Part shown: positions 1 to 64,000 of the stretch, in pieces
How positions within the stretch are numbered: position 1 is the stretch's first letter
Layout: each line of letters starts with the position of its first letter
Assembly: GCF_900184685.1 (NCBI RefSeq)
Contig: NZ_FXXL01000005.1
Coordinates: 310,001 to 374,000, forward strand
Direction of reading: 5' to 3'
DNA from: Butyricimonas sp. Marseille-P3923
GTDB taxonomy: Bacteria; Bacteroidota; Bacteroidia; Bacteroidales; Marinifilaceae
Length of the DNA: 64,000 bases
Translations under genes and position numbers: made by a program
Notes under the pieces: generated by a model
Database searches by the model: none
What the model was told of the DNA's origin: nothing
What the model saw: only the letters and a program-made list of their open reading frames with translations

Positions 1-498
1 CGTACACCAATTTACTCCATTATAACCTGATAACTTCCCCAACTCACACGCTTCCAACCATCCCATATCCACCTTTTTCGGAATCTGTGCATCTGTCACC
101 ATCCGCATCGCATCAACAGCTTGCTCTCCGGTTATTATTCCCCAGACAAAATCCTCGTACGGGGTATCACTCATATTACGACTCATGGCATGCATCATTC
201 TCACGAACAACGGGGTTATCTTCTCCGCTTTCTCCACGACAGTCACGTAACGGGGCTGTGCCTGTTTCAACTTATCGAAAACCTCCCCGGGATATTGATT
301 ATAATCAAACTCCACTCCCCCGTGATTCATCTTCAATGTCTCGGTCAATTTTTTCCACGCTAAATCCTCTCGCACAGCCTTGCTCACCAGAATGGCATAC
401 TCACACGTCCCTTTCTTTTTCTGTGCATATACCTGAAAAGTACAGCCCAACAACACCGCGAACAGCAATCCCACTAAATTAACAACATATCTATTCAT
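1..498 (-). CDS. Secreted protein, gingipain/C25-like family (partial, C-terminus outside window)
   Basis: The frame is open from an ATG at 498 to the left edge, giving 166 residues of a longer protein. It begins with a signal peptide (hydrophobic stretch about residues 6-20, likely cleavage after VYAQ). The mature part has an alternating strand/helix pattern and a stretch reading DTPYEDFVWGIITG. That stretch resembles, from memory, uncharacterised secreted proteins of Planctomycetes and Bacteroidetes loosely linked to C25 (gingipain-like) cysteine peptidases. The catalytic region would lie beyond the window, so activity cannot be judged. It starts 11 bp after the PKD-like lipoprotein gene and is the last visible gene of the SusCD operon, so it probably acts in the periplasm or at the surface on the imported substrate. 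The family assignment is weak; the signal peptide and operon membership are firm. Confidence 0.6.
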   Translation of the reverse strand, partial: MNRYVVNLVGLLFAVLLGCTFQVYAQKKKGTCEYAILVSKAVREDLAWKKLTETLKMNHGGVEFDYNQYPGEVFDKLKQAQPRYVTVVEKAEKITPLFVRMMHAMSRNMSDTPYEDFVWGIITGEQAVDAMRMVTDAQIPKKVDMGWLEACELGKLSGYNGVNWCT

Positions 499-509
499 AC
501 CTGTATAAA

Positions 510-2096
510 TCAGTAATCCGTACGCAACAAATGAAGTTTATAATACATATTCATTGGCTTGTATGCCACGTGTTCCCACTTTTTGAGCAAAGACAAATCA
601 AACGAATCCAACACGTACACGCTACCTTTACGCTCTCCCTCTGCCGTGGGATCATACACCCCGACAAAGACATATTTATTCGTAATATCCTGTGTCATAC
701 AAGTAATCACGGCATTGGGATTCACACTGGTCACGTCAAAACAAAGCTCGGATTCTTCTGTCGGCAACTTAGGTTCCGTCGAAGCACCGGGTTTCCACAT
801 GTAAATCTTACGGTCTGTATTATACAAAATCGAACGATGTTGATACACGTTCAAAACCTGCGCTTCCGGTGTTAAAGTCAACTCTTCACCCTCCGGTAAA
901 TCATACGTATACGAAGATACCACATTGTATAAACCAAACAGAAGATACATACTCCCCGTGTATCCGACATCGGAAACTTGCCTTATCGTTATCTTCGACG
1001 GATTCTCGATATTTTGCGTCACAATATAAAAATCATGTACACCGATATTTGCCGTTTCAAACGGTATCGCGTAAATCACTTTTTCTCCCAGATAAGCTTC
1101 CGGCCCTATCCCACTATCGGAAAGTCCATCAGCCCATATGCCATATAACTTTGAATTCTCGTCATCATGCAAAAAAAGAATATCTAAAAAAGTGCTGTTT
1201 CTCTCTATGCCCGAACGTATTTTAACCCGCTGAAAGCGATCCCAATGATGAACATCTTTGAAAACTTTCCTCTCTACTTCCATTTGCCAATTCCAAGTTT
1301 GTACCCGCATATCCCCATCATCACAGAATGCAAACAAATCAAACTTGCCCACCCCACACATTCCTAACTTTAATGGCGTTCCTGAAAACTCGAAACCGGT
1401 AATCACTCTCAATGTATTGTGATCCAAATAATATGCCTGTTTATTTTTCCGGGAAAGAATATAAGGATAACCTACCCGAGGAAACCAAATATCGCCCCCC
1501 CCGCAAACAAACGCAAAATCCACGATATCATCTTTTAGAACAGGTACATCCTCTGAAGTCCGATACCAGAAATCGGAAGCCTCTTTTTGCACGAGTTCTA
1601 TTTCATCCGTCACGGTATTCTGCACGGAAAACATGGCATCACCCTCATCATTGCGACTCAACATAACCAACCCCTCGTCAAAATTACTGCTCGGCTTTAC
1701 AATAAAATAACGATACGCACTGCCAAATTCATTCGATACCCTTAAACGAGCAAAATAAGGCTCTTGCCTGTCGAAAGTGAATCTTAGCACTTTATCATTC
1801 GATAACATTTTCAATGAATCTTGTGGATGAACCATATACACCCCTTTAGCACTAACATAAATCTTTCCATAACGCCATTGATAAGTCAGCGGACAGGACG
1901 GATCTGTTTGTGATATCCGATCAGAAGGATCAAACACGAACTCTTCCCCAAGTTTAGGATATAACACGGTATCCTGATCGGAAATATATATATCGGAAAC
2001 CTCTATATGCGGTCCGGTCGTCTTATCTTTGACGCAACTTACCAAGCCGACAAGAAAAACCGCAAGCACCACTAATATTACCTTTTTCATACTCAT
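510..2096 (-). CDS. PKD-like family lipoprotein of SusCD operon
   Basis: This is a 528-residue lipoprotein. The N-terminus has a short hydrophobic signal ending in the lipobox GLVSC, so the mature protein starts at about Cys21. The first 140 residues match the Ig/PKD-like region of lipoproteins that follow SusD in many Bacteroidales loci (PKD-like family): a DPSDRI segment and a LTYQWRYG strand typical of PKD folds. The remaining 380 residues are beta-rich and look like a propeller or sandwich without recognisable catalytic motifs. It probably sits on the outer membrane next to SusCD and helps bind the substrate. It lies 6 bp after the DUF4843 gene and 11 bp before the C25-like gene, so it is co-transcribed. 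Substrate unknown. Confidence 0.8.
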   Translation of the reverse strand: MSMKKVILVVLAVFLVGLVSCVKDKTTGPHIEVSDIYISDQDTVLYPKLGEEFVFDPSDRISQTDPSCPLTYQWRYGKIYVSAKGVYMVHPQDSLKMLSNDKVLRFTFDRQEPYFARLRVSNEFGSAYRYFIVKPSSNFDEGLVMLSRNDEGDAMFSVQNTVTDEIELVQKEASDFWYRTSEDVPVLKDDIVDFAFVCGGGDIWFPRVGYPYILSRKNKQAYYLDHNTLRVITGFEFSGTPLKLGMCGVGKFDLFAFCDDGDMRVQTWNWQMEVERKVFKDVHHWDRFQRVKIRSGIERNSTFLDILFLHDDENSKLYGIWADGLSDSGIGPEAYLGEKVIYAIPFETANIGVHDFYIVTQNIENPSKITIRQVSDVGYTGSMYLLFGLYNVVSSYTYDLPEGEELTLTPEAQVLNVYQHRSILYNTDRKIYMWKPGASTEPKLPTEESELCFDVTSVNPNAVITCMTQDITNKYVFVGVYDPTAEGERKGSVYVLDSFDLSLLKKWEHVAYKPMNMYYKLHLLRTDY

Positions 2097-2102
2097 CTAC
2101 TT

Positions 2103-2858
2103 TTATTTATTATTGTACCACTCCGGAATTTCCACCTCCGGATTAGGATGTTCCGTAAAATAATCAAACAGCGGCACCAACACTCCTTGCTTAAATAAGG
2201 GTTGATAAGCCAAATATATCCCACTCCACTTTCCCTCATTCGTAAGCATCTGCAACCGATACCCAAACAGATCAAGCATTGCGCGATATTCCTCCGGTCT
2301 TGGCCATTTATACCATAATTCATTATAAATCTCAAATAACTTTCTGTAGGCAACTTCCGAAAATTTCCCTAACAAATCTTCCACCCACCATTTAGGTTGC
2401 TGGGGATGCACGACCTTCACGCCAAAAGTCACTTCCGGACTCTGCATCATCGGTATAAATTCATCATTTTCCAAAATCCTCAATCCTACCCACAATTTCA
2501 TGTCCTCATACTCCTTGTAAGACGGACGACGAGCCCACACTCGAATCGCTCCCCGCACGGCCCCTGCCGTTAAAACTGCCTCAATCTTATAATCCGTTGA
2601 TGGCATATTCGTCAAACTATCAACAACTTCTACAAGAATCTTCCTATCATAATCAACCGGGACTCCAAGTATCGAATACGAGGCACCTCCCGCTGCCCAA
2701 GTCGTATCAGTATACTCTGAAAACTGTATTTCCACGACATTCCGATCTAAAACAATACCCGTCTTCCTACTTGTATCCCATACCCACGGATCTTTTTCAC
2801 ACGAAGCGAAAAACATCAATAAAATAATACTCCATATCACGTAAAATTTCTTCTTCAT
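2103..2858 (-). CDS. DUF4843 domain lipoprotein of SusCD operon
   Basis: This 251-residue lipoprotein has the lipobox FFASC (Cys20) and then an acidic/tryptophan-rich start (EKDPWVWD). The middle, with beta strands around VVEIQFSEYTD and a VTFGVKVV strand, fits the DUF4843 domain found just downstream of susD in Bacteroidetes. The C-terminal third is helical and Trp/Tyr-rich (KWWVEDLLG, ELWYKWPRPEEY), as is common in this family. The role is likely as a surface-exposed accessory to the SusCD transporter, similar in position to SusE/SusF, though no sugar-binding module is visible. It lies 21 bp after susD and 6 bp before the PKD-like gene. Confidence 0.8.
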   Translation of the reverse strand: MKKKFYVIWSIILLMFFASCEKDPWVWDTSRKTGIVLDRNVVEIQFSEYTDTTWAAGGASYSILGVPVDYDRKILVEVVDSLTNMPSTDYKIEAVLTAGAVRGAIRVWARRPSYKEYEDMKLWVGLRILENDEFIPMMQSPEVTFGVKVVHPQQPKWWVEDLLGKFSEVAYRKLFEIYNELWYKWPRPEEYRAMLDLFGYRLQMLTNEGKWSGIYLAYQPLFKQGVLVPLFDYFTEHPNPEVEIPEWYNNK

Positions 2859-2879
2859 AACTCTTCTCTCTTTAATTAA

Positions 2880-4376
2880 TCAATATGTCGATTCATCGCG
2901 GTATTCAAACTCCTCGTCCGGTATATTCAAATTCCATTTATCCTCATCCATGGTAAGTTCACCTCCAATCTGAGGAACCAATTTTAACTTATCCGGCTGT
3001 CTTTTTTTCAAACGAAACCAATATTGTCCTTCCAGTACAAACTCTTTTCTGAATTCCTCGTCAATAATTTCAATTGTCAAATCACCATCGAAGTTTCCCA
3101 TTCCTCGCGAAGCATAATATTTATTAAAGAAAATTTTTGCTTCTTCTGGAGAAGATTCAACCAAAGATTCAACCAGTATCAAATACATTTCCGGAATACG
3201 AATCATATTCGCTCCGTTGAAACCGATTCCCGCCAAATCTTTATCGCCCGGATTTATCAGCACACGATCCAACACTTTCAGATAACGATCTCCATAGATA
3301 CGGATTCTATCCGCTAGCGACATATTATATATATTAGGCACTCCTATCCATTCATTACGATAATCAAACTTATCATCCCGTCTTTTATACATTTCCGGCT
3401 CCGCAGGCAACCACCCCCCGCTCTGCAAAAGAAGCTCCCCAGACCAATTATCATACATATTGGAAACATAAAGTCCGAAAATAGCTTCATCAGCATTTAC
3501 CGTCCCTCCCATACAGCGGATAAAATGCGTGGAACTAATCGTTGTTCCGTCACTCGGTAACGGAAACCTGCCGGATTCGATTACCTCACGAGCATACATT
3601 CCCGCACTATCCAAATCACCCGCCCTTCCCCTTGTCCAATAGACACGGGCTAAAGTTGCCTTCACCGCATAAAGATTAAAATGAGATACGCGTTCACTGG
3701 TAAACAAATCATACATATTCTCCGGCAAACGAGGATAAACCAAAAGCTTCTCGTCTTCTGTCAATAACTGTTCCGCTGCCTTCAAGTCTGCAATAATCTT
3801 CTCGTAACATTCTCCCGTCGTGGAAAAAGGTGTCACGTACATCCCGTATTGTGTAACATAGGGAATCCCCCTATTTTCTTCCAAAGCCGAACCGTACATC
3901 CTCAACAAATCAAACAAGACATACGCACGAACCCCTAAAGCTTCCCCTTTGTACATCTTTTCATGTTTCAACCTCTTTCCATCCCAAATTTCCAACCTCT
4001 CTAATATTTTATTCACGTCACTTACAAACTTGTAAGAAGTCTGCCACATTTTTTTATACCTGTCTATCGCCCGTTGGTCCGTGTGATCATGCATTATAAT
4101 CTTGTCATATATACCACCCGCCGAAGCATCACTACCCGCCTCTTTCCCTATAGCGAAATACTGTCCCAACAAATCAATCGTCTGTTGGAAAGTTTCTCCA
4201 TACATATCCCCCTTTGCTAACGTCACGTAAAGCCCGTACATAGCCTCCTCTATCCCCTCTTGATCCGTGAACAAATCATCTTCCAAAATAGAAGACTTAT
4301 CGCGTGCCGTTAAAAAATCCTCACAGGAAGAAAAAAAAACTCCCAGTAAAAATACCAATACAATAACTCTATTCAT
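2880..4376 (-). CDS. SusD/RagB family substrate-binding lipoprotein
   Basis: This 498-residue protein is the surface lipoprotein lid of a SusCD importer. It has a lipobox (FFSSC, Cys19) followed by EDFLTARDKS, the usual SusD start. An N-terminal SusD-like part of TPR helices runs to about residue 300 (motifs AYVLFDLLRMYGS, KATLARVYWTRG), and the C-terminal SusD/RagB region includes IDEEFRKEFVLEGQYWFRLKR, the conserved ExxxEF.EG.R/Y.dL pattern. It is 12 bp downstream of susC, and together they form the TonB-dependent importer. No feature seen in the sequence identifies the ligand; RagB-type members bind peptides, others bind glycans. Confidence 0.95.
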   Translation of the reverse strand: MNRVIVLVFLLGVFFSSCEDFLTARDKSSILEDDLFTDQEGIEEAMYGLYVTLAKGDMYGETFQQTIDLLGQYFAIGKEAGSDASAGGIYDKIIMHDHTDQRAIDRYKKMWQTSYKFVSDVNKILERLEIWDGKRLKHEKMYKGEALGVRAYVLFDLLRMYGSALEENRGIPYVTQYGMYVTPFSTTGECYEKIIADLKAAEQLLTEDEKLLVYPRLPENMYDLFTSERVSHFNLYAVKATLARVYWTRGRAGDLDSAGMYAREVIESGRFPLPSDGTTISSTHFIRCMGGTVNADEAIFGLYVSNMYDNWSGELLLQSGGWLPAEPEMYKRRDDKFDYRNEWIGVPNIYNMSLADRIRIYGDRYLKVLDRVLINPGDKDLAGIGFNGANMIRIPEMYLILVESLVESSPEEAKIFFNKYYASRGMGNFDGDLTIEIIDEEFRKEFVLEGQYWFRLKKRQPDKLKLVPQIGGELTMDEDKWNLNIPDEEFEYRDESTY

Positions 4377-4388
4377 AATTCATTTATA

Positions 4389-7300
4389 TTAGAATGTAGG
4401 ACTAATCATAAAATTGAAACCGCGCATAAACGGATAAGAAGTACCTCTTTCATACTTCACGGTAGATAACCGCAACACATCCGAGAATGTAACACCCACT
4501 GTCAATCGCTTCAAGCCGATTCCTCTCACCCACGTTTGAGGCAAATTATACGAGATTGACACGGATGACAAATAAACCTCGTTCTTCTTCTCCACAAACC
4601 GGGCCGATTTAACAAACCGTTGTTGCTCATACTCTCCTTTAGGATACGCCACCACATCACCCGGTTTTACCCAACGATCCGTGTACGCCCGCACATCCAC
4701 GTTTTTGGTTATATCTATATTTTCCACCTTTGCAGCCCGTGTCGAATTATAAATATACCCCCCGAACGTGTAACTGAATGCCATACCCACGCTTATATCC
4801 CGCCAAGCTGCTGAGAGGGACGAACTTCCCTCGAACCAAGGTTTTGTATCCCCTAATGCGACCATATCTTCCACATTATAAGTATACGTGGGTTCTTTCG
4901 TATCTTTTTTTAAAAACACTTCCAACCCGTTAGCCGGATTAATCCCCCACGAATCCACGGCATAAATAGCATCCATTGACTCCCCTTCGCGAAGTTGCAA
5001 CTTGGGTGCAACCCCCTTGTCCCGCATATTCGCTTCGTTCTGTCTGGCTAGTGCATTACTAATTTTCATCAATTTATTTTCCGTGTGATGCGTATTCACG
5101 GTCAAACGCAACAACCAATCCGTTGTCCTCACCAGCAAAGAAGAAACAGATATCTCCATTCCCCAGTTCAAACTCTCACCGAGATTGGCTTGAACCGTGG
5201 CAGCCCCGGTAGAAAGAGGAAGCCCGATCGGCAACAAGGCATCTTTCGTGCGTTGTCTGTAAAAATCAAGATTCACCTGAAACCACCCTTCAAGAATATC
5301 CAACACGACACCACCATTCATATTCAAGGTGCGTTGTGCCTTCAAGTCGGGATTCCCTAATTGCGATGGAATTGCTCCTAATCCTAACAGATATGCGTCC
5401 CCGTAAGTATAGATTGTCTGCGCCATATTACCACCAAAATTACCACTACCGACAAAACCTATACTACCGCGGAATCGGAAAGTACTTATCCAAGAAAGTG
5501 CTTTGATAAAACTCTCGTTATGAGCGTTCCAACCTATTCCGAAAGACCAATAAGGAGCCCATTGATTATTTCCTCCCAAAACCGAACTACCGGAACTTCT
5601 ATAACTTCCATCAAGGAAATATCGATTTCTAAAGATAAAATTCAAATTCGCAAATACCCCCACGCTTGCCGAATAATCGTTACTACCTCTAGGCTTTCCT
5701 CCCGAAGGATAAGTTCGGGCAAAATTAATATCATTCATTACAGGTTTAAGAAAACCTCTTCCCTCCATACCGAATGATGATGAATTACTTTGAGTTATTG
5801 TTGAACCGACATTCGTTGTCAAAATACTTCCCTTGTCATCAAAAGGCAACGAATAACTTACCGACCCGGTCATACTCCAACTTGTCCCCTCTGCCCCCGA
5901 CAAAACGTATCTACCTTTGGTATTGGCAGATTCATTCCCCACCATAGATGATGTATGCAAACTGGATATATAATCATCACTTCGATTATCACTTAAAGAT
6001 AAATTCGCACTTAAATTTACAATCATACCCTTCATCACATCCCAACGAAACGTCAAATTGTTACTTATATTCTTCGACTTGCTCTTCGAGAAACTTCCCG
6101 TTGACGCATTATACATAGGATTAACTGCACCAAAAGAAAGTTTAGGTATTAATTCTCCATACTCATCGTACGGACAATCATATGGATTCAGCACCACCCA
6201 TTGAGAATACGATCCGTAAGGAGAATTTTTCGAATCCGTCTTTCGAATATCCGAACGGAACGTAACCGTCAATTTATTTCTAAAAATATACGAGAAATAA
6301 AAACCGATACCATAATTCCGCCGAAAATCCCCTTTCATTACACCATGTGCATCCCCGTAACGGGCAGTCACACTATAATCCAAACCGCCTCCTCTACCGG
6401 TAACAGAAAGCGAGTGACTATGCGACCAAGCAATTCGCACGGGTATTGCAGCCCAATCGGTATAAACACCCGAGTTAACCAACTTCAATTTCCTGTTATA
6501 CTCCATTTCCTTCTCTCCATTCATTCCCTCATATATTCCCCAACGTCTTTCCAATTCCAATTTCTGTCTTGGATTACACAAACTATAGGAACTCACATCA
6601 GGGAATTGGATATCAGGCACAAAATTGTAACGCATCCGCAATTTACTATCCGCAACTCGTTTACGAGTCACCACGATAACCCCGTTAGCCGCTTTATCAC
6701 CGTAGATAGCCGTTGCCGAAGCATCCTTCAACACATCGACACGCTCAATATCAAACACATCCATATCATATAATCCTTCCAAAGTCGTTTCCACTCCATC
6801 CACGATAATCAATGGAGAGTTCAAACCATACTGGTCATCGGAAGTCTTTATCGAAGTCGTACCCCGGATAATAATCTCCGGGATATAATTAGGATTCGAA
6901 CCCTGCTCGTTATTATCCACGATTCTCATTCCCGGCACAAGCACGGTCAACGCCTTGAACAAATTCGTCTGAGAAACTGCAAGAATATCTTCGGAACGAA
7001 CCGTGGATACCGCTCCCGTGTAACTATTCTTTGATGCCGTGTATATACCGTTTACCACCACTTCATCCACCTCGTTCACCTCCTCGCTCATCGTGACGTT
7101 AATCGTCTTCTCTTTCCCGACCTTAACCTCTTCACTCTTCATCCCGATACAAGAGAATTGCAACACCGTTTCCGACGAAGTAGGGACAACAATCTCGTAC
7201 ATACCATCCGCATTAGTTGCCACCCCCGTGGAAGTACCCTTGATTATCACTGTCACTCCCGGAAGAGGCTCCTTATTTTTATCAAGCACCACTCCTTTGA

Positions 7301-7685
7301 CTGTAACGACCTTCCCGTCCAAGTTCTTCTTATCGGATTGGTATTTCACCGTAATATACTTGCCATCGGTAATTTCCGAGTAAGTGAACGGCTTCCCTTC
7401 CAACACCTTTTTCAACGCATCGAGTATCGTGACATTCTTCAATGATGCCGTCACCTTATACCCCTGCACGTGATCATACGTGAACAAAATCTTATACGGG
7501 GAAAGTTTTTCCAACTTTTTCAACACCTCCCCTAAAGCCTCCTCTTTAAAATCTACCGTAATATTCTTCCGTTCTTGAGCCTGAACAAAAGACGTTAAAA
7601 GCAAGAAACACGCGAACAATACAATCCGAGAAACCCCGAACAGCCTAATTTGCCCTCGCGTGCAAAAAATACTTTGATGTCCCAT
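4389..7685 (-). CDS. SusC/RagA family TonB-linked outer membrane protein with STN signalling domain
   Basis: This is a 1098-residue TonB-dependent outer membrane importer. After a signal peptide (cleavage near VQAQ, residue 36) it has an STN (secretin/TonB short N-terminal) domain at about 40-112, a carboxypeptidase-regulatory-like beta domain at about 128-205 (GVVLDKNKEPLPGVTV), the plug domain at about 215-340 (SPLIIVDGVE, VLKDASATAIYG) and the 22-strand barrel to the C-terminal Phe. The STN domain marks it as a transducer that signals to FecR, whose gene lies upstream. The 145 bp between fecR and this gene contain a terminator and a GGGGGTACCCTA motif next to a -7 box, so susC probably has its own sigma-dependent promoter. 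The substrate is not evident. Confidence 0.95.
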   Translation of the reverse strand: MGHQSIFCTRGQIRLFGVSRIVLFACFLLLTSFVQAQERKNITVDFKEEALGEVLKKLEKLSPYKILFTYDHVQGYKVTASLKNVTILDALKKVLEGKPFTYSEITDGKYITVKYQSDKKNLDGKVVTVKGVVLDKNKEPLPGVTVIIKGTSTGVATNADGMYEIVVPTSSETVLQFSCIGMKSEEVKVGKEKTINVTMSEEVNEVDEVVVNGIYTASKNSYTGAVSTVRSEDILAVSQTNLFKALTVLVPGMRIVDNNEQGSNPNYIPEIIIRGTTSIKTSDDQYGLNSPLIIVDGVETTLEGLYDMDVFDIERVDVLKDASATAIYGDKAANGVIVVTRKRVADSKLRMRYNFVPDIQFPDVSSYSLCNPRQKLELERRWGIYEGMNGEKEMEYNRKLKLVNSGVYTDWAAIPVRIAWSHSHSLSVTGRGGGLDYSVTARYGDAHGVMKGDFRRNYGIGFYFSYIFRNKLTVTFRSDIRKTDSKNSPYGSYSQWVVLNPYDCPYDEYGELIPKLSFGAVNPMYNASTGSFSKSKSKNISNNLTFRWDVMKGMIVNLSANLSLSDNRSDDYISSLHTSSMVGNESANTKGRYVLSGAEGTSWSMTGSVSYSLPFDDKGSILTTNVGSTITQSNSSSFGMEGRGFLKPVMNDINFARTYPSGGKPRGSNDYSASVGVFANLNFIFRNRYFLDGSYRSSGSSVLGGNNQWAPYWSFGIGWNAHNESFIKALSWISTFRFRGSIGFVGSGNFGGNMAQTIYTYGDAYLLGLGAIPSQLGNPDLKAQRTLNMNGGVVLDILEGWFQVNLDFYRQRTKDALLPIGLPLSTGAATVQANLGESLNWGMEISVSSLLVRTTDWLLRLTVNTHHTENKLMKISNALARQNEANMRDKGVAPKLQLREGESMDAIYAVDSWGINPANGLEVFLKKDTKEPTYTYNVEDMVALGDTKPWFEGSSSLSAAWRDISVGMAFSYTFGGYIYNSTRAAKVENIDITKNVDVRAYTDRWVKPGDVVAYPKGEYEQQRFVKSARFVEKKNEVYLSSVSISYNLPQTWVRGIGLKRLTVGVTFSDVLRLSTVKYERGTSYPFMRGFNFMISPTF

Positions 7686-7739
7686 AAATTTGTCTTGTTA
7701 ATTTTATAATTCATATACAAGAACACGCGTAATCAAAAA

Positions 7740-7751
7740 TAGGGTACCCCC
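7740..7751 (-). promoter_or_regulatory. GGGGGTACCCTA motif upstream of susC
   Basis: Read on the minus strand, GGGGGTACCCTA is followed at once by TTTTTG, giving a TATTTTTG -7-like box. The same 12-mer recurs upstream of fecR (9001-9012). It sits 55 bp before the susC ATG and downstream of the fecR terminator, as expected for a promoter that starts susC separately. The link to the locus sigma factor is inferred. Confidence 0.55.
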
Positions 7752-7770
7752 CCTTTTAAAAAAAATTAGA

Positions 7771-7802
7771 CAAAAAAATAACAGCCGCAAACACGGCTGT
7801 TA
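7771..7802 (-). terminator. Intrinsic terminator after fecR (locus 1)
   Basis: On the minus strand a perfect 9-bp stem (TAACAGCCG / CGGCTGTTA, 7794-7802 with 7779-7787) with a 6-nt loop is followed by seven T residues. It lies between the fecR stop and susC and should uncouple susCD transcription from sigma-fecR transcription. Confidence 0.85.
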
Positions 7803-7830
7803 AACAACACAAACACAATATACTAACCTG

Positions 7831-8964
7831 TTAATCTACAAATATCGTATTTCCCTCACGAGTAATTTTCATATCTCCCATCATATTCAATAATTTTAAG
7901 GCATTATCCACAGGCAAATCCCTTTCCGCCAAGAAATGCAAACGCAAATGCATAAATGTTTCATCCCGGAACACGACACGCACACCATACCACCTGCACA
8001 ACTCCCGCATAATCTCCGCCAAAGATTCGTTATCAAAATAAAAATACCCTTCAATCCATAAATAAAAACTATCCGTGTCAACATTTTTAATCTCGAAAGA
8101 ACCATCTTCCCTTAAAAACGCATCCTCTCCCGGACGAATAACCGCTTCCGCGGCAGAAACCTTATCCGTCACCCGGACGCTCCCCTGCAACAACGTCACG
8201 TGAGTATCCTCTCTGGAATAAGCACGCACGTTAAACTCCGTTCCCAACACCTCCGTCACCAGCTCCCCGACCTTCACTTTAAAAGGACGTGCCGCATCAT
8301 GTGCCACCTTAAAAAAACCTTCTCCCTGCAACTCGACAACTCTCTCTCCTTCCGGAAAAACACTAGGGTACCTTAACCTACTCTCCGCGTTCAACCACAC
8401 CCGGGTTCCATCCGACAAACACAATTGATAAAAACACCCGCTGGATGTCGAAAGCGTGTGCATTTCCATCTCACTGTCCGGTTCTACAGGTTCATAAACC
8501 AACATCTTGCCGCTATCGGAAGCCACCATGATATTACCCGGCAAACTATCCGTTTTCGAATTCGAAAGAACCACCTTTCGTCCGTCACCCGTGCACAACA
8601 CCGCGCTCGAGAAAGAAGTGTCCGGCAAAAATGTAACAAACTCCCGTTGAACAGAAGGCTGAAAAGCAAACCTAAAGATCCACAACAACAACAAAATACT
8701 TGCCGCCCCGCTCACGAAACCGACCAACAAACGTCTATACCTCTTCACCCGCTGTTTTCGTGCAAACTTACCCCACGCCTTATCCGAATCCGTTTCCAGC
8801 AACTCACGGACGAAATAACTTCTGCAATCTTCCAACAAACGCATATCACGTGCGCAGTCCGGATCCGATAACATTCTTTCCAGCTCCTCATCCTTGATTT
8901 GGGGATCATCCAAAGCATCCAACAACCTATCTGTTTTATCCATATCTTGCTTTATATTATCCAT
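7831..8964 (-). CDS. FecR family anti-sigma factor (locus 1)
   Basis: This 377-residue inner-membrane regulator has an N-terminal cytoplasmic part (1-92) rich in charged residues that would hold the ECF sigma factor. One membrane span follows at about 95-113 (LLVGFVSGAASILLLLWIF). The periplasmic FecR domain lies at about 155-300 (motif LCLSDGTRVWLNAESRLRYP, then ELQGEGFFKVAHDAARPF), and a C-terminal DUF4974 segment at about 305-377 would contact the STN domain of SusC. It lies 49 bp after the sigma gene. In the known Fec-type scheme, ligand binding by SusC relays through this protein to free the sigma factor. Confidence 0.95.
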   Translation of the reverse strand: MDNIKQDMDKTDRLLDALDDPQIKDEELERMLSDPDCARDMRLLEDCRSYFVRELLETDSDKAWGKFARKQRVKRYRRLLVGFVSGAASILLLLWIFRFAFQPSVQREFVTFLPDTSFSSAVLCTGDGRKVVLSNSKTDSLPGNIMVASDSGKMLVYEPVEPDSEMEMHTLSTSSGCFYQLCLSDGTRVWLNAESRLRYPSVFPEGERVVELQGEGFFKVAHDAARPFKVKVGELVTEVLGTEFNVRAYSREDTHVTLLQGSVRVTDKVSAAEAVIRPGEDAFLREDGSFEIKNVDTDSFYLWIEGYFYFDNESLAEIMRELCRWYGVRVVFRDETFMHLRLHFLAERDLPVDNALKLLNMMGDMKITREGNTIFVD

Positions 8965-9000
8965 CTTCTAATCTTTAATAAATACACCTATCATCTTGTT

Positions 9001-9012
9001 TAGGGTACCCCC
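9001..9012 (-). promoter_or_regulatory. GGGGGTACCCTA motif upstream of fecR
   Basis: This copy is identical in all 12 bases to the copy upstream of susC. It begins 1 bp after the sigma-factor stop codon and lies 36 bp before the fecR ATG. It contains the palindrome GGGTACCC. It may be a sigma recognition or operator element; this is inference from repetition and placement only. Confidence 0.5.
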
Positions 9013-9013
9013 T

Positions 9014-9520
9014 TCATTCATTTTTTCCAAAAAACTCTTCTCTCAACAACTCCAAAACCCTCATCATGTGCTTCTTCACCGTATTTCTGCTAATTCCCAA
9101 CAAATCCGCCGTTTCCAAATACGTCTTCCTATTAAAACAACATTCTTCCAACACTCTCCGGGTTTGAACAGGTAAAGTAGAGATCACCTTTTCCACACGC
9201 TTTATTCTATCCTCATCCTCTCCTGTCAAATCCTCCCCCTCTCTATCCGCTTTCATAAGCATTGCTGCATATTTATCGACCGCCTTGCGATGACGCAAAT
9301 AATTCATGCTTCCATGTTTCACCCGCAAAACAAGAACTGCAAACAATTCATCTTTTTTGAGTTCCTTATACTTCTTCCATGCATACTCGAAAGCTTCACT
9401 CACCACATCCTCACTCGCATCCTTATCATTCAAGTAAGTATAAGCATACTGACACAAACGAGAATAGTTCTCCTTAAACATATTCTCGAACTCTCGCTCC
9501 AAATTTCGACGCCCCAACAT
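9014..9520 (-). CDS. ECF-type RNA polymerase sigma-70 factor (locus 1)
   Basis: This small sigma factor (168 residues from the ATG at 9520) directs RNA polymerase to the promoters of its uptake locus. Region 2 is at about 12-75 (YSRLCQYAYTYLNDKDASEDVVSEAFEYAWK, with the conserved AEDVVQ-like helix). Region 4 is at about 105-160 with the helix-turn-helix ETADLLGISRNTVKKHMMRVL. A TTG at 9529 would add three residues, but it overlaps a -7 promoter box, so the ATG MLGRRN is preferred. It is upstream of fecR, forming a sigma/anti-sigma pair of the FecI/FecR type. Confidence 0.93.
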   Translation of the reverse strand: MLGRRNLEREFENMFKENYSRLCQYAYTYLNDKDASEDVVSEAFEYAWKKYKELKKDELFAVLVLRVKHGSMNYLRHRKAVDKYAAMLMKADREGEDLTGEDEDRIKRVEKVISTLPVQTRRVLEECCFNRKTYLETADLLGISRNTVKKHMMRVLELLREEFFGKNE

Positions 9521-9526
9521 AAATAT

Positions 9527-9534
9527 CAAATATA
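9527..9534 (-). promoter_or_regulatory. -7 box (TATATTTG) of sigma-factor gene, locus 1
   Basis: The minus strand reads TATATTTG, a match to the Bacteroidetes TAnnTTTG -7 element, 6 bp before the ATG at 9520. If used, the transcript would start within a base or two of the ATG and be leaderless or nearly so. No good -33 TTTG at 19 bp is visible, so the call is tentative. Confidence 0.4.
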
Positions 9535-9642
9535 AATCCTAAAGACAAATTAATACAATTTCATCGACATTTTGCAAAAACAAAACCATTTTCTTTCACC
9601 CCTCTCTCCATACGCAACCATTTAATGAGCTTCCACCGGCGA

Positions 9643-9669
9643 ATAAAAAGAAACGGGATCCCGTAGAAT
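9643..9669 (-). terminator. Probable terminator after nagB-like gene
   Basis: Minus-strand inverted repeat around the 12-bp palindrome ACGGGATCCCGT (9653-9664), extended by a second half-site CGGGAT, followed by TTTCTTTTTA. It lies 40 to 60 bp past the stop of the nagB-like gene. Confidence 0.5.
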
Positions 9670-9705
9670 CCCGCTCCCGCAAAAAAAAATATAAAACACA
9701 ACATA

Positions 9706-11634
9706 TTATTTTTCATGCTTGTAACGGACGAAGACCTCCATCGCCTCGTATTCCGCCATCCCGATCTTGTTATACAAATCGGCCGTGTTACGATTGCGAT
9801 CTTCCGCCCGCTGCCAGAACTCCCGCGGATCATCTCCCGGGTATGCCGGACCGTTATTCTGGGAACCGTGCCTGTAAATAGCTTCCCGTTTGATTGTCAA
9901 TTCCGACGGGCTCACCGGTACAGCCATATCGACTTTCTCCATTTCCCATTCCAACCATGCCCCGCGGTACAACCACGTGTAACAATCCCGGAACCATTCA
10001 TCCCCACTCACGACATCAAACGCCTGCATGATAGCCTCCAGACAAACGGCATGTGTCCCGTGCGGGTCGGCAAGATCCCCCGCCGCGTATATCTGGTGAG
10101 GCCTGATCTCCCGCAACAATTTCACGATAATATCAACATCCCCATCTCCTAACGGCTTCTTCTTCACCGAACCCGTTTCGTAGAAAGGCATATTCAAGAA
10201 ATGCACTCTCTCTTTCGGTATTCCCATAAACCGACAGGCTGACAACGCCTCTGCCGAACGCAGTGCCGCCTTGTACGGTAACAACTCCGGCGATTCGTTT
10301 TCCTCCGGTTTCCGGTTATGTATCTTGTCTTTCAATCTTTTAAAACTCTCGTTCTCCATTCCCAAGTTACGAGAGAACATATCGGCAACATCCATCATCT
10401 GGTACAAGTAATCGTCAAACACGGCGATATTCCCCGATGTCTGGTACGCCACATGCACCTCATGCCCCTGTTCCACCAGACGCGCCTCGGTACCTCCCAT
10501 GGAAATCACGTCATCATCCGGGTGCGGGCTGAAAATCAACACGCGCTTCGGGTAAGGATTCGCCCTTTCCGGACGGGTTGAATCATCGGCGTTCGGTTTC
10601 CCTCCCGGCCAACCGGAAATCGTGTGTTGCATATCGTTGAACACCTCGATATTCACTTTATTTGCCGAACCGAACAACTCTATCAGATCACTCAGACCAT
10701 TCTCCTGATAATCTTTATCCTCGACCTTCAATATAGGCTTCTTCAATTTCTGGCACAAACGCAAAACCGCCTTACGAATCAGTTTCTTGTCCCAATCCAC
10801 CTTGCTCACCAACCACGGGTAATCCGCTCTCGTCAATTCACCCGCCGCACTCTCGTCAATCACGAACTGCACGTCCGAATGCATCTGCAAGAAAGTGGCA
10901 GGCACCGTGTCCGACACCCGTCCTTCCACGGTAGCCTTGATGATCGGGGCTTTCTTCTCTCCCCACGCGAGCAAAACAACCCGTCTTGCTTTCATGATCG
11001 TCCCCACCCCCATGGTAATCGCTTTCGTGGGTACCAGATTCCGGCTCCCGAAATCCTTAATCGCGTCTTTAATCGTCAAGTCATTCAAGTAAACCTTTCT
11101 CGTGGTAGACGTGATAAAAGACCCCGGCTCGTTGAAACCGATGTGTCCCGTCCGACCGATACCCAGTACTTGAAGATCAATTCCGCCCTCCGCGTCAATC
11201 GCTTTCTCGTAATCCTCGCAGAATTTCTCTATCTCTTCTTCCGTCTGTAAAGTACCGTCGGGTATATGAATATTTTTAGGATCAATATCTATATGATCAA
11301 ATAAATGATGATGCATGAAATAATGGTAACTCTGCTCCGACTCTTTCGGCATCGGCAGATACTCGTCCAAGTTGAACGTCACCACGTTGCGGAAAGACAA
11401 GCCTTCCTCCCTGTGCATCCTCACGAGTTCTTGGTACAATTTGATCGGGGAAACTCCCGTCGCCAATCCCAGAACACACTTTTCACTGCTGGCAGCTTTG
11501 GTTCGCACCAAATCTGCGATTTCCCGGGCAACGGCTTTCACCGCCTCGTCCGCCGTTTCATAGATCTGAACGGGTATCTTCTCGAACCTGTCAGCTCCCT
11601 CTCCCTTCGCGATGTAGTTTTTTGTTATTACCAT
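9706..11634 (-). CDS. nagB: Glucosamine-6-phosphate deaminase-like protein fused to LmbE/PIG-L domain
   Basis: This is a 642-residue two-domain protein. Residues 1-270 are a NagB-type isomerase/deaminase domain: FNLDEYLPMP holds the general-base Asp, and GHIGFNEPGS holds the catalytic His and Glu. Residues 370-640 are an LmbE/PIG-L zinc-dependent deacetylase domain (SPHPDDDVISMGG, and DPHGTH downstream). Together they could deacetylate and deaminate amino-sugar phosphates into fructose-6-phosphate. The Asp that precedes GHI in E. coli NagB (Asp141, GNDGHI) is Thr here (GRTGHI). From memory this form is common in Bacteroidetes, so activity may differ. It lies 24 bp after the ROK regulator gene with an SD-like AGGAGGAA. 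Confidence 0.9.
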   Translation of the reverse strand: MVITKNYIAKGEGADRFEKIPVQIYETADEAVKAVAREIADLVRTKAASSEKCVLGLATGVSPIKLYQELVRMHREEGLSFRNVVTFNLDEYLPMPKESEQSYHYFMHHHLFDHIDIDPKNIHIPDGTLQTEEEIEKFCEDYEKAIDAEGGIDLQVLGIGRTGHIGFNEPGSFITSTTRKVYLNDLTIKDAIKDFGSRNLVPTKAITMGVGTIMKARRVVLLAWGEKKAPIIKATVEGRVSDTVPATFLQMHSDVQFVIDESAAGELTRADYPWLVSKVDWDKKLIRKAVLRLCQKLKKPILKVEDKDYQENGLSDLIELFGSANKVNIEVFNDMQHTISGWPGGKPNADDSTRPERANPYPKRVLIFSPHPDDDVISMGGTEARLVEQGHEVHVAYQTSGNIAVFDDYLYQMMDVADMFSRNLGMENESFKRLKDKIHNRKPEENESPELLPYKAALRSAEALSACRFMGIPKERVHFLNMPFYETGSVKKKPLGDGDVDIIVKLLREIRPHQIYAAGDLADPHGTHAVCLEAIMQAFDVVSGDEWFRDCYTWLYRGAWLEWEMEKVDMAVPVSPSELTIKREAIYRHGSQNNGPAYPGDDPREFWQRAEDRNRNTADLYNKIGMAEYEAMEVFVRYKHEK

Positions 11635-11658
11635 ATTGTTCCTCCTTTTATATACCGG

Positions 11659-12843
11659 TTAATAGAGTGAATAAACACTCTCCGAATCATCATACAAATG
11701 TTCCATCACAATCATCAACGTTCCCAGTATCGCCGAATAACCTCCCAAGTTACTCATCACCAGCTCGCAATGATTGCGCATCCGCGCCAAAGCGTATTTA
11801 TTTACCGCCTGTCGCACCGGAACAATCAGCAAATCCCTCGCCTCCGTGACTTCTCCCCCGATCACGACCATATCCGGGTTAAACAGGTGTATCATCGCGG
11901 CAATCCCTTCGCCCAACTTCTCGCCCGCCTGATGCAACACCTCGATTGCCGAAATATCGTCTTTTCCGGCGGCATCTATAACGGCTTGCAACGACCTCCC
12001 CGCCACTTTCTCGATTGCCCGACCGGAAGACACCGTTTCCAAGCATCCGATTTTCCCGCAATGGCAAGGCGCATCCAGTCCCGAAATACGGATATGCCCG
12101 AACTCTCCGGCCATCCCGATTCCCCCGCGATACAACTTGGAGTTCAAAATCATTCCCAAACCGATACACTCGTTTACGCTAATACAAAGAACATTGTTTA
12201 TATTTTTCGCTATCCCGAACGTGTGTTCCGCCATCGCCATCACGTTCGAGTCATTATCGATAAACACGGGCATCCCCAACATTTCTTCCAGAATATCCTT
12301 CAAACCGGGACGTTCGTACGTCAGATAAGTATAGGTATTCCCTTCCCGGTCTATCAATCCCGGAAGCGCAACCCCGCACATTTTGATCTTCGCGCGGTCA
12401 ACACCCAATTTCTCGATAACCTCGTCAATTCTCTCCTTGATATATTTCAGCGTGACATCATCATCCTGTCCTTCCAGTATGGACGGGTATTCCAGAATCC
12501 CCTCTATCGGCTCATTTTGCAGGTTAAAAATAGCTATTCGCAAATACTCGCGCCCTATATCCACGCCCAGTATATAGGCAGCATCGGGATTCAATGAAAA
12601 AACATGAGGACGTTTCCCCCCGATAGAATTTCCGCATCCCCGGTCAACAACCCAACCTTCCTCCATCAACTCATCAATCATCTTACCGACCGTGGGAGTA
12701 GTCACGTTTGTCAACCGACAGATTTCAGGCTTCGACAACTCGCCCATCTTGTAAAGGAAGCCGATAATCGCCTTCTTCTGCAAGTACCGTTTCTCCTTCA
12801 AGCCCGGTAAAAAACCTTTATTTATGGTGTTCGAGTCGTTCAT
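11659..12843 (-). CDS. ROK family transcriptional regulator (NagC/Mlc type)
   Basis: This 394-residue repressor-type ROK protein has an N-terminal winged helix-turn-helix at about 20-75 (LSKPEICRLTNVTTPTVGKM). The ROK sugar-kinase fold follows: ILGVDIGREYLRIAIF at about 91 (phosphate-binding region), GEFGH at 246-250, and the zinc-binding motif CHCGKIGC at 260-267. ROK regulators of this build sense amino-sugar phosphates or glucose. Placement in front of the nagB-like gene in one transcription unit suggests glucosamine-6-phosphate or GlcNAc-6-phosphate as the effector. A near-perfect palindrome in its promoter points to autoregulation. Confidence 0.92.
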   Translation of the reverse strand: MNDSNTINKGFLPGLKEKRYLQKKAIIGFLYKMGELSKPEICRLTNVTTPTVGKMIDELMEEGWVVDRGCGNSIGGKRPHVFSLNPDAAYILGVDIGREYLRIAIFNLQNEPIEGILEYPSILEGQDDDVTLKYIKERIDEVIEKLGVDRAKIKMCGVALPGLIDREGNTYTYLTYERPGLKDILEEMLGMPVFIDNDSNVMAMAEHTFGIAKNINNVLCISVNECIGLGMILNSKLYRGGIGMAGEFGHIRISGLDAPCHCGKIGCLETVSSGRAIEKVAGRSLQAVIDAAGKDDISAIEVLHQAGEKLGEGIAAMIHLFNPDMVVIGGEVTEARDLLIVPVRQAVNKYALARMRNHCELVMSNLGGYSAILGTLMIVMEHLYDDSESVYSLY

Positions 12844-12881
12844 AATTTCATCTATCCGAAGAATTCATCATTATCACACCA

Positions 12882-12921
12882 CAAATATATAAAATACTTT
12901 CTAAAATATTTACGAAAGTAT
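12882..12921 (-). promoter_or_regulatory. ROK-nagB promoter with palindromic operator candidate
   Basis: On the minus strand a -7 box TATATTTG (12882-12889) is preceded by a 28-bp near-palindrome at 12894-12921 with 8-bp arms ATACTTTC and GAAAGTAT and an AT-rich centre (24 of 28 positions symmetrical). The palindrome fills the space between the -33 and -7 elements, where a repressor would block polymerase. The TTTC...GAAA core is like NagC/Mlc sites known from enterobacteria. Confidence 0.7.
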
Positions 12922-12980
12922 CACTCAAAATGAAAAATATTTTTCTTACTACATAACTTTTACCCGCTATTCAAAACATG

Positions 12981-13876
12981 CTATTCATCCGGGCAACTGT
13001 AACAACCTTCCGATTCGTACTCTATCTCGACGGTCAAGTGGTCGATTCCCATCTCTTTCAATTTATCGACAGCCTCGTGCTTTACCTTGATAACATCTTC
13101 CCGCGAGGCAACGTCCGGGACAATCAAATGAGCGGAAGCGATATTCTTCTCCCCGTCCAACGTCCACACGTGCAGGTCATGCACTTCCTTCACCCCCGGC
13201 ACCCCCTCCAGAACAGGCTTCACCTTATCTTCCGGTATATGTTCCGGCGTCGCTTGCAGAAGAATCCGGAAAATAGCGTACAGGTTGCGACACACGTTTG
13301 TCAGGATAAAAATACCGATACACACGGACAGAAGCGGGTCTATGAAATACCATCCCGTGTAACGGATAACCAAGCTGCCGACCAGTACCGCCAACCACCC
13401 CAGCACATCTTCCAGTAAATGCAGCATCACGGCACGCTGGCTGATGGAATTTCCCTTCATCAGACGCAATGCCGCAAAACCGTTCACCGCCAACCCCGCG
13501 ATAGCCAACCACATCATCCCCGAATAATTTACCTCGGCAGGATGAAAAAGACGGGGTATCGTTTCCATAAAGACAAAAACAGACCCGACGAGCAACACGA
13601 TAGAATTAATCAAAGCTCCCAAGGTTGAAAACCGCTTGTACCCGTAAGTAAATGTCCGGGTTCTCCGTTTCTTCGAGTATCGTTCCAAGAAAAAAGACAC
13701 CCCTATCGAAAAAGCATCCCCGAAATCATGGAATTCGTCCACACGCCCCCGATAATCTCGATAACAGCGAAACCTAAATTCAAGAAAAAAGCGATACCCA
13801 AATTCTTCGTACTATCCCCGTGAGAATGATTGTGACCTGCATGTGAATGTCCCTCGTGCGAATGTTCGTTCTTCAT
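12981..13876 (-). pseudogene. Cation diffusion facilitator (CDF) transporter, frameshifted
   Basis: Two reading frames together encode a CDF-type zinc/cobalt efflux protein. From the ATG at 13876, 57 codons give a His-rich start (HSHEGHSHAGHNHSHG) and the first membrane span, running to GGVWTNSM and then a stop at 13703-13705. The rest of the protein (HDFGDAFSIG to the C-terminal domain with HDLHVWTLDGEKN) is in another frame from about 13742 to 12981, where only a GTG could start it. Compared with the family consensus, about 25 nt encoding most of an AILSDA segment are missing between two TTC triplets at 13731-13742. The metal-binding His/Asp of HDFGD remains, but membrane span 2 is broken. 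The gene is dead unless this is a sequencing error. Confidence 0.8.
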
Positions 13877-13920
13877 GGCTACTTATTTTTTGTAAAAATA
13901 CTCAATTCTTCCATGAATGG

Positions 13921-13951
13921 TTTCATTTCATCGAGAAAATAATTACCTTTG
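13921..13951 (+). promoter_or_regulatory. Promoter of metK leader
   Basis: TTTC at 13921-13924 and TACCTTTG at 13944-13951 are 19 bp apart, a near-consensus Bacteroidetes housekeeping promoter (TTTG-N19-TAnnTTTG). The predicted start, about 7 nt downstream, falls just before the SAM-II aptamer. Confidence 0.7.
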
Positions 13952-13960
13952 CACCCGATA

Positions 13961-14012
13961 AAAGTGGAAAGATTTGGCTGATTGCAACCACGGAAAAAAA
14001 GTGCTAAAACGC
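13961..14012 (+). ncRNA. SAM-II riboswitch
   Basis: The segment has the SAM-II aptamer signature: a 5' stem strand GTGG (13964-13967), loop GATTTGGC, the TTGCAACCAC block that closes the stem (13988-13991), an A-rich stretch, and the 3' GTGCTAAAAC that forms the pseudoknot. This is an H-type pseudoknot that binds S-adenosylmethionine and represses translation or transcription. It starts right at the predicted transcript start, and the gene controlled is metK, so the product of the enzyme feeds back on its synthesis. Confidence 0.85.
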
Positions 14013-14075
14013 AGAATAATTCTGAATTCAACCATCCATGTACTTTCCTATAGTTTAATTTACGATTTATGATTC

Positions 14076-14109
14076 AATCTAAAATCTAAAATCCTTAAAT
14101 CTAAAATTA
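14076..14109 (+). repeat. Heptad array before metK (TCTAAAA repeats)
   Basis: AT-rich tandem copies of a 7-bp unit (A)TCTAAA(A), one with an insertion, ending in TCTAAAATTA exactly 4 nt before the metK ATG. The same ending and spacing recur before folK and topB. Confidence 0.85.
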
Positions 14110-14113
14110 ATTT

Positions 14114-15400
14114 ATGGGATACTTATTTACATCTGAATCCGTATCGGAAGGACATCCGGACAAAGTGGCAGACCAGATTTCGGATGCCGTGCTAGACAAA
14201 ATCATCGCGTTCGACGCGGACGCCAAGGTTGCCTGCGAAACACTGGTAACCACGGGACAAACCGTCATCGCGGGAGAAATCAAAACGAAAACTTACGTGG
14301 ACGTGCAACAAATCGCCCGTGACGTGATCAACCGCATCGGTTACACCAAAAGCGAATACATGTTCGACGGGAACAGCTGCGGAGTCCTCAGTGCCATTCA
14401 CGAACAATCTCCCGACATCAACCGGGGAGTGGTACGCGAAGACCCGATGGAACAAGGAGCCGGCGACCAAGGCATGATGTTCGGTTACGCTTGCAGCGAA
14501 ACGGATAACTACATGCCGCTAGCTCTCGAGTTATCACACCTGCTGTTATTCGAGCTCGCCCGAATCCGCAAGGAAGGACAGGAAATGACCTACCTGCGCC
14601 CGGACTCGAAATCACAGGTAACCATTGAATACGGCGACGACAACAAACCCGCCCGTGTTCACACGATAGTGATCTCCACCCAGCATGATGAATTTGTCCG
14701 TGCCAAAGAAACATCACCGGAAGCCCGGCTTGAAGCTGACGCCCAAATGGTGGATCAAATCCGTTGGGACATCATCAACATTCTGCTTCCGCGGGTAAAA
14801 CAACAATTGCCGGAACGCGTGCAAGCCCTGTTTGACGAGAACCTGATTCTCCACGTCAACCCCACGGGCAAATTCGTAATCGGCGGTCCTCACGGGGATA
14901 CCGGGCTTACCGGAAGAAAAATTATCGTTGACACTTACGGCGGAAAAGGTGCGCACGGCGGCGGCGCGTTCTCCGGCAAAGACCCTTCCAAAGTAGACCG
15001 TTCAGCCGCTTACGCCGCCCGTCATATCGCTAAAAACATGGTTGCGGCAGGCATCGCCGACGAAATATTAATTCAAATCTCCTACGCCATCGGTATCGCC
15101 CGTCCCGTGGGAATATTCGTGAACACTTACGGCACGGCAAAAGTAAACCTGAGCGATTCCGCTATTGCCGGGAAAATCGAACAACTTTTCGACCTTCGCC
15201 CGAAAGCCATCGAGCAACGCTTGAAACTCCGTAACCCGATCTATCAAGAAACGGCAAGCTACGGCCACATGGGAAGAACTCCCAGAACCGTGAAAAAAGT
15301 ATTCACCTCGAACTATTGGCCGACTAAAGAAGTAGAAGTCGAACTTTTCACGTGGGAAAAACTCGATTACGTCGAAAAAATCAAAGAAGCCTTTTTATAA
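14114..15400 (+). CDS. metK: S-adenosylmethionine synthase
   Basis: This 428-residue enzyme makes S-adenosylmethionine from methionine and ATP in the cytoplasm. It shows the N-terminal [19 protein letters not shown] with the catalytic His, a central [12 protein letters not shown] (the nucleotide and metal region) and [19 protein letters not shown] near residues 275-295, the second signature of the family. It is slightly longer than the usual 384 residues of E. coli MetK, through a Bacteroidetes-type insertion around 90-110 and a C-terminal tail. The start follows a SAM-II riboswitch leader and a heptad array; a strong terminator follows the stop. Confidence 0.98.
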
Positions 15401-15430
15401 AAAAACGAGAGGGAACACCTCTCGTTTTTT
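15401..15430 (+). terminator. metK terminator
   Basis: Stem CGAGAGG (15406-15412) / CCTCTCG (15418-15424) with a 5-nt loop, flanked by A5 and T7, directly after the metK stop. The A/T flanks make it work in both directions. Confidence 0.9.
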
Positions 15431-15431
15431 T

Positions 15432-15528
15432 AGTTCGTAAAGTTTATAAAGTTCATAAAGTTGAACCTTCGGTTCTCAAAGTCCTTATACCTTACGAACC
15501 TTATAAACTTTATAAACCTTACAAACTT
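15432..15528. repeat. Intergenic element with inverted 9-bp iterons (copy 1)
   Basis: Left arm: three 9-bp units of type GTTYRTAAA. Right arm: four units of type CTTATAAAC in inverted orientation. Between them lies a small hairpin GAACC-TTC-GGTTC. It lies between the convergent 3' ends of metK and the zinc peptidase gene. Two further copies are at 40596 and 59540. Confidence 0.8.
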
Positions 15529-15529
15529 A

Positions 15530-16219
15530 TTAATCCCTCCGCCCCATAAAGATCATGACATAATATAATAAGGTAGCTAAAGAACCAAGCGCGGCAATCA
15601 CGTACGTGTAAGCAGCCCATTTCAAGGCATCCTTAGCACTTTCTTGCGATTCGTAAGTCGTTATACCGGAATTCCGCAACCATGCCAATGCCCGATGACT
15701 GGCATCAATTTCCACGGGTAACGTGATAAAACTAAATAAAGTCATTGCTCCAAAAAGAATAATCCCAGCCAACATTACTTGAGGGAATGCCTGTAATGTT
15801 AAGATTCCCGCCAACAGTATCCATTGTACCCACCGGGAAGCAAAACTTACCATCGGCACCAAAGCCGAACGCAATTTCAACATACCGTAAGCCTGCGCGT
15901 GTTGCAAAGCATGACCGCACTCGTGTGCTGCCACAGCCGCGGCTGCCACATTGGCACCATAATATACTTCCTGACTCAAATTAATCGTCTTGTTCGTCGG
16001 ATTATAATGGTCGGTCAGTTGCCCCTGTACACTACCGATCTTCACCCCTTGTACACCATTATCCCTCAACATTTTCTCCACCACGTCTTTCCCGGTCATC
16101 CCGTTAGCGGTGGGTATTTTAGAGTACTTCTTAAAACGAACTTGTAACTGGTGGCTTACCAACCAACTCAAGATCGCAAATCCAATAAATATTATCCAAA
16201 TCAAACTCATTCCTGTCAT
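15530..16219 (-). CDS. Neutral zinc metallopeptidase, YugP family
   Basis: This 229-residue membrane metallopeptidase has an N-terminal membrane span (about 5-23), a cytoplasmic region, the zinc motif HECGH at 99-103 (within AAHECGHALQHA), two further spans at about 120-165, and a third zinc ligand probably in ILPVEIDASHRALAWL (the E/D-rich helix after the spans). The layout fits the Zn_peptidase_2 (YugP) family, whose substrates are not known. It may start at 16219 or at the second Met (16210). It is not in an operon with its neighbours. Confidence 0.88.
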   Translation of the reverse strand: MTGMSLIWIIFIGFAILSWLVSHQLQVRFKKYSKIPTANGMTGKDVVEKMLRDNGVQGVKIGSVQGQLTDHYNPTNKTINLSQEVYYGANVAAAAVAAHECGHALQHAQAYGMLKLRSALVPMVSFASRWVQWILLAGILTLQAFPQVMLAGIILFGAMTLFSFITLPVEIDASHRALAWLRNSGITTYESQESAKDALKWAAYTYVIAALGSLATLLYYVMIFMGRRD

Positions 16220-16312
16220 AAATCAATCAAATTAAAATTCATTTCAAATATATACAAAAAACAGACCATTCCCCCCGTTGATAAATATTTTTAGCAAGAA
16301 TGACATAAACTA

Positions 16313-16342
16313 TTGCTTTTTAATAAAATCTTCACTAATTTG
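16313..16342 (+). promoter_or_regulatory. Possible promoter of EF-G2 gene
   Basis: TTG (16313-16315) and TAATTTG (16336-16342), 20 bp apart, resemble the Bacteroidetes -33/-7 pair with one base missing in the -7 box. A leader of about 45 nt would follow. Confidence 0.35.
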
Positions 16343-16396
16343 TAACCCTCGAATTATTTGAACAGTTATATACGTTATTAACTAAACTGTATTATA

Positions 16397-18556
16397 ATGA
16401 AGACCTATAAACCTAACGAAATTAAAAACATCGCGCTGGTGGGTAGTGCCGGGTCCGGCAAAACCACGTTAGCGGAATCCATGATGTACGAGGGCGGGGT
16501 CATCCCGCGCAGAGGTAGCATTAGTGCAAAAAACACTTCATCCGACTACCGTCCGGTAGAACAGGAATACGGATCATCAGTATTCCCGGCTGTACTATAC
16601 ACGGAGTGGAAAGAGCACAAGCTCAATTTTATTGACACCCCGGGTGCAGACGATTTTGTCGGAGGAGTTATCTCTGCGCTGAACGTTGTCGATACCGGAG
16701 TAATGGTCATTAATGCCGTTAGAGGTGTCGAGGTAGGAACCGAGATCATCGCACGTCACGCGAAAAGACTCAACAAACCGTTGATTTTCGTTATCAACCA
16801 AGTAGATCACGAGAAAGCAAATTTCGACCACACGATGGAACAAGCGAAAGCCGCTTTCGGTTCAAAAGTCGTGCAAGTACAATACCCCGTGAACCCGGGA
16901 CTCGGATTCAACCGGGTAATTGACGTTTTAAAGATGGAAATGTACCAGTGGAAACCCGAGGGCGGCAAACCGGAAGTACTCCCCATCCCCAAAGAAGAAG
17001 AAGAGAAAGCACACGAACTGCATAACGCATTGATCGAGGCTGCCGCCGAGAACGACGAGCAACTCATGGAATTATTCTTCGAGAAAGGCTCGCTAACAGA
17101 AGACGAGATGCGCGCGGGAATCCGCAAAGGACTCATCGCACGGGATATGTTCCCCGTGTTCTGCGTGTCGGCAGAGAAAGACATGTGCGTGCGTCGTTTC
17201 ATGGAATTTGTTATCAACGTGGCACCGAGTGCCGGCAGTATGCCCCCGTCCATCACGGAAGACGGTCAGGAAATTCCTTACGACGAAAAAGGCCCAACCT
17301 CCCTGTACATGTTCAACACCACGGTAGAGCCTCATTTGGGAGAAGTGATTTATTTCAAAGTGGCTTCCGGCACGGTACATGAAGGTGACGATCTATATAA
17401 CGCCACCAACGACAGTAAAGAACGTATCTCCACGCTATACGCGGTAGCCGGGAAAAACCGCACGAAAGTACCTGAAATGATGGCAGGAGATATCGGCGCT
17501 ACCGTTAAACTGAAAAACACGAACAACGGCGACACGCTGAACGAGAAAGACGTTCATTACAAATTCGGTCAAATCCAATACCCGAATCCCCGTTTCAGAA
17601 CAGCCGTACGTGCCGCTAACACGAGCGACGAAGAAAAACTCGCCGAAGTACTGCAACGTATTCATCAGGAAGACCCCACGTTCCTCGTGGAATATTCCAA
17701 GGAATTGAAACAAATGATTATCTCCGGTCAGGGAGAATTCCACCTGAACACGATGAAATGGCGCATCGAGCACAACGACAAGTTGGAAATCGAATTTTAC
17801 CCGCCAAGAATACCGTATCGCGAAACCATCACCAAATACTCTTACGCCGACTACCGCCACAGGAAACAATCGGGTGGTGCCGGACAATTCGGAGAAGTAC
17901 ATCTCGTGATAGAACCTTATGCCGAGGGCATGCCCGCCCCGACCATGTACAAAATCAACGGTGTCGATAGCAAAATTTCAGTGAAAGACACCGAAGTCGT
18001 TGAATTGCCGTGGGGTGGGAAACTGGTATTCTACAATTGTATCGTGGGTGGTGTTATCGACGCCCGCTTCATGCCGGCAATCTTGAAGGGTATCATGGAG
18101 AAAATGGAAGAAGGCCCACTTACCGGCTCATACGCCCGCGACATCCGTGTCAGCGTGTACGACGGCAAGATGCACCCCGTGGACTCAAACGAAATCTCGT
18201 TCAAACTTGCCGGACGTAATGCCTTCAGCGCCGCATTCAAACAAGCTGGTCCGAAAATCCTTGAACCTATCTACGACGTGGAAGTCCTCGTTCCGGACGA
18301 ATACATGGGCGACGTGATGGGCGACCTCCAAACCCGTAGAGCCATCATCATGGGAATGGAAGCCGACTCCGGGTTCCAGAAACTAATGGCGAAAGTACCG
18401 TTAAAAGAAATGCAACGCTACTCCACGGCATTAAGTTCCATCACCGGTGGACGCGCCTCCTTCACGATGAACTTCTCCGGCTATGAAAAAGTTCCGTCAG
18501 AAGTTCAGGATGAGCTGCTGAAAACTTACCAAGAAGAGAAGGCAGACGAAGATTAA
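16397..18556 (+). CDS. Elongation factor G paralogue (EF-G2 type) lacking the catalytic His
   Basis: This 719-residue translational GTPase of EF-G shape has a P-loop GSAGSGKTT at 16-24, G3 DTPGADDF at 80-87, G4 INQVD, then domains II-V (PYRETITKYSYADYRHRKQSGGAGQFGEV in domain IV; SITGGRASFTMNFSGYEKVP at the end). The His of canonical DTPGHVDF, needed to activate GTP hydrolysis, is Ala84, and G4 is NQxD instead of NKxD. This matches the Bacteroides EF-G2 paralogue, which is reported to support translocation without GTP hydrolysis and to be needed in carbon starvation in the gut. It is not the main EF-G. It stands alone, with a hairpin terminator after it. Confidence 0.93.
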   Translation: MKTYKPNEIKNIALVGSAGSGKTTLAESMMYEGGVIPRRGSISAKNTSSDYRPVEQEYGSSVFPAVLYTEWKEHKLNFIDTPGADDFVGGVISALNVVDTGVMVINAVRGVEVGTEIIARHAKRLNKPLIFVINQVDHEKANFDHTMEQAKAAFGSKVVQVQYPVNPGLGFNRVIDVLKMEMYQWKPEGGKPEVLPIPKEEEEKAHELHNALIEAAAENDEQLMELFFEKGSLTEDEMRAGIRKGLIARDMFPVFCVSAEKDMCVRRFMEFVINVAPSAGSMPPSITEDGQEIPYDEKGPTSLYMFNTTVEPHLGEVIYFKVASGTVHEGDDLYNATNDSKERISTLYAVAGKNRTKVPEMMAGDIGATVKLKNTNNGDTLNEKDVHYKFGQIQYPNPRFRTAVRAANTSDEEKLAEVLQRIHQEDPTFLVEYSKELKQMIISGQGEFHLNTMKWRIEHNDKLEIEFYPPRIPYRETITKYSYADYRHRKQSGGAGQFGEVHLVIEPYAEGMPAPTMYKINGVDSKISVKDTEVVELPWGGKLVFYNCIVGGVIDARFMPAILKGIMEKMEEGPLTGSYARDIRVSVYDGKMHPVDSNEISFKLAGRNAFSAAFKQAGPKILEPIYDVEVLVPDEYMGDVMGDLQTRRAIIMGMEADSGFQKLMAKVPLKEMQRYSTALSSITGGRASFTMNFSGYEKVPSEVQDELLKTYQEEKADED

Positions 18557-18577
18557 TTATTCAATTATAAAATTTTT

Positions 18578-18620
18578 CCCCTTTTGAAAATGCGCAATGT
18601 GCTTGCCACTTCAAAAGGGG
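18578..18620 (+). terminator. Hairpin after EF-G2 gene
   Basis: An 11-bp perfect stem CCCCTTTTGAA (18578-18588) / TTCAAAAGGGG (18610-18620) lies 22 bp after the stop. The loop is 21 nt and the following AGGTTTTA is a weak T-run, so termination is likely but not certain. Confidence 0.6.
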
Positions 18621-18728
18621 AGGTTTTATGGCAACAACCACTGCCCGCGGGGGAATGAGTGAACAAGAATATCAAGCGGGAATAAATTTCTTAATTCGAA
18701 TATATAAATCAATAAACAAACAATAATT

Positions 18729-19229
18729 ATGAAAACACTTTCTCCCAAAGGAATGAAATGGTTGAAATTTTTTCACGTGTTGTGCGCGATTTGCTGGATT
18801 GGCAGTGCTTTCGGGATGAATGTATTAAAACATTTTATCGACACGACGGTTCCGGAAGGACGGTACATTCTCTCGCTGGCGATAAAATTGCTTGATGATG
18901 AACTCATCTATATCGGAGTTTCCGGATGTCTTATCACGGGTATTATTTACGGGTGTTGCACGAAATGGGGATTCTTCAAGCATCAATGGCTGACACTCAA
19001 ATGGATTCTAACCTTTGTCATGATTGTACTCGGCACTTTCATCATCGGACCGGCAGTCACCGGTAATGTTCATCCTGATCTTGAATGGTACACGACGAAT
19101 CTTTCGGAATATACACGTAATATGTCCGTAACCGCATGGTGGGGCGGCTCGCAGATAATAATCCTGTTAATTGTCCTTTACCTTTCCGTGTTCAAACCGA
19201 CAAAAAAGAAAAACAATGCCAGAGTCTAG
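18729..19229 (+). CDS. Four-span integral membrane protein (DUF2269-like)
   Basis: This 166-residue protein has four hydrophobic segments at about 10-32 (FFHVLCAICWIGSAFGMNVL), 57-75, 85-108 (LKWILTFVMIVLGTFIIGP) and 135-157. A His in the first span (FFHVLCAICWIGS) and the general pattern recall DUF2269 / CopD-like small membrane proteins. No cofactor-binding motif is secure. It has its own spacing from both neighbours (about 170 bp before, 75 bp after), so it is probably monocistronic. Function unknown. Confidence 0.75.
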   Translation: MKTLSPKGMKWLKFFHVLCAICWIGSAFGMNVLKHFIDTTVPEGRYILSLAIKLLDDELIYIGVSGCLITGIIYGCCTKWGFFKHQWLTLKWILTFVMIVLGTFIIGPAVTGNVHPDLEWYTTNLSEYTRNMSVTAWWGGSQIIILLIVLYLSVFKPTKKKNNARV

Positions 19230-19251
19230 ATAGTGTCTTGAAATATCATAC

Positions 19252-19282
19252 TTGCAAACTCCCCATCATTTTCATACTTTTG
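19252..19282 (+). promoter_or_regulatory. Promoter of rsmE
   Basis: TTG (19252-19254) and TACTTTTG (19275-19282) with a 20-bp spacer fit the Bacteroidetes promoter. Its position rules out an upstream in-frame start at 19252 and supports the ATG at 19306. Confidence 0.7.
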
Positions 19283-19305
19283 CCCCGTCATTAAAACACG
19301 GAACT

Positions 19306-20025
19306 ATGCACCTATTTTACACGCCGGACATCACGGGCAATGAATACACGCTACCGGAAGAAGAATCAAAACACTGCATCAAAGTACTTCGCCTCGAAAC
19401 GGGTGACCGAGTATCGCTAATCGACGGTAAAGGGGGATTCTACATCTGCGAGATCATCCAGCCGAATGCCAAGCGCTGTGAAGTCAGGTGCATCGAGAAA
19501 ATAGAACGTTACGGGCAACGGGAGTTCCGCGTACATATCGCCATTGCCCCGACCAAAAACATCGAGCGCATCGAATGGTTCCTCGAGAAATGCACGGAAA
19601 TAGGAATCGACGAGATCACCCCGCTACTTTGCGAACACTCGGAGCGAAAGATCATCAAACCGGACAGACTGGAAAAAGTGATCGTTTCCGCCATGAAACA
19701 ATCGCTGAAAGCCTACCTTCCCGAGCTTCACCCGATGACACCCTTCGACGATTTCGTGCAGGCGCGGCGGGAAGGCGTAAAATGTATCGCCCACTGTGAC
19801 GAGGACAACAAAAAACGACTGGACGAAGCCTATCTCCCCGACCAGCCGATCACCATACTAATCGGTCCCGAGGGCGACTTTTCCAGCCGGGAAATAGAAC
19901 TTGCCAAAAACAACGGCTTTATCCCCCTGACACTGGGCGAAAGCCGCCTGCGCACGGAAACCGCAGGCATCGTGGCTTGCCACAGCATCAATTTCATACA
20001 GGAAACCCGAGTAAAACACGACTGA
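19306..20025 (+). CDS. rsmE: 16S rRNA m3U1498 methyltransferase RsmE
   Basis: This 239-residue SPOUT methyltransferase modifies U1498 of 16S rRNA in the 30S subunit. It opens with MHLFYTPDI, the usual start of the family; a PUA-like N-terminal region (about 1-75) is followed by the SPOUT domain. The SAM-binding trefoil knot includes ILIGPEGDFSSREIELA and LTLGESRLRTETAGIVA near the C-terminus, both diagnostic. A longer reading frame begins at 19252, but it overlaps the promoter and adds 18 residues not found in homologues, so 19306 was chosen. Confidence 0.96.
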   Translation: MHLFYTPDITGNEYTLPEEESKHCIKVLRLETGDRVSLIDGKGGFYICEIIQPNAKRCEVRCIEKIERYGQREFRVHIAIAPTKNIERIEWFLEKCTEIGIDEITPLLCEHSERKIIKPDRLEKVIVSAMKQSLKAYLPELHPMTPFDDFVQARREGVKCIAHCDEDNKKRLDEAYLPDQPITILIGPEGDFSSREIELAKNNGFIPLTLGESRLRTETAGIVACHSINFIQETRVKHD

Positions 20026-20453
20026 CAAACGCCATCTTCCCTTACTTGGCTATAACTTTTCCTACCCGCAAATTAGGGATATACTACCCCGTTAGGCGAC
20101 TAAAAGGCGACAATTGGCAGACTATTGGGCGGGATCGCCCACTCTTCGCCTACTTATAGCCCACTCTTCGCCCACGTTTTAGTAAAAAATACGCTTTTTT
20201 AACTTGGGCGAAAAATCCTCGTTCCGTAGCAATACACGACCAAAATTTTAACAAGTTTTACCCGACACCGGAGCTTAACCCTAGCATAACCGTTATGCCT
20301 CCCTCACTCAAGCCAAAGAGAGTGAGATAAATATTCCCCGCATAAATACTCCTTCGGAACAAATTGTAAATTTTCACGCGATACACCCGTCGATATGGAA
20401 ATGATTTTATATTTTTGCACAACTAATTCAAGATTCCAGAAAACTCAAAAATC
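20026..20453. other. 428-bp gene-free spacer with several hairpins
   Basis: No convincing protein frame. It holds a GC-rich hairpin TGGGCG-GGAT-CGCCCA (20126-20141), a direct repeat GCCCACTCTTCGCC at 20137-20150 and 20159-20172, a palindrome GCATAAC-C-GTTATGC (20284-20298) and a stem CTCACTC/GAGTGAG (20303-20326). A -7-like TATTTTTG (20410-20417) lies 36 bp before the uvrD start. The structure could be an untranslated RNA or a gene remnant. Confidence 0.5.
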
Positions 20454-22724
20454 GTGGACTTTATTAACGAATTGAACGAGAACCAGAGAGAGGCTGTTGT
20501 AAACACGGAAGGCCCCACGCTTGTGATTGCCGGTGCAGGATCGGGAAAGACAAGGGTATTGACATATCGCATCGCTAACTTGCTGAGCAAAGGCGTACCC
20601 GCCTACCGTATTTTGGCGCTAACCTTCACGAACAAAGCGGCACGCGAGATGCAAAAACGTATTGCCACGCTCGTCGGACAAGGAAATGCCTCCAACTTGT
20701 GGATGGGGACATTTCACTCCATCTTCTCGAAAATCTTACGGGTGGAAGCCGAACATCTCGGGTACACGTCCAATTTCACGATATACGATTCGCAGGATTC
20801 TAAGAACCTGATCAAATCGATCGTTAAAGATTTAAGACTGGATGATAAGGTATATAAACCGAACGACGTGCTGGGACGAATCTCCATGGCTAAAAACAAT
20901 CTGGTCGTGGCGCAGGCGTACGCCCAATCAGCAAAAATCGTGGCTGCCGATCAAGCGGCGAAAAAACCGATGATCACGGAAATATACAAGTATTACCAGT
21001 TACGATGCCGCCAAAGTGATGTCATGGATTTTGACGATCTGTTGTTGCAAACCAATATATTGTTCCGTGACTTCCCGGAAATACTTGAAAAATACCAGAA
21101 GAAATTCGATTACATTCTGGTCGACGAGTATCAGGATACCAATTACTCGCAATACCTTATTATCAAGAAACTCGCTGAACAACACAAGAATATATGCGTG
21201 GTCGGGGATGACGCGCAAAGTATTTATTCTTTCCGGGGCGCCCGTATCGAGAACATTCTGAATTTCCGAAACGACTACCCCGGCTACAAGCTCTGCAAAC
21301 TGGAACAGAACTATCGCTCCACGACCACCATCGTGGACGCGGCGAACAGTATCATCAGCCGGAACAAGGAGCAGATACCCAAAAAGACTTTCTCGGAAAA
21401 CGAGGAAGGCGACAAAATACGGGTAATGAAAGCCATGTCGGACAAAGAAGAAGGTTTCCAAGTCGCCCAAGAGATATTCCGCATCTCCCAGAACGAGCAA
21501 GCGGAATTTAATGACTTTGCCATCCTTTACCGGACAAACGCACAATCCCGTATCATGGAAGAGGCCTTGCGCAAAAGAAATATTCCTTACAAAATATACG
21601 GGGGACTCTCTTTCTATCAAAGAAAGGAGATCAAAGACCTGTTGGCATACCTTCGCCTGACCGTCAACCAGAATGACGAGGAGGCCTTGAAGCGAATCAT
21701 CAATTATCCCAAAAGAGGTATCGGCGACACGACCGTGGACAAACTCAAGGAAGTCGCCCTGAAATACAACGCGAGCATCTGGACGGTACTCTGCAACTTG
21801 AACAAAGTACCCGGCGTGGTTTCTGCCGCGACGGCTGCCAAACTGACGCATTTCAGGCAATTGATCGAGGGCTTTACCGAGTTGGCAAAAGAAGAAAACG
21901 CGTACGACACGACTTACCGTATCGCCAAAACATCCGGTATCATCGACGATCTATCCGCCGACGATACCCCGGAAGGCGTATCCCGAAAGGAAAATATACA
22001 GGAGTTGCTAAACGCGGTGAAAGACTTCAGCGAAACGGCTTACAACGAGGGACGGGATGATAAACTCCCGTCGTTCCTCGAGGGAGTTGCCTTGTTGACT
22101 GACCAAGATAGCGAAAAACCGGAAGACAACAACAAGGTGACGCTGATGACCATTCACTCGGCGAAAGGATTGGAATTCGAGAATGTCTTTATCGTGGGCA
22201 TGGAAGAAGACCTCTTCCCCGCTCAACAAAGCGCTTATACCCCCGCGGCTCTGGAAGAAGAAAGACGCCTGTTTTACGTGGCACTGACCCGCGCGGAGAA
22301 AAAAGTGGTCATGACATACGCCACCACCCGCTACAAGAACGGGAACGTGGTGTACCCGCAACCGTCACGATTTATCGCGGAAATCGACCCCGTGTATCTG
22401 GAAGGTTTTTTCACCCCCACCCGCTCGCGGGAAGACCGGCAATTGCAAGTGCCGGGACGCGTGACGAGGATGGCAAAACCGACTTTATCCCCTCAGCCGA
22501 ACGTGGAAATACCGGATGTGGACACCTCCAGATTGCAAGCGATCAGCGGCGACACGGTAGTACCCGGAATGATTATCTATCACCCGAATTTCGGGGCGGG
22601 AAAGGTCATCACGCTCGACGGATTGGGGGTAAACAAAAAAGCTAAAGTGCTATTTGCCAAGCATGGTCAGAAAGTACTTTTGTTAAAGTTTGCAAAACTA
22701 TACGTGCAAGGGGATACAAATTAA
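20454..22724 (+). CDS. ATP-dependent DNA helicase UvrD/PcrA family
   Basis: This 756-residue superfamily 1A helicase for DNA repair and replication restart has Q motif LNENQREAV, Walker A GAGSGKTR at about 28-35, motif Ia LTFTNKAAREM, motif II DEYQDTN, motif III VVGDDAQSIYSFRGA, motif IV LEQNYRST, motif V TIHSAKGLEFENVFIVG and motif VI YVALTRAEKKV. The C-terminal 100 residues end in a tail (GMIIYHPNFGAGKVITLDG) like the polymerase-interacting Tudor fold of PcrA. The start codon is GTG: no ATG fits before the Q motif, and the GTG gives the family start xDFINELNENQ. Confidence 0.96.
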   Translation: MDFINELNENQREAVVNTEGPTLVIAGAGSGKTRVLTYRIANLLSKGVPAYRILALTFTNKAAREMQKRIATLVGQGNASNLWMGTFHSIFSKILRVEAEHLGYTSNFTIYDSQDSKNLIKSIVKDLRLDDKVYKPNDVLGRISMAKNNLVVAQAYAQSAKIVAADQAAKKPMITEIYKYYQLRCRQSDVMDFDDLLLQTNILFRDFPEILEKYQKKFDYILVDEYQDTNYSQYLIIKKLAEQHKNICVVGDDAQSIYSFRGARIENILNFRNDYPGYKLCKLEQNYRSTTTIVDAANSIISRNKEQIPKKTFSENEEGDKIRVMKAMSDKEEGFQVAQEIFRISQNEQAEFNDFAILYRTNAQSRIMEEALRKRNIPYKIYGGLSFYQRKEIKDLLAYLRLTVNQNDEEALKRIINYPKRGIGDTTVDKLKEVALKYNASIWTVLCNLNKVPGVVSAATAAKLTHFRQLIEGFTELAKEENAYDTTYRIAKTSGIIDDLSADDTPEGVSRKENIQELLNAVKDFSETAYNEGRDDKLPSFLEGVALLTDQDSEKPEDNNKVTLMTIHSAKGLEFENVFIVGMEEDLFPAQQSAYTPAALEEERRLFYVALTRAEKKVVMTYATTRYKNGNVVYPQPSRFIAEIDPVYLEGFFTPTRSREDRQLQVPGRVTRMAKPTLSPQPNVEIPDVDTSRLQAISGDTVVPGMIIYHPNFGAGKVITLDGLGVNKKAKVLFAKHGQKVLLLKFAKLYVQGDTN

Positions 22725-22745
22725 CGACTTATAAATAAAAAGTAT

Positions 22746-22753
22746 TATATTTG
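22746..22753 (+). promoter_or_regulatory. -7 box of DUF4290 gene
   Basis: TATATTTG matches TAnnTTTG, 117 bp before the ATG; no clear -33 partner at 19 bp. Confidence 0.4.
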
Positions 22754-22869
22754 CGGCATATTCTAAATATCTATAATTACACGTGAGGGAGTTTTATTCC
22801 GGTATAGCGAAATGATTTTTCCGGCGTTTCCCCATAAATAACTAATTTAAATACAAAACATATCCTGTA

Positions 22870-23502
22870 ATGGACTATAATAGCCAAAGAAAAAAACTGA
22901 TTCTTCCGGAATATGGGAGAAATATTCAAATAATGATTGACCATCTGGCAACAATAGAAGATAGAGACGAACGCACCCGTGCAGCCAGAACGATTATCAG
23001 CGTGATGGGAAACTTGTACCCGCATTTACGCGACGTGCCGGATTTCAGGCATAAACTGTGGGATCACTTGATGATCATGTCGAATTTCACGTTGGATATC
23101 GACTCCCCCTACCCGCTTCCCGATAAAGCCATTCTGGAAGAAAAGCCGGAAAGGCTGCCGTACAGCAAACACCGTATCAAATATAAACATTACGGGTTGC
23201 TCACCGAAAAACTAATCGAGAAAATCAAAGAAACAGAAGACCCTGAAATAAAGAGAGTTCTTACCGTATTGACGGCAAACCACATGAAAAAATCGTTCCT
23301 CACGTGGAACAAAGACTCCGTGGAAGACGAACAAATCTATTGTGATATAAACACGTTGTACGGTGGTAATATCGAAATGCCGGAAGGAATGACATTATCT
23401 CATTCTAAAGACTTGTTGCAGAAGACGAATAAAAAACCTTCCAACAACAATAATAATAACAGGCAACAAAAGAATAGAAAGTTCAATTACAAGAAACACT
23501 AA
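22870..23502 (+). CDS. DUF4290 domain protein
   Basis: This 210-residue cytoplasmic protein of a family confined to Bacteroidetes (DUF4290) has the conserved start DYNSQRKKLILPEYGRNIQIMIDHL and LYPHLRDVPDFRHKLWDHLMIMSNF, both easily recognised. The core is helical to about residue 180. The last 25 residues are a low-complexity basic tail of Asn, Gln, Lys and Arg (NNNNNNRQQKNRKFNYKKH), suggesting RNA or ribosome contact. It follows uvrD and precedes folK with a hairpin-forming spacer. The function has not been established for the family. Confidence 0.9.
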   Translation: MDYNSQRKKLILPEYGRNIQIMIDHLATIEDRDERTRAARTIISVMGNLYPHLRDVPDFRHKLWDHLMIMSNFTLDIDSPYPLPDKAILEEKPERLPYSKHRIKYKHYGLLTEKLIEKIKETEDPEIKRVLTVLTANHMKKSFLTWNKDSVEDEQIYCDINTLYGGNIEMPEGMTLSHSKDLLQKTNKKPSNNNNNNRQQKNRKFNYKKH

Positions 23503-23532
23503 TTTATTTTAGATTTCAGACTGAGGTTACTC

Positions 23533-23565
23533 AATCTAAAATCTAAAATCTAAAATCTAAAATTA
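23533..23565 (+). repeat. Heptad array before folK (TCTAAAA repeats)
   Basis: Four tandem 7-bp units TCTAAAA ending in TCTAAAATTA, 4 nt before the folK ATG. An inverted unit (TTTTAGATTT, about 23508-23517) lies upstream, so the RNA can fold into a stem of about 10 bp. Confidence 0.88.
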
Positions 23566-23569
23566 GTAC

Positions 23570-24049
23570 ATGCTGGTAACTCTTATTTTCGGGGGAAATC
23601 AAGGTGACCGGAAAGCACTCATTGATGAAGCGGTAAAAGAAATGTCGGAGCTCGGGAAGATCGAAACTCGTTCTTCCCTCTACGAAACCGCCCCTTGGGG
23701 ATTTGAATCAGAGAATACCTTTTACAATCAAATCGTGACCTACAACACGGAATTATCCCCGGAAGAAGTTCTCGACAAATGCCAGCAAACCGAACAAAAA
23801 CTGGGAAGGGTACGCGCGGGAGTACAATTCTGTTCCCGTACCATGGATATCGACATCCTGTTCTGTGACTCACTGCTCATCGACACCCCCCGTCTGACAG
23901 TACCCCATCCCAGAATGGCACAACGCAATTTTGTCCTGTGCCCGTTAAATGAAATCATGCCGGACTTCATGCATCCCGTTCTCCGTAAAAAAATATCCGA
24001 ACTCCTGCAAGAAAGTCCGGATACTTTAAAAACCGAAATAATTGGGTGA
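23570..24049 (+). CDS. folK: 2-amino-4-hydroxy-6-hydroxymethyldihydropteridine pyrophosphokinase
   Basis: This 159-residue enzyme of folate synthesis transfers pyrophosphate from ATP to 6-hydroxymethyl-dihydropterin in the cytoplasm. The family pattern is plain: GGNQGDRKALIDEA at the start (usually LGSNxGD), SSLYETAPWGFE, FYNQIV, LGRVRAG...SRTMDIDILF with the Mg-binding DxD, and VPHPRMAQRNFVLCPLNEIMPDF. The loop between GRVRAG and SRTMDID is QFCSR where most enzymes have Y-G-x-R, a mild change. It stands alone between DUF4290 and the convergent kelch gene. Confidence 0.96.
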   Translation: MLVTLIFGGNQGDRKALIDEAVKEMSELGKIETRSSLYETAPWGFESENTFYNQIVTYNTELSPEEVLDKCQQTEQKLGRVRAGVQFCSRTMDIDILFCDSLLIDTPRLTVPHPRMAQRNFVLCPLNEIMPDFMHPVLRKKISELLQESPDTLKTEIIG

Positions 24050-24075
24050 TTCGGAATTAAAGACACAAAGTAAAT

Positions 24076-25077
24076 TCATTTTTCATCTCTGATTGTAAAC
24101 TCACAAGCCTTGAAATTTCCCCTCTCGATACTGACCAAAAAACCCTTGTTTTCGGCAGCAAATCCGAGGTATCCTCCCATGGAATCTCCTAAACTTTTCC
24201 AAACATTTTCACGAGGGGCATATCCCCAACTCCCACTATCTCCAAAAACATAAACAAATTCTTCTCCATCTTTAGTCAAAACAAAAGATTTGACATTTGT
24301 TCCTTCACGAAGTTCTCTCGTTTCTTCATCCTCGTATTGCACGGGTAACTCTTTCCACCGAGCGGAAACCGGATCATACACTTGCACGTCCTGCTTGTTG
24401 CTAGAACTATATAAATTCCCGAAACAAACGTACCCCAGATTACCCGAAACAAACGAAATAGCCCCGTAACGAGGGTAATAAATATTAGAGATTTGTTTCC
24501 ACCCCTTTTGAGGGTCAAATTCATAGAAATCTGCAAAATATTCACTATTTGTCGGTATAGATTCATCCACTCCTGTCCCGACATACGCTTTCCCTCCTAT
24601 CACGAAAGCAACGGCTCCCCAACGCGGTTTACCCGGAAACTTAAATTTCAATTCTTCCCATTCTCGCGTAAGAGTATCGTACACGAAAAAATCATCATAC
24701 GCTTCATACGATGTAGTGGGAGGATCCAATTTTGAACGTCCTAAACCAATATACGCCTTTCCTCCTATCGCAAAAGTAACGGCATGAGTCCGGTGCTTCC
24801 CCGGAAAGGGTTGTTCTATCCACACCCATTCTCGATATTTAGGAGAATATTTATAAAAATGTAGATTATCTCCCAATACATTATACCAACCCAATCCCAT
24901 GTATGCCGAAGTACCAACATTAAAAGTCACGGCATCATACAATCCTAAACATCCGGACATTTCGATATATTTTTTATCCAAATCCGGAATTTTTATATTT
25001 ACTTTCTTGTCATCGTCATGACAAGAAAGTAAAAGAATAATTCCTATAAATATACAACAAATCTTTTTTAATATCAT
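24076..25077 (-). CDS. Kelch-repeat lipoprotein
   Basis: This 333-residue lipoprotein has lipobox ILLLSC (Cys19) and then an acidic spacer (HDDDKK). It holds at least five kelch-type blades: repeats of H/R-x-A-V-x-F followed by GGKAYIGLG or GGKAYVGTG and, about 20 residues on, a Y-DP/T-W unit (YDTLTREWEEL, FDPQKGWKQI, YDPVSARWKEL). The propeller probably faces the periplasm or outside. Such Bacteroidales proteins bind glycans or peptides, but there is no catalytic motif of a sialic acid epimerase or galactose oxidase. No operon partner. Confidence 0.85.
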   Translation of the reverse strand: MILKKICCIFIGIILLLSCHDDDKKVNIKIPDLDKKYIEMSGCLGLYDAVTFNVGTSAYMGLGWYNVLGDNLHFYKYSPKYREWVWIEQPFPGKHRTHAVTFAIGGKAYIGLGRSKLDPPTTSYEAYDDFFVYDTLTREWEELKFKFPGKPRWGAVAFVIGGKAYVGTGVDESIPTNSEYFADFYEFDPQKGWKQISNIYYPRYGAISFVSGNLGYVCFGNLYSSSNKQDVQVYDPVSARWKELPVQYEDEETRELREGTNVKSFVLTKDGEEFVYVFGDSGSWGYAPRENVWKSLGDSMGGYLGFAAENKGFLVSIERGNFKACEFTIRDEK

Positions 25078-25110
25078 ATTCTTACATTTTACATCAAATA
25101 TACAAAAATC

Positions 25111-25946
25111 TTAAATACAATTCATGATGATACTTATCATCATTTCCTTCTCCTCCGTCCGTGATTCGGCAATCATTATGGTAAGCGCCACAAGAGTATG
25201 ATCGGCAATATGCTTGCTGCCATCTTCATTATAGAGAATGCCATTCTTGTCAAGAAAAAACTTTGATAAATATTACCTATACTGCCTTTGAAGGAATCGT
25301 CCTTTTCATGCCCGAACAAGTTGGAATCAGCACTAAAACGCATTTGGTCTATCAGATGGCGACATTCTTCATAATTTAGAATATATGTTGCCTGATTTCC
25401 CTTCGGGCGTTTCATACTCTGGTGATCATAATCATCAAGCAAAGTAAGGGCAGTGTTGTAGTTCTCGATCACGCTAAGCACTTGTTTGGCATCAAGTTCA
25501 TTTTGGGTACGTTTCATAATGCGTATCACTTCTCCAAGCTGTTGCAGGCGTTGATCGTTGATGGCGTAGCCTTTGATAAGAAATTGTTTCAGTACAGAAG
25601 TTGCCCAAATTCTGAATTGAGTTGCGTTTTTTGAATTTACCCTATAGCCTACGGAAATAATCATATCCAAGTTATAGTAAGGTATAACTCGCCTAACGAT
25701 TCTTCCACCCTCTTCTTGAACCTGTGCATTTTTTGCACAAGTTGCCTCCTCATATAACTCTTTGGCATTATAAATATTTCGAATATGTCTGACTATTACC
25801 GTTCTATCTACCCCAAACAAATTAGCCATTTGAGGTTGTGTCAGCCATACCGTATCTTTTTCTAATTTTACATTCAACTGTATATTGCCATCTTCACTTT
25901 TGTAGAGTACCAAAGAGTCTTGAGTGACAACCTGCATATTATTCAT
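25111..25946 (-). pseudogene. RhuM/Fic-domain protein with internal deletion
   Basis: The first 230 residues are a normal Virulence_RhuM region (VWLTQPQMANLFGVDRTVIVRHIRNI with its helix-turn-helix, FRIWATSVLKQFLIKGY), followed by the start of the Fic/Doc part (FSADSNLFGHEKDDSFKGSIGNIYQSF). At about 25253-25262 the frame jumps. In another frame the C-terminal end of the same protein continues as DKNGILYNEDGSKHIADHT to LVALTIMIAESR and a TAA at 25111. The missing piece, about 45 codons, is exactly the Fic core with the HxFxDGNKR active site; the join lies in a T-run. Read straight through, the ORF ends at 25176 with a nonsense tail. It is inserted 24 bp after murA. The gene is almost certainly inactive as a Fic enzyme; the HTH half could still be made. 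Confidence 0.88.
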
Positions 25947-25970
25947 TGTCTGTTTCTGTTAAATCCGAAA

Positions 25971-27278
25971 TCATTTACTCCTCTTGATCTCCGCTCCGAT
26001 AGCGTTCAGTTTCTCGTCGATATTTTCATACCCCCTGTCGATCTGGTCGATATTGTCAATCACGCTCTTTCCCGGTGCGGAGAGGGCAGCGATCAACAAG
26101 GCGATTCCGGCACGGATATCCGGAGAGGTCATTTTCGTGGGACGCAGTTGCGACTCGTGGTTTTGACCGATAACCGTGGCGCGGTGCGGGTCACAAAGAA
26201 TAATCTTTGCTCCCATGTCGATTAACTTATCCACGAAAAACAAACGGCTCTCGAACATCTTCTGGTGAATCAGCACGCTACCCCTAGCCTGCGTTGCCAC
26301 AACCAAAAAGACACTCAACAAGTCGGGTGTCAAACCCGGCCACGGGGCATCGGCAACCGTGAGAATGGACCCGTCGATAAAGTCCTCTATCATGTAATGC
26401 TCTTGACGGGGGATGTATAAATCATCGTCCCGTTCCTCGATGCGGATTCCTAACTTGCGGAAAGCATTCGGGATAATTCCCAACTGGGGAATGGCGCATC
26501 CCTTGATCGTGATCTCCGAACGCGTCAAAGCGGCCAACCCGATGTAACTACCAATTTCAATCATATCCGGCAAACAACGGTGACGGCAACCATGAAGACT
26601 CTCGACACCCTCGATAGTCAACAGATTGGAAGCAATCCCCGAAATACGGGCTCCCATGGCATTCAACATCTTGCAAAGTTGTTGCACGTAAGGTTCACAA
26701 GCCGCATTATATATAGTCGTAACCCCTTCGGCGAGGACTGCCGCCATCACGATATTCGCGGTTCCGGTCACAGATGCCTCGTCCAGCAACATGTAAGCCC
26801 CCTTGAGCTTTTGTGCCGACGCCTTAAAACACCCGGACACCCCGTCATACTCGAAAGTAGCCCCCAACTTCTCGAAGCCCAAAAAATGGGTATCCAGACG
26901 ACGACGTCCAATCTTGTCCCCGCCCGGCTTCGGCACCAACCCGAAACCGTGGAGCGCCAACAAAGGCCCGAGAATCATGATGGAACCGCGCAAACTGGAT
27001 GCCTTATGGTAGAAATCTTCCGTTTCCAAGTACTTCAAATCGACATTGCAAGCCTTGAAGGAGTATTCCCCTTTTTGCAATCGCTCCACCTGCACACCGA
27101 TACCTTTCAGCAACTCGATCAACTTGATCACGTCCAGTATCTCCGGTATATTGCTAATCACTACTTCTTCTTTCGTCAACAGGCAGGCACATATCACCTG
27201 CAACGCTTCATTCTTCGCTCCTTGAGGGACCAGTTCGCCCTTTAACCGCTTCCCTCCTATAACTTCAAACTTACTCAT
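25971..27278 (-). CDS. murA: UDP-N-acetylglucosamine 1-carboxyvinyltransferase
   Basis: This 435-residue enzyme catalyses the first committed step of peptidoglycan synthesis, adding enolpyruvate from PEP to UDP-GlcNAc. It shows the conserved GAKNEALQVICA (Lys22 and Asn23), SSLRGSIMILGPLLA and the closing-loop motif PKPGGDKIGRRRLDTH. The loop residue that is Cys115 in E. coli is Asp121 here. The Asp form is active and not alkylated by fosfomycin, so intrinsic resistance is expected; from memory it is usual in Bacteroidetes. The C-terminal half holds DRGYENIDEKL near the end. It is transcribed alone. Confidence 0.97.
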   Translation of the reverse strand: MSKFEVIGGKRLKGELVPQGAKNEALQVICACLLTKEEVVISNIPEILDVIKLIELLKGIGVQVERLQKGEYSFKACNVDLKYLETEDFYHKASSLRGSIMILGPLLALHGFGLVPKPGGDKIGRRRLDTHFLGFEKLGATFEYDGVSGCFKASAQKLKGAYMLLDEASVTGTANIVMAAVLAEGVTTIYNAACEPYVQQLCKMLNAMGARISGIASNLLTIEGVESLHGCRHRCLPDMIEIGSYIGLAALTRSEITIKGCAIPQLGIIPNAFRKLGIRIEERDDDLYIPRQEHYMIEDFIDGSILTVADAPWPGLTPDLLSVFLVVATQARGSVLIHQKMFESRLFFVDKLIDMGAKIILCDPHRATVIGQNHESQLRPTKMTSPDIRAGIALLIAALSAPGKSVIDNIDQIDRGYENIDEKLNAIGAEIKRSK

Positions 27279-27349
27279 TCCGTATCTATTTTGTTCCGAC
27301 GTAAAACTATCAAAAAATAGACGAGAAACAAAACAACACCAATTTTAAA

Positions 27350-27409
27350 TTTGCATGACCAAAATTATTGCATACATTTGTGAAAATCATTTTTTATTGA
27401 AAAATGATT
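27350..27409 (+). promoter_or_regulatory. Promoter of sppA operon with palindrome at the start site
   Basis: TTTG (27350-27353) and TACATTTG (27373-27380) are exactly 19 bp apart, a full consensus match. A 10-bp inverted repeat AATCATTTTT / AAAAATGATT (27385-27394, 27400-27409) lies from +1 on, as an operator or a 5' hairpin of the mRNA. Confidence 0.8.
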
Positions 27410-27478
27410 CTCACGTACCCAATATAAAAAGCTAACTCGTTTATTGTATAATAAATAATTAACGACTAAAATTACATT

Positions 27479-29284
27479 ATGAAAAGCTTTCTAAAGTATC
27501 TATTAGCGACCGTCATCGGCGTATTTATCGTGAACATATTCATGCTCATTATCTGCATGGTAATGTTCATCAGTTCTGTCAGCCTCATCAGTTTTGCCGG
27601 CAGCAAGAGTGTTACTGTCACGGACAATTCTATTCTGAAATTATCCTTCAGCGATCCAATACCGGACAGAGCTTCCGATAACCCGTTAGAAAATCTGAAT
27701 ATCATGTCTTTATCCATGAACAAACAAACCGGGTTAAATAAAATACTGAAATACATCGAACAAGCCGGGAAAGACGACCGGATCAAGGGAATCTATCTTG
27801 ACTTGACGGAAATAAAATCCAACTTCGGGGCACTCGCCACGATTGATGAGATTCGGGACGCGCTATTGAAATTCAAAGAAAGCGGAAAATTTATTTATAG
27901 CTACTCGAACTTGGGATACGACCAGAAAAGTTACTATCTGGCAACCGTTGCCGACAGTATATTCGTGAACCCGGAAACCCCGTTATTACTCACGGGAATG
28001 TCCGCCAACGTATCGTTCTACAAGGATCTGTTGAAGAAAATAGGCGTAGAGCCGGAAGTTATCCGTGTGGGGAAATTCAAATCGGCAGTAGAGCCTTTCC
28101 TGCAAGATCACATGAGCGACGCCAACCGTGAACAAGTGCAAACCTACTTAAATTCTCTCTGGGGAAATATCATCAAGGGAATCTCAGTAACCCGTAATAT
28201 ACCGGTAGAGAAAATCACTCGACTGACGAACGAGTTTCAAGTATATCCTGCCGGGGAATTCGTGAAAGAAGGCTTCTTCGACGGTACTCTCTACGAATAC
28301 GAAATGCTCCGCAAATTGAACGCGGCTTGTGGCATTCCGGACTCTACCCAATTATCCATGATCACGCTCGATAAATATCAAAGAGCCGTGCTCCCGACCA
28401 TTAACCTTGCCAAAGACAAGATTGCCGTTATCTACGCGCAAGGGGATATCGGTTTCCAACAGTCAGCTACAAGCATCGGACCGGAATTAGCGCAAACCAT
28501 ACGCAAGGCCCGGGAGGATAAAAATATAAAGGCTATCGTACTACGTGTAAACTCACCGGGGGGAAGCGCCTTGACATCCGATATCATCTGGAAAGAAGTT
28601 CAGCTTGCCGCCCAAGAGAAACCGCTTATCGCGTCGATGGGAAATGTTGCCGCTTCCGGCGGGTATTACATCTCCTGTGCTGCCGACACGATCGTTGCCG
28701 ATCCCACAACATTAACCGGTTCCATCGGGATATTCGGGTTGCTGTTTAGCGGGGAGAAATTGATAAAGGACAAATTAGGTATCAATTCCGACGTGGTAAA
28801 AACCAACGACCACAGCGATTTCGGCGGTGGTTACCCGTTACCTATTCCAATCAGCGACAGACCGATGACCACCTACGAGAGAAACGTGATGCAAAACTAC
28901 ATCAACCGGGGATATGATACATTCCTCGACCGGGTTAGCCAAGGACGCCACATGACGAAAGAGGAAGTGAACGAGATCGCCCAAGGGCGCGTATGGACCG
29001 GAGAGGACGCCTTAAAAATCGGATTGGTTGACGTGCTGGGCGGATTGAACGACGCCATTCGGATTGCCGCCGCGAAAGCCGGTCTGACGGAATACCAGAT
29101 CACGGAACTCCCGACGGAGCGCAACCCGCTTGAAGATATCCTGTCCAACCTTACCGAAACGGTAAAAGCAAAAATTGTCAAAGAAGAGTTGGGCGATTTC
29201 TATGATATATACCGGAGTCAAAAAGAATTACTAAAAATAAACGGTATGGTAGCCAGAATACCTTACGATCTCTCTTTTAACTAA
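27479..29284 (+). CDS. sppA: Signal peptide peptidase SppA, 67K type
   Basis: This 601-residue serine/lysine protease is anchored in the inner membrane by one N-terminal span (about 8-32) and cleaves leftover signal peptides. It is the long, duplicated form: the N-terminal half holds the catalytic Lys (GKFKSAVEPFLQD, near 203) and the C-terminal half the Ser nucleophile (GNVAASGGYYISCAADTI, near 392). SPGGSALTSDIIW is the typical substrate-strand motif. It heads an apparent operon with lpxK (14 bp gap) and the purine nucleoside phosphorylase gene. Confidence 0.96.
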   Translation: MKSFLKYLLATVIGVFIVNIFMLIICMVMFISSVSLISFAGSKSVTVTDNSILKLSFSDPIPDRASDNPLENLNIMSLSMNKQTGLNKILKYIEQAGKDDRIKGIYLDLTEIKSNFGALATIDEIRDALLKFKESGKFIYSYSNLGYDQKSYYLATVADSIFVNPETPLLLTGMSANVSFYKDLLKKIGVEPEVIRVGKFKSAVEPFLQDHMSDANREQVQTYLNSLWGNIIKGISVTRNIPVEKITRLTNEFQVYPAGEFVKEGFFDGTLYEYEMLRKLNAACGIPDSTQLSMITLDKYQRAVLPTINLAKDKIAVIYAQGDIGFQQSATSIGPELAQTIRKAREDKNIKAIVLRVNSPGGSALTSDIIWKEVQLAAQEKPLIASMGNVAASGGYYISCAADTIVADPTTLTGSIGIFGLLFSGEKLIKDKLGINSDVVKTNDHSDFGGGYPLPIPISDRPMTTYERNVMQNYINRGYDTFLDRVSQGRHMTKEEVNEIAQGRVWTGEDALKIGLVDVLGGLNDAIRIAAAKAGLTEYQITELPTERNPLEDILSNLTETVKAKIVKEELGDFYDIYRSQKELLKINGMVARIPYDLSFN

Positions 29285-29298
29285 AGCGAATGTAGAAC

Positions 29299-30351
29299 AT
29301 GGTGCTCAAATATCTTACTTTATGGCCATTAAGCGTCCTGTACGGTCTAGGTGTCAGCGTCAGAAACAGACTATTTAACCTAGGTATACTGGAATCTCAC
29401 GAATTTGATATTCCCATCATCTGCGTTGGAAATATCACCGTGGGCGGTACAGGCAAGACTCCCCACACGGAAGCCTTAATCAACGTGCTGAAAAACGACT
29501 ACCGGGTAGCTTGCCTGAGCCGGGGCTATAAACGTAAAACGTCCGGTTTCGTGCTGGCAACGGAGACATCGACTGCCAGCGAAATCGGTGACGAGCCCAT
29601 GCAAATAAAAAACAAATTCCCGGATATCACGGTCGCCGTTGATGCCAACCGGGTGAGAGGCATCAAGAAACTGATGCAATTGCCGGAGAAGCCGGATGTT
29701 ATCGTTCTGGATGACGGTTTTCAACACCGGTACGTGAAAGCGGATATCAATATTTTGTTGATCGACTACCACCGCCCGATATACGAAGACCACCTCCTGC
29801 CCTTGGGACGCCTCAGAGAGAAAGCAAGCGCCAAAGACAGGGCAAACTACGTGATCGTGACAAAATGTCCGCCTAACATTTCTCCCATCGAGAAGCGGAT
29901 TATTTTGAAACACTTGAACTTGATGGCTTACCAGCAATTGCTGTTCACCACGATGAAATACGGGGACATCACCCCGCTGGATAAAACTAGCCGTTGCTCC
30001 ATTACCCCGGACAGCGCTATCCTGTGTGTAACGGGAATCGCCCAACCGGCCCCTTACATCGAGTATCTTGAAAAATTAACCAAACAAATACACCAAATCG
30101 CTTTCCCCGACCACCACAATTACCGGGACGGGGATATTCACCGTATCATTCAGGAATACGACAAAATCAGCAACCCGAACAAATACATCTTCACGACAGA
30201 AAAAGATGCCGTGCGGTTAGCCTTGAGTAATATCCCGGATGAAATCAGACAACGGATATTCTATGTTCCCATCGAACCGGAATTTCTGACATCACAAGAC
30301 CAACTCATTAAAAATATATACAACTATGTTAGACAAGATAAAAGAAAGTAG
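29299..30351 (+). CDS. lpxK: Tetraacyldisaccharide 4'-kinase
   Basis: This 350-residue inner-membrane enzyme of lipid A synthesis phosphorylates the 4' position of the tetraacyl disaccharide. It has an N-terminal hydrophobic segment (about 5-22), the Walker A GNITVGGTGKTPHTEALI at about 48-64, the conserved CLSRGYKRKTSG, VVAVDANRVRG-type loop (ITVAVDANRVRGIKK) and IVLDDGFQHRYVKAD. The last 26 bp overlap the next gene in another frame, so the two are translationally linked. Confidence 0.96.
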   Translation: MVLKYLTLWPLSVLYGLGVSVRNRLFNLGILESHEFDIPIICVGNITVGGTGKTPHTEALINVLKNDYRVACLSRGYKRKTSGFVLATETSTASEIGDEPMQIKNKFPDITVAVDANRVRGIKKLMQLPEKPDVIVLDDGFQHRYVKADINILLIDYHRPIYEDHLLPLGRLREKASAKDRANYVIVTKCPPNISPIEKRIILKHLNLMAYQQLLFTTMKYGDITPLDKTSRCSITPDSAILCVTGIAQPAPYIEYLEKLTKQIHQIAFPDHHNYRDGDIHRIIQEYDKISNPNKYIFTTEKDAVRLALSNIPDEIRQRIFYVPIEPEFLTSQDQLIKNIYNYVRQDKRK

Positions 30352-31138
30352 CCGATACTTGGCACCTTATATCAAAGGAGAACACACGATCGGGATTATC
30401 TTGGGTACCGGATTGGGAGAACTCGGGAAATCCATCGAAATAGAACACGCCATTCCTTACATGGCCATCCCTCATTTCCCCGTATCCACGGTACAGGGAC
30501 ACCGGGGACAATTGCTTATCGGAACATTCGGGGGCAAGAAAGTGATCGCCATGCAAGGACGTTTCCATTATTACGAGGGCTATTCCATGCAAGAAGTAAC
30601 CTTCCCCGTGAGAGTCATGCACGCCTTGGGTGTAAAGACATTGTTCGTGTCGAATGCTGCCGGGGGCGTGAACACGAGTTATCTCGCGGGCGACCTTATG
30701 ATCATCCGGGATCATATCAACCTCTTTCCCGAACACCCGCTCAGGGGTAAGAATATCGACGAATTGGGTCCCCGGTTTCCAAGCATGGCGGAAGCATACA
30801 GTACCCGCCTGATCGAGCTCGCCGAGGAAGCCGGGAAAAAACTGGATATCAAATTATGGAAAGGCGTCTACGCCGGACTGCAAGGTCCCTCGTTCGAAAC
30901 CCCGGCGGAGTACAATTGGATTCGCGTTATAGGCGGGGATGCCGTGGGAATGTCTACCGTACCGGAAATCATCGTGGCACGCCACATGGGGATGGAATGT
31001 TTCGGCATGTCCGTCATCACGAACAGTACCGCCACTCCGGATTTACTCGACACCAATCACGCGGAAGTACAAGACGTGGGCAACCACGCCCAACCACGCA
31101 TGGGAGCCATATTCAAGGAAATTATCAGCCGATTATAA
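30326..31138 (+). CDS. Purine-nucleoside phosphorylase
   Basis: This 270-residue trimeric-type (PNP/MTAP family) enzyme splits purine nucleosides with phosphate for salvage in the cytoplasm. Motifs: ILGTGLGELGKSI (phosphate loop), VQGHRGQLLIG, GRFHYYEGYSMQEVTFPVRVM, VSNAAGGVNTSY and GGDAVGMSTVPEIIVARHMGMECFGMSVITN (purine binding). It starts inside the end of lpxK and its 3' end overlaps by 6 bp the convergent exonuclease gene. Confidence 0.95.
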   Translation: MLDKIKESSRYLAPYIKGEHTIGIILGTGLGELGKSIEIEHAIPYMAIPHFPVSTVQGHRGQLLIGTFGGKKVIAMQGRFHYYEGYSMQEVTFPVRVMHALGVKTLFVSNAAGGVNTSYLAGDLMIIRDHINLFPEHPLRGKNIDELGPRFPSMAEAYSTRLIELAEEAGKKLDIKLWKGVYAGLQGPSFETPAEYNWIRVIGGDAVGMSTVPEIIVARHMGMECFGMSVITNSTATPDLLDTNHAEVQDVGNHAQPRMGAIFKEIISRL

Positions 31139-31630
31139 ACGGCCGAGTTCTATCATGATTTTAGCTGCACCACGGGCATCACTCAATGCCTCGTGGTGAT
31201 TCAGTTCTATCCCGAAATGCTCGCACAACGTGTTCAGTTTATAATTAGGTAAACCTTTTACCAATTTTCGGGAGAGTCGGCACGTGCAATACGATTGGGG
31301 CATCGGGATATAGATGTCCGACCGCTCCAGACAAGCCTTCAAAACACTCATATCAAACCCGGCGTTGTGAGCAACCAACGCCTCCGTGTCAAAATATCGC
31401 CCCATCTTTCCCCACAAATCGTAAAATGAAGGAGCGTCTTCCACCATCGCAGGGGTAATGCCGTGAATCCCGATAAATTTCCGGTAAAAATAAAACGGTT
31501 CCGGTTTTATCAAATGCGAAAACTCATCCGCGATAACACCGTCACGCACCACGACTATCCCGATAGAGCAAGCACTCGTCGGGTGGTGGTTAGCCGTTTC
31601 AAAATCTATTGCCGTAAAATCCTTCAACAT
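31133..31630 (-). CDS. 3'-5' exonuclease, DEDDh (DnaQ-like)
   Basis: This 165-residue protein has the DEDDh exonuclease signature: DFETANHHPTSACSIG (ExoI, Asp8 and Glu10), VAHNAGFDMSVLKACL (ExoII Asp) and HHEALSDARGAAKIM (ExoIII, His and Asp). It is a stand-alone proofreading-type exonuclease like those called DNA polymerase III epsilon-related in Bacteroidetes; no polymerase is nearby. Its stop overlaps that of the convergent phosphorylase gene, which could make the two mRNAs antisense at their ends. Confidence 0.9.
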   Translation of the reverse strand: MLKDFTAIDFETANHHPTSACSIGIVVVRDGVIADEFSHLIKPEPFYFYRKFIGIHGITPAMVEDAPSFYDLWGKMGRYFDTEALVAHNAGFDMSVLKACLERSDIYIPMPQSYCTCRLSRKLVKGLPNYKLNTLCEHFGIELNHHEALSDARGAAKIMIELGRL

Positions 31631-31805
31631 ACTTTATTCTTTAAGCAGCATACGCTTGGTGAATCATAATCAAACATACAAAAATACGATATTATTGTCA
31701 ATATCCACCCCTGTATTGTCAACAGATAATCTCATCTATCAAATAAATATAAAAACAAAACTAAACCAACAAATACCACGTACCAAATAGAAAAAATGAA
31801 CGATT

Positions 31806-32561
31806 ATGTGGCAAGAACTATGTAGAACAAGAGAAGAATATCTCGGAAGAGCCAAACTGGCAACAAAAGGTTATTCCCCAAGAAGAGTGGAAACCTTGCT
31901 TTACGAGATTGCCCGTCTGGACGGGATGGATATAAAGAAACAAGATTTTTTCAATATCTTGAATGACATCGAGATTTCACCCAAGGTAGAGCGGGAAACC
32001 GTACTACGGATAAAAGACTTGAGCAACGCTTTTCTCTTCCTCATGAAATGTGCCCAACAGCGCAAGCGGCTTTCGTCCGATTTCGTTCGGGAGGTCAGTG
32101 CCAAAGTAATGCACCATACCGGGAAAGAAGAAACGACTCCCGTGGGCAGTTACGATACCTCTTTGGGAGATTTCCGCTTAGGTGAAGAATACTACGAAGA
32201 AGGCGTCACGGCAAACTATGATCAAATACCGGACAAACTGGACAGCCTGTGTAAAGAAACAAACGAGAAACTGAATAACGTTCATGATATACTTACCGTG
32301 AAATTGGGAGCAGACTTTCATTATTATTTTTCCCACATCAAGCCTTTCGGGGCGGCAAACATCACTGTTGCTTTATTATTCATGAACTATATACAGATGA
32401 TGTTCCTTGAACCCTTGATTATCATTCCGGGCGAGGACAAGGCAAAATACCTCGCAGCTTTAAAGATGCAGAAAGACAACCCGACACCGGAGGTCTTCGA
32501 GCGCTTCGTGGGAGAAGAATTGCTGAAAAACTTAAGGAAGGAAGTGGTCCCGCAAAAATGA
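31806..32561 (+). CDS. Fic-fold protein with degenerate active site
   Basis: This 251-residue protein has the Fic fold but not its chemistry. The helix-loop motif, canonically I-H-P-F-x-D-G-N-G-R, reads IKPFGAANIT here (about residues 177-186): His is Lys, Asp is Ala, Arg is Thr. The flanks are clearly Fic-like (ADFHYYFSH before; LIIIPGEDKAKYLAALK after, matching the PLxIxxxxRxxYxxAL tail). An N-terminal helical region (1-110) and TPVGSYD resemble the substrate-flap part. The frame is intact, so it is probably kept as a binding or regulatory protein. A nearer ATG at 31796 leads to a stop after nine codons. Confidence 0.8.
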   Translation: MWQELCRTREEYLGRAKLATKGYSPRRVETLLYEIARLDGMDIKKQDFFNILNDIEISPKVERETVLRIKDLSNAFLFLMKCAQQRKRLSSDFVREVSAKVMHHTGKEETTPVGSYDTSLGDFRLGEEYYEEGVTANYDQIPDKLDSLCKETNEKLNNVHDILTVKLGADFHYYFSHIKPFGAANITVALLFMNYIQMMFLEPLIIIPGEDKAKYLAALKMQKDNPTPEVFERFVGEELLKNLRKEVVPQK

Positions 32562-32705
32562 TATAATCCATTTCCCGACGCCGGAAGGTACGTGCTGACA
32601 AGCGTAAACCCCGGCGTCATTTTTTTCCCAAAATACAAACAAACGGTACTCTTCACGGAAAAATGACGTTTTAATACCTCATCTCGAAAAAAGTCCTTGA
32701 ATTTC

Positions 32706-32736
32706 TTTGTGATTTATAATGAATCGACTATCTTTG
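32706..32736 (+). promoter_or_regulatory. Promoter of rpmE2
   Basis: TTTG (32706-32709) and TATCTTTG (32729-32736) with exactly 19 bp between them: perfect Bacteroidetes promoter. It overlaps a longer upstream reading frame start (32719), which is therefore rejected. Confidence 0.85.
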
Positions 32737-32778
32737 CTGCCCGTTAATGTAGAAACAATTTTAAAAATTATATACGAG

Positions 32779-33042
32779 ATGAAAAAGGGCATACATCCTG
32801 AAAATTACAGATTAGTAGTATTTAAAGATATGTCTAATGGCATGACTACTATCACCAAGTCTACCGCCGCAACGAGGGAGACTATCGAAATCGACGGAGT
32901 TGAATATCCATTGATAAAAATGGAAATTTCTAACTCTTCTCACCCGTTCTATACCGGTAAGATCAAATTGATCGATACTGCAGGACGTGTTGACAAGTTC
33001 ATGAACCGTTACAAATCGCACATGGAAAACAGAAAGAAATAA
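32779..33042 (+). CDS. rpmE2: 50S ribosomal protein L31 type B
   Basis: This 87-residue ribosomal protein begins [21 protein letters not shown], the usual type B start. It has none of the four zinc-binding cysteines of the type A form, so it is the zinc-independent variant. [24 protein letters not shown] is the conserved C-terminal signature. The longer frame from 32719 overlaps the promoter. It is followed by a strong two-way terminator shared with the convergent GlmU-like gene. Confidence 0.97.
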
Positions 33043-33060
33043 TCTTTCTGAAATAGAAAT

Positions 33061-33093
33061 AAAAAAAGGAGATTCTGTGAATCTCCTTTTTTT
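33061..33093 (+). terminator. Bidirectional terminator after rpmE2
   Basis: Stem AAAGGAGATT/AATCTCCTTT with a 5-nt loop (CTGTG), flanked by A and T runs, 19 bp after the stop. It also serves the convergent gene that ends at 33097. Confidence 0.92.
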
Positions 33094-33096
33094 ATT

Positions 33097-34272
33097 TTAT
33101 CTGTCCGGATCAGCAAACACATGCTCGATAATCCGACGATCCACGTCATCGAATACTTTATTCCGACGTTTCATCACGGCTTCGGCAGTCGCGATAAACT
33201 GAGGCATCATATGTTCGGTAAATCCACAGGCACCGCCCCAAGCAAAAGAGGGAATAAAATTACGGGGAAATTCTGCCCCGTACACGTTAGCTCCCACGCC
33301 GATCACCGTTCCGGTATTAATCATTGTAGAAATTCCCAACTTGGCATGGTCACCCATAATCAGACCACAAAACTGAAGTCCGGTTTTCCGGAAACGTCTC
33401 GTTTCGTAATCCCATAACTTCACCTCCACGTAGGTATTCTTCAAGTTCGAGTTGTTTGTTCCCGCCCCGATATTACACCATTCCCCCAGCACGGAATTAC
33501 CCAAGAACCCATCATGAGCCTTGTTGGAGTACGCGAGCAAAACCACGTTATTTACCTCACCCCCGCACTTGCAATAAGGTCCTAAAGTCGTGGGACCGTA
33601 CACTTTCGCCGCCATCGTCAATACCGCATGTTCGCACATGGCCAAAGGACCTCTCACGAGGACTCCTTCCATGATTTCCGCATCCTTCCCGATATACACG
33701 GGACCGCCTTCCGTGTTGATCACGGCACCGCGAACAACGGCACCTTCCTCCACGAAGACAGGATACTTCCCGTATACCCGCACGCCACTATCCAACGGCG
33801 CACTCTTCCGTCCCTCGGTCAATAACTTGAAATCAATCTCCAACTCTTGCCCGTTCAGTGAAAACACGTGATAAGGATATTCCACACGATTAAATTCACC
33901 CGTGAACTCCTTTCGTACTAAACCCGGTAACACGGCAGGCTCAAAGGCTGCGACCTCCCGTTTATCCACACGCAAAGCGATTACGCAATCGCCCTGTAAT
34001 AACATTTCCCCCGGCTGCAGACCACCGATCTCACCCAACAAACGTGGGTTCGGACACACGGACGCGTTGATCAGCAAATTATCATCTTCCACAGACAACG
34101 GGTATTTTTCTTGCAGATAGTCCTTGGTCAGGTATGCAACCTTGTCACCTAACCGTTTTTCCCACTTCTCTCGAATCGTGAGAATCCCTACCCTTAGTTC
34201 AGATACCGGACGAGTCAAAGTAAGAGGTCTCAACGTTCTCCAACTTTTATCGTCGAATAAAATTATTTTCAT
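33097..34272 (-). CDS. GlmU-like sugar nucleotidyltransferase/acetyltransferase
   Basis: This 391-residue protein of the Bacteroidetes alternative GlmU family has an N-terminal nucleotidyltransferase-like half (MKIILFDDKSWRTLRPLTLTRPVSELRVGILTIREKW, the family start; no classical LAAGxGTR loop is present). The C-terminal half, from about residue 170, is a left-handed beta-helix of hexapeptide repeats (VYGKYPVFVEEGAVVRGAV, IGKDAEIMEG, LGISTMINTGTVIGVGANVYG). It probably makes UDP-GlcNAc for wall and lipid A synthesis, from family knowledge. It is convergent with rpmE2 and divergent from lon. Confidence 0.85.
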   Translation of the reverse strand: MKIILFDDKSWRTLRPLTLTRPVSELRVGILTIREKWEKRLGDKVAYLTKDYLQEKYPLSVEDDNLLINASVCPNPRLLGEIGGLQPGEMLLQGDCVIALRVDKREVAAFEPAVLPGLVRKEFTGEFNRVEYPYHVFSLNGQELEIDFKLLTEGRKSAPLDSGVRVYGKYPVFVEEGAVVRGAVINTEGGPVYIGKDAEIMEGVLVRGPLAMCEHAVLTMAAKVYGPTTLGPYCKCGGEVNNVVLLAYSNKAHDGFLGNSVLGEWCNIGAGTNNSNLKNTYVEVKLWDYETRRFRKTGLQFCGLIMGDHAKLGISTMINTGTVIGVGANVYGAEFPRNFIPSFAWGGACGFTEHMMPQFIATAEAVMKRRNKVFDDVDRRIIEHVFADPDR

Positions 34273-34342
34273 TTGTGTTTTATATTTGTGTGCAAAAGTA
34301 ACAATTGCATCTTTTTTTACCCTATTTCGACCAAAAAATCTT

Positions 34343-34358
34343 TGGCATAGGAATTGTC
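34343..34358 (+). promoter_or_regulatory. Sigma-54-like site upstream of lon
   Basis: TGGCAT-N5-TTGTC resembles the -24/-12 element of sigma-54 promoters (TGGCAY-N5-TTGCW) with T for C in the -12 GC. About 130 bp upstream of the lon ATG. A tentative call. Confidence 0.3.
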
Positions 34359-34491
34359 CTATTAAGTAATGGTTTATTTTTCAGGATTTTTTTGCCAAAA
34401 TGGCAGTCCTCCGATTCAAGGCTAATCAAGGGACTCCCGAAAGAAACCAAATCACACGAAGAAACAACTACAAATAGATAAGGAGATTATA

Positions 34492-36906
34492 ATGAGCAAT
34501 ATAGATTTAAAAGATTTTTTACAAGATAATTTATCAGAGGAAAATCAGGATTATTTATCTATACTGGGTGACGAGAAAGAGATGCTGAACGATCACAGTA
34601 ATATACCTGACACTCTGCCAATTTTACCACTACGGAATACCGTGTTATTTCCGGGGGTAATTATCCCAATCAATATCGGTAGGGAAAAATCGCTAAAACT
34701 GGTACGTTTCGCTTACAAGCAAAGCGCATTAATCGGTGTCATCGCACAAAAGGATATCCTCACGGAAAACCCGCAGCAAACCGATCTGTACACGACAGGT
34801 ACGGTCGCTTCCGTGCTAAGATTGCTAGAGATGCCCGACGGAACGACCACAGCTATTATCCAAGGGAAAAGACGCTTCCATTTGGATGACATCTTGTATG
34901 ATGAACCCTATCACGTGGGTAAAATCATCGTGAAAGAAGAGGAAAAAATACACACGGAAGATCAGGAATACAATGCCATTTCCGAAGCCCTAAAGGATAT
35001 GGCAATGAAAATCGTGAGATTTTCCAGCAATATTCCCAACGAGGCAGGCTTCGCCTTGAAAAATATCGAGAGCATGTTATTCCTTGTCAATTTCATATCT
35101 TCAAACACAGAGATTGATTACAGGGATAAACAAGAATTGCTCGAAATCGACAGATTGAAAGAACGGGCAAACAAATTACTGGAACTACTGGGCAAACAAG
35201 TCAAAGTTCTGGAATTAAAAGAGGATATTCAACAAAAGGTCAAGGTCGACCTTGATAAACAACAAAGAGAATACCTGCTTCATCAACAGATGAAGACTAT
35301 CCAGAACGAGTTGGGCGCAAATCCCGTGGACGAAGACCTGCAAGAACTGGAAGAGGCCGCATCAAAGAAAAAATGGCCGAAGAACGTGGAAGAAATATTC
35401 CGCAAGGAACTCCAAAAACTGAAACGCCAGAACCCGTCAACCCCGGACTATTCAGTGCAATTCAATTACGTGAAGGAATTGACCGAGTTGCCGTGGGAGC
35501 ACTATTCGGAAGACAATTTTGATTTGAAAAAAGCATCCGAAATACTGGATGCCGACCACTACGGGCTGGATAAGGTGAAAGAGCGCATTCTGGAATACCT
35601 TGCCGTGTTAAAACTGAAAGGAGATATGAAATCCCCGATTCTCTGCCTGTACGGCCCCCCGGGTGTGGGTAAAACCTCTCTCGGCAAATCCGTTGCACGT
35701 GCCTTAAACCGGGAATTCGTTCGCATGTCATTAGGCGGCTTGCATGACGAATCCGAAATCCGGGGACACCGCCGTACATACATCGGTGCCATGCCGGGTA
35801 GGATTATACAAAGTATCAAAAAAGCAGGGACCTCGAACCCCGTGTTTATTCTGGACGAAATCGACAAGGTAGGACAGGATTTCAGGGGAGATCCGCAGTC
35901 TGCATTATTGGAAGTACTTGACCCAGAACAGAACACGGCTTTTCATGACAATTATTTGGATATCGATTATGATTTATCAAAAGTCATGTTCATCGCCACG
36001 GCGAATGACATCTCCACGATCGCTCCCCCGTTGAGAGATCGTATGGAAATGATAGAGGTCAGCGGCTATCTTATGGAAGAAAAGATCGAAATTGCCAAAC
36101 GTCACCTGATCCCGAAGCAACTGGCAAATCACGGGCTAAAAGCAGAACAGATCACATTCTCGGATGATATATTGAACTATATTATCGACAAATACACCCG
36201 TGAATCCGGCGTGCGCGGTTTAGACAAAACCTTGGCTAAGATTATGCGCCAAGTGGCTAAAAACGTGGCCTTAGACCCCAGCTTCACGGTGCAACCGACA
36301 AAAGATACCGTGGAAGAATACCTCGGAACTCCTATCTTTACCAGAGAAGAATACCAAGGAAATGAACTACCGGGTGTTGTGACAGGCTTGGCTTGGACTG
36401 CCGTGGGCGGAGAAATTCTATACGTGGAATCGAGTATCAGCAAAGGCAAAGGACAATTAACCATGACCGGAAGCCTCGGTGACGTGATGAAAGAATCTGC
36501 CACGCTGGCATTGGAATATATTAAATCACACGCCGAAGAATTGGGCATCAACCCCGCGGCAATAGAGGAACATAACATTCACATTCACGTTCCGGCAGGC
36601 GCCGTACCCAAAGACGGTCCTTCGGCAGGTATCACCATGGTGACCTCCTTGGCATCATCACTGACCGGACGAAAAGTGAAAAAAGCTCTTGCTATGACCG
36701 GAGAGATCACCCTGCGCGGCAAAGTCCTTCCGGTAGGCGGCATCCGTGAAAAAATCCTCGCCGCCAAGCGAGCCGGAATCAAAGAGATTATCCTCTGCTG
36801 CGAGAACAAAAAAGACATCGACGAAATCAAAAAGGAATATGTTTCGGGTATCACCTTCCATTTCGTCAACCACATCCGGGAAGTACTGGAAATCGCATTG
36901 ATTTAA
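34492..36906 (+). CDS. lon: Endopeptidase La (Lon protease)
   Basis: This 804-residue ATP-dependent protease degrades misfolded and regulatory proteins in the cytoplasm. It has an N-terminal substrate domain (about 40-240, DTLPILPLRNTVLFPGVIIPI), a coiled-coil (about 240-300), an AAA+ module with Walker A GPPGVGKTS at about 386 and Walker B FILDEIDKVG, and a protease domain with the Ser-Lys dyad (PKDGPSAG, Ser near 709; GGIREKILAAKRAG, Lys near 751). Length and order are typical of bacterial LonA. The start follows an AAGGAG-like ribosome binding site. Confidence 0.97.
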   Translation: MSNIDLKDFLQDNLSEENQDYLSILGDEKEMLNDHSNIPDTLPILPLRNTVLFPGVIIPINIGREKSLKLVRFAYKQSALIGVIAQKDILTENPQQTDLYTTGTVASVLRLLEMPDGTTTAIIQGKRRFHLDDILYDEPYHVGKIIVKEEEKIHTEDQEYNAISEALKDMAMKIVRFSSNIPNEAGFALKNIESMLFLVNFISSNTEIDYRDKQELLEIDRLKERANKLLELLGKQVKVLELKEDIQQKVKVDLDKQQREYLLHQQMKTIQNELGANPVDEDLQELEEAASKKKWPKNVEEIFRKELQKLKRQNPSTPDYSVQFNYVKELTELPWEHYSEDNFDLKKASEILDADHYGLDKVKERILEYLAVLKLKGDMKSPILCLYGPPGVGKTSLGKSVARALNREFVRMSLGGLHDESEIRGHRRTYIGAMPGRIIQSIKKAGTSNPVFILDEIDKVGQDFRGDPQSALLEVLDPEQNTAFHDNYLDIDYDLSKVMFIATANDISTIAPPLRDRMEMIEVSGYLMEEKIEIAKRHLIPKQLANHGLKAEQITFSDDILNYIIDKYTRESGVRGLDKTLAKIMRQVAKNVALDPSFTVQPTKDTVEEYLGTPIFTREEYQGNELPGVVTGLAWTAVGGEILYVESSISKGKGQLTMTGSLGDVMKESATLALEYIKSHAEELGINPAAIEEHNIHIHVPAGAVPKDGPSAGITMVTSLASSLTGRKVKKALAMTGEITLRGKVLPVGGIREKILAAKRAGIKEIILCCENKKDIDEIKKEYVSGITFHFVNHIREVLEIALI

Positions 36907-36914
36907 AAATAACT

Positions 36915-37018
36915 GGGATTTACGTCTGAAATACTCAGACGTAAACCCACATGACTGACTAGTTCAAATCGCTTGATTTGAATATTGGTACTATTCTCAT
37001 CAAAATTTGAAGAGAATA
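36915..37018 (+). terminator. Three tandem hairpins after lon
   Basis: First: 36915-36929 with 36934-36948, core TTACGTCTGA/TCAGACGTAA. Second: TTCAAATC-GCTT-GATTTGAA (36963-36982). Third: TATTCTC (36992-36998)/GAGAATA (37012-37018) enclosing the palindrome TCAAAATTTGA. They probably end the lon transcript, though none has a proper T-run. Confidence 0.55.
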
Positions 37019-37062
37019 AAAAAATAATCCTAATAACGCCTCTCGTGAAAAACATCGTCCAA

Positions 37063-37731
37063 TTACACCCTATTCTTTCGGTTCCAAGGCTTCTCACTAT
37101 ATTCCTTCTTTATCCCTTTCGTTATCGGGTCGTATCGATTTAATTTACCAATTTGCTCAGACCAATAATCGTTTTTACGATCAACATAACGAAAATCGTA
37201 AAAACAATATTTCTTTTCTTTAAATATACTTCTATCATTACAACGTACTGCACTTTGCACACACACGTCATTATCAATATTTTCCAATTTCACAATTCTC
37301 GGAAAATTACTCTCGTTCGTGTAATTTATCAAAGCATCCATACAATCCCACGGACCAGTAACCACAGTACGTAGACCATCCTCGTCAATTCGCAGTAAAG
37401 AACGAATTAGGATACCTCCCCCACGTGATTTCTCTGTACCAGAATCCACTCTCCCCGTGAAACAAATATCCAAACCACTAGCATGCACGAAAAATGTACC
37501 CGAAACTTTGCAATTACGAGCATAAACAAAAGGACGATTACCAAACTCTAAAACATCTTTATGCTCTGGACTGAAATAATAAAACTCTACCTCGAGGAAA
37601 CGATATTCCACACTACCTTGTTTGATACAAAATCCACGAAAAAGCTGTTTCGCAATATCCTCGAAAATCTCGCTAGCATTACTCTCCGTGAGGTTATGCA
37701 CATTCTCCAATACATTTTGTAACGTTGTCAT
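37063..37731 (-). CDS. Uncharacterised protein with HxSGLDI/GGILIRSL motif
   Basis: This 222-residue soluble protein without signal peptide or membrane span was not assigned to any named family. Notable parts are an N-terminal helical piece (1-35), SVEYRFLEVEFYYFSPEH with a shape of alternating strands, FFVHASGLDICFTG at about 80-93 and GGGILIRSLLRID near 103-115. The His-x-Ser-Gly-x-Asp and the GGILIR pattern recall conserved hypothetical proteins of Bacteroidetes. The tail from 190 is basic. Codon use and AT content differ from the neighbours, and the gene lies beside a 680-bp decayed-looking gap, so it may be of foreign origin. Confidence 0.6.
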   Translation of the reverse strand: MTTLQNVLENVHNLTESNASEIFEDIAKQLFRGFCIKQGSVEYRFLEVEFYYFSPEHKDVLEFGNRPFVYARNCKVSGTFFVHASGLDICFTGRVDSGTEKSRGGGILIRSLLRIDEDGLRTVVTGPWDCMDALINYTNESNFPRIVKLENIDNDVCVQSAVRCNDRSIFKEKKYCFYDFRYVDRKNDYWSEQIGKLNRYDPITKGIKKEYSEKPWNRKNRV

Positions 37732-37734
37732 TTC

Positions 37735-38418
37735 TTGCGTTCAATTAATCAATCAACAATTCTTTGCAACAAACATACCTTCCCCTCGATACAAATCTAA
37801 TAATAATTTCCGCACAGGAATTCCCAGAGCCTAGACATTGCTCACACGGGAGGTATTGTTCTATAGTGACAGTTCGGTTCGGAAACATCGAATTTGTAAA
37901 GGTCACCATAAAGATCCGTGTATATATTCCCATTGCCGTCAGAATAAGTGGGGTCCTACTTACTCGACGGATAGCCAAAAATTTTCGTTCGAGCAAGGGG
38001 TGATGGAAGAGGAAAGCCGCCCTCATCACATATCTTCCATCGGAAACAAACGTTTTTCTATTTCATACTTGAACAACACTTTCTTCCGCATACAATCCCA
38101 CGATATCAATTTTATCTTGTTCCTTACTACCCTTCCCTTGCCACCACATCCAACGCAACTAACTCTTTTTCTCTATTATAAAATTTCATATTTGTCCTCC
38201 AATCAGTTTAATCAAACAAAATTGCCAAATTTTACAGCCGCAAAATTTACCACTGTAAAATTTCAAAGTCAATATAAAGTTATGAATAATCAACACATTA
38301 TTAGTTTTTCCTATACACACATAGAATAATTCAATTAGATTTATCATACATATCAAGAAAAACTATATATCTTTGTATCGAGAAAACAAATTAATAACAA
38401 TCATAAACACACTAAACA
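37735..38418. other. Gene-poor gap, possible decayed gene and ahpC leader
   Basis: No intact gene was found. On the minus strand at about 37842-37955 a frame closed by stops on both sides reads DPTYSDGNGNIYTDLYGDL, which looks protein-like; other frames nearby give short, plausible pieces (for example ALGIPVRKLLLDLYRGEG at about 37770-37830), as expected for a gene broken by frameshifts. From about 38100 the DNA is AT-rich, with an inverted repeat AAATTTTACA/TGTAAAATTT (38227-38236, 38254-38263) and then the ahpC promoter. Confidence 0.4.
38369..38376 (+). promoter_or_regulatory. -7 box of ahpC
   Basis: TATCTTTG matches TAnnTTTG and is 43 bp before the ahpC ATG. No -33 TTTG at 19 bp, as expected for a promoter that needs an activator (OxyR in Bacteroides). 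Confidence 0.5.
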
Positions 38419-38985
38419 ATGGAACCAATTATCAATTCACAAATTCCGGAATTCAAAGTTCAAGCTTTTCACAATGGTAATTTCAAAACTGTAAGCAGCG
38501 ACGACGTAAAAGGGAAATGGGCTATTTTCTTCTTCTATCCCGCTGACTTCACTTTTGTATGCCCGACCGAACTGGTAGACGTGGCAGAGAAATACGAGCA
38601 ATTCCAGAAAATGGGAGTAGAGGTTTATTCCGTGAGCACAGACTCACACTTCGTACACAAAGCATGGCACGATGCTTCTGAAAGTATTCGTAAAATCAAC
38701 TACCCGATGCTTGCAGACCCGACCGGGGTATTGAGTCGCGCATTCGGCGTAATGATTGAGGAAGAGGGAATGGCATACCGCGGAACTTTCGTGGTAAACC
38801 CGGAAGGGAAAATCAAAATTGCTGAAATCCACGACAACAATATCGGACGTAACGCGGACGAATTACTACGAAAAGTGGAAGCAGCTTTATTCGTGGCAGA
38901 ACACCCGAATGAAGTATGCCCCGCGAAATGGAAAAAAGGTGCGACCACGCTAAAACCAAGCATCGATTTAGTCGGTAAAATTTAA
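38419..38985 (+). CDS. ahpC: Alkyl hydroperoxide reductase C (peroxiredoxin)
   Basis: This 188-residue typical 2-Cys peroxiredoxin detoxifies hydrogen peroxide and organic peroxides. The peroxidatic Cys lies in DFTFVCPTELVDV (about residue 49) and the resolving Cys in EVCPAKWKKG near 168. PxxxT/S region, GVMIEEEGMAYRGTFVVNPEG and Arg of the active site are present. It works with AhpF, encoded 49 bp downstream past a hairpin terminator, which would let AhpC be made in excess. Confidence 0.97.
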   Translation: MEPIINSQIPEFKVQAFHNGNFKTVSSDDVKGKWAIFFFYPADFTFVCPTELVDVAEKYEQFQKMGVEVYSVSTDSHFVHKAWHDASESIRKINYPMLADPTGVLSRAFGVMIEEEGMAYRGTFVVNPEGKIKIAEIHDNNIGRNADELLRKVEAALFVAEHPNEVCPAKWKKGATTLKPSIDLVGKI

Positions 38986-38998
38986 CAGAATCACGCGA

Positions 38999-39030
38999 AA
39001 GCCGACGAAACCACATCGTCGGCTTTTTTT
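38999..39030 (+). terminator. Terminator/attenuator between ahpC and ahpF
   Basis: Stem AAGCCGACGA (38999-39008) / TCGTCGGCTT (39016-39025), 7-nt loop, followed by T5. It ends 4 bp before the ahpF start, so ahpF needs readthrough, and its expression is likely lower than that of ahpC. Confidence 0.88.
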
Positions 39031-39034
39031 AACA

Positions 39035-40597
39035 ATGAATCACATGCTAGATACGACACTAAAGAACCAGCTAAAAACTATTTTCGAGGGATTGGAAGCA
39101 ACATACACGTTTGATGTCATTGTTGCACCTCAACACGAGAATCGCCAAGAACTCTTGGAAATATTAAACGACGTTAGCGAATGCTCCGATAAAATATCGT
39201 GCAAACTCACGGAAGGAGACGGGCTAGCGTTCACGATCTTAAAGAACGAAGAAAAAACAGGTATAAAATTCCGGGGTGTTCCCAATGGACACGAGTTCAC
39301 CTCTTTGTTGCTCGCCATCATGAATCTGGAGGGCAAAGGCAAAAACTTCCCGGATGAAACCACCTGTAACAGGGTAAAAGCCTTGAAAGGCCCCATTCAC
39401 TTGACAACCTACGTTTCACTGACTTGCACGAACTGCCCGGATGTCATTCAAGCTCTGAATGCCATGACCACGTTGAATGACCAAATCACGCACGAGATGG
39501 TGGACGGAGCAATCAATCAGGCTGAAGTAGAGGCTTCAAATATACAAGGTGTACCTTCCGTGTTTGCCGACGGGAAATTGATTCATGTCGGACGGGGAGA
39601 ATTCGGGGAATTATTGAGTAAACTGGAAAACCAATACGGTAGCAACGAGGACACGATTGATACCACCGAAAAACACTATGACGTGATTGTCGTCGGCGGA
39701 GGACCCGCGGGGGCAGCCGCAGCCATTTATTCGGCACGCAAGGGGTTGAATGTAGCTATCGTGGCTGAACGCGTAGGCGGGCAGGTAAAAGAAACCGTGG
39801 GTATCGAGAACCTGATATCCGTACCCGAAACAACCGGTAGCCTATTGGCCGAAAACATTAGAACACATATTCAGCGCTACCCGATAGACCTGTTGGAACA
39901 TCGCCGGATAGAGAAAGTTGAAATCGAGAAGAATCAGAAAATATTATCCACGGCAAAAGGGGAGAAATTCATCGCTCCGGCAGTCATTATTGCCACGGGA
40001 GCAAGTTGGAGAAAATTAAACGTGGCGGGTGAGGCAGAATATACAGGTAGAGGCGTTGCCTTCTGCCCGCATTGTGACGGACCTTTCTATAAAGGTAAAC
40101 AGGTAGCCGTTATCGGCGGGGGCAATTCGGGGATTGAAGCAGCAATTGATTTGGCGGGAATTTGTTCAAAAGTAACAGTTCTGGAATTCCTCGAGGAATT
40201 AAAAGCTGACCAAGTACTACAAGAAAAAGTAAAGAGCCTGTCGAACGTGGAAGTATTCACCAACTCGCAAACTTTGGAAATCATCGGGAATGGAGAAAAA
40301 GTAACCGGGATACAAGTGAAAGACCGCAAGACAGAAGAAAGTAGAGTAATCACCTTGGACGGGATATTCGTTCAAATCGGATTGGTTCCGAATAGTGGAG
40401 CGTTCCGTGAAGTAGTGGATACCAACCGTCCCGGAGAAATAGTGATTGACGCGCATTGCCGCACGAACATTCCGGGCATATACGCGGCAGGAGATGTATC
40501 TTCGGTACCTTACAAACAAATTATCATAGCTATGGGTGAAGGAGCGAAAGCCGCACTTTCCGCTTTTGAAGACCGTACACGTGGGGTGCTGGATTAG
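39035..40597 (+). CDS. ahpF: Alkyl hydroperoxide reductase subunit F
   Basis: This 520-residue flavoprotein passes electrons from NADH to AhpC. The N-terminal double thioredoxin-fold region (1-195) has the redox pair CTNC (SLTCTNCPDVIQ). Then comes the FAD domain with VIVVGGGPAGAAAAIYSARKG at about 208, the catalytic CPHC in AFCPHCDGPFYKG and the NADH-binding VAVIGGGNSGIEAAIDLAG. Alternative ATG at 39044. It lies behind a terminator-like hairpin after ahpC. Confidence 0.97.
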   Translation: MNHMLDTTLKNQLKTIFEGLEATYTFDVIVAPQHENRQELLEILNDVSECSDKISCKLTEGDGLAFTILKNEEKTGIKFRGVPNGHEFTSLLLAIMNLEGKGKNFPDETTCNRVKALKGPIHLTTYVSLTCTNCPDVIQALNAMTTLNDQITHEMVDGAINQAEVEASNIQGVPSVFADGKLIHVGRGEFGELLSKLENQYGSNEDTIDTTEKHYDVIVVGGGPAGAAAAIYSARKGLNVAIVAERVGGQVKETVGIENLISVPETTGSLLAENIRTHIQRYPIDLLEHRRIEKVEIEKNQKILSTAKGEKFIAPAVIIATGASWRKLNVAGEAEYTGRGVAFCPHCDGPFYKGKQVAVIGGGNSGIEAAIDLAGICSKVTVLEFLEELKADQVLQEKVKSLSNVEVFTNSQTLEIIGNGEKVTGIQVKDRKTEESRVITLDGIFVQIGLVPNSGAFREVVDTNRPGEIVIDAHCRTNIPGIYAAGDVSSVPYKQIIIAMGEGAKAALSAFEDRTRGVLD

Positions 40598-40723
40598 TTT
40601 ATAAAGTTTATAAAGTTTGTAAGGTTTATAAGGTTCATAACGGCAACTTTCGTTGCCGTTAAATTCTGTCCGAAGAATACCTGTAACTTTATAAACTTTA
40701 TGAACTTTATAAACCTTAGGAAC
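40596..40723. repeat. Intergenic element with inverted 9-bp iterons (copy 2)
   Basis: Five 9-bp units of type AGTTTATAA on the left, about four of type CTTTATAAA/CTTTATGAA inverted on the right, with a central hairpin AACGGCAAC-TTTC-GTTGCCGTT. It lies between the convergent 3' ends of ahpF and the AI-2E-type gene. Confidence 0.85.
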
Positions 40724-40732
40724 CCGGTGAAC

Positions 40733-41836
40733 TCATTCCAAACTCTTCGTGAGTGACTTCACGAGTTTATATTTATTAAAAAACTCCCTCAATATTACCC
40801 TCAACACGGTATAACCCGGAATGGCAAGAATCATTCCCGGAATCCCGGCCAAGTTTCCCGCGATTAATATCACCAGAAAAATTTCCATCGGGTGAGCATG
40901 CACGCTATTCCCGTAAATCAAGGGCTGCAAAATTACATTATCAATCAATTGCGTGATAATAAATACGATACTCATATAAATCAGTAAAGGAAATACCACC
41001 GTGTAGAAATCCACGTCCACGTTCGTGGCAATTCCCACCGAAAGCCCGAAGGCCGCACCGATAAGCGGTCCGATATACGGGATTACATTTGTTATTCCGG
41101 TCATCAACCCGATTAACACGGCATTATTGAACGGCAAGCCGATGATGGTCAGCCCCATGATATTCAAACCCATGACAATCAACACCTCGAAAGTAATCCC
41201 TATAAAGTAACGAACCAGCAATTTCTGTATAGAATCAAGTGCTTTCCCCACCCCCTCGCCATAACGTGTTGGCACAACAGCCAACAACATCTTATAAAAA
41301 AGATTGCTGTCCTTCAAAAAGAAGAACGCCATAAACGTCACCGAAAAAAGGGCGATAAAAATACTGCTGATAGTCCCCGCCAAAGAGCCGAACAAATTTC
41401 TAATCTGTGTAACGTCCACCACGGATTTGAGATTCTTCACGATATACTCTTTTACATCCTGATTGGCATCTATAATCCCGAAATGCTTCAATCCCTCTTC
41501 CAAATCGGCCAAAGGGTCTTCCAGCTTGTTCACGATATTCGTGATACTGATATCGCTTAACGACTGAAATTCCTGACTAACCAACGGTATCACCGTGTAA
41601 AAGAAAAGAATACAGACAAACCATATACAAACTAAAGCAATCCCCGCCCTCAACCCGTTCGGTATGCGCTTACCTTTTATTTCAATCTTCCCCAGAAGCT
41701 CGATAATCGGATGCCCGAAAAACGAGAGCACGACCGCCACCAGTATATAAGCGATAATCGAAGAAAAGTACCAACATAAAAATCCGACCGCCAACAGTGC
41801 CAATCCCCCCAAACAATATTTTCCTGCATTATTCAT
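40733..41836 (-). CDS. AI-2E family transporter (PerM/YdiK type)
   Basis: This 367-residue inner-membrane protein has about eight spans: two at the N-terminus (CLGGLALLAVGFLCWYFSSIIAYILVAVVLSFFGHP), one at about 65-85, a long soluble loop (95-150, DISITNIVNKLEDPLADLE), then five spans between 155 and 345. The segment TNVIPYIGPLIGAAFG is the characteristic PxxGP motif of the family. Members export autoinducer-2 or act as Na+/H+ antiporters; which applies here cannot be read. It is a single gene. Confidence 0.9.
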   Translation of the reverse strand: MNNAGKYCLGGLALLAVGFLCWYFSSIIAYILVAVVLSFFGHPIIELLGKIEIKGKRIPNGLRAGIALVCIWFVCILFFYTVIPLVSQEFQSLSDISITNIVNKLEDPLADLEEGLKHFGIIDANQDVKEYIVKNLKSVVDVTQIRNLFGSLAGTISSIFIALFSVTFMAFFFLKDSNLFYKMLLAVVPTRYGEGVGKALDSIQKLLVRYFIGITFEVLIVMGLNIMGLTIIGLPFNNAVLIGLMTGITNVIPYIGPLIGAAFGLSVGIATNVDVDFYTVVFPLLIYMSIVFIITQLIDNVILQPLIYGNSVHAHPMEIFLVILIAGNLAGIPGMILAIPGYTVLRVILREFFNKYKLVKSLTKSLE

Positions 41837-41963
41837 AATTCAATTTTACATTACCGGGTTAAAACTACCCCACGTGTAGAAACAAAATTAGACAAATAAA
41901 TTTATCCTATACACGCATAAGTATTATTTATGCAAAAAAAATCGAACTTAGAAAAAACATTTA

Positions 41964-41971
41964 TACCTTTG
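41964..41971 (+). promoter_or_regulatory. -7 box of cyd operon
   Basis: TACCTTTG matches TAnnTTTG, 41 bp before the DUF4492 ATG. The -33 position has no TTTG, consistent with regulated expression. Confidence 0.5.
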
Positions 41972-42011
41972 GTAACGTTCTTACATAGATAAACAATAAA
42001 AACTGCCGTGT

Positions 42012-42221
42012 ATGTTAAAAAAGGCTTGGTATCTTTACTATGACGGATTTAAGAATATGCCCCGCTGGGGACGTACTCTTTGGCTTATCATCATTATTAA
42101 ACTGAGTATCATGTTTTTGGTATTTAAACTCTGGTTGATGCCAAACTACCTCAACTCCCACTATGACAGTGCCGAGGCAAAAAGCGAGCACGTTTTCAAA
42201 GAATTAACAACAAAACCTTAA
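42012..42221 (+). CDS. DUF4492 small membrane protein, cyd-associated
   Basis: This 69-residue protein has one membrane span at about 22-43 (LWLIIIIKLSIMFLVFKLWL) and a conserved start AWYLYYDGFKNMPRWGR. The family (DUF4492) is found almost only in front of cydA in Bacteroidetes, with the stop here 4 bp before the cydA ATG. A role in assembly or stability of cytochrome bd, like CydX of Proteobacteria, is likely from context, not shown by the sequence. Confidence 0.88.
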   Translation: MLKKAWYLYYDGFKNMPRWGRTLWLIIIIKLSIMFLVFKLWLMPNYLNSHYDSAEAKSEHVFKELTTKP

Positions 42222-42225
42222 CATT

Positions 42226-43782
42226 ATGCTTCTTGATCTGACAACCACCACTCTAGTGGAGTGGTCACGATGGCAATTCGCCATGACAGCAATCTACCAC
42301 TACATGTTTGTTCCCCTCACGCTGGGATTAGCCTTGATGCTCGCCGTCATGGAAACCATGTGGGTAAAGACAGGTGACGACAGTTGGCTGAAAGCCACCA
42401 AGTTCTGGATGAAATTATTCGGTATTAACTTCGCTATCGGGGTCGCCACCGGACTAATCCTCGAATTCCAGTTCGGGACGAACTGGTCGAATTACTCTTG
42501 GTTCGTGGGCGATATCTTCGGGGCTCCGTTGGCCATCGAGGGTATTATCGCGTTCTTCCTCGAATCCACGTTCGTGGCAGTGATGTTCTTCGGTTGGAAC
42601 AAAGTCGGCAAACGCTTCCATCTCGTATCCACGTGGATGGTATTCGTCGGCGCGAACATCTCAGCCCTATGGATTCTTGTCGCCAACGCTTGGATGCAAA
42701 ACCCCGTCGGCATGGAATTCAACCCGATTACCGCCCGCAACGAAATGGACGATTTTTGGGCAATACTGTTCTCGCCCACGGCAATCAGCAAATTCACTCA
42801 CACGGTAACCTCCGCGTACACGCTTTCCGCCTGTTTCGTGGTAGGTGTCAGTTCATGGTTTATCCTCAAGAAAAGACACCTCGAATTTGCCCGCAAGAGT
42901 ATCATGCTCGCCTCGGTGTTCGGGTTGATCAGTATCATTTTAACCATTTACACGGGTGACAGCAGCGCACAAGACGTAACAAAGACTCAACCCATGAAAT
43001 TCGCCGCCATGGAAGGCTTGAATGAAGGTGGCAGAGGTGCCGCATTCACCGTTATCGGACTCCCGGTAAACGATCCGTCCTTGCCGACAGATAGAATGAA
43101 GAAAATGGAATACGCCATCCATGTACCCAAAGTACTCTCGTTCCTCGGCTATCATGATTTTGACGCCTACATCCCGGGCATTCAGAATATTCTGGACGGC
43201 TACACGTCTCAATCCGGCGTAACCTATCCTTCTTTAGAACAACGCATGGCAAACGGTCGCACCGCGATTGATGCATTGAAGACTTACAAGCAAGCCATAA
43301 AAGAGAATAACCACACGATGGCCGACAGCACATTACAGATATTTAAAGCCAACTACTCCGATTTCGGGTATGGCTATCTTAATTCCCCCTACGATGCCAT
43401 ACCTCATATACCTTTGGTATTTTTCAGTTTCCGTATCATGGTAGGACTGGGAATGCTTTTTGTTTTATTATTCGCCCTCTCTTTGTGGTACGCCAAGAAA
43501 AGAAAATTCGAGAAATTCAAATTCATCCCCTACTTGGCATTATTCTGTGTTCCGATGGCATACGTCGCATCGCAATGCGGCTGGATAGTGGCTGAAGTAG
43601 GACGCCAACCGTGGGTGGTACAAGATTTAATGCCTACCAATGTTGCCGTGACAAAAATTGCATCGACTTGGGTTATGACCACATTCTGGATGTTCGCCGT
43701 ACTCTTCACCGTCCTGCTCATCGCGGAACTGAAGATTATGTTCAACCAAATCAAGAAAGGACCCGAAACAATTGAAAATTGA
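42226..43782 (+). CDS. cydA: Cytochrome bd quinol oxidase subunit I
   Basis: This 518-residue, about nine-span membrane protein carries the hemes of the bd oxidase, which reduces oxygen to water with quinol and lets anaerobes use or remove nanomolar oxygen. Seen: SRWQFAMTAIYHYMFVPLTLGL (heme ligand His in span 1), the fourth-helix GVSSWFILKKRH, a Q-loop of about 110 residues (250-360), and GRQPWVVQDLMPT, the GRQPW family signature. The last codons and stop (TIEN-stop) are formed by an ATTGAAA heptad array. Followed by cydB after 126 bp. Confidence 0.96.
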   Translation: MLLDLTTTTLVEWSRWQFAMTAIYHYMFVPLTLGLALMLAVMETMWVKTGDDSWLKATKFWMKLFGINFAIGVATGLILEFQFGTNWSNYSWFVGDIFGAPLAIEGIIAFFLESTFVAVMFFGWNKVGKRFHLVSTWMVFVGANISALWILVANAWMQNPVGMEFNPITARNEMDDFWAILFSPTAISKFTHTVTSAYTLSACFVVGVSSWFILKKRHLEFARKSIMLASVFGLISIILTIYTGDSSAQDVTKTQPMKFAAMEGLNEGGRGAAFTVIGLPVNDPSLPTDRMKKMEYAIHVPKVLSFLGYHDFDAYIPGIQNILDGYTSQSGVTYPSLEQRMANGRTAIDALKTYKQAIKENNHTMADSTLQIFKANYSDFGYGYLNSPYDAIPHIPLVFFSFRIMVGLGMLFVLLFALSLWYAKKRKFEKFKFIPYLALFCVPMAYVASQCGWIVAEVGRQPWVVQDLMPTNVAVTKIASTWVMTTFWMFAVLFTVLLIAELKIMFNQIKKGPETIEN

Positions 43783-43799
43783 AAATGTAAAATTGAAAG
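43771..43799 (+). repeat. ATTGAAA heptad array across the cydA stop
   Basis: Four 7-bp units (ATTGAAA, ATTGAAA, ATGTAAA, ATTGAAA). The cydA stop TGA at 43780-43782 lies inside the array, so the C-terminus is shaped by it. Confidence 0.75.
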
Positions 43800-43870
43800 T
43801 AAACTCCTCCAGTGATTCCAACCGAAGACGGAGAGGAACCAAGAGAGCACCGCGAAGCCGGGAGGAAGTT

Positions 43871-43908
43871 TAAATCATAAATCATAAATCGTAAATCATA
43901 AATCATAA
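43871..43908 (+). repeat. TCATAAA heptad array before cydB
   Basis: Five 7-bp units of TCATAAA (one TCGTAAA) running directly into the cydB ATG, which takes the place of the next unit's first bases. Similar in placement to the TCTAAAA arrays of metK, folK and topB. Confidence 0.85.
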
Positions 43909-45027
43909 ATGAATATGGAATTTCTTCAACATTACTGGTGGATTTTGATATCGTTACTTGGCGGATTGCTGGTTTTCTTGCTTTTCGTGCAAGGTGGACA
44001 AACCTTACTATATACCATTGCCAAGACCGAAGACGAACGGAATGTTCTTGTCAACAGCTTGGGGCGCAAATGGGAATTTACATTCACGACATTAGTCGTG
44101 TTCGGCGGGGCATTCTTTGCAAGTTTCCCCCTGTTCTATTCAACGAGCTTCGGAGGCGCTTATCTGGCATGGATGGTCGTATTGTTCTGTTTCGTGATGC
44201 AAGCCGTTTCCTACGAGTACCGCCGAAAAGCCGGAAACTTACTCGGGGAACGTACTTATAATGTATTTCTGATTATCAATGGTGTGATTGGGACTATTTG
44301 TATCGGTGCAGTGGTCGGCTCTTTTTTCACGGGCAACCCGTTCAAATTAGGCGAGATGAACGACGTTACATGGATGAGCCCGTGGCGAGGCATAGAGGTA
44401 TTATTCAATTTTGCCAACATCTGCCTGGGACTGGCTATTTTCTTTCTCGCCCGGACTTTGGCATCCCTCTATTTCATGAACAACATCAAGCATGATGCCA
44501 TCTACGAGAGAAGTAAAAAGCAAGTCCTGTACAACTCGGTGCCTTTCGTCATTCTATTACTGGTATTCCTCGGCATCATACTGACCGGCAAAGGATACGC
44601 CATCATGGAAGATAAAAGCATCCAATTGGTTCAATACAAGTATTTCCACAATTTACTGGAAATGCCCTTGAATACTCTCGTGTTGTTGCTCGGGGTTGTC
44701 GGAGTATTATTCGGTATCATCAAATCCGTCATCACTCCTCACTGGAGAAAAGGGATATGGTTTTCCGGAATCGGTATCGTGCTTGCCGTTATCGCCCTGT
44801 TCATCGTGGCAGGATTCAACAACACGGCATTCTACCCCTCGTACACCGACCTGAACTCTTCGCTGACTATCTATAACGCCTCGTCCTCCTACTACACGTT
44901 AAAGACCATGGCATACGTTTCTTTGGTTTCTCCCATCGTGCTCGCGTACATCTTCTACGCGTGGAGAGCCCTTAACAAGAAACAAATTGATATCCAAGAC
45001 GTACAGGATGACCACCACGCGTACTAA
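43909..45027 (+). CDS. cydB: Cytochrome bd quinol oxidase subunit II
   Basis: This 372-residue protein has about eight spans and pairs with CydA. It starts NMEFLQHYWWILISLLGGLLVFLLFVQGGQTLL; the loop GGQTLL, then NVLVNSLGRKWEFTFTTLVVFGGAFFASFPLFYST and SYEYRRKAGN are typical of Bacteroidetes CydB. The ATG at 43909 is directly preceded by the heptad array; a second ATG lies at 43915. A hairpin follows the stop. Confidence 0.95.
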   Translation: MNMEFLQHYWWILISLLGGLLVFLLFVQGGQTLLYTIAKTEDERNVLVNSLGRKWEFTFTTLVVFGGAFFASFPLFYSTSFGGAYLAWMVVLFCFVMQAVSYEYRRKAGNLLGERTYNVFLIINGVIGTICIGAVVGSFFTGNPFKLGEMNDVTWMSPWRGIEVLFNFANICLGLAIFFLARTLASLYFMNNIKHDAIYERSKKQVLYNSVPFVILLLVFLGIILTGKGYAIMEDKSIQLVQYKYFHNLLEMPLNTLVLLLGVVGVLFGIIKSVITPHWRKGIWFSGIGIVLAVIALFIVAGFNNTAFYPSYTDLNSSLTIYNASSSYYTLKTMAYVSLVSPIVLAYIFYAWRALNKKQIDIQDVQDDHHAY

Positions 45028-45037
45028 AAGACTAGAT

Positions 45038-45068
45038 AAGGGAGGTGTGTCGAAACACACCTCCCTTT
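45038..45068 (+). terminator. Terminator after cydB
   Basis: Perfect 13-bp stem AAGGGAGGTGTGT (45038-45050) / ACACACCTCCCTT (45055-45067) with a CGAA loop, 11 bp after the stop; only a short T-run follows. Confidence 0.8.
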
Positions 45069-45131
45069 ACCAAACCCACACCTTAAACAGGTTTTCAATA
45101 ACAACAAGGATTTTTATCGCCTATATTTATA

Positions 45132-45173
45132 AATGCAATTTATAAATTTCAAGACATTATATATATTTGCATT
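45132..45173 (+). promoter_or_regulatory. Promoter of sigma-factor gene with flanking inverted repeat (locus 2)
   Basis: TATATTTG (45162-45169) is a -7 box 40 bp before the ATG. Inverted 7-mers AATGCAA (45132-45138) and TTGCATT (45167-45173) frame the promoter, the second overlapping the -7 box. Confidence 0.45.
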
Positions 45174-45208
45174 GTAAATAGATTGATAACAAAATCCTCA
45201 AAAGATTC

Positions 45209-45811
45209 ATGCACGGAAATACAGACCTTGATTATACTATATTAAAAGCTATCGTAGAAGGAGATTCAAACTCTTTCGAGATACTATTTCGCAAGTATTA
45301 TCAAGAATTGTGCAATTATAGCATGGGCATTTTGGGTGATGCCGAAAAAGCGGAAGATGTTGTACAAGATGCTTTTGTCTACCTGTGGGAAAATCGGCAA
45401 AGAATCAATATCACGACATCATTAAAATCTTACTTGTACCAATCCGTGCGAAACGGGGCTTTAAAAATCATACGAACACAAGTCCTAGAACAACGCCATA
45501 TACCTCGCTTGACCGAGTTTATAGAATACTTGGAAAAATCCGAATTTTCTGAAGACGAACTTGCCAAATTGCAAAAAATTGAACAGGCCATAGACGAATT
45601 ACCTTCACAATGCAAAAGCGTTTTTTTAATGAGTTTCATGGATAAAAAAAGCTACAAGCAAATTGCAGAGGAATTGGAGATTTCATTGAACACGGTAAAA
45701 ACACACGTCAGTAAAGCTTATCGTATCATTCGAGAAAAAACACAAAACTTCAAAAATCTCTCCCTGTTTATTTGGCTCTATTTTAGAAAGAACTGTGAAA
45801 CAAGGCAATAA
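45209..45811 (+). CDS. ECF-type RNA polymerase sigma-70 factor (locus 2)
   Basis: This 200-residue ECF sigma factor has region 2 at about 20-85 (FEILFRKYYQELCNYSMGILGDAEKAEDVVQDAFVYLWENR) and region 4 at about 125-180 with SYKQIAEELEISLNTVKTHVSKAYRII. Unlike the locus 1 factor, it has a C-terminal extension (NFKNLSLFIWLYFRKN) common in Bacteroidetes FecI-type sigmas. FecR follows after a 287-bp spacer, so co-regulation is likely but cotranscription less certain. Confidence 0.95.
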   Translation: MHGNTDLDYTILKAIVEGDSNSFEILFRKYYQELCNYSMGILGDAEKAEDVVQDAFVYLWENRQRINITTSLKSYLYQSVRNGALKIIRTQVLEQRHIPRLTEFIEYLEKSEFSEDELAKLQKIEQAIDELPSQCKSVFLMSFMDKKSYKQIAEELEISLNTVKTHVSKAYRIIREKTQNFKNLSLFIWLYFRKNCETRQ

Positions 45812-46098
45812 TACACCACAAAGGAAGTAAAACCTGTTTTTTTTAAATTCTTTCAAAAACGCTTTATAGACGTTCGGGAATGCTTGTAAAACGTCTTAAC
45901 AACGAGAGTAGAACGTCTTTACTCTCTCTTTTATCACTTACTCATTATCTTATTTATTAAAAATTAAGCATTTACCTATTCTTCCCTAGCACATTAATTC
46001 CACCATCGAATATATTTTTTCATTCCAGCTCATTTTTTTCATTTTTTCAATCACCCTTTTCGGGTAGTTGTGGACCTCGATGACATAAAAATAAAGCC
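45812..46098. other. 287-bp sigma-FecR spacer, locus 2
   Basis: No gene. It holds the repeated word AACGTCTT at about 45889 and 45914, T-rich tracts, and a CACCCTTTTCGGGTAG block (46052-46067) whose GGGTA half-site 32 bp before fecR recalls the GGGGGTACCCTA motif of locus 1. Confidence 0.5.
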
Positions 46099-47160
46099 AT
46101 GAAAAACGAATTAGATTATCTGATACAAAGAGTGTGCAACTCGAAGAAAAAAAAGATATATGACGAGGATGCCGGCTGGAAGAAAGTACAAGCGAGAAGT
46201 TTTCACAAGAAAAGACATTCTATCTTCCTCTTGTGGTCGGGATACGCAGCATGTGCCTCAATTATCCTAGGTGGTATTCTACTCGTAAGCAACCTATTAG
46301 ACCACCAAACCACCATATCTCTCATGCAGAATGAATCACAACAGCCCTCCCCAAAAACTAAAGTGGAATTAACCTTAGCCAACGGGAAAAGTGTTGATTT
46401 AGATGACGTAAATGATTTGCACGAAGAAGAATTAGGAATATCCATCACTCGGGATAGCGTCAATAACCAATTAACTTACCGAAGCTACGAAGTTTCAAGA
46501 CTAGACTCTTTTGAAATTCGCTATAATCGTTTAGCCGTACCTAAAGGAGCTGATTTCTCGTTTGAATTGCCGGACGGTACTTTTGTCGCTGTCAATTCCG
46601 AATCCATTTTACAATTCCCGGTACAATTTGCCACGGACGACCGAACCGTGTACTTGGATGGAGAAGCTTATTTCGAGGTTACAAAAAACGAAAAAGCTCC
46701 ATTTAAAGTCATCACCGGAAATCGACAAATCACCGTACTGGGAACGAAATTCAATATCAGTTCATATTCCGACGACCCGAATTGGAGCACCACATTGGTC
46801 GAGGGGAAAGTATCCGTATCGGATAACGGTAAATTGCATGTGTTACACCCGTCAGAACAATACATCGCGAACAATTCAACAGGTATAACCGAAATAAAAC
46901 GAGTAGACGTGAAATTATACACCTCTTGGTTACACGGAAAACTTCATTTCAAAGACTGCCGCATGGAAGATATTACCCGGAAATTGGAACGATGGTACGA
47001 TTTCACTTTCATATATCAAGATGAAGATTGCAAAGATTTGAAATTCAGAGGCGTCATTGACAAAGACCGCTCTCTAAAAGAAACCCTATTTCTTCTGGAA
47101 GAAACCAAAGTCATTCGCTTTGAAATAAAAGATAATGTTATCACCATCCGTAAACGGTAA
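46099..47160 (+). CDS. FecR family anti-sigma factor (locus 2)
   Basis: This 353-residue protein has a cytoplasmic N-terminus (1-40), one membrane span at about 41-64 (LLWSGYAACASIILGGILLVSNLL), the FecR periplasmic domain at about 140-240 (LAVPKGADFSFELPDGTFVAVNSESILQFP, then YLDGEAYFEVTKNEKAPFKV) and the C-terminal DUF4974 part (VKLYTSWLHGKLHFKDCRMEDITRKLERWYDF). It should receive the SusC signal and control the locus 2 sigma factor. There is no terminator between it and susC, unlike locus 1. Confidence 0.95.
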   Translation: MKNELDYLIQRVCNSKKKKIYDEDAGWKKVQARSFHKKRHSIFLLWSGYAACASIILGGILLVSNLLDHQTTISLMQNESQQPSPKTKVELTLANGKSVDLDDVNDLHEEELGISITRDSVNNQLTYRSYEVSRLDSFEIRYNRLAVPKGADFSFELPDGTFVAVNSESILQFPVQFATDDRTVYLDGEAYFEVTKNEKAPFKVITGNRQITVLGTKFNISSYSDDPNWSTTLVEGKVSVSDNGKLHVLHPSEQYIANNSTGITEIKRVDVKLYTSWLHGKLHFKDCRMEDITRKLERWYDFTFIYQDEDCKDLKFRGVIDKDRSLKETLFLLEETKVIRFEIKDNVITIRKR

Positions 47161-47229
47161 CCTAGTCATAAATAACCGACAAGAAAGTGTGCAATATATA
47201 TATTTATTCATTTAAACAGTAATAGATTA

Positions 47230-50200
47230 ATGAAAAAAAAGTATCTCAAAACAGCTATGGCTATAGTGGTAGTACTTCTATGCATACTCCCGCTACAAGC
47301 GAGTACGCTCTCTCCAAGCGACAAGCTAAATTTCAAAAGCCAACAAATGACTGTTGAACAAGTTTTCGATGAAATTTCAACACAATTAAAATGTGACGTA
47401 TTCTATAACGAAAACCAGTTCGACGCACAGAAAATGGTACATCTGCCGCGTTTGCAAATGACGCTGGACGAAACATTGCAATTCATTTTAGCAGACAAAT
47501 ATTCCTACACGCTGGAAAAAAACTCGATAGTGATTGCCGCCCGTCCTTCCGTTACAAGTAAGAAAATAACCGGAACGGTAAAGGATGAAAAGGGAGAACC
47601 ATTACCGGGGGTGACCATTTTAGTAAAAGGAACAACAACTGGATCCGCCACAGACGCCAATGGTAACTATTCGCTAGTAGTTCCGAAATTAGGCGTGCAA
47701 CTCATTTTCTCGTTTATCGGGATGGAAACCCAAGAGATCACAGCCACCAAAGAGGTAACGAATGTCGTGATGAAAATGGATGTAAACGAGATGGATGAGG
47801 TTGTCATCACCGGTTACCAAGTAATCGACAAGAAAAAACTGACCAGCGCTATCTCGAGCGTGAAAGCCAAGGACGTGATGATTGCCGGAGCCATGTCTAT
47901 CGACCAAATGCTCCAAGGGCGTGTGCCGGACATGATGATGATGACAAACTCCGGGGAAGTAGGTGTCGTTCCGAAAATCCGTATCAGAGGAACCTCCACG
48001 CTCGTGGGTAACCGCGAGCCGCTATGGGTGGTGGATGGAATCATCGTGCAAGACCCGGTGCCCATTGCCCCGGAAGAGTTGAACGACCCGGATTATATCA
48101 ACCGCATCGGTAACGCTATCGCCGGACTGAATCCCCGGGATATCGACCGTATCGACATATTGAAAGATGCTTCCGCCACGGCTATCTACGGGGTGAAAGC
48201 GGCAAACGGGGTAATCGTGATTACCACGAAAAAAGGGCAAGTAGGACGTCCCGTAGTGAACTACGATTTCTCCGCCACCTACCGTCGCCGTCCCCGGTAC
48301 ACTGACCACAATATTCATTTGATGAACTCCAAACAACGGGTGGAATTCTCTAAAGACTTGGTAGAAAAACACCATGTATATTCCACGGACGTCAATTTAA
48401 TCAGCTACGAGGGACTCGTGAACAATTTATACAACGGCACCATCACCCACGATCAATTCACGAGCGAGGTTGCCAAACTGGAAAACATGAATACCGACTG
48501 GTTTGATTTATTAACCGAAGATGCATTTTCCCACCAGCACACGGTCAGCATCTCCGGCGGAAGCGAGGAAATCCGTTATTACTCGTCCATCGGGTACGCC
48601 ATCGACAACGATGTCATAAAAGGAAATAACAACGAACGCTACACCGCCGCTTTGAACGTGGATGCCACCATATCACCCAAAGTGACAGCCAGCCTTAACT
48701 TAAACGCGAATGTCGGGAAAAGGGAATATAGCGAGGAGAGTGTTAATCCCATCGACTACGCTTACACCACGAGCCGTGCTATCCCAGCCTTAGACAATCA
48801 AGGAAGGTATATCTATTACAAGCGTCAATATGCTTATCAACAATTATATAACTACAATATCCTGAACGAACTGGATAATAGCTATTCCCGACAGGATAAC
48901 TCGGCCATCACGTTGACGGCAAACTTACGCTACAAAGCAACCAACTGGTTGTCATTCCAAGCCATATTCTCTTACTCTACTTCCAACACGGAACAGGAGA
49001 GTTACTTGGGAGAACAAACCTGGTACGCAGCTTCCTTGCGCAAATCGGAATACGGAGAAATTTCCAGTAAAGACCCAAATATCATGAACGAAATGCCTTA
49101 CGGGGGAGAATTAAAAAAAGCATACACGCGCAATAACTCTTACACGGGACGTTTGCAAGCAGACATTAGTAAATATTTCGGGACTGACGACCAACACAAT
49201 ATCACCGCCAACTTAGGATACGAGGTCAGTTCCTCCAAATATGCAGGATTCGATCGCACGGACAGGGGTTATTACAATGATAGAGGAAAACAATTTACAG
49301 CCATAAATTTAGACGACTTCACGCATTACAAGTCATGGCTGCAAAACAACTTGCCAAGCGTGTCAGACAATCTAACAAACATGATTTCCGGATATCTCTC
49401 CGTATCATACAGCTACAAGAATTATTTCACGTTAAATGCCAACACGCGTATTGATGGCTCCAATCAATTCGGAAGCAGAAGCAATGAAAAATTACTTCCC
49501 GTGTGGTCAGTTTCCGGTTCTTACAATATTTCAGAACACACCAATATGGACAACCCGTGGGTCAGCAACTTGGCCTTACGACTTTCTTACGGTTACCAAG
49601 GAAACATGCTGAGCGGTCAATCCCCGGAAATGATTCTAAAGAAACTGCCCTTCAACACGCATTACAATGAATTAGAATCGAACGTATCAATTTATCCCAA
49701 CCCGGACTTACGTTGGGAACGCACAAGTTCTTTCAATGTCGGTTTAGACTTTGCTCTATTCAAAAATGCCGTCCAAATGAATGCTTCCTATTATTACAAG
49801 CACACGAAAGATGCCTTTTTGACCAAAAAGATTTCAAGCGTGAACGGACGCGGCGAATACGTGATTAATTCCGGTACCATTGACAACCAAGGATTCAGCA
49901 TTGATGCCACGGTAAGCCCTATTTCCAACGACAATTTCCGATGGACACTCTCGGCTTCCTACTCTAAAGTGTATAATGAAATGAACACCCTGCCGGGAGA
50001 TAATGAATACGAATTGGACGACTTCTTAACCGGTAATGCCTTGACGAAAGGTCACGCGGTAGGAACTTTCTGGTCATACAAATTCATCGGTTTGAACCCG
50101 CGTAACGGAGGACCTGTTTTCGATGATATGCAAGACCGTAAACAAGAACTCGTGGGCTTGAATAAATACGACACGTACACGATGGTATTGACACCTTCCG

Positions 50201-50778
50201 GACAACGGGACCCGAAAGTGCAAGGTAGTCTAACAAATACATTGCGCTACAAGAGTTTCCGCCTGAACTTTATCCTCAATTATAGTTTAGGCTCCAAGAT
50301 CAGGTTATTCGGTTTATATCCCGAAGGTTTGAATTTCGACCCGGAAAGAAATGTGAATTATGAAATGGTAGACCGTTGGCGTACCCCGGGTGATGAAAAA
50401 CACACGAATATCCCGAATATCATTAACGGTTCTGACGCGGAAAGTCGAGCATACGCGCAACATTGGTCATTAGGCCTACAAGATCAAAACATTCAGATCA
50501 TTGCTGAAAATGCATGGACCATGTATGACAATTCGGATCATCGGGTAGTGAGCGGCAACTATTTAAAATGCTCGAACATGAGTTTCACCTATGATTTCCC
50601 GATAGAAAAATTAGAGAAGTGGGGAATATCCATGCTCTCCGCCTCGTTATCCACGACCAACTTATTTGACATCAAATCAAAGAAATTGAAAGGACAAACT
50701 CCTATCCAGAGCGGATTCTCTGAAACACAATTGTCAGAACGTCCGACTTGGTCATTAAGTCTTAGTGTTTCATTTTAA
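47230..50778 (+). CDS. SusC/RagA family TonB-linked outer membrane protein with STN domain (locus 2)
   Basis: This is a 1182-residue TonB-dependent importer. Order: signal peptide (to about 25), STN domain at about 40-105 (MTVEQVFDEISTQLKCDVFYNENQF), carboxypeptidase-regulatory-like domain at about 115-190 (ITGTVKDEKGEPLPGVTILVKG), plug at about 195-340 (RIDILKDASATAIYGVKAANGVIVITTKKG) and barrel to the end (WSLSLSVSF with terminal Phe). The STN domain shows that it also signals to the FecR encoded just upstream. susD follows after 12 bp. Confidence 0.96.
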   Translation: MKKKYLKTAMAIVVVLLCILPLQASTLSPSDKLNFKSQQMTVEQVFDEISTQLKCDVFYNENQFDAQKMVHLPRLQMTLDETLQFILADKYSYTLEKNSIVIAARPSVTSKKITGTVKDEKGEPLPGVTILVKGTTTGSATDANGNYSLVVPKLGVQLIFSFIGMETQEITATKEVTNVVMKMDVNEMDEVVITGYQVIDKKKLTSAISSVKAKDVMIAGAMSIDQMLQGRVPDMMMMTNSGEVGVVPKIRIRGTSTLVGNREPLWVVDGIIVQDPVPIAPEELNDPDYINRIGNAIAGLNPRDIDRIDILKDASATAIYGVKAANGVIVITTKKGQVGRPVVNYDFSATYRRRPRYTDHNIHLMNSKQRVEFSKDLVEKHHVYSTDVNLISYEGLVNNLYNGTITHDQFTSEVAKLENMNTDWFDLLTEDAFSHQHTVSISGGSEEIRYYSSIGYAIDNDVIKGNNNERYTAALNVDATISPKVTASLNLNANVGKREYSEESVNPIDYAYTTSRAIPALDNQGRYIYYKRQYAYQQLYNYNILNELDNSYSRQDNSAITLTANLRYKATNWLSFQAIFSYSTSNTEQESYLGEQTWYAASLRKSEYGEISSKDPNIMNEMPYGGELKKAYTRNNSYTGRLQADISKYFGTDDQHNITANLGYEVSSSKYAGFDRTDRGYYNDRGKQFTAINLDDFTHYKSWLQNNLPSVSDNLTNMISGYLSVSYSYKNYFTLNANTRIDGSNQFGSRSNEKLLPVWSVSGSYNISEHTNMDNPWVSNLALRLSYGYQGNMLSGQSPEMILKKLPFNTHYNELESNVSIYPNPDLRWERTSSFNVGLDFALFKNAVQMNASYYYKHTKDAFLTKKISSVNGRGEYVINSGTIDNQGFSIDATVSPISNDNFRWTLSASYSKVYNEMNTLPGDNEYELDDFLTGNALTKGHAVGTFWSYKFIGLNPRNGGPVFDDMQDRKQELVGLNKYDTYTMVLTPSGQRDPKVQGSLTNTLRYKSFRLNFILNYSLGSKIRLFGLYPEGLNFDPERNVNYEMVDRWRTPGDEKHTNIPNIINGSDAESRAYAQHWSLGLQDQNIQIIAENAWTMYDNSDHRVVSGNYLKCSNMSFTYDFPIEKLEKWGISMLSASLSTTNLFDIKSKKLKGQTPIQSGFSETQLSERPTWSLSLSVSF

Positions 50779-50790
50779 AAAAAGTAGATT

Positions 50791-52326
50791 ATGAAATATA
50801 TTTATTTAACAGGTTTGCTTTGGTTACTGTTCACTTCCTGTTCGGATTTTTTGAAAGAGTATTCATTGGACCAAGCTTACGTGCGAGGTTACTCGGATTT
50901 GGACGAGTTATTGATCGGGGAAACTTACATGGCAACCGAATATTATGACATGAATTTAGACAAGGTTTATTACCCATACATCCATATGATGGCAGATGAA
51001 ACCCAAGAAAATACCGAAAGCGTTAATTGGCAAACCAGTTATTCTTTATTCCAAAAACAATTTTTCGGATACATTACTTGGCAATACCGGATCGGATTAA
51101 ACCCGGATAAATTGACAACAAAAGCAGAAGATACAGACTGGAACAAATTATATAAACATATCAACACTGCCAACATGATACTTTTCGAGATTGATAAACA
51201 ATCTGCGGAAACAGACGAGGACAAACAAGCCGTGGCACGTATTCGCGGGGAAGCCTATTTCTTACGGGCAGCTTACTATTTCACCCTTGTGAACTTGTAC
51301 GGACAACCGTATCAGCCTGCCAATGCGGCAACCGCTTTAGGGGTACCCGTGAAAACCAGTCCCGTGATTGAAGATAAAATGTTCCCTCGTGAATCATTGG
51401 CAACCGTGTATTCCCTAATCATTCAAGATTTGGAACAAGCGGCAACTAACTTGGAAGGCATCGCCCGCAAATCCATCTACCGGGCTAACCTGACAGCCGT
51501 ACGTCTGTTGCAAAGCCGGGTATATCTTTATATGCAAAACTGGGCAGAAGCCGCCAAATACGCTCAATTATGTCTGGATTTACAATCGGATTTAATTGAT
51601 TTGAACACATTTGACGGTTCAAAAGCTTTTGCCGAGGCAAGCTCCCCCGAAACCATCTTTTCCATGGGAGGAAATGGTATACAAGCAATAATTACAACCG
51701 CACAAAAAGGACTTAGTGCCTCTGAAGATTTGAAAGCATGCTATAAAGAGGGTGACTTGCGTAAAGAACATTTTGTTTGCAACAATGAAGAAAATTGGAG
51801 TGACTTATATTGGTATTGTAACAAATACGTGAGAAAGGAAAACCAATACACGGCCAATGTATCGGATAATTTCTTGTTCCGAACCGCTGAGGCTTGGTTG
51901 AATTTAGCAGAAGCATACGCATGCATGGGAGGGAACAACGAAACTGCAGCCCGCGAGGCTTTAGACCACTTGCGTGAACACCGCCTTGAAATGAATTCAT
52001 TCGACGCAACAACTTTGTCCGGCGACGACTTGATAGAAGAAATTCGTACAGAAAGACGGCGGGAATTATGCTTCGAGGGACATCGTTGGTTTGACCTTCG
52101 CCGATATACCGTGAGCGAGAAAAAAACTTTCACCGGAGCCATTCGTAACACCTACACGGAATGGGGCAACTGGAATACTCTATCAACGATGTACACATAC
52201 GAACTCAAAGCCGGCGACCCGTCGTGGACACTACAAATTCCTTACGAGGTAATTCAGTTCGAAGAATTGACTCCTAACCCAAGAAACGAAAGAACCCATA
52301 TATCCATAAACCAATTTTATCTATAA
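50791..52326 (+). CDS. SusD/RagB family substrate-binding lipoprotein (locus 2)
   Basis: This 511-residue surface lipoprotein has lipobox LFTSC (Cys17) and the SusD start SDFLKEYSLDQAYV. Its TPR-like helices include EAYFLRAAYYFTLVNLYGQPY, the strongly conserved RAxxYxxLxxxYG motif, and near the C-terminus EEIRTERRRELCFEGHRWFDLRRY, the family hallmark. It is the lid of the SusC barrel. The genes downstream form a tight string, the next one starting 2 bp after this stop. Confidence 0.96.
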   Translation: MKYIYLTGLLWLLFTSCSDFLKEYSLDQAYVRGYSDLDELLIGETYMATEYYDMNLDKVYYPYIHMMADETQENTESVNWQTSYSLFQKQFFGYITWQYRIGLNPDKLTTKAEDTDWNKLYKHINTANMILFEIDKQSAETDEDKQAVARIRGEAYFLRAAYYFTLVNLYGQPYQPANAATALGVPVKTSPVIEDKMFPRESLATVYSLIIQDLEQAATNLEGIARKSIYRANLTAVRLLQSRVYLYMQNWAEAAKYAQLCLDLQSDLIDLNTFDGSKAFAEASSPETIFSMGGNGIQAIITTAQKGLSASEDLKACYKEGDLRKEHFVCNNEENWSDLYWYCNKYVRKENQYTANVSDNFLFRTAEAWLNLAEAYACMGGNNETAAREALDHLREHRLEMNSFDATTLSGDDLIEEIRTERRRELCFEGHRWFDLRRYTVSEKKTFTGAIRNTYTEWGNWNTLSTMYTYELKAGDPSWTLQIPYEVIQFEELTPNPRNERTHISINQFYL

Positions 52327-52328
52327 TC

Positions 52329-53237
52329 ATGAAAAAGTTACAAGCATATATCCTTTACGGAATTATCTTATTAAGCTGTTTTTCGTGCGAAAAAGAAGAT
52401 AGCCTGCAACCTAACGCCCCGCTCCCGAACTTATTCGCCCCGGCAGAAGGAGCCACAGACCTCACGTCGGAATTACGTCGAAAATTTCACGAGGAAACAG
52501 GATGTTATCTATTATTCACGGACACGCTGAAACATGAATATATCGGCACTGATGTGTATGGTAATCCATTATATAACACAGAATTAATAGACTTATCATA
52601 TGGTGTAAACAGTTCTGCAGAATGGGTATTCTCATTCACGAATCTATCGGGTTACGAAAAACAAAAAGAGGCTGTTGAATTAGTCAAAAAATATATTTTA
52701 CCAGTCTTGAACAAGAACTATTATCCCTATTCTTTCTTGTTGATAGATAACCTCACCTCCTACACGTATTGGATTGAAGAAGGAGATACCGATGGCTTCT
52801 GGGATTCAGGAGCAGAACAAGACTTCTATTTCGGTCCCCGGGCTTTAGCGATTTCGATATCGCTGTTACAGGAAGAACCGGAAGAATTTGCCCAAAAAAT
52901 AGTCAAATCCACCCTAAACCAATATTTGACAGGAGATAAATTACAAGAATTCTACGCTCCCGGCAAAGAGTATTATGGCAAATATTTCTATGATTACCAG
53001 TATGACTTCTGGAGTGAGGAAGAGTTTATTATGGCAACAGGAATTTTATCCTTTTATTATGACGGGTACGAATATTTTGAAGTGGATAGTATGGATTCTG
53101 ATTTAGATATATATCTAACGGCAATTCTCGAGGGCTCCGAAGAAGACTTTAAAGCCGAGTATGGCGACTACCCCTTGGTAATTAAAAAGTATGATATGCT
53201 CAAACAACTTTTGATTAAAGGTGGTTTCAATTTTTAA
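52329..53237 (+). CDS. Lipoprotein of SusCD locus, metallohydrolase-like but without HExxH
   Basis: This 302-residue lipoprotein has lipobox CFSC (Cys20). The region ETGCYLLFTDTLKHEYIGTD and YGNPLYNTELIDLSYG resembles lipoproteins described as substrate-import-associated zinc metallohydrolases in other SusCD loci. No HExxH or other zinc motif is visible, so it is either a different family or an inactive relative. It is Tyr- and acid-rich in the C-terminal half. It sits between SusD and a FISUMP lipoprotein and probably helps bind cargo on the outer membrane. Confidence 0.65.
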   Translation: MKKLQAYILYGIILLSCFSCEKEDSLQPNAPLPNLFAPAEGATDLTSELRRKFHEETGCYLLFTDTLKHEYIGTDVYGNPLYNTELIDLSYGVNSSAEWVFSFTNLSGYEKQKEAVELVKKYILPVLNKNYYPYSFLLIDNLTSYTYWIEEGDTDGFWDSGAEQDFYFGPRALAISISLLQEEPEEFAQKIVKSTLNQYLTGDKLQEFYAPGKEYYGKYFYDYQYDFWSEEEFIMATGILSFYYDGYEYFEVDSMDSDLDIYLTAILEGSEEDFKAEYGDYPLVIKKYDMLKQLLIKGGFNF

Positions 53238-53262
53238 ATTAAACATTTATACAAAGACATAT

Positions 53263-53970
53263 ATGAAAAGACGATTTATAGCCATTGTCATCGGTTTATT
53301 GACCTTAAGCTGGGCTTGCTCGGACGATGACGATAATCAAATACCGGTAATCGAACCGGAAGCACAGGGAGTGTTCAAAGGCGTAGTCGAATATGAAGAC
53401 GAGGAATTAGAAATTGAATTCCCGTGGGTACGCTACGGCAATTTGGAGTGGATGACAACCAACTTGAATATCGACATCAGTGTAGACCGATGGTCGACGT
53501 CAAACGGATGCGAAATAAGCCATGACCCCGACAGAAATCCCATTGATATGGAAATCGAGAAAAAACAAAATTACGAAACATTCGGGTGCCTTTATACCTA
53601 CGAAAAAGCATCCATCCTCTGTCCGGAAGGCTGGCGCATCCCGACGGATGAAGACTGGCAATCATTGGAAAAAGCAATGGGAATGTCAAATACCGATTTA
53701 AACGCAACCGATTGGAGAGGAAATCCAGTCGGTACACTATTACAAGAAGAAGAAGGCTCCATGATAAACCTGCGTACCGGAGGCATGGGAGATAATGACG
53801 GTTTTTATTTCACTTATGTATATGGCTTTTACTGGACGGCAACCCCGGAAGCAGAAGAGAGCAATCTCCATTATTGCCGCCAGATAAGTTACAATTCCGG
53901 TAAAATAGCGCGGCTCACTATCGATAAAGGTAAAATGCTTTCCGTACGCTTTGTACGGGATGCTAAATAA
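53263..53970 (+). CDS. FISUMP-domain lipoprotein
   Basis: This 235-residue lipoprotein has lipobox LSWAC followed by SDDDDN. The Fibrobacter succinogenes major paralogous domain (FISUMP) fills the rest: NLEWMTTNLNIDISVDRW, YGCLYTYEKA-type segment (FGCLYTYEKASILCPEGWRIPTDEDWQSLEK), and FYWTATPEAEESNLHYCRQ. FISUMP proteins are surface proteins with unknown ligands. The frame is open from 53221, but that start would cover the end of the previous gene and precede the signal peptide by 14 odd residues; the ATG at 53263 gives a clean lipoprotein signal. Confidence 0.85.
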   Translation: MKRRFIAIVIGLLTLSWACSDDDDNQIPVIEPEAQGVFKGVVEYEDEELEIEFPWVRYGNLEWMTTNLNIDISVDRWSTSNGCEISHDPDRNPIDMEIEKKQNYETFGCLYTYEKASILCPEGWRIPTDEDWQSLEKAMGMSNTDLNATDWRGNPVGTLLQEEEGSMINLRTGGMGDNDGFYFTYVYGFYWTATPEAEESNLHYCRQISYNSGKIARLTIDKGKMLSVRFVRDAK

Positions 53971-53981
53971 CAAACAAATAA

Positions 53982-54506
53982 ATGAATACTAGAATGATGA
54001 AAATTTGGTTATTACTTGTCGGGCTACTATTCGCAGCCCTATGCTCCGCCCAAGAACAAGAAAGTGTTGATGCTTTGCGTCCCCCAACTCTTTTAGGAAA
54101 AATGGCTCCGGAGTACCCTGTACAAAAATGGATCAACCGGGAGAGCAAAAAGAGTGACAAAAAATTAACATTACTATATTTTTGGTCTACCTCTAATCCG
54201 ACAGCCGCTTACATTGACATTCCTCGTTTCAACAAATTCGCGAAAGAATTTGGGGATAAATTGAATATTATCGGTTTATCGGATGATGCACCCGAATTCA
54301 TTTCAGACATCGAACCGGCATTAGAATTTCCTTACGCTTACGCCCCGGAAGCCGTGAAGAACTTCAAAATCAAAATCCCCGGCTACTGTTACATTATAGA
54401 TCCCCGGGGAAAAGTGATTTATGAAGGTTTCCCCTTGCTGGAAGGAGAAACCATCACGGAGAAATTCTTGAAAAAATTAATCAAAAAACACTATAAGAAA
54501 AAATGA
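53982..54506 (+). CDS. Thioredoxin-fold protein without CxxC (TlpA-like 1)
   Basis: This 174-residue periplasmic protein has a signal peptide (cleavage near CSAQ, about residue 24). The TlpA/AhpC-like thioredoxin fold is clear: LTLLYFWSTSNPTAAYIDIPRFNKF where active relatives have FWATWCGPC, and the cis-Pro region KIPGYCYIIDPRGKVIYEGFP. Both redox cysteines are absent (STSNPTA), so it cannot be a disulfide reductase. The first of three such genes in a row; it overlaps the next by 4 bp. Confidence 0.85.
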   Translation: MNTRMMKIWLLLVGLLFAALCSAQEQESVDALRPPTLLGKMAPEYPVQKWINRESKKSDKKLTLLYFWSTSNPTAAYIDIPRFNKFAKEFGDKLNIIGLSDDAPEFISDIEPALEFPYAYAPEAVKNFKIKIPGYCYIIDPRGKVIYEGFPLLEGETITEKFLKKLIKKHYKKK

Positions 54507-55048
54507 GAAAAATACTTATCACCAGCTTATTGCTGTGTCTATTCAGCTTCGGGATTCAAGCACAATGGAAACGCCAACCGTCCTTTAAAGGACAACGTTT
54601 TCCAGACTTCACCGTGAAAGAGTGGATTAGTAAACAACCGAAATTAAAAGGGAAATTCATCCTCGTTGATTTCTGGTGTATCATGGCTTATCCCGTAACA
54701 CACCGCACGGTTCCCTATCAGAATCATCTGGCTAAAAAATACAAGAAACAACTTCAAGTGATCGGGTTAACCTGTGAAGAAGCAAACCTCGTGAAATTAA
54801 TGGTCGATCCGTACATCCAATACTATAGCGGTATTGTCGATTTGGCCACAATTGACAATATATTTAAACTCGAAGGCTGGCCCACGAGCTACTTGATTGA
54901 CCCGGAAGGAACCGTTGTATGGGAAGGCTATGTGCTCAAAGAAGGTCAAGGGGAAAAGAATATATTCAACTTGACAGAGGAGAAACTGGAACAATTCTTC
55001 AAAGACTATCAACAGAAGAAAAAGTCACGCAAATCCAAGAAATCATAA
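54503..55048 (+). CDS. Thioredoxin-fold protein with degenerate active site (TlpA-like 2)
   Basis: This 181-residue protein has a signal peptide (cleavage after GIQAQ). The fold matches TlpA: FILVDFWCIMAYPVTHRTVPYQ replaces FWATWCGPC, keeping one Cys in the wrong position and losing both redox positions; GWPTSYLIDPEGTVVWEGY is the cis-Pro strand. It begins with an ATGA overlap with the gene before, so translation is coupled. Basic tail (KKKSRKSKKS). Confidence 0.85.
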   Translation: MRKILITSLLLCLFSFGIQAQWKRQPSFKGQRFPDFTVKEWISKQPKLKGKFILVDFWCIMAYPVTHRTVPYQNHLAKKYKKQLQVIGLTCEEANLVKLMVDPYIQYYSGIVDLATIDNIFKLEGWPTSYLIDPEGTVVWEGYVLKEGQGEKNIFNLTEEKLEQFFKDYQQKKKSRKSKKS

Positions 55049-55072
55049 TTCATTATTTATAAAGATTTAAAC

Positions 55073-55624
55073 ATGAAAAAATTATTACTATTTTTATCCA
55101 CCTTTTTCGCTATCACATCCTCTTTTTCCCAAGAGAATGAGGAATTTGACTGGGACAGACCCATGTTAGGGAAAAAAGCTCCCGCATTACAAGTCAAAGA
55201 ATGGTTAACCGAAAAGCCCGATACAACGGGCAAATTCATCATTCTTGACTTTTGGTCCACTGGTTGCGGTCCCTGCGTGAAGTTTACCCCCCACATGAAT
55301 GAATTCGCCAAAATATTCAAAAAAGAGGCTGTTTTCATTGCCATCGCCTTACAGTCTAAAGCTAGCTTGGAAAAAGGAGTCAAACAAATTGAAAAAATAA
55401 AAAAAGAAAGGAATGAAAAATACACGCCTATAGAATTTTATCAAGCCACTGACCCCAAGTGCGAACTATTCGGTCGATATGGAGGTGAAAGCATACCCAT
55501 GGTAATCATCATAGACCCGGAAGGAATTGTACGCTGGCAAGGCAATCCTCACGGGGAAAATGGTGAAGGAGCACTGACAGAAAAAGTGATTAAAGAAATC
55601 ATCGCTAAATACAAGAAAAAATAA
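55073..55624 (+). CDS. TlpA family thiol-disulfide oxidoreductase (active CGPC)
   Basis: This 183-residue periplasmic thioredoxin-like protein has a signal peptide (cleavage near SSFSQ), the complete redox motif DFWSTGCGPCVKFTPHM (CGPC) and SIPMVIIIDPEGIVRWQG for the cis-Pro. It is the only one of the three paralogues with an active site, so it could reduce disulfides in the imported or processed substrate, or keep the other two in complexes. It follows TlpA-like 2 by 24 bp, and the next gene starts at once after its stop. Confidence 0.92.
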   Translation: MKKLLLFLSTFFAITSSFSQENEEFDWDRPMLGKKAPALQVKEWLTEKPDTTGKFIILDFWSTGCGPCVKFTPHMNEFAKIFKKEAVFIAIALQSKASLEKGVKQIEKIKKERNEKYTPIEFYQATDPKCELFGRYGGESIPMVIIIDPEGIVRWQGNPHGENGEGALTEKVIKEIIAKYKKK

Positions 55625-55906
55625 ATGGAACTCACGGTTGAAAATTTCGAAGAAGCACGGCAAATATGCATACAGGCTGTTTTGGAAGCAATGAAAACTC
55701 TGGCGTACGATGCCTATATCGGGGGAGAAGGCAGTGAAGACGGAATATACGTTGCCGGCGTGAACGAGCACGACAGAATCCTTTATATCACTCATTTTGA
55801 TTGGGAAGAAGTTTCCGAAATATTACCCGCAATCGAAGCCGGGGAAGTAAGGGAATGGCTCATCGAAATAAATAAAGAATGTTATTCCGATGGAATAATC
55901 AAGTAA
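55625..55906 (+). CDS. Small acidic protein, function unknown
   Basis: This 93-residue protein has no signal peptide or membrane span and is strongly acidic. It begins MELTVENFEEARQICIQAV and holds YDAYIGGEGSEDGIYVAG. The ATG follows the TAA of the upstream oxidoreductase without a gap, a sign of coupled translation, though its job may not be linked to the operon. No family was recognised. A two-way terminator follows. Confidence 0.7.
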   Translation: MELTVENFEEARQICIQAVLEAMKTLAYDAYIGGEGSEDGIYVAGVNEHDRILYITHFDWEEVSEILPAIEAGEVREWLIEINKECYSDGIIK

Positions 55907-55907
55907 A

Positions 55908-55941
55908 AAAATGACCGGAGATGTAATTCCCCGGTCATTTT
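55908..55941 (+). terminator. Bidirectional terminator at the end of locus 2
   Basis: 11-bp stem AAAATGACCGG (55908-55918) / CCGGTCATTTT (55931-55941), flanked by A- and T-runs, between the small acidic protein gene and the convergent purF-like gene. Confidence 0.88.
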
Positions 55942-55960
55942 CTATATTACCCAAATCTTC

Positions 55961-57376
55961 TTACATATAAGACGAATTATCCCAACAATGCGTGCAAAGC
56001 TCCTCCTTCGGCAACCCGATAGCCTTCACGATATCCTCCAAGCGTTGGAATTTCAGCGAATCCAATTGCAAATGCTGAGCCATCACCTCCAGCATCTTCT
56101 TGTACTTCTCCGAATCGGGGTCCGTATACGGTTTTAAAATCTCTTCCGTCAAATCGGACGTACCCTCTAAATCCCGAATCACCCGACGGGTAAACAAATC
56201 AAAATTCGAACGGGAAGAAGAGAAATTCAAAAACACGCAAGGGTACACCAACGGCGGGCAAGCAATACGCATATGCACTTCCTTCACCCCGCATTCCCGC
56301 AATTTCACCACGTTATCCTTCAACTGCGTACCCCGGACAATCGAATCATCCAAGAATAAAATCTTCGCATCGCGAGTGAACGCCTCGTTCGGCAACAGTT
56401 TCATTTTCGCCACCAAATCACGCATCGCTTGATTTTGCGGCATAAAACTACGCGGCCACGTGGGCGTGTACTTCACGAAAGGTCGTTTATACGGGATATG
56501 ACGGGCATTGGAATAACCGATAGCGTGTCCCACGCCCGAATCCGGAATCCCGGCAGCGTAATCCACCTCCACGTCGTCATTCGCGGCAATAGCCGCACCG
56601 CAACGGTAACGGGCATCCTCCACGTTTATCCCCTCGTAATAAGAGGACGGGTAACCGTAATACACCCACAAAAAGGAACAAATCTGTTTCTTGCACCCCG
56701 GCTCGGTAATCTGCGTAATCCCGTCGCGAGTGATATGCAAAGCCTCCCGCGGTCCCAAATCACGCACGATAGAATACCCGAGATTCGTGAACGATGAACT
56801 TTCGCTTGCCACCACATACCCGAATTCATTTTTCCCCAACACGATGGGCGTCCTGCCATATTTATCGCGAGCGGCATAAATTCCGGTTTCCGTCAATACC
56901 AAAAAAGAACACGACCCCTTGACCGTATTGTACACGTTCTCGATACCTTCTCTAAAAGTATTACCGGAATTAATCAACATAGCGACCGCCTCTGTCGGGT
57001 TCACCGTGGAACTGGACAACTCGGCAAAATGCTTTCGCTCTTCCAAAAAACGAGCCACTATCTCGTCCAAATTATCCAAACGCCCCACGACCACAACCGC
57101 GAAACGTCCCAAATGCGAGGTCACCGTGATGGGCTGCGACTCCATATCGCTGATAATCCCGATTCCCAACGTAGAACCCGAAAACCTGTCCAACTCCGGC
57201 TCGAACTTATTCCGGAAATAAGCACTTTCCAAACTATGGATAGAACGATTAAAATCCACCCCGTTATAAAAAGCCATACCGGCACGCTTCGTTCCCAAGT
57301 GAGAATGGTAATCCGTACCATAAAACACATCTGCCACACAATCCTTACGAGATACACAGCCAAAAAATCCGCTCAT
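55961..57376 (-). CDS. Amidophosphoribosyltransferase-like protein lacking the N-terminal Cys
   Basis: This 471-residue PurF homologue has a glutaminase-type Ntn domain at 1-235 (FYGTDYHSHLGTKRAGM, ARDKYGRTPIVLG) and a phosphoribosyltransferase domain with the PRPP loop ILFLDDSIVRGTQLKD near 350. The glutaminase nucleophile is the Cys after Met in true PurF (MCGI); here the start reads MSGFFGCV, so position 2 is Ser. Glutamine hydrolysis is unlikely; it may use free ammonia or have another role. From memory, similar proteins starting MGGFFG occur in Bacteroides. The gene is 12 bp downstream of the SulP transporter gene, and the two are cotranscribed. Confidence 0.9.
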   Translation of the reverse strand: MSGFFGCVSRKDCVADVFYGTDYHSHLGTKRAGMAFYNGVDFNRSIHSLESAYFRNKFEPELDRFSGSTLGIGIISDMESQPITVTSHLGRFAVVVVGRLDNLDEIVARFLEERKHFAELSSSTVNPTEAVAMLINSGNTFREGIENVYNTVKGSCSFLVLTETGIYAARDKYGRTPIVLGKNEFGYVVASESSSFTNLGYSIVRDLGPREALHITRDGITQITEPGCKKQICSFLWVYYGYPSSYYEGINVEDARYRCGAAIAANDDVEVDYAAGIPDSGVGHAIGYSNARHIPYKRPFVKYTPTWPRSFMPQNQAMRDLVAKMKLLPNEAFTRDAKILFLDDSIVRGTQLKDNVVKLRECGVKEVHMRIACPPLVYPCVFLNFSSSRSNFDLFTRRVIRDLEGTSDLTEEILKPYTDPDSEKYKKMLEVMAQHLQLDSLKFQRLEDIVKAIGLPKEELCTHCWDNSSYM

Positions 57377-57387
57377 ATATTATCTTT

Positions 57388-59040
57388 TTAATTATTCTCG
57401 ACCATCTCCTTTGCCGCACTCAAAGCCATATCGAACTTCGGGTAAATATTCCCGACCCCGACAAGTTCGCCGATTCCGCCTTTCAACAAATCTTTCTTCA
57501 CCGGTTCACTTACTCCCGACAACACGATTCTCGTGTTCTCCTTTGTCAACTGTAGAATAGTTTCTTTCAGGTTTTTCAACCCGGTAGAATCCACGAACGG
57601 CACATGCCGCATACGGATAATCAACACACTATAATTCACGCCCAAGTTACGAATTGTTTCGCAATAAGTCTTAGCCGAACCGAAGAAAAACGGCCCGCTA
57701 ATCTCGTATATACCCAAACCTTTCGGTAAATCCTTGTAATTCTCAGAGATATCTTGGTCCAGATTGGTTGCCCCGGTAATCTCTTTCGGCGCATTATCCG
57801 CCATACGCTTCATGAACAAGAGTGCCGCCAGCACAACCCCTATCTCGATAGCCACGGTCAAATCGACCAACACGGTCAAGAAGAACGTCACCAGCAAAAT
57901 CACCACGTCGAACACCGAAGCCCGCAATATGGAACGGAACGACCGCCATTCACTCATGTTATAAGAAACCACGATTAAAATACCCGCCAAACAGGACATG
58001 GGAATCAAAGAAGCCCATTTCCCGAAAAACAACATAATCAACAACAGAACCACGGCATGCGTCATTCCCGCCACCGGGGTACGCCCCCCGTTTTTCACGT
58101 TAGTTGCCGTACGGGCAATAGCTCCCGTGGCAGGGATTCCCCCGAACAAAGGAGAGGCTATATTGGCAATACCTTGCGCTATCAACTCCGTGTTGGAACG
58201 ATGACGACCACTAATCATACCATCAGCCACCACGGCGGACAGCAACGACTCAATCGAGCCCAGTATGGCAATCGTCAGTGCCGGTTGCAGGTAATAAGAC
58301 AAATTCCCCCAATCTATCGTCGGAAAAGTCGGAGCGAAATTACACTTAATCTCCCCGAACAACGACCCGATAGTCGTCACCGAGTTCTCCGGCAAAAACA
58401 TAGCAAGAGGAGTAATAACCAATATCGCCACGAAAGAACCCGGAACCCGTGATGTAATCTTCGGCATATACACGGTAATCAATATTGTCACGACCGTGAT
58501 TCCCACGGCATACCAATTCACCGTGTTGATATTACTGAAATAAGCTCCCCATTTCCCGATAAAACTACTCGGTAAATCCGCAATCGTCAACCCCAAGGCG
58601 TTGGATATCTGCGTCGAGAAAATCACCAAAGCGATTCCTGAAGTAAAACCGACAATCAAGGGATGCGGAATAAATTTCAGCAACGTACCCAACCGTAACA
58701 ACCCGAATCCAATCATAATCACCCCCGCCAATATCGTGGCGATAATCATACCGTCAATCCCGTACTGTTGGATAATCCCGTAAACAATAACAATAAAAGC
58801 ACCCGTGGGACCACCGATTTGTACCCGGCTTCCTCCCAGCAACGAAATCAAAAAACCGGCAACGATAGCCGTTATAATACCTTTCTCCGGAGATACCCCG
58901 GAAGCCACGGCAAACGCAATTGCCAACGGAATCGCCACGATTCCCACTACTACTCCCGCGAGAATATCCTTAGAAAGATTCTTCTTCACGGTACCATCTT
59001 TAATTAAACCGAACAGCTTCGGACTGAACACCTTTTCCAT
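57388..59040 (-). CDS. SulP family anion transporter with STAS domain
   Basis: This 550-residue inner-membrane transporter has about 12-14 spans. The family start is clear (KKNLSKDILAGVVVGIVAIPLAIAFAVASGVSPEKG), as is GGPTGAFIVIVYGI and the NTELIAQGIANIASPLFGGIPATGAIARTATN signature at about 280-310. A cytoplasmic STAS domain follows at about 440-545 (LIIRMRHVPFVDSTGLKNLKETI). Substrates in the family are sulfate, bicarbonate or dicarboxylates. It heads a two-gene unit with the purF-like gene. Confidence 0.95.
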   Translation of the reverse strand: MEKVFSPKLFGLIKDGTVKKNLSKDILAGVVVGIVAIPLAIAFAVASGVSPEKGIITAIVAGFLISLLGGSRVQIGGPTGAFIVIVYGIIQQYGIDGMIIATILAGVIMIGFGLLRLGTLLKFIPHPLIVGFTSGIALVIFSTQISNALGLTIADLPSSFIGKWGAYFSNINTVNWYAVGITVVTILITVYMPKITSRVPGSFVAILVITPLAMFLPENSVTTIGSLFGEIKCNFAPTFPTIDWGNLSYYLQPALTIAILGSIESLLSAVVADGMISGRHRSNTELIAQGIANIASPLFGGIPATGAIARTATNVKNGGRTPVAGMTHAVVLLLIMLFFGKWASLIPMSCLAGILIVVSYNMSEWRSFRSILRASVFDVVILLVTFFLTVLVDLTVAIEIGVVLAALLFMKRMADNAPKEITGATNLDQDISENYKDLPKGLGIYEISGPFFFGSAKTYCETIRNLGVNYSVLIIRMRHVPFVDSTGLKNLKETILQLTKENTRIVLSGVSEPVKKDLLKGGIGELVGVGNIYPKFDMALSAAKEMVENN

Positions 59041-59178
59041 AATGCTACCTTGTTAAAAACAAGCCGCAAAGGTAATAATATAAATGGTAAAATGAAAAAA
59101 CGTGAAAATGAAAAACATTCCCGCAGGCTCTGCACAGTCAAACAGCCTGTAACCTGCCAACTTGCCGAAGGCAAACGC

Positions 59179-59532
59179 CTACACGTTAAAAACTTCCCTC
59201 ACGTACTTCTTCAATTCCCCTTTCGACAGAGCCCCCCGTCCCAATCGCGGCTGCCCCAGCATGGGCACGAACAGCAAGGTAGGAATACTATGTACCCGAA
59301 ACGCCCGTGCCAGCTCCCGTTCCACTTCACTATCCACCTTATAAATATCAATCTTCCCCTCGTACTCCCGCTTCAACTCCTCCAGAATCGGGGCAATGGT
59401 CTTACACGTGCCGCTCCAGTTCGCGTAAAAATCTATCAATGCAGGACGCTCCCCCTCAAACTTATACCTCCCGCCATCTTGGTAGTCAAACACTTTCTGT
59501 TTAAAGCTATCCTTGGTCAAATGCTCAATCAT
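59179..59532 (-). CDS. Thioredoxin-like protein with single Cys (SGTC)
   Basis: This 117-residue cytoplasmic thioredoxin fold has the motif FYANWSGTCKTIAPILEEL: the first redox Cys of WCGPC is Ser40 and only Cys43 remains. The cis-Pro strand VHSIPTLLFVPMLGQP and the C-terminal helix are normal. With CxxC lost, a normal dithiol reductase is excluded; monothiol, trapping or structural roles are possible. It stands alone between the SulP gene and a 9-bp-iteron element. Confidence 0.88.
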   Translation of the reverse strand: MIEHLTKDSFKQKVFDYQDGGRYKFEGERPALIDFYANWSGTCKTIAPILEELKREYEGKIDIYKVDSEVERELARAFRVHSIPTLLFVPMLGQPRLGRGALSKGELKKYVREVFNV

Positions 59533-59539
59533 ATAATCA

Positions 59540-59650
59540 GTTTATAAAGTTCATAAAGTCCATAAAGTTTATAAAGTTCTTTCCAAAAAACATTTGTTTG
59601 GTAGCTCATCCACTTTATGAACCTTACAAACCTTATGAACCTTATAAACT
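59540..59650. repeat. Intergenic element with inverted 9-bp iterons (copy 3)
   Basis: Four 9-bp units of type GTTTATAAA/GTTCATAAA/GTCCATAAA, a central hairpin built on CCAAA/TTTGG, and four inverted units of type CTTATGAAC/CTTATAAAC. It lies between divergent genes (thioredoxin-like and yccF), so this family is not restricted to convergent 3' ends. Confidence 0.82.
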
Positions 59651-59670
59651 CCATATTCTTACGACATTAT

Positions 59671-59701
59671 TTTCCTTTTTGTTTTCTTTATCGTATCTTT
59701 G
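59671..59701 (+). promoter_or_regulatory. Promoter of yccF-like gene
   Basis: TTTC (59671-59674) and TATCTTTG (59694-59701), 19 bp apart, 32 bp before the ATG. Confidence 0.65.
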
Positions 59702-59732
59702 GTGAGGCTATTTAAATATTAATACAATAAAC

Positions 59733-60101
59733 ATGAAAATCTTAGGAAATATTATCTGGGTAGTCTTCGGCGGACTATTCATCGCCATTGAATACTTCGT
59801 TTCCAGCGTGGGACTATTCATCACTATTATAGGTATCCCTTTCGGGTTGCAAACCTTAAAACTCGGCGTGTTGGCACTATGGCCGTTCGGCAGCAAGGTT
59901 GTCGATATTCCACAAAGCAGCGGTTGTCTGTCCTTTTTGATGAATGTCATCTGGTTCTTTATCGGCGGGATATGGATATTCCTGTCGCACATACTCTTCG
60001 GGGTAATCTTCTGCATCACCATCATCGGCATCCCCTTCGGCATGCAGCATTTTAAACTCGCCGGACTAGCCCTGACACCCTTCGGCCACGACGTGGAATA
60101 A
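59733..60101 (+). CDS. YccF domain membrane protein
   Basis: This 122-residue inner-membrane protein has two repeats of the YccF domain: each has a hydrophobic segment and the conserved IIGIPFGxQ (IGIPFGLQTLKLGVLALWPFG at about 35-55 and IGIPFGMQHFKLAGLALTPFG at about 98-118). The domain count and length are those of family members in Bacteria. Function unknown. Terminated by a hairpin just after the stop. Confidence 0.92.
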   Translation: MKILGNIIWVVFGGLFIAIEYFVSSVGLFITIIGIPFGLQTLKLGVLALWPFGSKVVDIPQSSGCLSFLMNVIWFFIGGIWIFLSHILFGVIFCITIIGIPFGMQHFKLAGLALTPFGHDVE

Positions 60102-60105
60102 GAAA

Positions 60106-60131
60106 AGCGGACCACATCCCTAAGGTCCGCT
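60106..60131 (+). terminator. Hairpin after yccF-like gene
   Basis: 8-bp stem AGCGGACC (60106-60113) / GGTCCGCT (60124-60131), 5 bp after the stop; a second hairpin GAAAACAAT/ATTGTTTTC lies at 60203-60244. No strong T-run. Confidence 0.6.
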
Positions 60132-60322
60132 CATCTAAAAATGTCGCCAAGCGACAGGGATTTACACGTTCTGTGATTCACGATTTAGTGATTCAATATC
60201 ATGAAAACAATATGATTTCCATCTCATTGTTTTCTTCATTTATGTTATCGTTTCACAAATCTAAAGAATAAAAACCGATAACACGTCCTTGGAAAAAGGA
60301 TTTAAGATAGATTTAATACACC

Positions 60323-62437
60323 CTATTTCTTATCCACGACCACCTTGCAACTGTCGTCCAAACGCAAAACACCGCTAAACGTACTGCCATCCTCGTTTTT
60401 AAAACCGGTCAACACACCCGTTTTAGACTTTAACACCAACGCCTCGACTTGCTTCTGTGTTAATTTTTTCCCAAAAAATTCCATGGGAACAAGAAAATCA
60501 CATGACTTCCGGTACAAACTACACCCCCAAGCAGTCCGTCCCTTGATTACGTCGCCGTTCCCGCACTTCGGGCATTTCAGCACGACAGGCTCCGCGGGCT
60601 CCTTTTTCTTCCGGGGAGTTTTCTCCTTTTTCGGTTCCTCATTTTTCACTTCCTCGGTCACCTCCACCGTGATTGCCTTCCGGGGCGAACATTTGACAAC
60701 ATGTACCAGCTCATTCACCATCACCTTCAACTCCTCCATAAAATCAGCAATCTGATAAGTCCCGTCCTCTATCATCCGCAACTTCTTCTCCCACTGTCCC
60801 GTCAATTCCGCCGACTTCAACAAATCATTCTGTATCGTGTCAATCAACTCCACTCCCGTTGACGTCGCCACCAGTCGCTTCTTATCCTTGCGAATATATC
60901 CCCGCTTTAACAACGTTTCGATAATACCCGCCCGCGTAGATGGTCGCCCAATCCCGTTCTCTTTCATCAAGTCCCGCAATTCCTCGTCCTCCACCTGTTT
61001 CCCGGCAGTTTCCATGGCACGCAACAAATCTGCCTCCGTGTAATACTTCGGCGGCTGCGTTTCTTTCTCCTGCAACTCCGGCGTATGTGGTCCTTTCTCC
61101 CCCACCTCGTACACGGGCAACACGTTCTCGTCACTCTGTTTGTTGGATGCCGCCGGAAACACCACCCGCCATGCAGGATTAATAATCTGTTTCCCGGTCG
61201 CCTTAAATTCATGTTCACCCACTTGCGCCATCACCGTTGTATTGGCAATCTCACAATCCGGGTAGAACACCGCGATAAAACGTCGGGCAACCAAATCGTA
61301 CACCCGCTTCTCGTCGGGCGTCATGTCATAACTGAACACCCCGGTAGGAATGATAGCGTGGTGGTCCGTGATTTTCTTATCATTGAATACCTTCGCCGAT
61401 TTTCGCAACTTTCCCCCGTTCAACACGGCGTCAACCAATGTCGCGTAAGGTTTTAACCCTTTCAGTATTCCCGGTGCCTTCGGGTATATATCATTCGGTA
61501 AAAAATTCGTGTCCACACGGGGATAAGTCGTCAATTTTTTCTCGTAAAGCGACTGTATCACTTTCAACGTCGTGTCTGCCGAGAAAGCAAACTTCCGGTT
61601 ACACTCCACCTGCAACAATGTCAAGTCAAACAATTTCGGGGGATGCTCCATTGCCTTTTTGCGTTCCGAACTCTTGATTTCCAACTCCAAGGGCGTAATC
61701 TCCTGCATGAAGCCTTCCGCTTCCTCTTTCACCGTGAAACGTCCTTTCGTGTAAGAAAACCAACCTCCCCGGTAATCCGTCCGCACCTCCCAATAAGTTT
61801 CGGGTTTGAACTGCTCTATCGCCTTTTGCCTGTCCACGAGCAACGCCAACGTGGGCGTCTGTACCCGCCCGATTGACAACACGTTTTTCCCGTTACCGTA
61901 ACGCAACGTGTAGGCCCGCGTGGCATTCATTCCCAACAACCAATCACCGATAGCCCTTGCCGAACCCGCCGCGTACAACGTGTCAAAATCCTTCGCGTCC
62001 ATCAACTTATCAAACCCCTCCTTGATTGCCTCTTCCGTCAACGACGAAATCCACAACCGTTTCACCGGAGCCTTGCACTTCGCTTTTGTCATCACCCATC
62101 GTTGTATCAACTCTCCCTCCTGTCCGGCATCACCGCAGTTTATCACCATCTCCGCCCGATTGAACAACTCCTCGATAACAGCAAACTGCCGTTTAATCCC
62201 CTCGTCATCAATCAACTTGATTCGAAACGAGGACGGAATCATCGGCAGTACCGACAAATTCCAGAACTTCCACTTTTCCGTGTACTCGTGCGGTTCCTGT
62301 AACGAACAAAGATGCCCGAATGTCCACGTCACGCAATAGTCATTCCCCTCGAAATAACCATTCCGACGCACTTTGGCTCCCAACACCTCCGCAATCTCTT
62401 TCGCCACACTCGGCTTTTCCGCTATACAAACACGCAT
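60323..62437 (-). CDS. topB: DNA topoisomerase III
   Basis: This 704-residue type IA topoisomerase has an N-terminal Toprim domain (CIAEKPSVAKEIAEVLGA, INCGDAGQEGELIQRW with its acidic triad), the central region SIGRVQTPTLALLVDRQ and the catalytic Tyr in KKLTTYPRVDTNFL (about residue 310). NGIGRPSTRAGIIETLLKRGYI is the helix that holds DNA. The tail has a Lys/Glu linker and a zinc ribbon (CPKCGNGDVIKGRTAWGCS). It decatenates DNA in replication and recombination. An array of TCTAAAA heptads lies before the ATG. Housekeeping or mobile-element copies both exist in Bacteroidales; no mobile gene is near. Confidence 0.96.
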   Translation of the reverse strand: MRVCIAEKPSVAKEIAEVLGAKVRRNGYFEGNDYCVTWTFGHLCSLQEPHEYTEKWKFWNLSVLPMIPSSFRIKLIDDEGIKRQFAVIEELFNRAEMVINCGDAGQEGELIQRWVMTKAKCKAPVKRLWISSLTEEAIKEGFDKLMDAKDFDTLYAAGSARAIGDWLLGMNATRAYTLRYGNGKNVLSIGRVQTPTLALLVDRQKAIEQFKPETYWEVRTDYRGGWFSYTKGRFTVKEEAEGFMQEITPLELEIKSSERKKAMEHPPKLFDLTLLQVECNRKFAFSADTTLKVIQSLYEKKLTTYPRVDTNFLPNDIYPKAPGILKGLKPYATLVDAVLNGGKLRKSAKVFNDKKITDHHAIIPTGVFSYDMTPDEKRVYDLVARRFIAVFYPDCEIANTTVMAQVGEHEFKATGKQIINPAWRVVFPAASNKQSDENVLPVYEVGEKGPHTPELQEKETQPPKYYTEADLLRAMETAGKQVEDEELRDLMKENGIGRPSTRAGIIETLLKRGYIRKDKKRLVATSTGVELIDTIQNDLLKSAELTGQWEKKLRMIEDGTYQIADFMEELKVMVNELVHVVKCSPRKAITVEVTEEVKNEEPKKEKTPRKKKEPAEPVVLKCPKCGNGDVIKGRTAWGCSLYRKSCDFLVPMEFFGKKLTQKQVEALVLKSKTGVLTGFKNEDGSTFSGVLRLDDSCKVVVDKK

Positions 62438-62441
62438 CGAA

Positions 62442-62475
62442 TAATTTTAGATTTTAAATTTTAGATTTTAGATTT
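62442..62475 (-). repeat. Heptad array before topB (TCTAAAA repeats)
   Basis: On the minus strand, four to five units of (A)TCTAAA(A) or TTTAAAA, ending in TCTAAAATTA, 4 nt from the topB ATG (62437). Spacing and last ten bases are the same as before metK and folK. Confidence 0.87.
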
Positions 62476-62523
62476 CACCCCACATTCCAACACTACTCCC
62501 CTTGCCGCCCGAAGCAATCCCTT

Positions 62524-62562
62524 CATTTTCAATTTTCAACTTTCAACTTTCAATTTTCAATT
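62524..62562 (-). repeat. RTTGAAA heptad array after the porin gene
   Basis: On the minus strand five units ATTGAAA, ATTGAAA, GTTGAAA, GTTGAAA, ATTGAAA and then ATG, beginning just after the porin stop (62565). The same unit as in the array across the cydA stop. Confidence 0.8.
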
Positions 62563-62564
62563 GT

Positions 62565-63704
62565 TTAGAAGCTCAACTGGATTCTCCCTTGAATCATACT
62601 AAACGTCTGTTTCCCTCCCTCTTGAGCATGTTTATCCAAACTCACCAGACTATAACTCATCTTTGCCGAAACGTATTTATTAAAATAATAAATACCACCG
62701 ACAGACAAGTCATTTTGCTTGCCCCCCATGATTCCGGCATCTTTATCGTTCATATTCGTGATATTATAACGACACAAAAGCTCCAAGCACTTTTCTCCCG
62801 GGGCAACCGCCATACCACTCTCTTTATTATAAGCGTAACGCCCGTTCAACAAAGCATAACCGACCTGCGCGTACCAACCGTCGCCATTATAATTCTCCAC
62901 TGCCGCCCGACGATTCACGTGAGCCAACAAGTATTCGCCCTGCACGTACCATTTATCAAGCACCATGACAACCTCCGCACCGAACCGCCATTCATTGATA
63001 GCATCCGTCACGTCGGCACGCAAAAACTTCTCCGGAATCAAATTGGAAGGAGCCCCGGCAGAATACACCACCTTACTCTCCTCCGCGTCCCCTAACGCGC
63101 TAAACCGGGAAGAAAACCCGATATGCATCACGTCTTCGCCATTCAGATAAGGACGATACAGTACCCGCCCCGACAAAGCATATCCCTCGTCACCTTTCTC
63201 CGTGTTATCCACATCTTTATCGCTAAATACCCCGGCAGAAATATTCAAGAGGTCGACATTGTACGTGTAACTCGCTCCCAACTTACGACGGTCGCCGAAA
63301 GCGATTCCGGTCACTGCCGCCCCGTTGAACTTCATATCCGAACTCCCGATGCGATACTCCAACGAGTAAGGTTCAAAAAAATGTCCCACCCGGAACAGAT
63401 TCTTCCCGTCACGGTATTCTATAAAAATATCTTTCATGGATACTTTGCTCTTGGCAAATCCCACTTCAATCTTCCCAGTCCAACGCTCAAGGAAACGCAC
63501 CACCGTCCCCAGCCTCAAATCATACACCTCCGCGGCATTTCCCAACGAAGTCTTATCACTAAAAAACACTCCCCCGTCAAACAACGCCCGACCAATCAAA
63601 CGTGCCTCAAAATCCCCTTTCTCAGACTTCAACGCCAACTGCGCGAAAACTCCCGTGTAACAAGCCACCAAAAGTAAAAGCAAAAACACTTTCCTCATCA
63701 TCAA
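62565..63704 (-). CDS. Outer membrane porin (phosphate-selective porin O/P-like)
   Basis: This 379-residue protein has a signal peptide (cleavage after TGVFAQ) and a beta-barrel made of alternating strands with turns (YDLRLGTVVRFLERWTGKIEVGFAKSKVSMKDIFIEYRDGKNLFRVGHFFEPYSLEY, typical of OprO/OprP-type porins). The C-terminus ends in MIQGRIQLSF, with the usual terminal Phe for outer membrane insertion. GGIYYFNKYVSAKMSYSLVSLD is the penultimate hairpin. Its solute is not clear; many Bacteroidetes members are not phosphate-specific. Confidence 0.88.
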   Translation of the reverse strand: MMMRKVFLLLLLVACYTGVFAQLALKSEKGDFEARLIGRALFDGGVFFSDKTSLGNAAEVYDLRLGTVVRFLERWTGKIEVGFAKSKVSMKDIFIEYRDGKNLFRVGHFFEPYSLEYRIGSSDMKFNGAAVTGIAFGDRRKLGASYTYNVDLLNISAGVFSDKDVDNTEKGDEGYALSGRVLYRPYLNGEDVMHIGFSSRFSALGDAEESKVVYSAGAPSNLIPEKFLRADVTDAINEWRFGAEVVMVLDKWYVQGEYLLAHVNRRAAVENYNGDGWYAQVGYALLNGRYAYNKESGMAVAPGEKCLELLCRYNITNMNDKDAGIMGGKQNDLSVGGIYYFNKYVSAKMSYSLVSLDKHAQEGGKQTFSMIQGRIQLSF

Positions 63705-63777
63705 GGTTTTAATTGATTAATAATTCATTTCAGAACAGAATATCTCTCGCGAAAATACAAAAAAATCAACGATTCAC

Positions 63778-63785
63778 TATCTTTG
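63778..63785 (+). promoter_or_regulatory. -7 box of LUD-domain gene
   Basis: TATCTTTG matches TAnnTTTG, 105 bp before the ATG at 63891. Two direct copies of ACATCTTG lie in the leader (about 63831-63849). Confidence 0.45.
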
Positions 63786-63890
63786 TTACTTCAAACACAA
63801 TAACGTGTCCGGCATACAAAAAGTTGCATTACATCTTGTAACATCTTGAGTAAAAAGCTCTACGGGCGAAAACAATAAAAAAACGACTCT

Positions 63891-64000
63891 ATGGAAAAAG
63901 AAATCATAACCCGCACGATAAAAGCCTTGGAAAGCAACCATTTCGAGGTTTATTACGCCGAAAACAAGGAAGAAGCAAAAGAAATTTTCTTCAAGGAGAT
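63891..64000 (+). CDS. LUD domain protein (LutC/YkgG-type), partial
   Basis: Only the first 36 residues are inside the window: MEKEIITRTIKALESNHFEVYYAENKEEAKEIFFKE. The start with a helix, then NNFEVYYAENKEEA-like wording is typical of lactate-utilisation (LUD, formerly DUF162) proteins found in Bacteroidetes. LUD proteins act with iron-sulfur proteins LutA/LutB in lactate oxidation. The rest of the gene lies beyond the right edge, so this call depends on the short start. Confidence 0.6.
   Translation, partial: MEKEIITRTIKALESNHFEVYYAENKEEAKEIFFKE

Follow-up and report, generated by a model that had tools for sequence, protein, structure and literature searches.

The tandem heptad arrays found directly before metK, folK and topB probably belong to BIME/MITE-like intergenic repeats that are dispersed, mosaic and mirror-ended (probability roughly 0.57); each array would be the arm on the start side, an end that is tolerated there and may have been co-opted as an A-rich leader. 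In our study, mirror geometry, the sharing of segments in two orientations, heptad arm types that combined without association and change between species were observed. Each arm would be a short degenerate tandem array, made of AAATCNN or TTTTCAA heptads, of a 9-bp AACYTTATR family or of 8- and 11-bp kinds, and between the arms there would be either further repeated modules or a short loop. Heptad elements were mostly present in co-directional gaps, so that the stop codon of the upstream gene marks the end of one arm and the next start codon that of the other; the upstream stop would often lie inside a unit of the stop-side arm. The elements may arrive as inserts or through copying between gaps, their AT-richness and low degree of structure may be why gaps tolerate them, and the unit nearest the ATG may act as an A-rich leader.

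The three arrays of the window (the whole stretch of 64,000 nucleotides that was analysed) and the features beside them were as follows.

13958..14017, + strand: SAM-II riboswitch 5' of metK, 67.3 bits against a gathering score of 44
14058..14074, + strand: arm opposed to the metK array in the same gap, ATTTACGATTTATGATT, AAATCNN type in reverse complement (by eye)
14076..14109, + strand: metK start-side arm, AATCTAAAATCTAAAATCCTTAAATCTAAAATTA, ATG at 14114
23506..23520, + strand: ATTTTAGATTTCAGA, stop-side arm that follows the DUF4290 gene and is the inverted counterpart of the folK array
23533..23565, + strand: folK start-side arm, four TCTAAAA units, terminal TCTAAAATTA, ATG at 23570
62442..62475, − strand: topB start-side arm, terminal TCTAAAATTA-TTCG-ATG
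62525..62562, − strand: TTGAAAA-family stop-side arm, following the porin gene that lies upstream of topB

The three start-side arrays are those described by the sequence-only reading, and all of them were present at these positions and on these strands. Its description of the junction also held at metK, folK and topB, where TCTAAAATTA was followed by exactly 4 nt (ATTT, GTAC and TTCG, respectively) and then by the ATG. The metK array was impure and contained CCTTAAA out of register, and one unit of the topB array was TTTAAAA. Pfam assigned the three downstream genes to S-AdoMet synthetase (metK), HPPK (folK) and bacterial topoisomerase (topB). The metK array was located between the SAM-II riboswitch and the metK start codon, and nothing besides this riboswitch passed the threshold in the Rfam scan of the window. 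The riboswitch, the mirror-image arrays after stop codons and the other unit families were absent from the sequence-only reading.

The window contained three TCTAAAATTA sites where 0.31 were expected, a number reached by one of 100 shuffles, and the genome contained 109 sites against 29 for the reversed control. Among 30 consecutive sites in the first ~1.01 Mb of contig C1, three were inside called genes, 23 faced a start (16 within 25 nt) and four faced a stop, genes being called with a home-made hexamer caller that sometimes misplaced starts (for example at loci L010 and L011); a few sites consisted of the motif with no array around it. An ATG within 20 nt was found at 50 of the 109 sites, homologous sites being kept in. 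The spacing was 4 nt in 14 of these 50 sites, 2 nt in 10 and 8 nt in six, and ranged from 0 to 17 nt; 4 nt is thus a non-random mode and not a rule. The genome scan that had been proposed with the three arrays showed neither random distances, since 4 nt was over-represented, nor a fixed one. The 4-nt distance failed as a general rule, the constant spacing expected of a fixed-distance translation element was not found, and a fixed-spacing enhancer is ruled out as the rule.

The AAATC heptads might instead recruit the 30S subunit, through bS1 or another RNA-binding protein, in a genome with little Shine-Dalgarno use, and be kept by selection. We consider this unlikely, although it agrees with the over-represented 4-nt spacing and with the orientation of TCTAAAATTA toward a start at 23 of 27 intergenic sites. 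One source (PMC6847099) describes A-rich leaders without Shine-Dalgarno sequences in Bacteroidota, with A at -3, -6 and -12/-13 as initiation determinants and stimulation of initiation by A at -12/-13 in F. johnsoniae. The array-bearing leaders are likewise A-rich, but their modal 4-nt spacing puts UCU at -14 to -12 and the A run at -11 to -8, whereas ordinary leaders of this genome had their A peak at -14 to -12. When 27 array-bearing genes were compared with 473 ordinary genes, A was lower at -12 (0.33 vs 0.55) and higher at -8 (0.78 vs 0.39), which argues against recruitment.

The geometry of the arrays was found to be mirrored around the genes. The C-bearing strand ran into the gene in 46 arrays at starts (4 opposed) and in 60 arrays at stops (5 opposed); the total, in which convergent and divergent gaps are included along with starts and stops, was 106 facing and 9 opposed. 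Arrays were counted if they lay within 20 nt of a boundary, were clearly nearer to one boundary than to the other and differed in their numbers of C and G. The polarity was common to the AAATC, TTTTCAA and 9-bp families. In three other Bacteroidota genomes, 20 loci were read by eye, of which 13 faced the boundary, two were ambiguous, two were in the middle of the gap, three were unreadable and none was clearly opposed. The rule that the C-strand enters the gene at both ends is a simple and checkable regularity, which extends over several families and a small set in distant Bacteroidota and calls for a mechanism. Further elements of the window were as follows, the arms in the window being 29–40 nt long.

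43770..43798, + strand: stop-side arm of the TTGAAAA family at cydA, overlapping the cydA stop codon, with the TGA inside a unit
43871..43910, + strand: AAATCAT/AAATCGT start-side arm in the cydA-cydB gap, directly 5' of cydB
15432..15526, no strand assigned: element of the 9-bp family located after metK, where the flanking genes converge, with inverted AGTTTATAA and TTATAAACC arms
40596..40724, no strand assigned: 9-bp family element between convergent genes
59539..59649, no strand assigned: 9-bp family element in a gap between minus-strand genes

Period-7 TRF rows were mostly intergenic, with 128 rows in 141 kb of non-coding sequence and 23 in the coding sequence of an 864 kb sample. With a one-mismatch two-unit pattern in sampled gaps of at least 30 bp, AAATC heptads were found in 80 of 333 co-directional gaps (24.3 in shuffled gaps), and no excess was found in divergent gaps (6 of 54; 7.1 shuffled) or convergent gaps (3 of 46; 2.6 shuffled). 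Repeats therefore make up leaders and 3' ends in an appreciable fraction of genes, among them metK, folK, topB and cydAB. Confinement of the excess to co-directional gaps would suit recruitment of the 30S subunit, as would an AAATC core that was less variable than the two positions after it, in arrays picked by consensus units sharing that core. The stop-side mirror arrays, at least as frequent as those at starts, speak against it, and so do the U-rich TTTTCAA arrays, which occupied the same place before starts as the AAATC arrays. Together with the variable spacing and the UCU at -14 to -12, these arrays leave the earlier guess of a fixed-distance enhancer or S1 site unsupported as the cause of the pattern; judged from the sequence, the last unit could still have a secondary role as an A-rich leader. 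The GC-rich 11-mers gave a weak signal, being present in 7 gaps at most against 4 in the coding control.

The polarity might also reflect a guard based on Rho, in which unstructured, rut-like arrays with more C than G and regularly spaced C would stop untranslated sense or antisense transcription from entering genes. This is very improbable. The entry of the C-bearing strand at both gene ends in the AAATC, TTTTCAA and 9-bp families fits it, and rut sites are described with the same C>G bias and regularly spaced C in PMC6407284; there, however, they measure ~78 nt, against the 29–40 nt of the window arms. The C was not the least variable position of the unit, and no heptad excess was present in convergent gaps, although a guard against antisense transcription would be most needed there.

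The two arms of a gap were then compared by type. With exact two-unit heptad arms (21 gaps), 8 gaps were QR/QR, 7 QR/T, 3 T/QR and 3 T/T, and the looser classes (34 gaps) gave 18/10/4/2 (p=1). Matching between heptad arms was 10.72 against 10.79 after permutation (p=0.52, n=34) in two-mismatch classes that include chance hits, since 69 of 1122 coding 48-mers were classed as AAATC-type and six as TTTTCAA-type. Polarity was weaker in these classes (stop side, 59 QR- and 17 QR+; start side, 37 QR+ and 15 QR-). The heptad types of the two arms thus combine without association, and a hairpin is not enforced. A hairpin formed in the RNA between stop and start, serving translational coupling, mRNA processing or termination, is accordingly highly improbable, the more so as the two arms of the topB gap in the window are unable to pair. 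Evidence for it comes from some gaps with nearly complementary arms, such as that of folK, and from the 9-bp family. Five gaps had a gene-facing arm on either side and included a 9-bp arm, and in 4 of them, a small number, both arms were of the 9-bp family; seven 9-bp elements were also found between convergent genes.

Dispersal was examined between gaps with unrelated flanking genes, of which 72 pairs, involving 56 of 421 gaps, shared segments of at least 60 nt at at least 75%, 36 in the same and 36 in the opposite orientation. The 9-bp arms were present in 27 of the 72 pairs and heptads in 13, and several heptad-bearing pairs had little in common beyond the arms. This sharing supports the second guess of the sequence-only reading, which was a repeat spreading into 5' UTRs, strongly for the 9-bp family and moderately for the heptads. 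Copies scattered over unrelated loci and lying in either orientation are a feature shared with MITEs; a classical MITE also has matched ends, whereas the heptad arms were unmatched and the matching of 9-bp arms was seen in a small sample. For target-site duplications or empty sites the relatives were too diverged or rearranged, and only inner gain, loss and replacement were seen. REPs are linked to Y1 transposases. No Y1 transposase gene (PF01797) was found in this genome and one match, in G001, was found among the six genomes of the genus, so that REP/RAYT mobilisation is unsupported here.

Several observations weigh against the reading of the arrays as arms of dispersed repeats. Whole-unit dispersal was clear for the 9-bp family and weaker for the heptads; convergent gaps, which had no heptad excess, should accept neutral inserts readily; the low variability of the AAATC core looks like constraint; the over-representation of 4 nt is not predicted by a purely neutral insert; and the shared strand polarity of the families is not accounted for.

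The array type and the middle of the gap were found to change among Butyricimonas species. The metK gene was preceded by AAATC units in this genome and by TTTTCAA units in G005, a replacement that argues further against recruitment by AAATC heptads. In the topB gaps of six species the ends were kept and the middles changed, with the outer end TTGAAAA of the upstream stop-side arm and the last unit AATCTAAAAT before topB present in all six; AAATC-type units preceded cydB in 6/6 species. These constant units favour recruitment, since four-fold sites in the relatives were only 46–59% identical to those of this genome. In one convergent gap, a 66-bp inner segment of G004, absent from G003, was found by eye at a 4-bp direct repeat; some low-identity rows of this comparison were gene-call differences. 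Start-side conservation without and with arrays was 0.84 (n=5) and 0.75 (n=6) in G005, 0.66 (n=4) and 0.60 (n=3) in G003, and 0.50 (n=3) and 0.61 (n=2) in G001, and the single array gap of G004 and of G002 was higher. Across these few orthologous gaps (44 co-directional, far fewer with comparable boundaries) no consistent difference was found, which gives selection on recruiting arrays no support; extra conservation of array-bearing leaders was rejected, the striking conservation at topB being one locus.

Unit numbers that differ among species while the ends are kept would be expected if AT-rich leaders expanded through replication slippage alone, with no copying between sites. This is decidedly improbable, because a small unit vocabulary recurred across sites, modules were common to unrelated gaps and AAATCNN arrays were also found in other families of the phylum, where in some genomes the reversed control matched CTAAAAT arrays and is not independent.

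The kept ends, changing middles and common polarity may also be considered together. A polarity-setting process of Bacteroidota could extend DNA 3' ends with short-period G-strand repeats and so place these in gaps, much as telomeres are added at a break, with the two extended ends then joined. We regard this as extremely doubtful, and we know of no template RNA or enzyme for it; if true, it would explain the mirror arms, unassociated types, a polarity common to unrelated unit families and periods, stable ends and labile middles in one step. A search of six genomes of the genus gave no Ku gene, so Ku-dependent joining is unsupported and the extended ends would need another route.

Among the matches listed, no description of such arrays was found in the open-licence literature. 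The closest precedent is the TAACTGA heptamers of Beggiatoaceae, Cyanobacteria and a few Bacteroidetes (MacGregor 2015, PMC4679880), which the author suggests may be bound by proteins of the S1, Csp or Csr families. As there, the arrays studied here are intergenic 7-bp direct repeats that mostly point toward a start several nt away, without a functional pattern among the downstream genes and with some reverse sets near stops; of the 170 TAACTGA sets, 12 are directed at a stop codon, and the list for BOGUAY includes a single inverted repeat. The present arrays differ in their units (AAATCNN and the sister family TTTTCAA), in stop-side mirror arrays as common as start-side ones, in several unit families with one polarity and in arms that enclose other repeats. 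Start-proximal heptads should not be taken for regulatory sites on the evidence of starts only, the reading proposed for the TAACTGA repeats. In PMC3733652, REPs are 20–40 bp palindromes, and the flanking gene is said often to take its TAG stop codon from a REP end; our elements share with BIME/REP, compared by description, an intergenic, mosaic arrangement of inverted modules, but their arms are tandem arrays and the genome lacks a Y1 transposase match. BrickBuilt, a MITE of Porphyromonas gingivalis (PMC4596501), is likewise a tandem array inside an inverted-ended intergenic element of a Bacteroidota genome; it has one 23-nt minisatellite family, with 19 copies in one strain at 49–591 nt from coding sequences, whereas the units here are 7–11 bp, occupy many sites, abut codons and form arms inverted to each other. 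A 41-nt motif is mentioned in a paper on RbpB (PMC11697453).

The cyanobacterial STRR (short tandemly repeated repetitive) heptamers are degenerate heptamer arrays between genes, and the arrays found here resemble that description.

The TCTAAAA arrays before metK (S-AdoMet synthetase), folK (HPPK) and a topB-like topoisomerase gene make up the start-side half of a dispersed, mosaic repeat system with mirror-image geometry in the 5.30 Mb genome containing the window (C3:310001-374000, C3 being a contig). Among the named matches listed, topB was closest to that of Butyricimonas synergistica (94%), followed by Candidatus B. faecavium (91%). The arrays and their ending TCTAAAATTA-N4-ATG, described in the sequence-only reading, were found at all three genes (3/3). 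The ten-mer TCTAAAATTA was present three times in the window against 0.31 expected, and 109 times genome-wide against 29 for the reversed control. An ATG followed within 20 nt at 50 distinct genome sites, homologous sites included; the distance was 4 nt at 14 sites, 2 nt at 10 and 8 nt at 6, and the others were scattered across 0-17 nt. The 4-nt mode is real because a uniform spread over 21 distance bins would give about 2.4 sites per bin, whereas the fixed 4-nt distance proposed earlier did not hold in this genome-wide scan. Among 30 consecutive ten-mer sites from the start of contig C1, 23 were start-facing, 4 stop-facing and 3 inside called genes; 16 of the 23 were at most 25 nt from the start according to our own gene calls.

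The start-side arrays consisted of (TCTAAAA), (AATCATA) or (TTTTCAA) units and the stop-side arrays of their reverse complements. An array was called facing when its C-bearing strand ran into the gene, and opposed when it ran away. Scored without regard to family (strand with C > G, at most 20 nt from a boundary), 106 arrays of the genome were facing and 9 opposed, with 46/4 at starts and 60/5 at stops; convergent and divergent gaps gave 11/1 and 4/0, respectively. The relatives G003 and G004, which are close sisters and not independent, gave 14/3 and 16/1, respectively.

Arrays facing/opposed by unit family, at most 30 nt from a boundary, in the genome under study and in stretches of five further Butyricimonas genomes (G001-G005)
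AAATC type: genome, starts 30/1, stops 31/3; G001-G005, starts 16/2, stops 20/0
TTTTCAA type: genome, starts 8/1, stops 4/1; G001-G005, starts 4/1, stops none
9-bp family (AACYTTATR units): genome, starts 7/1, stops 19/0; G001-G005, starts none, stops 3/0
Other arrays: genome, starts 7/5, stops 9/1; G001-G005, starts 7/3, stops 16/5

In the list of other arrays, the 8-bp AATCACT and the 11-bp AACCTGTAACTTG and TTTTATCTTTTAGT arrays were all gene-facing by eye. Twenty loci of three other Bacteroidota genomes, picked by the AAATC pattern and also read by eye, comprised 13 boundary-facing, 2 ambiguous, 2 mid-gap and 3 unreadable cases. The mid-gap loci, L141 (genome G030) and L147 (G179), were similar in sequence; here a mid-gap heptad array was kept across two species in an apparently orthologous intergenic region.

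The location of the arrays was surveyed over 864 kb with 646 called genes, made up of the window and 40 further 20-kb stretches. Counting overlapping TRF rows, and as intergenic those more than 60% non-coding, intergenic against coding rows were 128 and 23 for period 7, 39 and 5 for period 14, 62 and 41 for period 9, and 44 and 12 for period 11. Merging of period 7/14 rows left 128 arrays, of which 115 were flanked by two called genes (103 co-directional, 11 divergent and 1 convergent). With a one-mismatch two-unit pattern in gaps of at least 30 bp, and chance taken as the mean of ten dinucleotide shuffles (in brackets), the AAATC type was present in 80/333 co-directional (24.3), 6/54 divergent (7.1) and 3/46 convergent (2.6) gaps, the TTTTCAA type in 28/333 (4.0), 3/54 (1.4) and 0/46 (0.5), and the 9-bp family in 23/333 (1.6), 5/54 (0.4) and 6/46 (0), respectively. 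The heptads are therefore a feature of co-directional gaps, whereas the 9-bp family exceeds chance in all three kinds. This confinement of the heptads, together with a strand polarity common to unlike unit families, is what we consider most interesting. Of 395 Bacteroidota genomes scanned, 61 contained a four-unit AAATCNN pattern. The genome under study had the most occurrences (118); the sample included five further members of its order, none of which had the pattern.

If pairing were the purpose of the two arms of a gap, their types should match. Exact two-unit combinations were 8 AAATC/AAATC, 7 AAATC/TTTTCAA, 3 TTTTCAA/AAATC and 3 TTTTCAA/TTTTCAA; a looser class (18, 10, 4 and 2), in which chance hits would dilute an association, showed none between types (odds ratio 0.9, p=1). 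Arm complementarity in this looser class was no better than that of permuted arms (10.72 vs 10.79, p=0.52, n=34), and the two arms of the topB gap in the window are unable to pair. The 9-bp arms look like matched elements, and a 9-bp arm was paired with another in 4/5 informative gaps.

Dispersal was assessed by shared segments: 75 pairs among 421 gaps had at least 60 nt in common at 75% identity or more, and 3 of these had homologous flanking genes. The remaining 72 pairs, split 36/36 in orientation, involved 56 gaps and shared 9-bp arms (27), heptads (13), 11-mers alone (5) or none of these (27). Copies with 9-bp arms contained a common core around GTCCTTCGGAC and AAAGCGCCCGC, and the cydA-cydB gap of the window had a short GC-rich stretch plus array in common with a gap of the sampled locus L069. 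The window contained the three 9-bp inverted tandem arrays below, to which elements elsewhere in the genome with a common GC-rich core are related:
15432-15526, 9-bp inverted tandem array
40596-40724, 9-bp inverted tandem array
59539-59649, 9-bp inverted tandem array
By analogy, the system would work like BIME/MITE-type intergenic elements with tandem arrays as arms. It is a candidate member of those families, but its heptad ends are unmatched, gap comparisons with diverged or rearranged relatives showed no target duplication, and a Y1 transposase was not found in the genome. At L069 (5441 and 5826), 9-bp arrays were present on both sides of a short called gene, in a cassette-like arrangement. 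A second dispersed intergenic repeat of up to ~190 bp, devoid of short-period arms and 75-86% identical between loci, was found at:
L052, 6739
L047, 16120
L080, 5972
L053, 16545

At metK the repeat arms lie between a riboswitch and the start codon:
13958-14017, + strand, SAM-II riboswitch, ~96 nt upstream of the metK start codon
In ordinary ATG genes (n=473) A peaked at -10 to -13, whereas AAATC-type genes (n=27) had their A maximum at -8 (0.78), with 0.33 at -12, and the leaders of TTTTCAA-type genes (n=11) were T-rich. Initiation in F. johnsoniae is described as stimulated by A at -3, -6, -12 and -13 (PMC6847099). Judged by these positions, the arrays can probably serve as leaders, yet do not look like an optimised form of the known A-rich element. 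Within AAATC-type arrays (295 units, 80 arrays), neighbouring units differed by 0.03-0.27 at positions 1-5 against 0.68 and 0.48 at positions 6 and 7; only this within-array difference is informative, since the arrays were picked by consensus units sharing AAATC. The lower variation may reflect constraint or a mixture of founder units.

Between the six species, the topB gaps kept both TTGAAAA at the stop side and AATCTAAAAT at the start side, although 4-fold degenerate sites retained only 46-59% identity to the genome under study; the gaps ranged from 40 to 239 bp and their middles were unlike. AAATC-type units preceded cydB in 6/6 species. Before metK, G005 contained TTTTCAA units whereas the genome under study, G002, G003 and G004 contained AAATC-type units repeating every 7 or 8 bp (the G001 locus was not recovered). 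G003 and G004 are sisters whose genes have a median identity of 97.5%; their gap identity had a median of 0.957 and a lower quartile of 0.67 in 21 gaps scored as array-bearing, against 0.985 and 0.954 in 33 others, some low values being gene-call differences. In the few orthologous gaps that the relatives G001-G005 offered, array gaps showed no consistent excess of start-side conservation over other gaps. Entirely different arrays were present in the two sisters at topB and in one 98-bp gap, and a 66-bp inner segment of one convergent gap was gained or lost. The topB-metK distance was 40.8 kb in G003 and 91.5 kb in G004, suggesting that ~50 kb was inserted or lost between the two genes.
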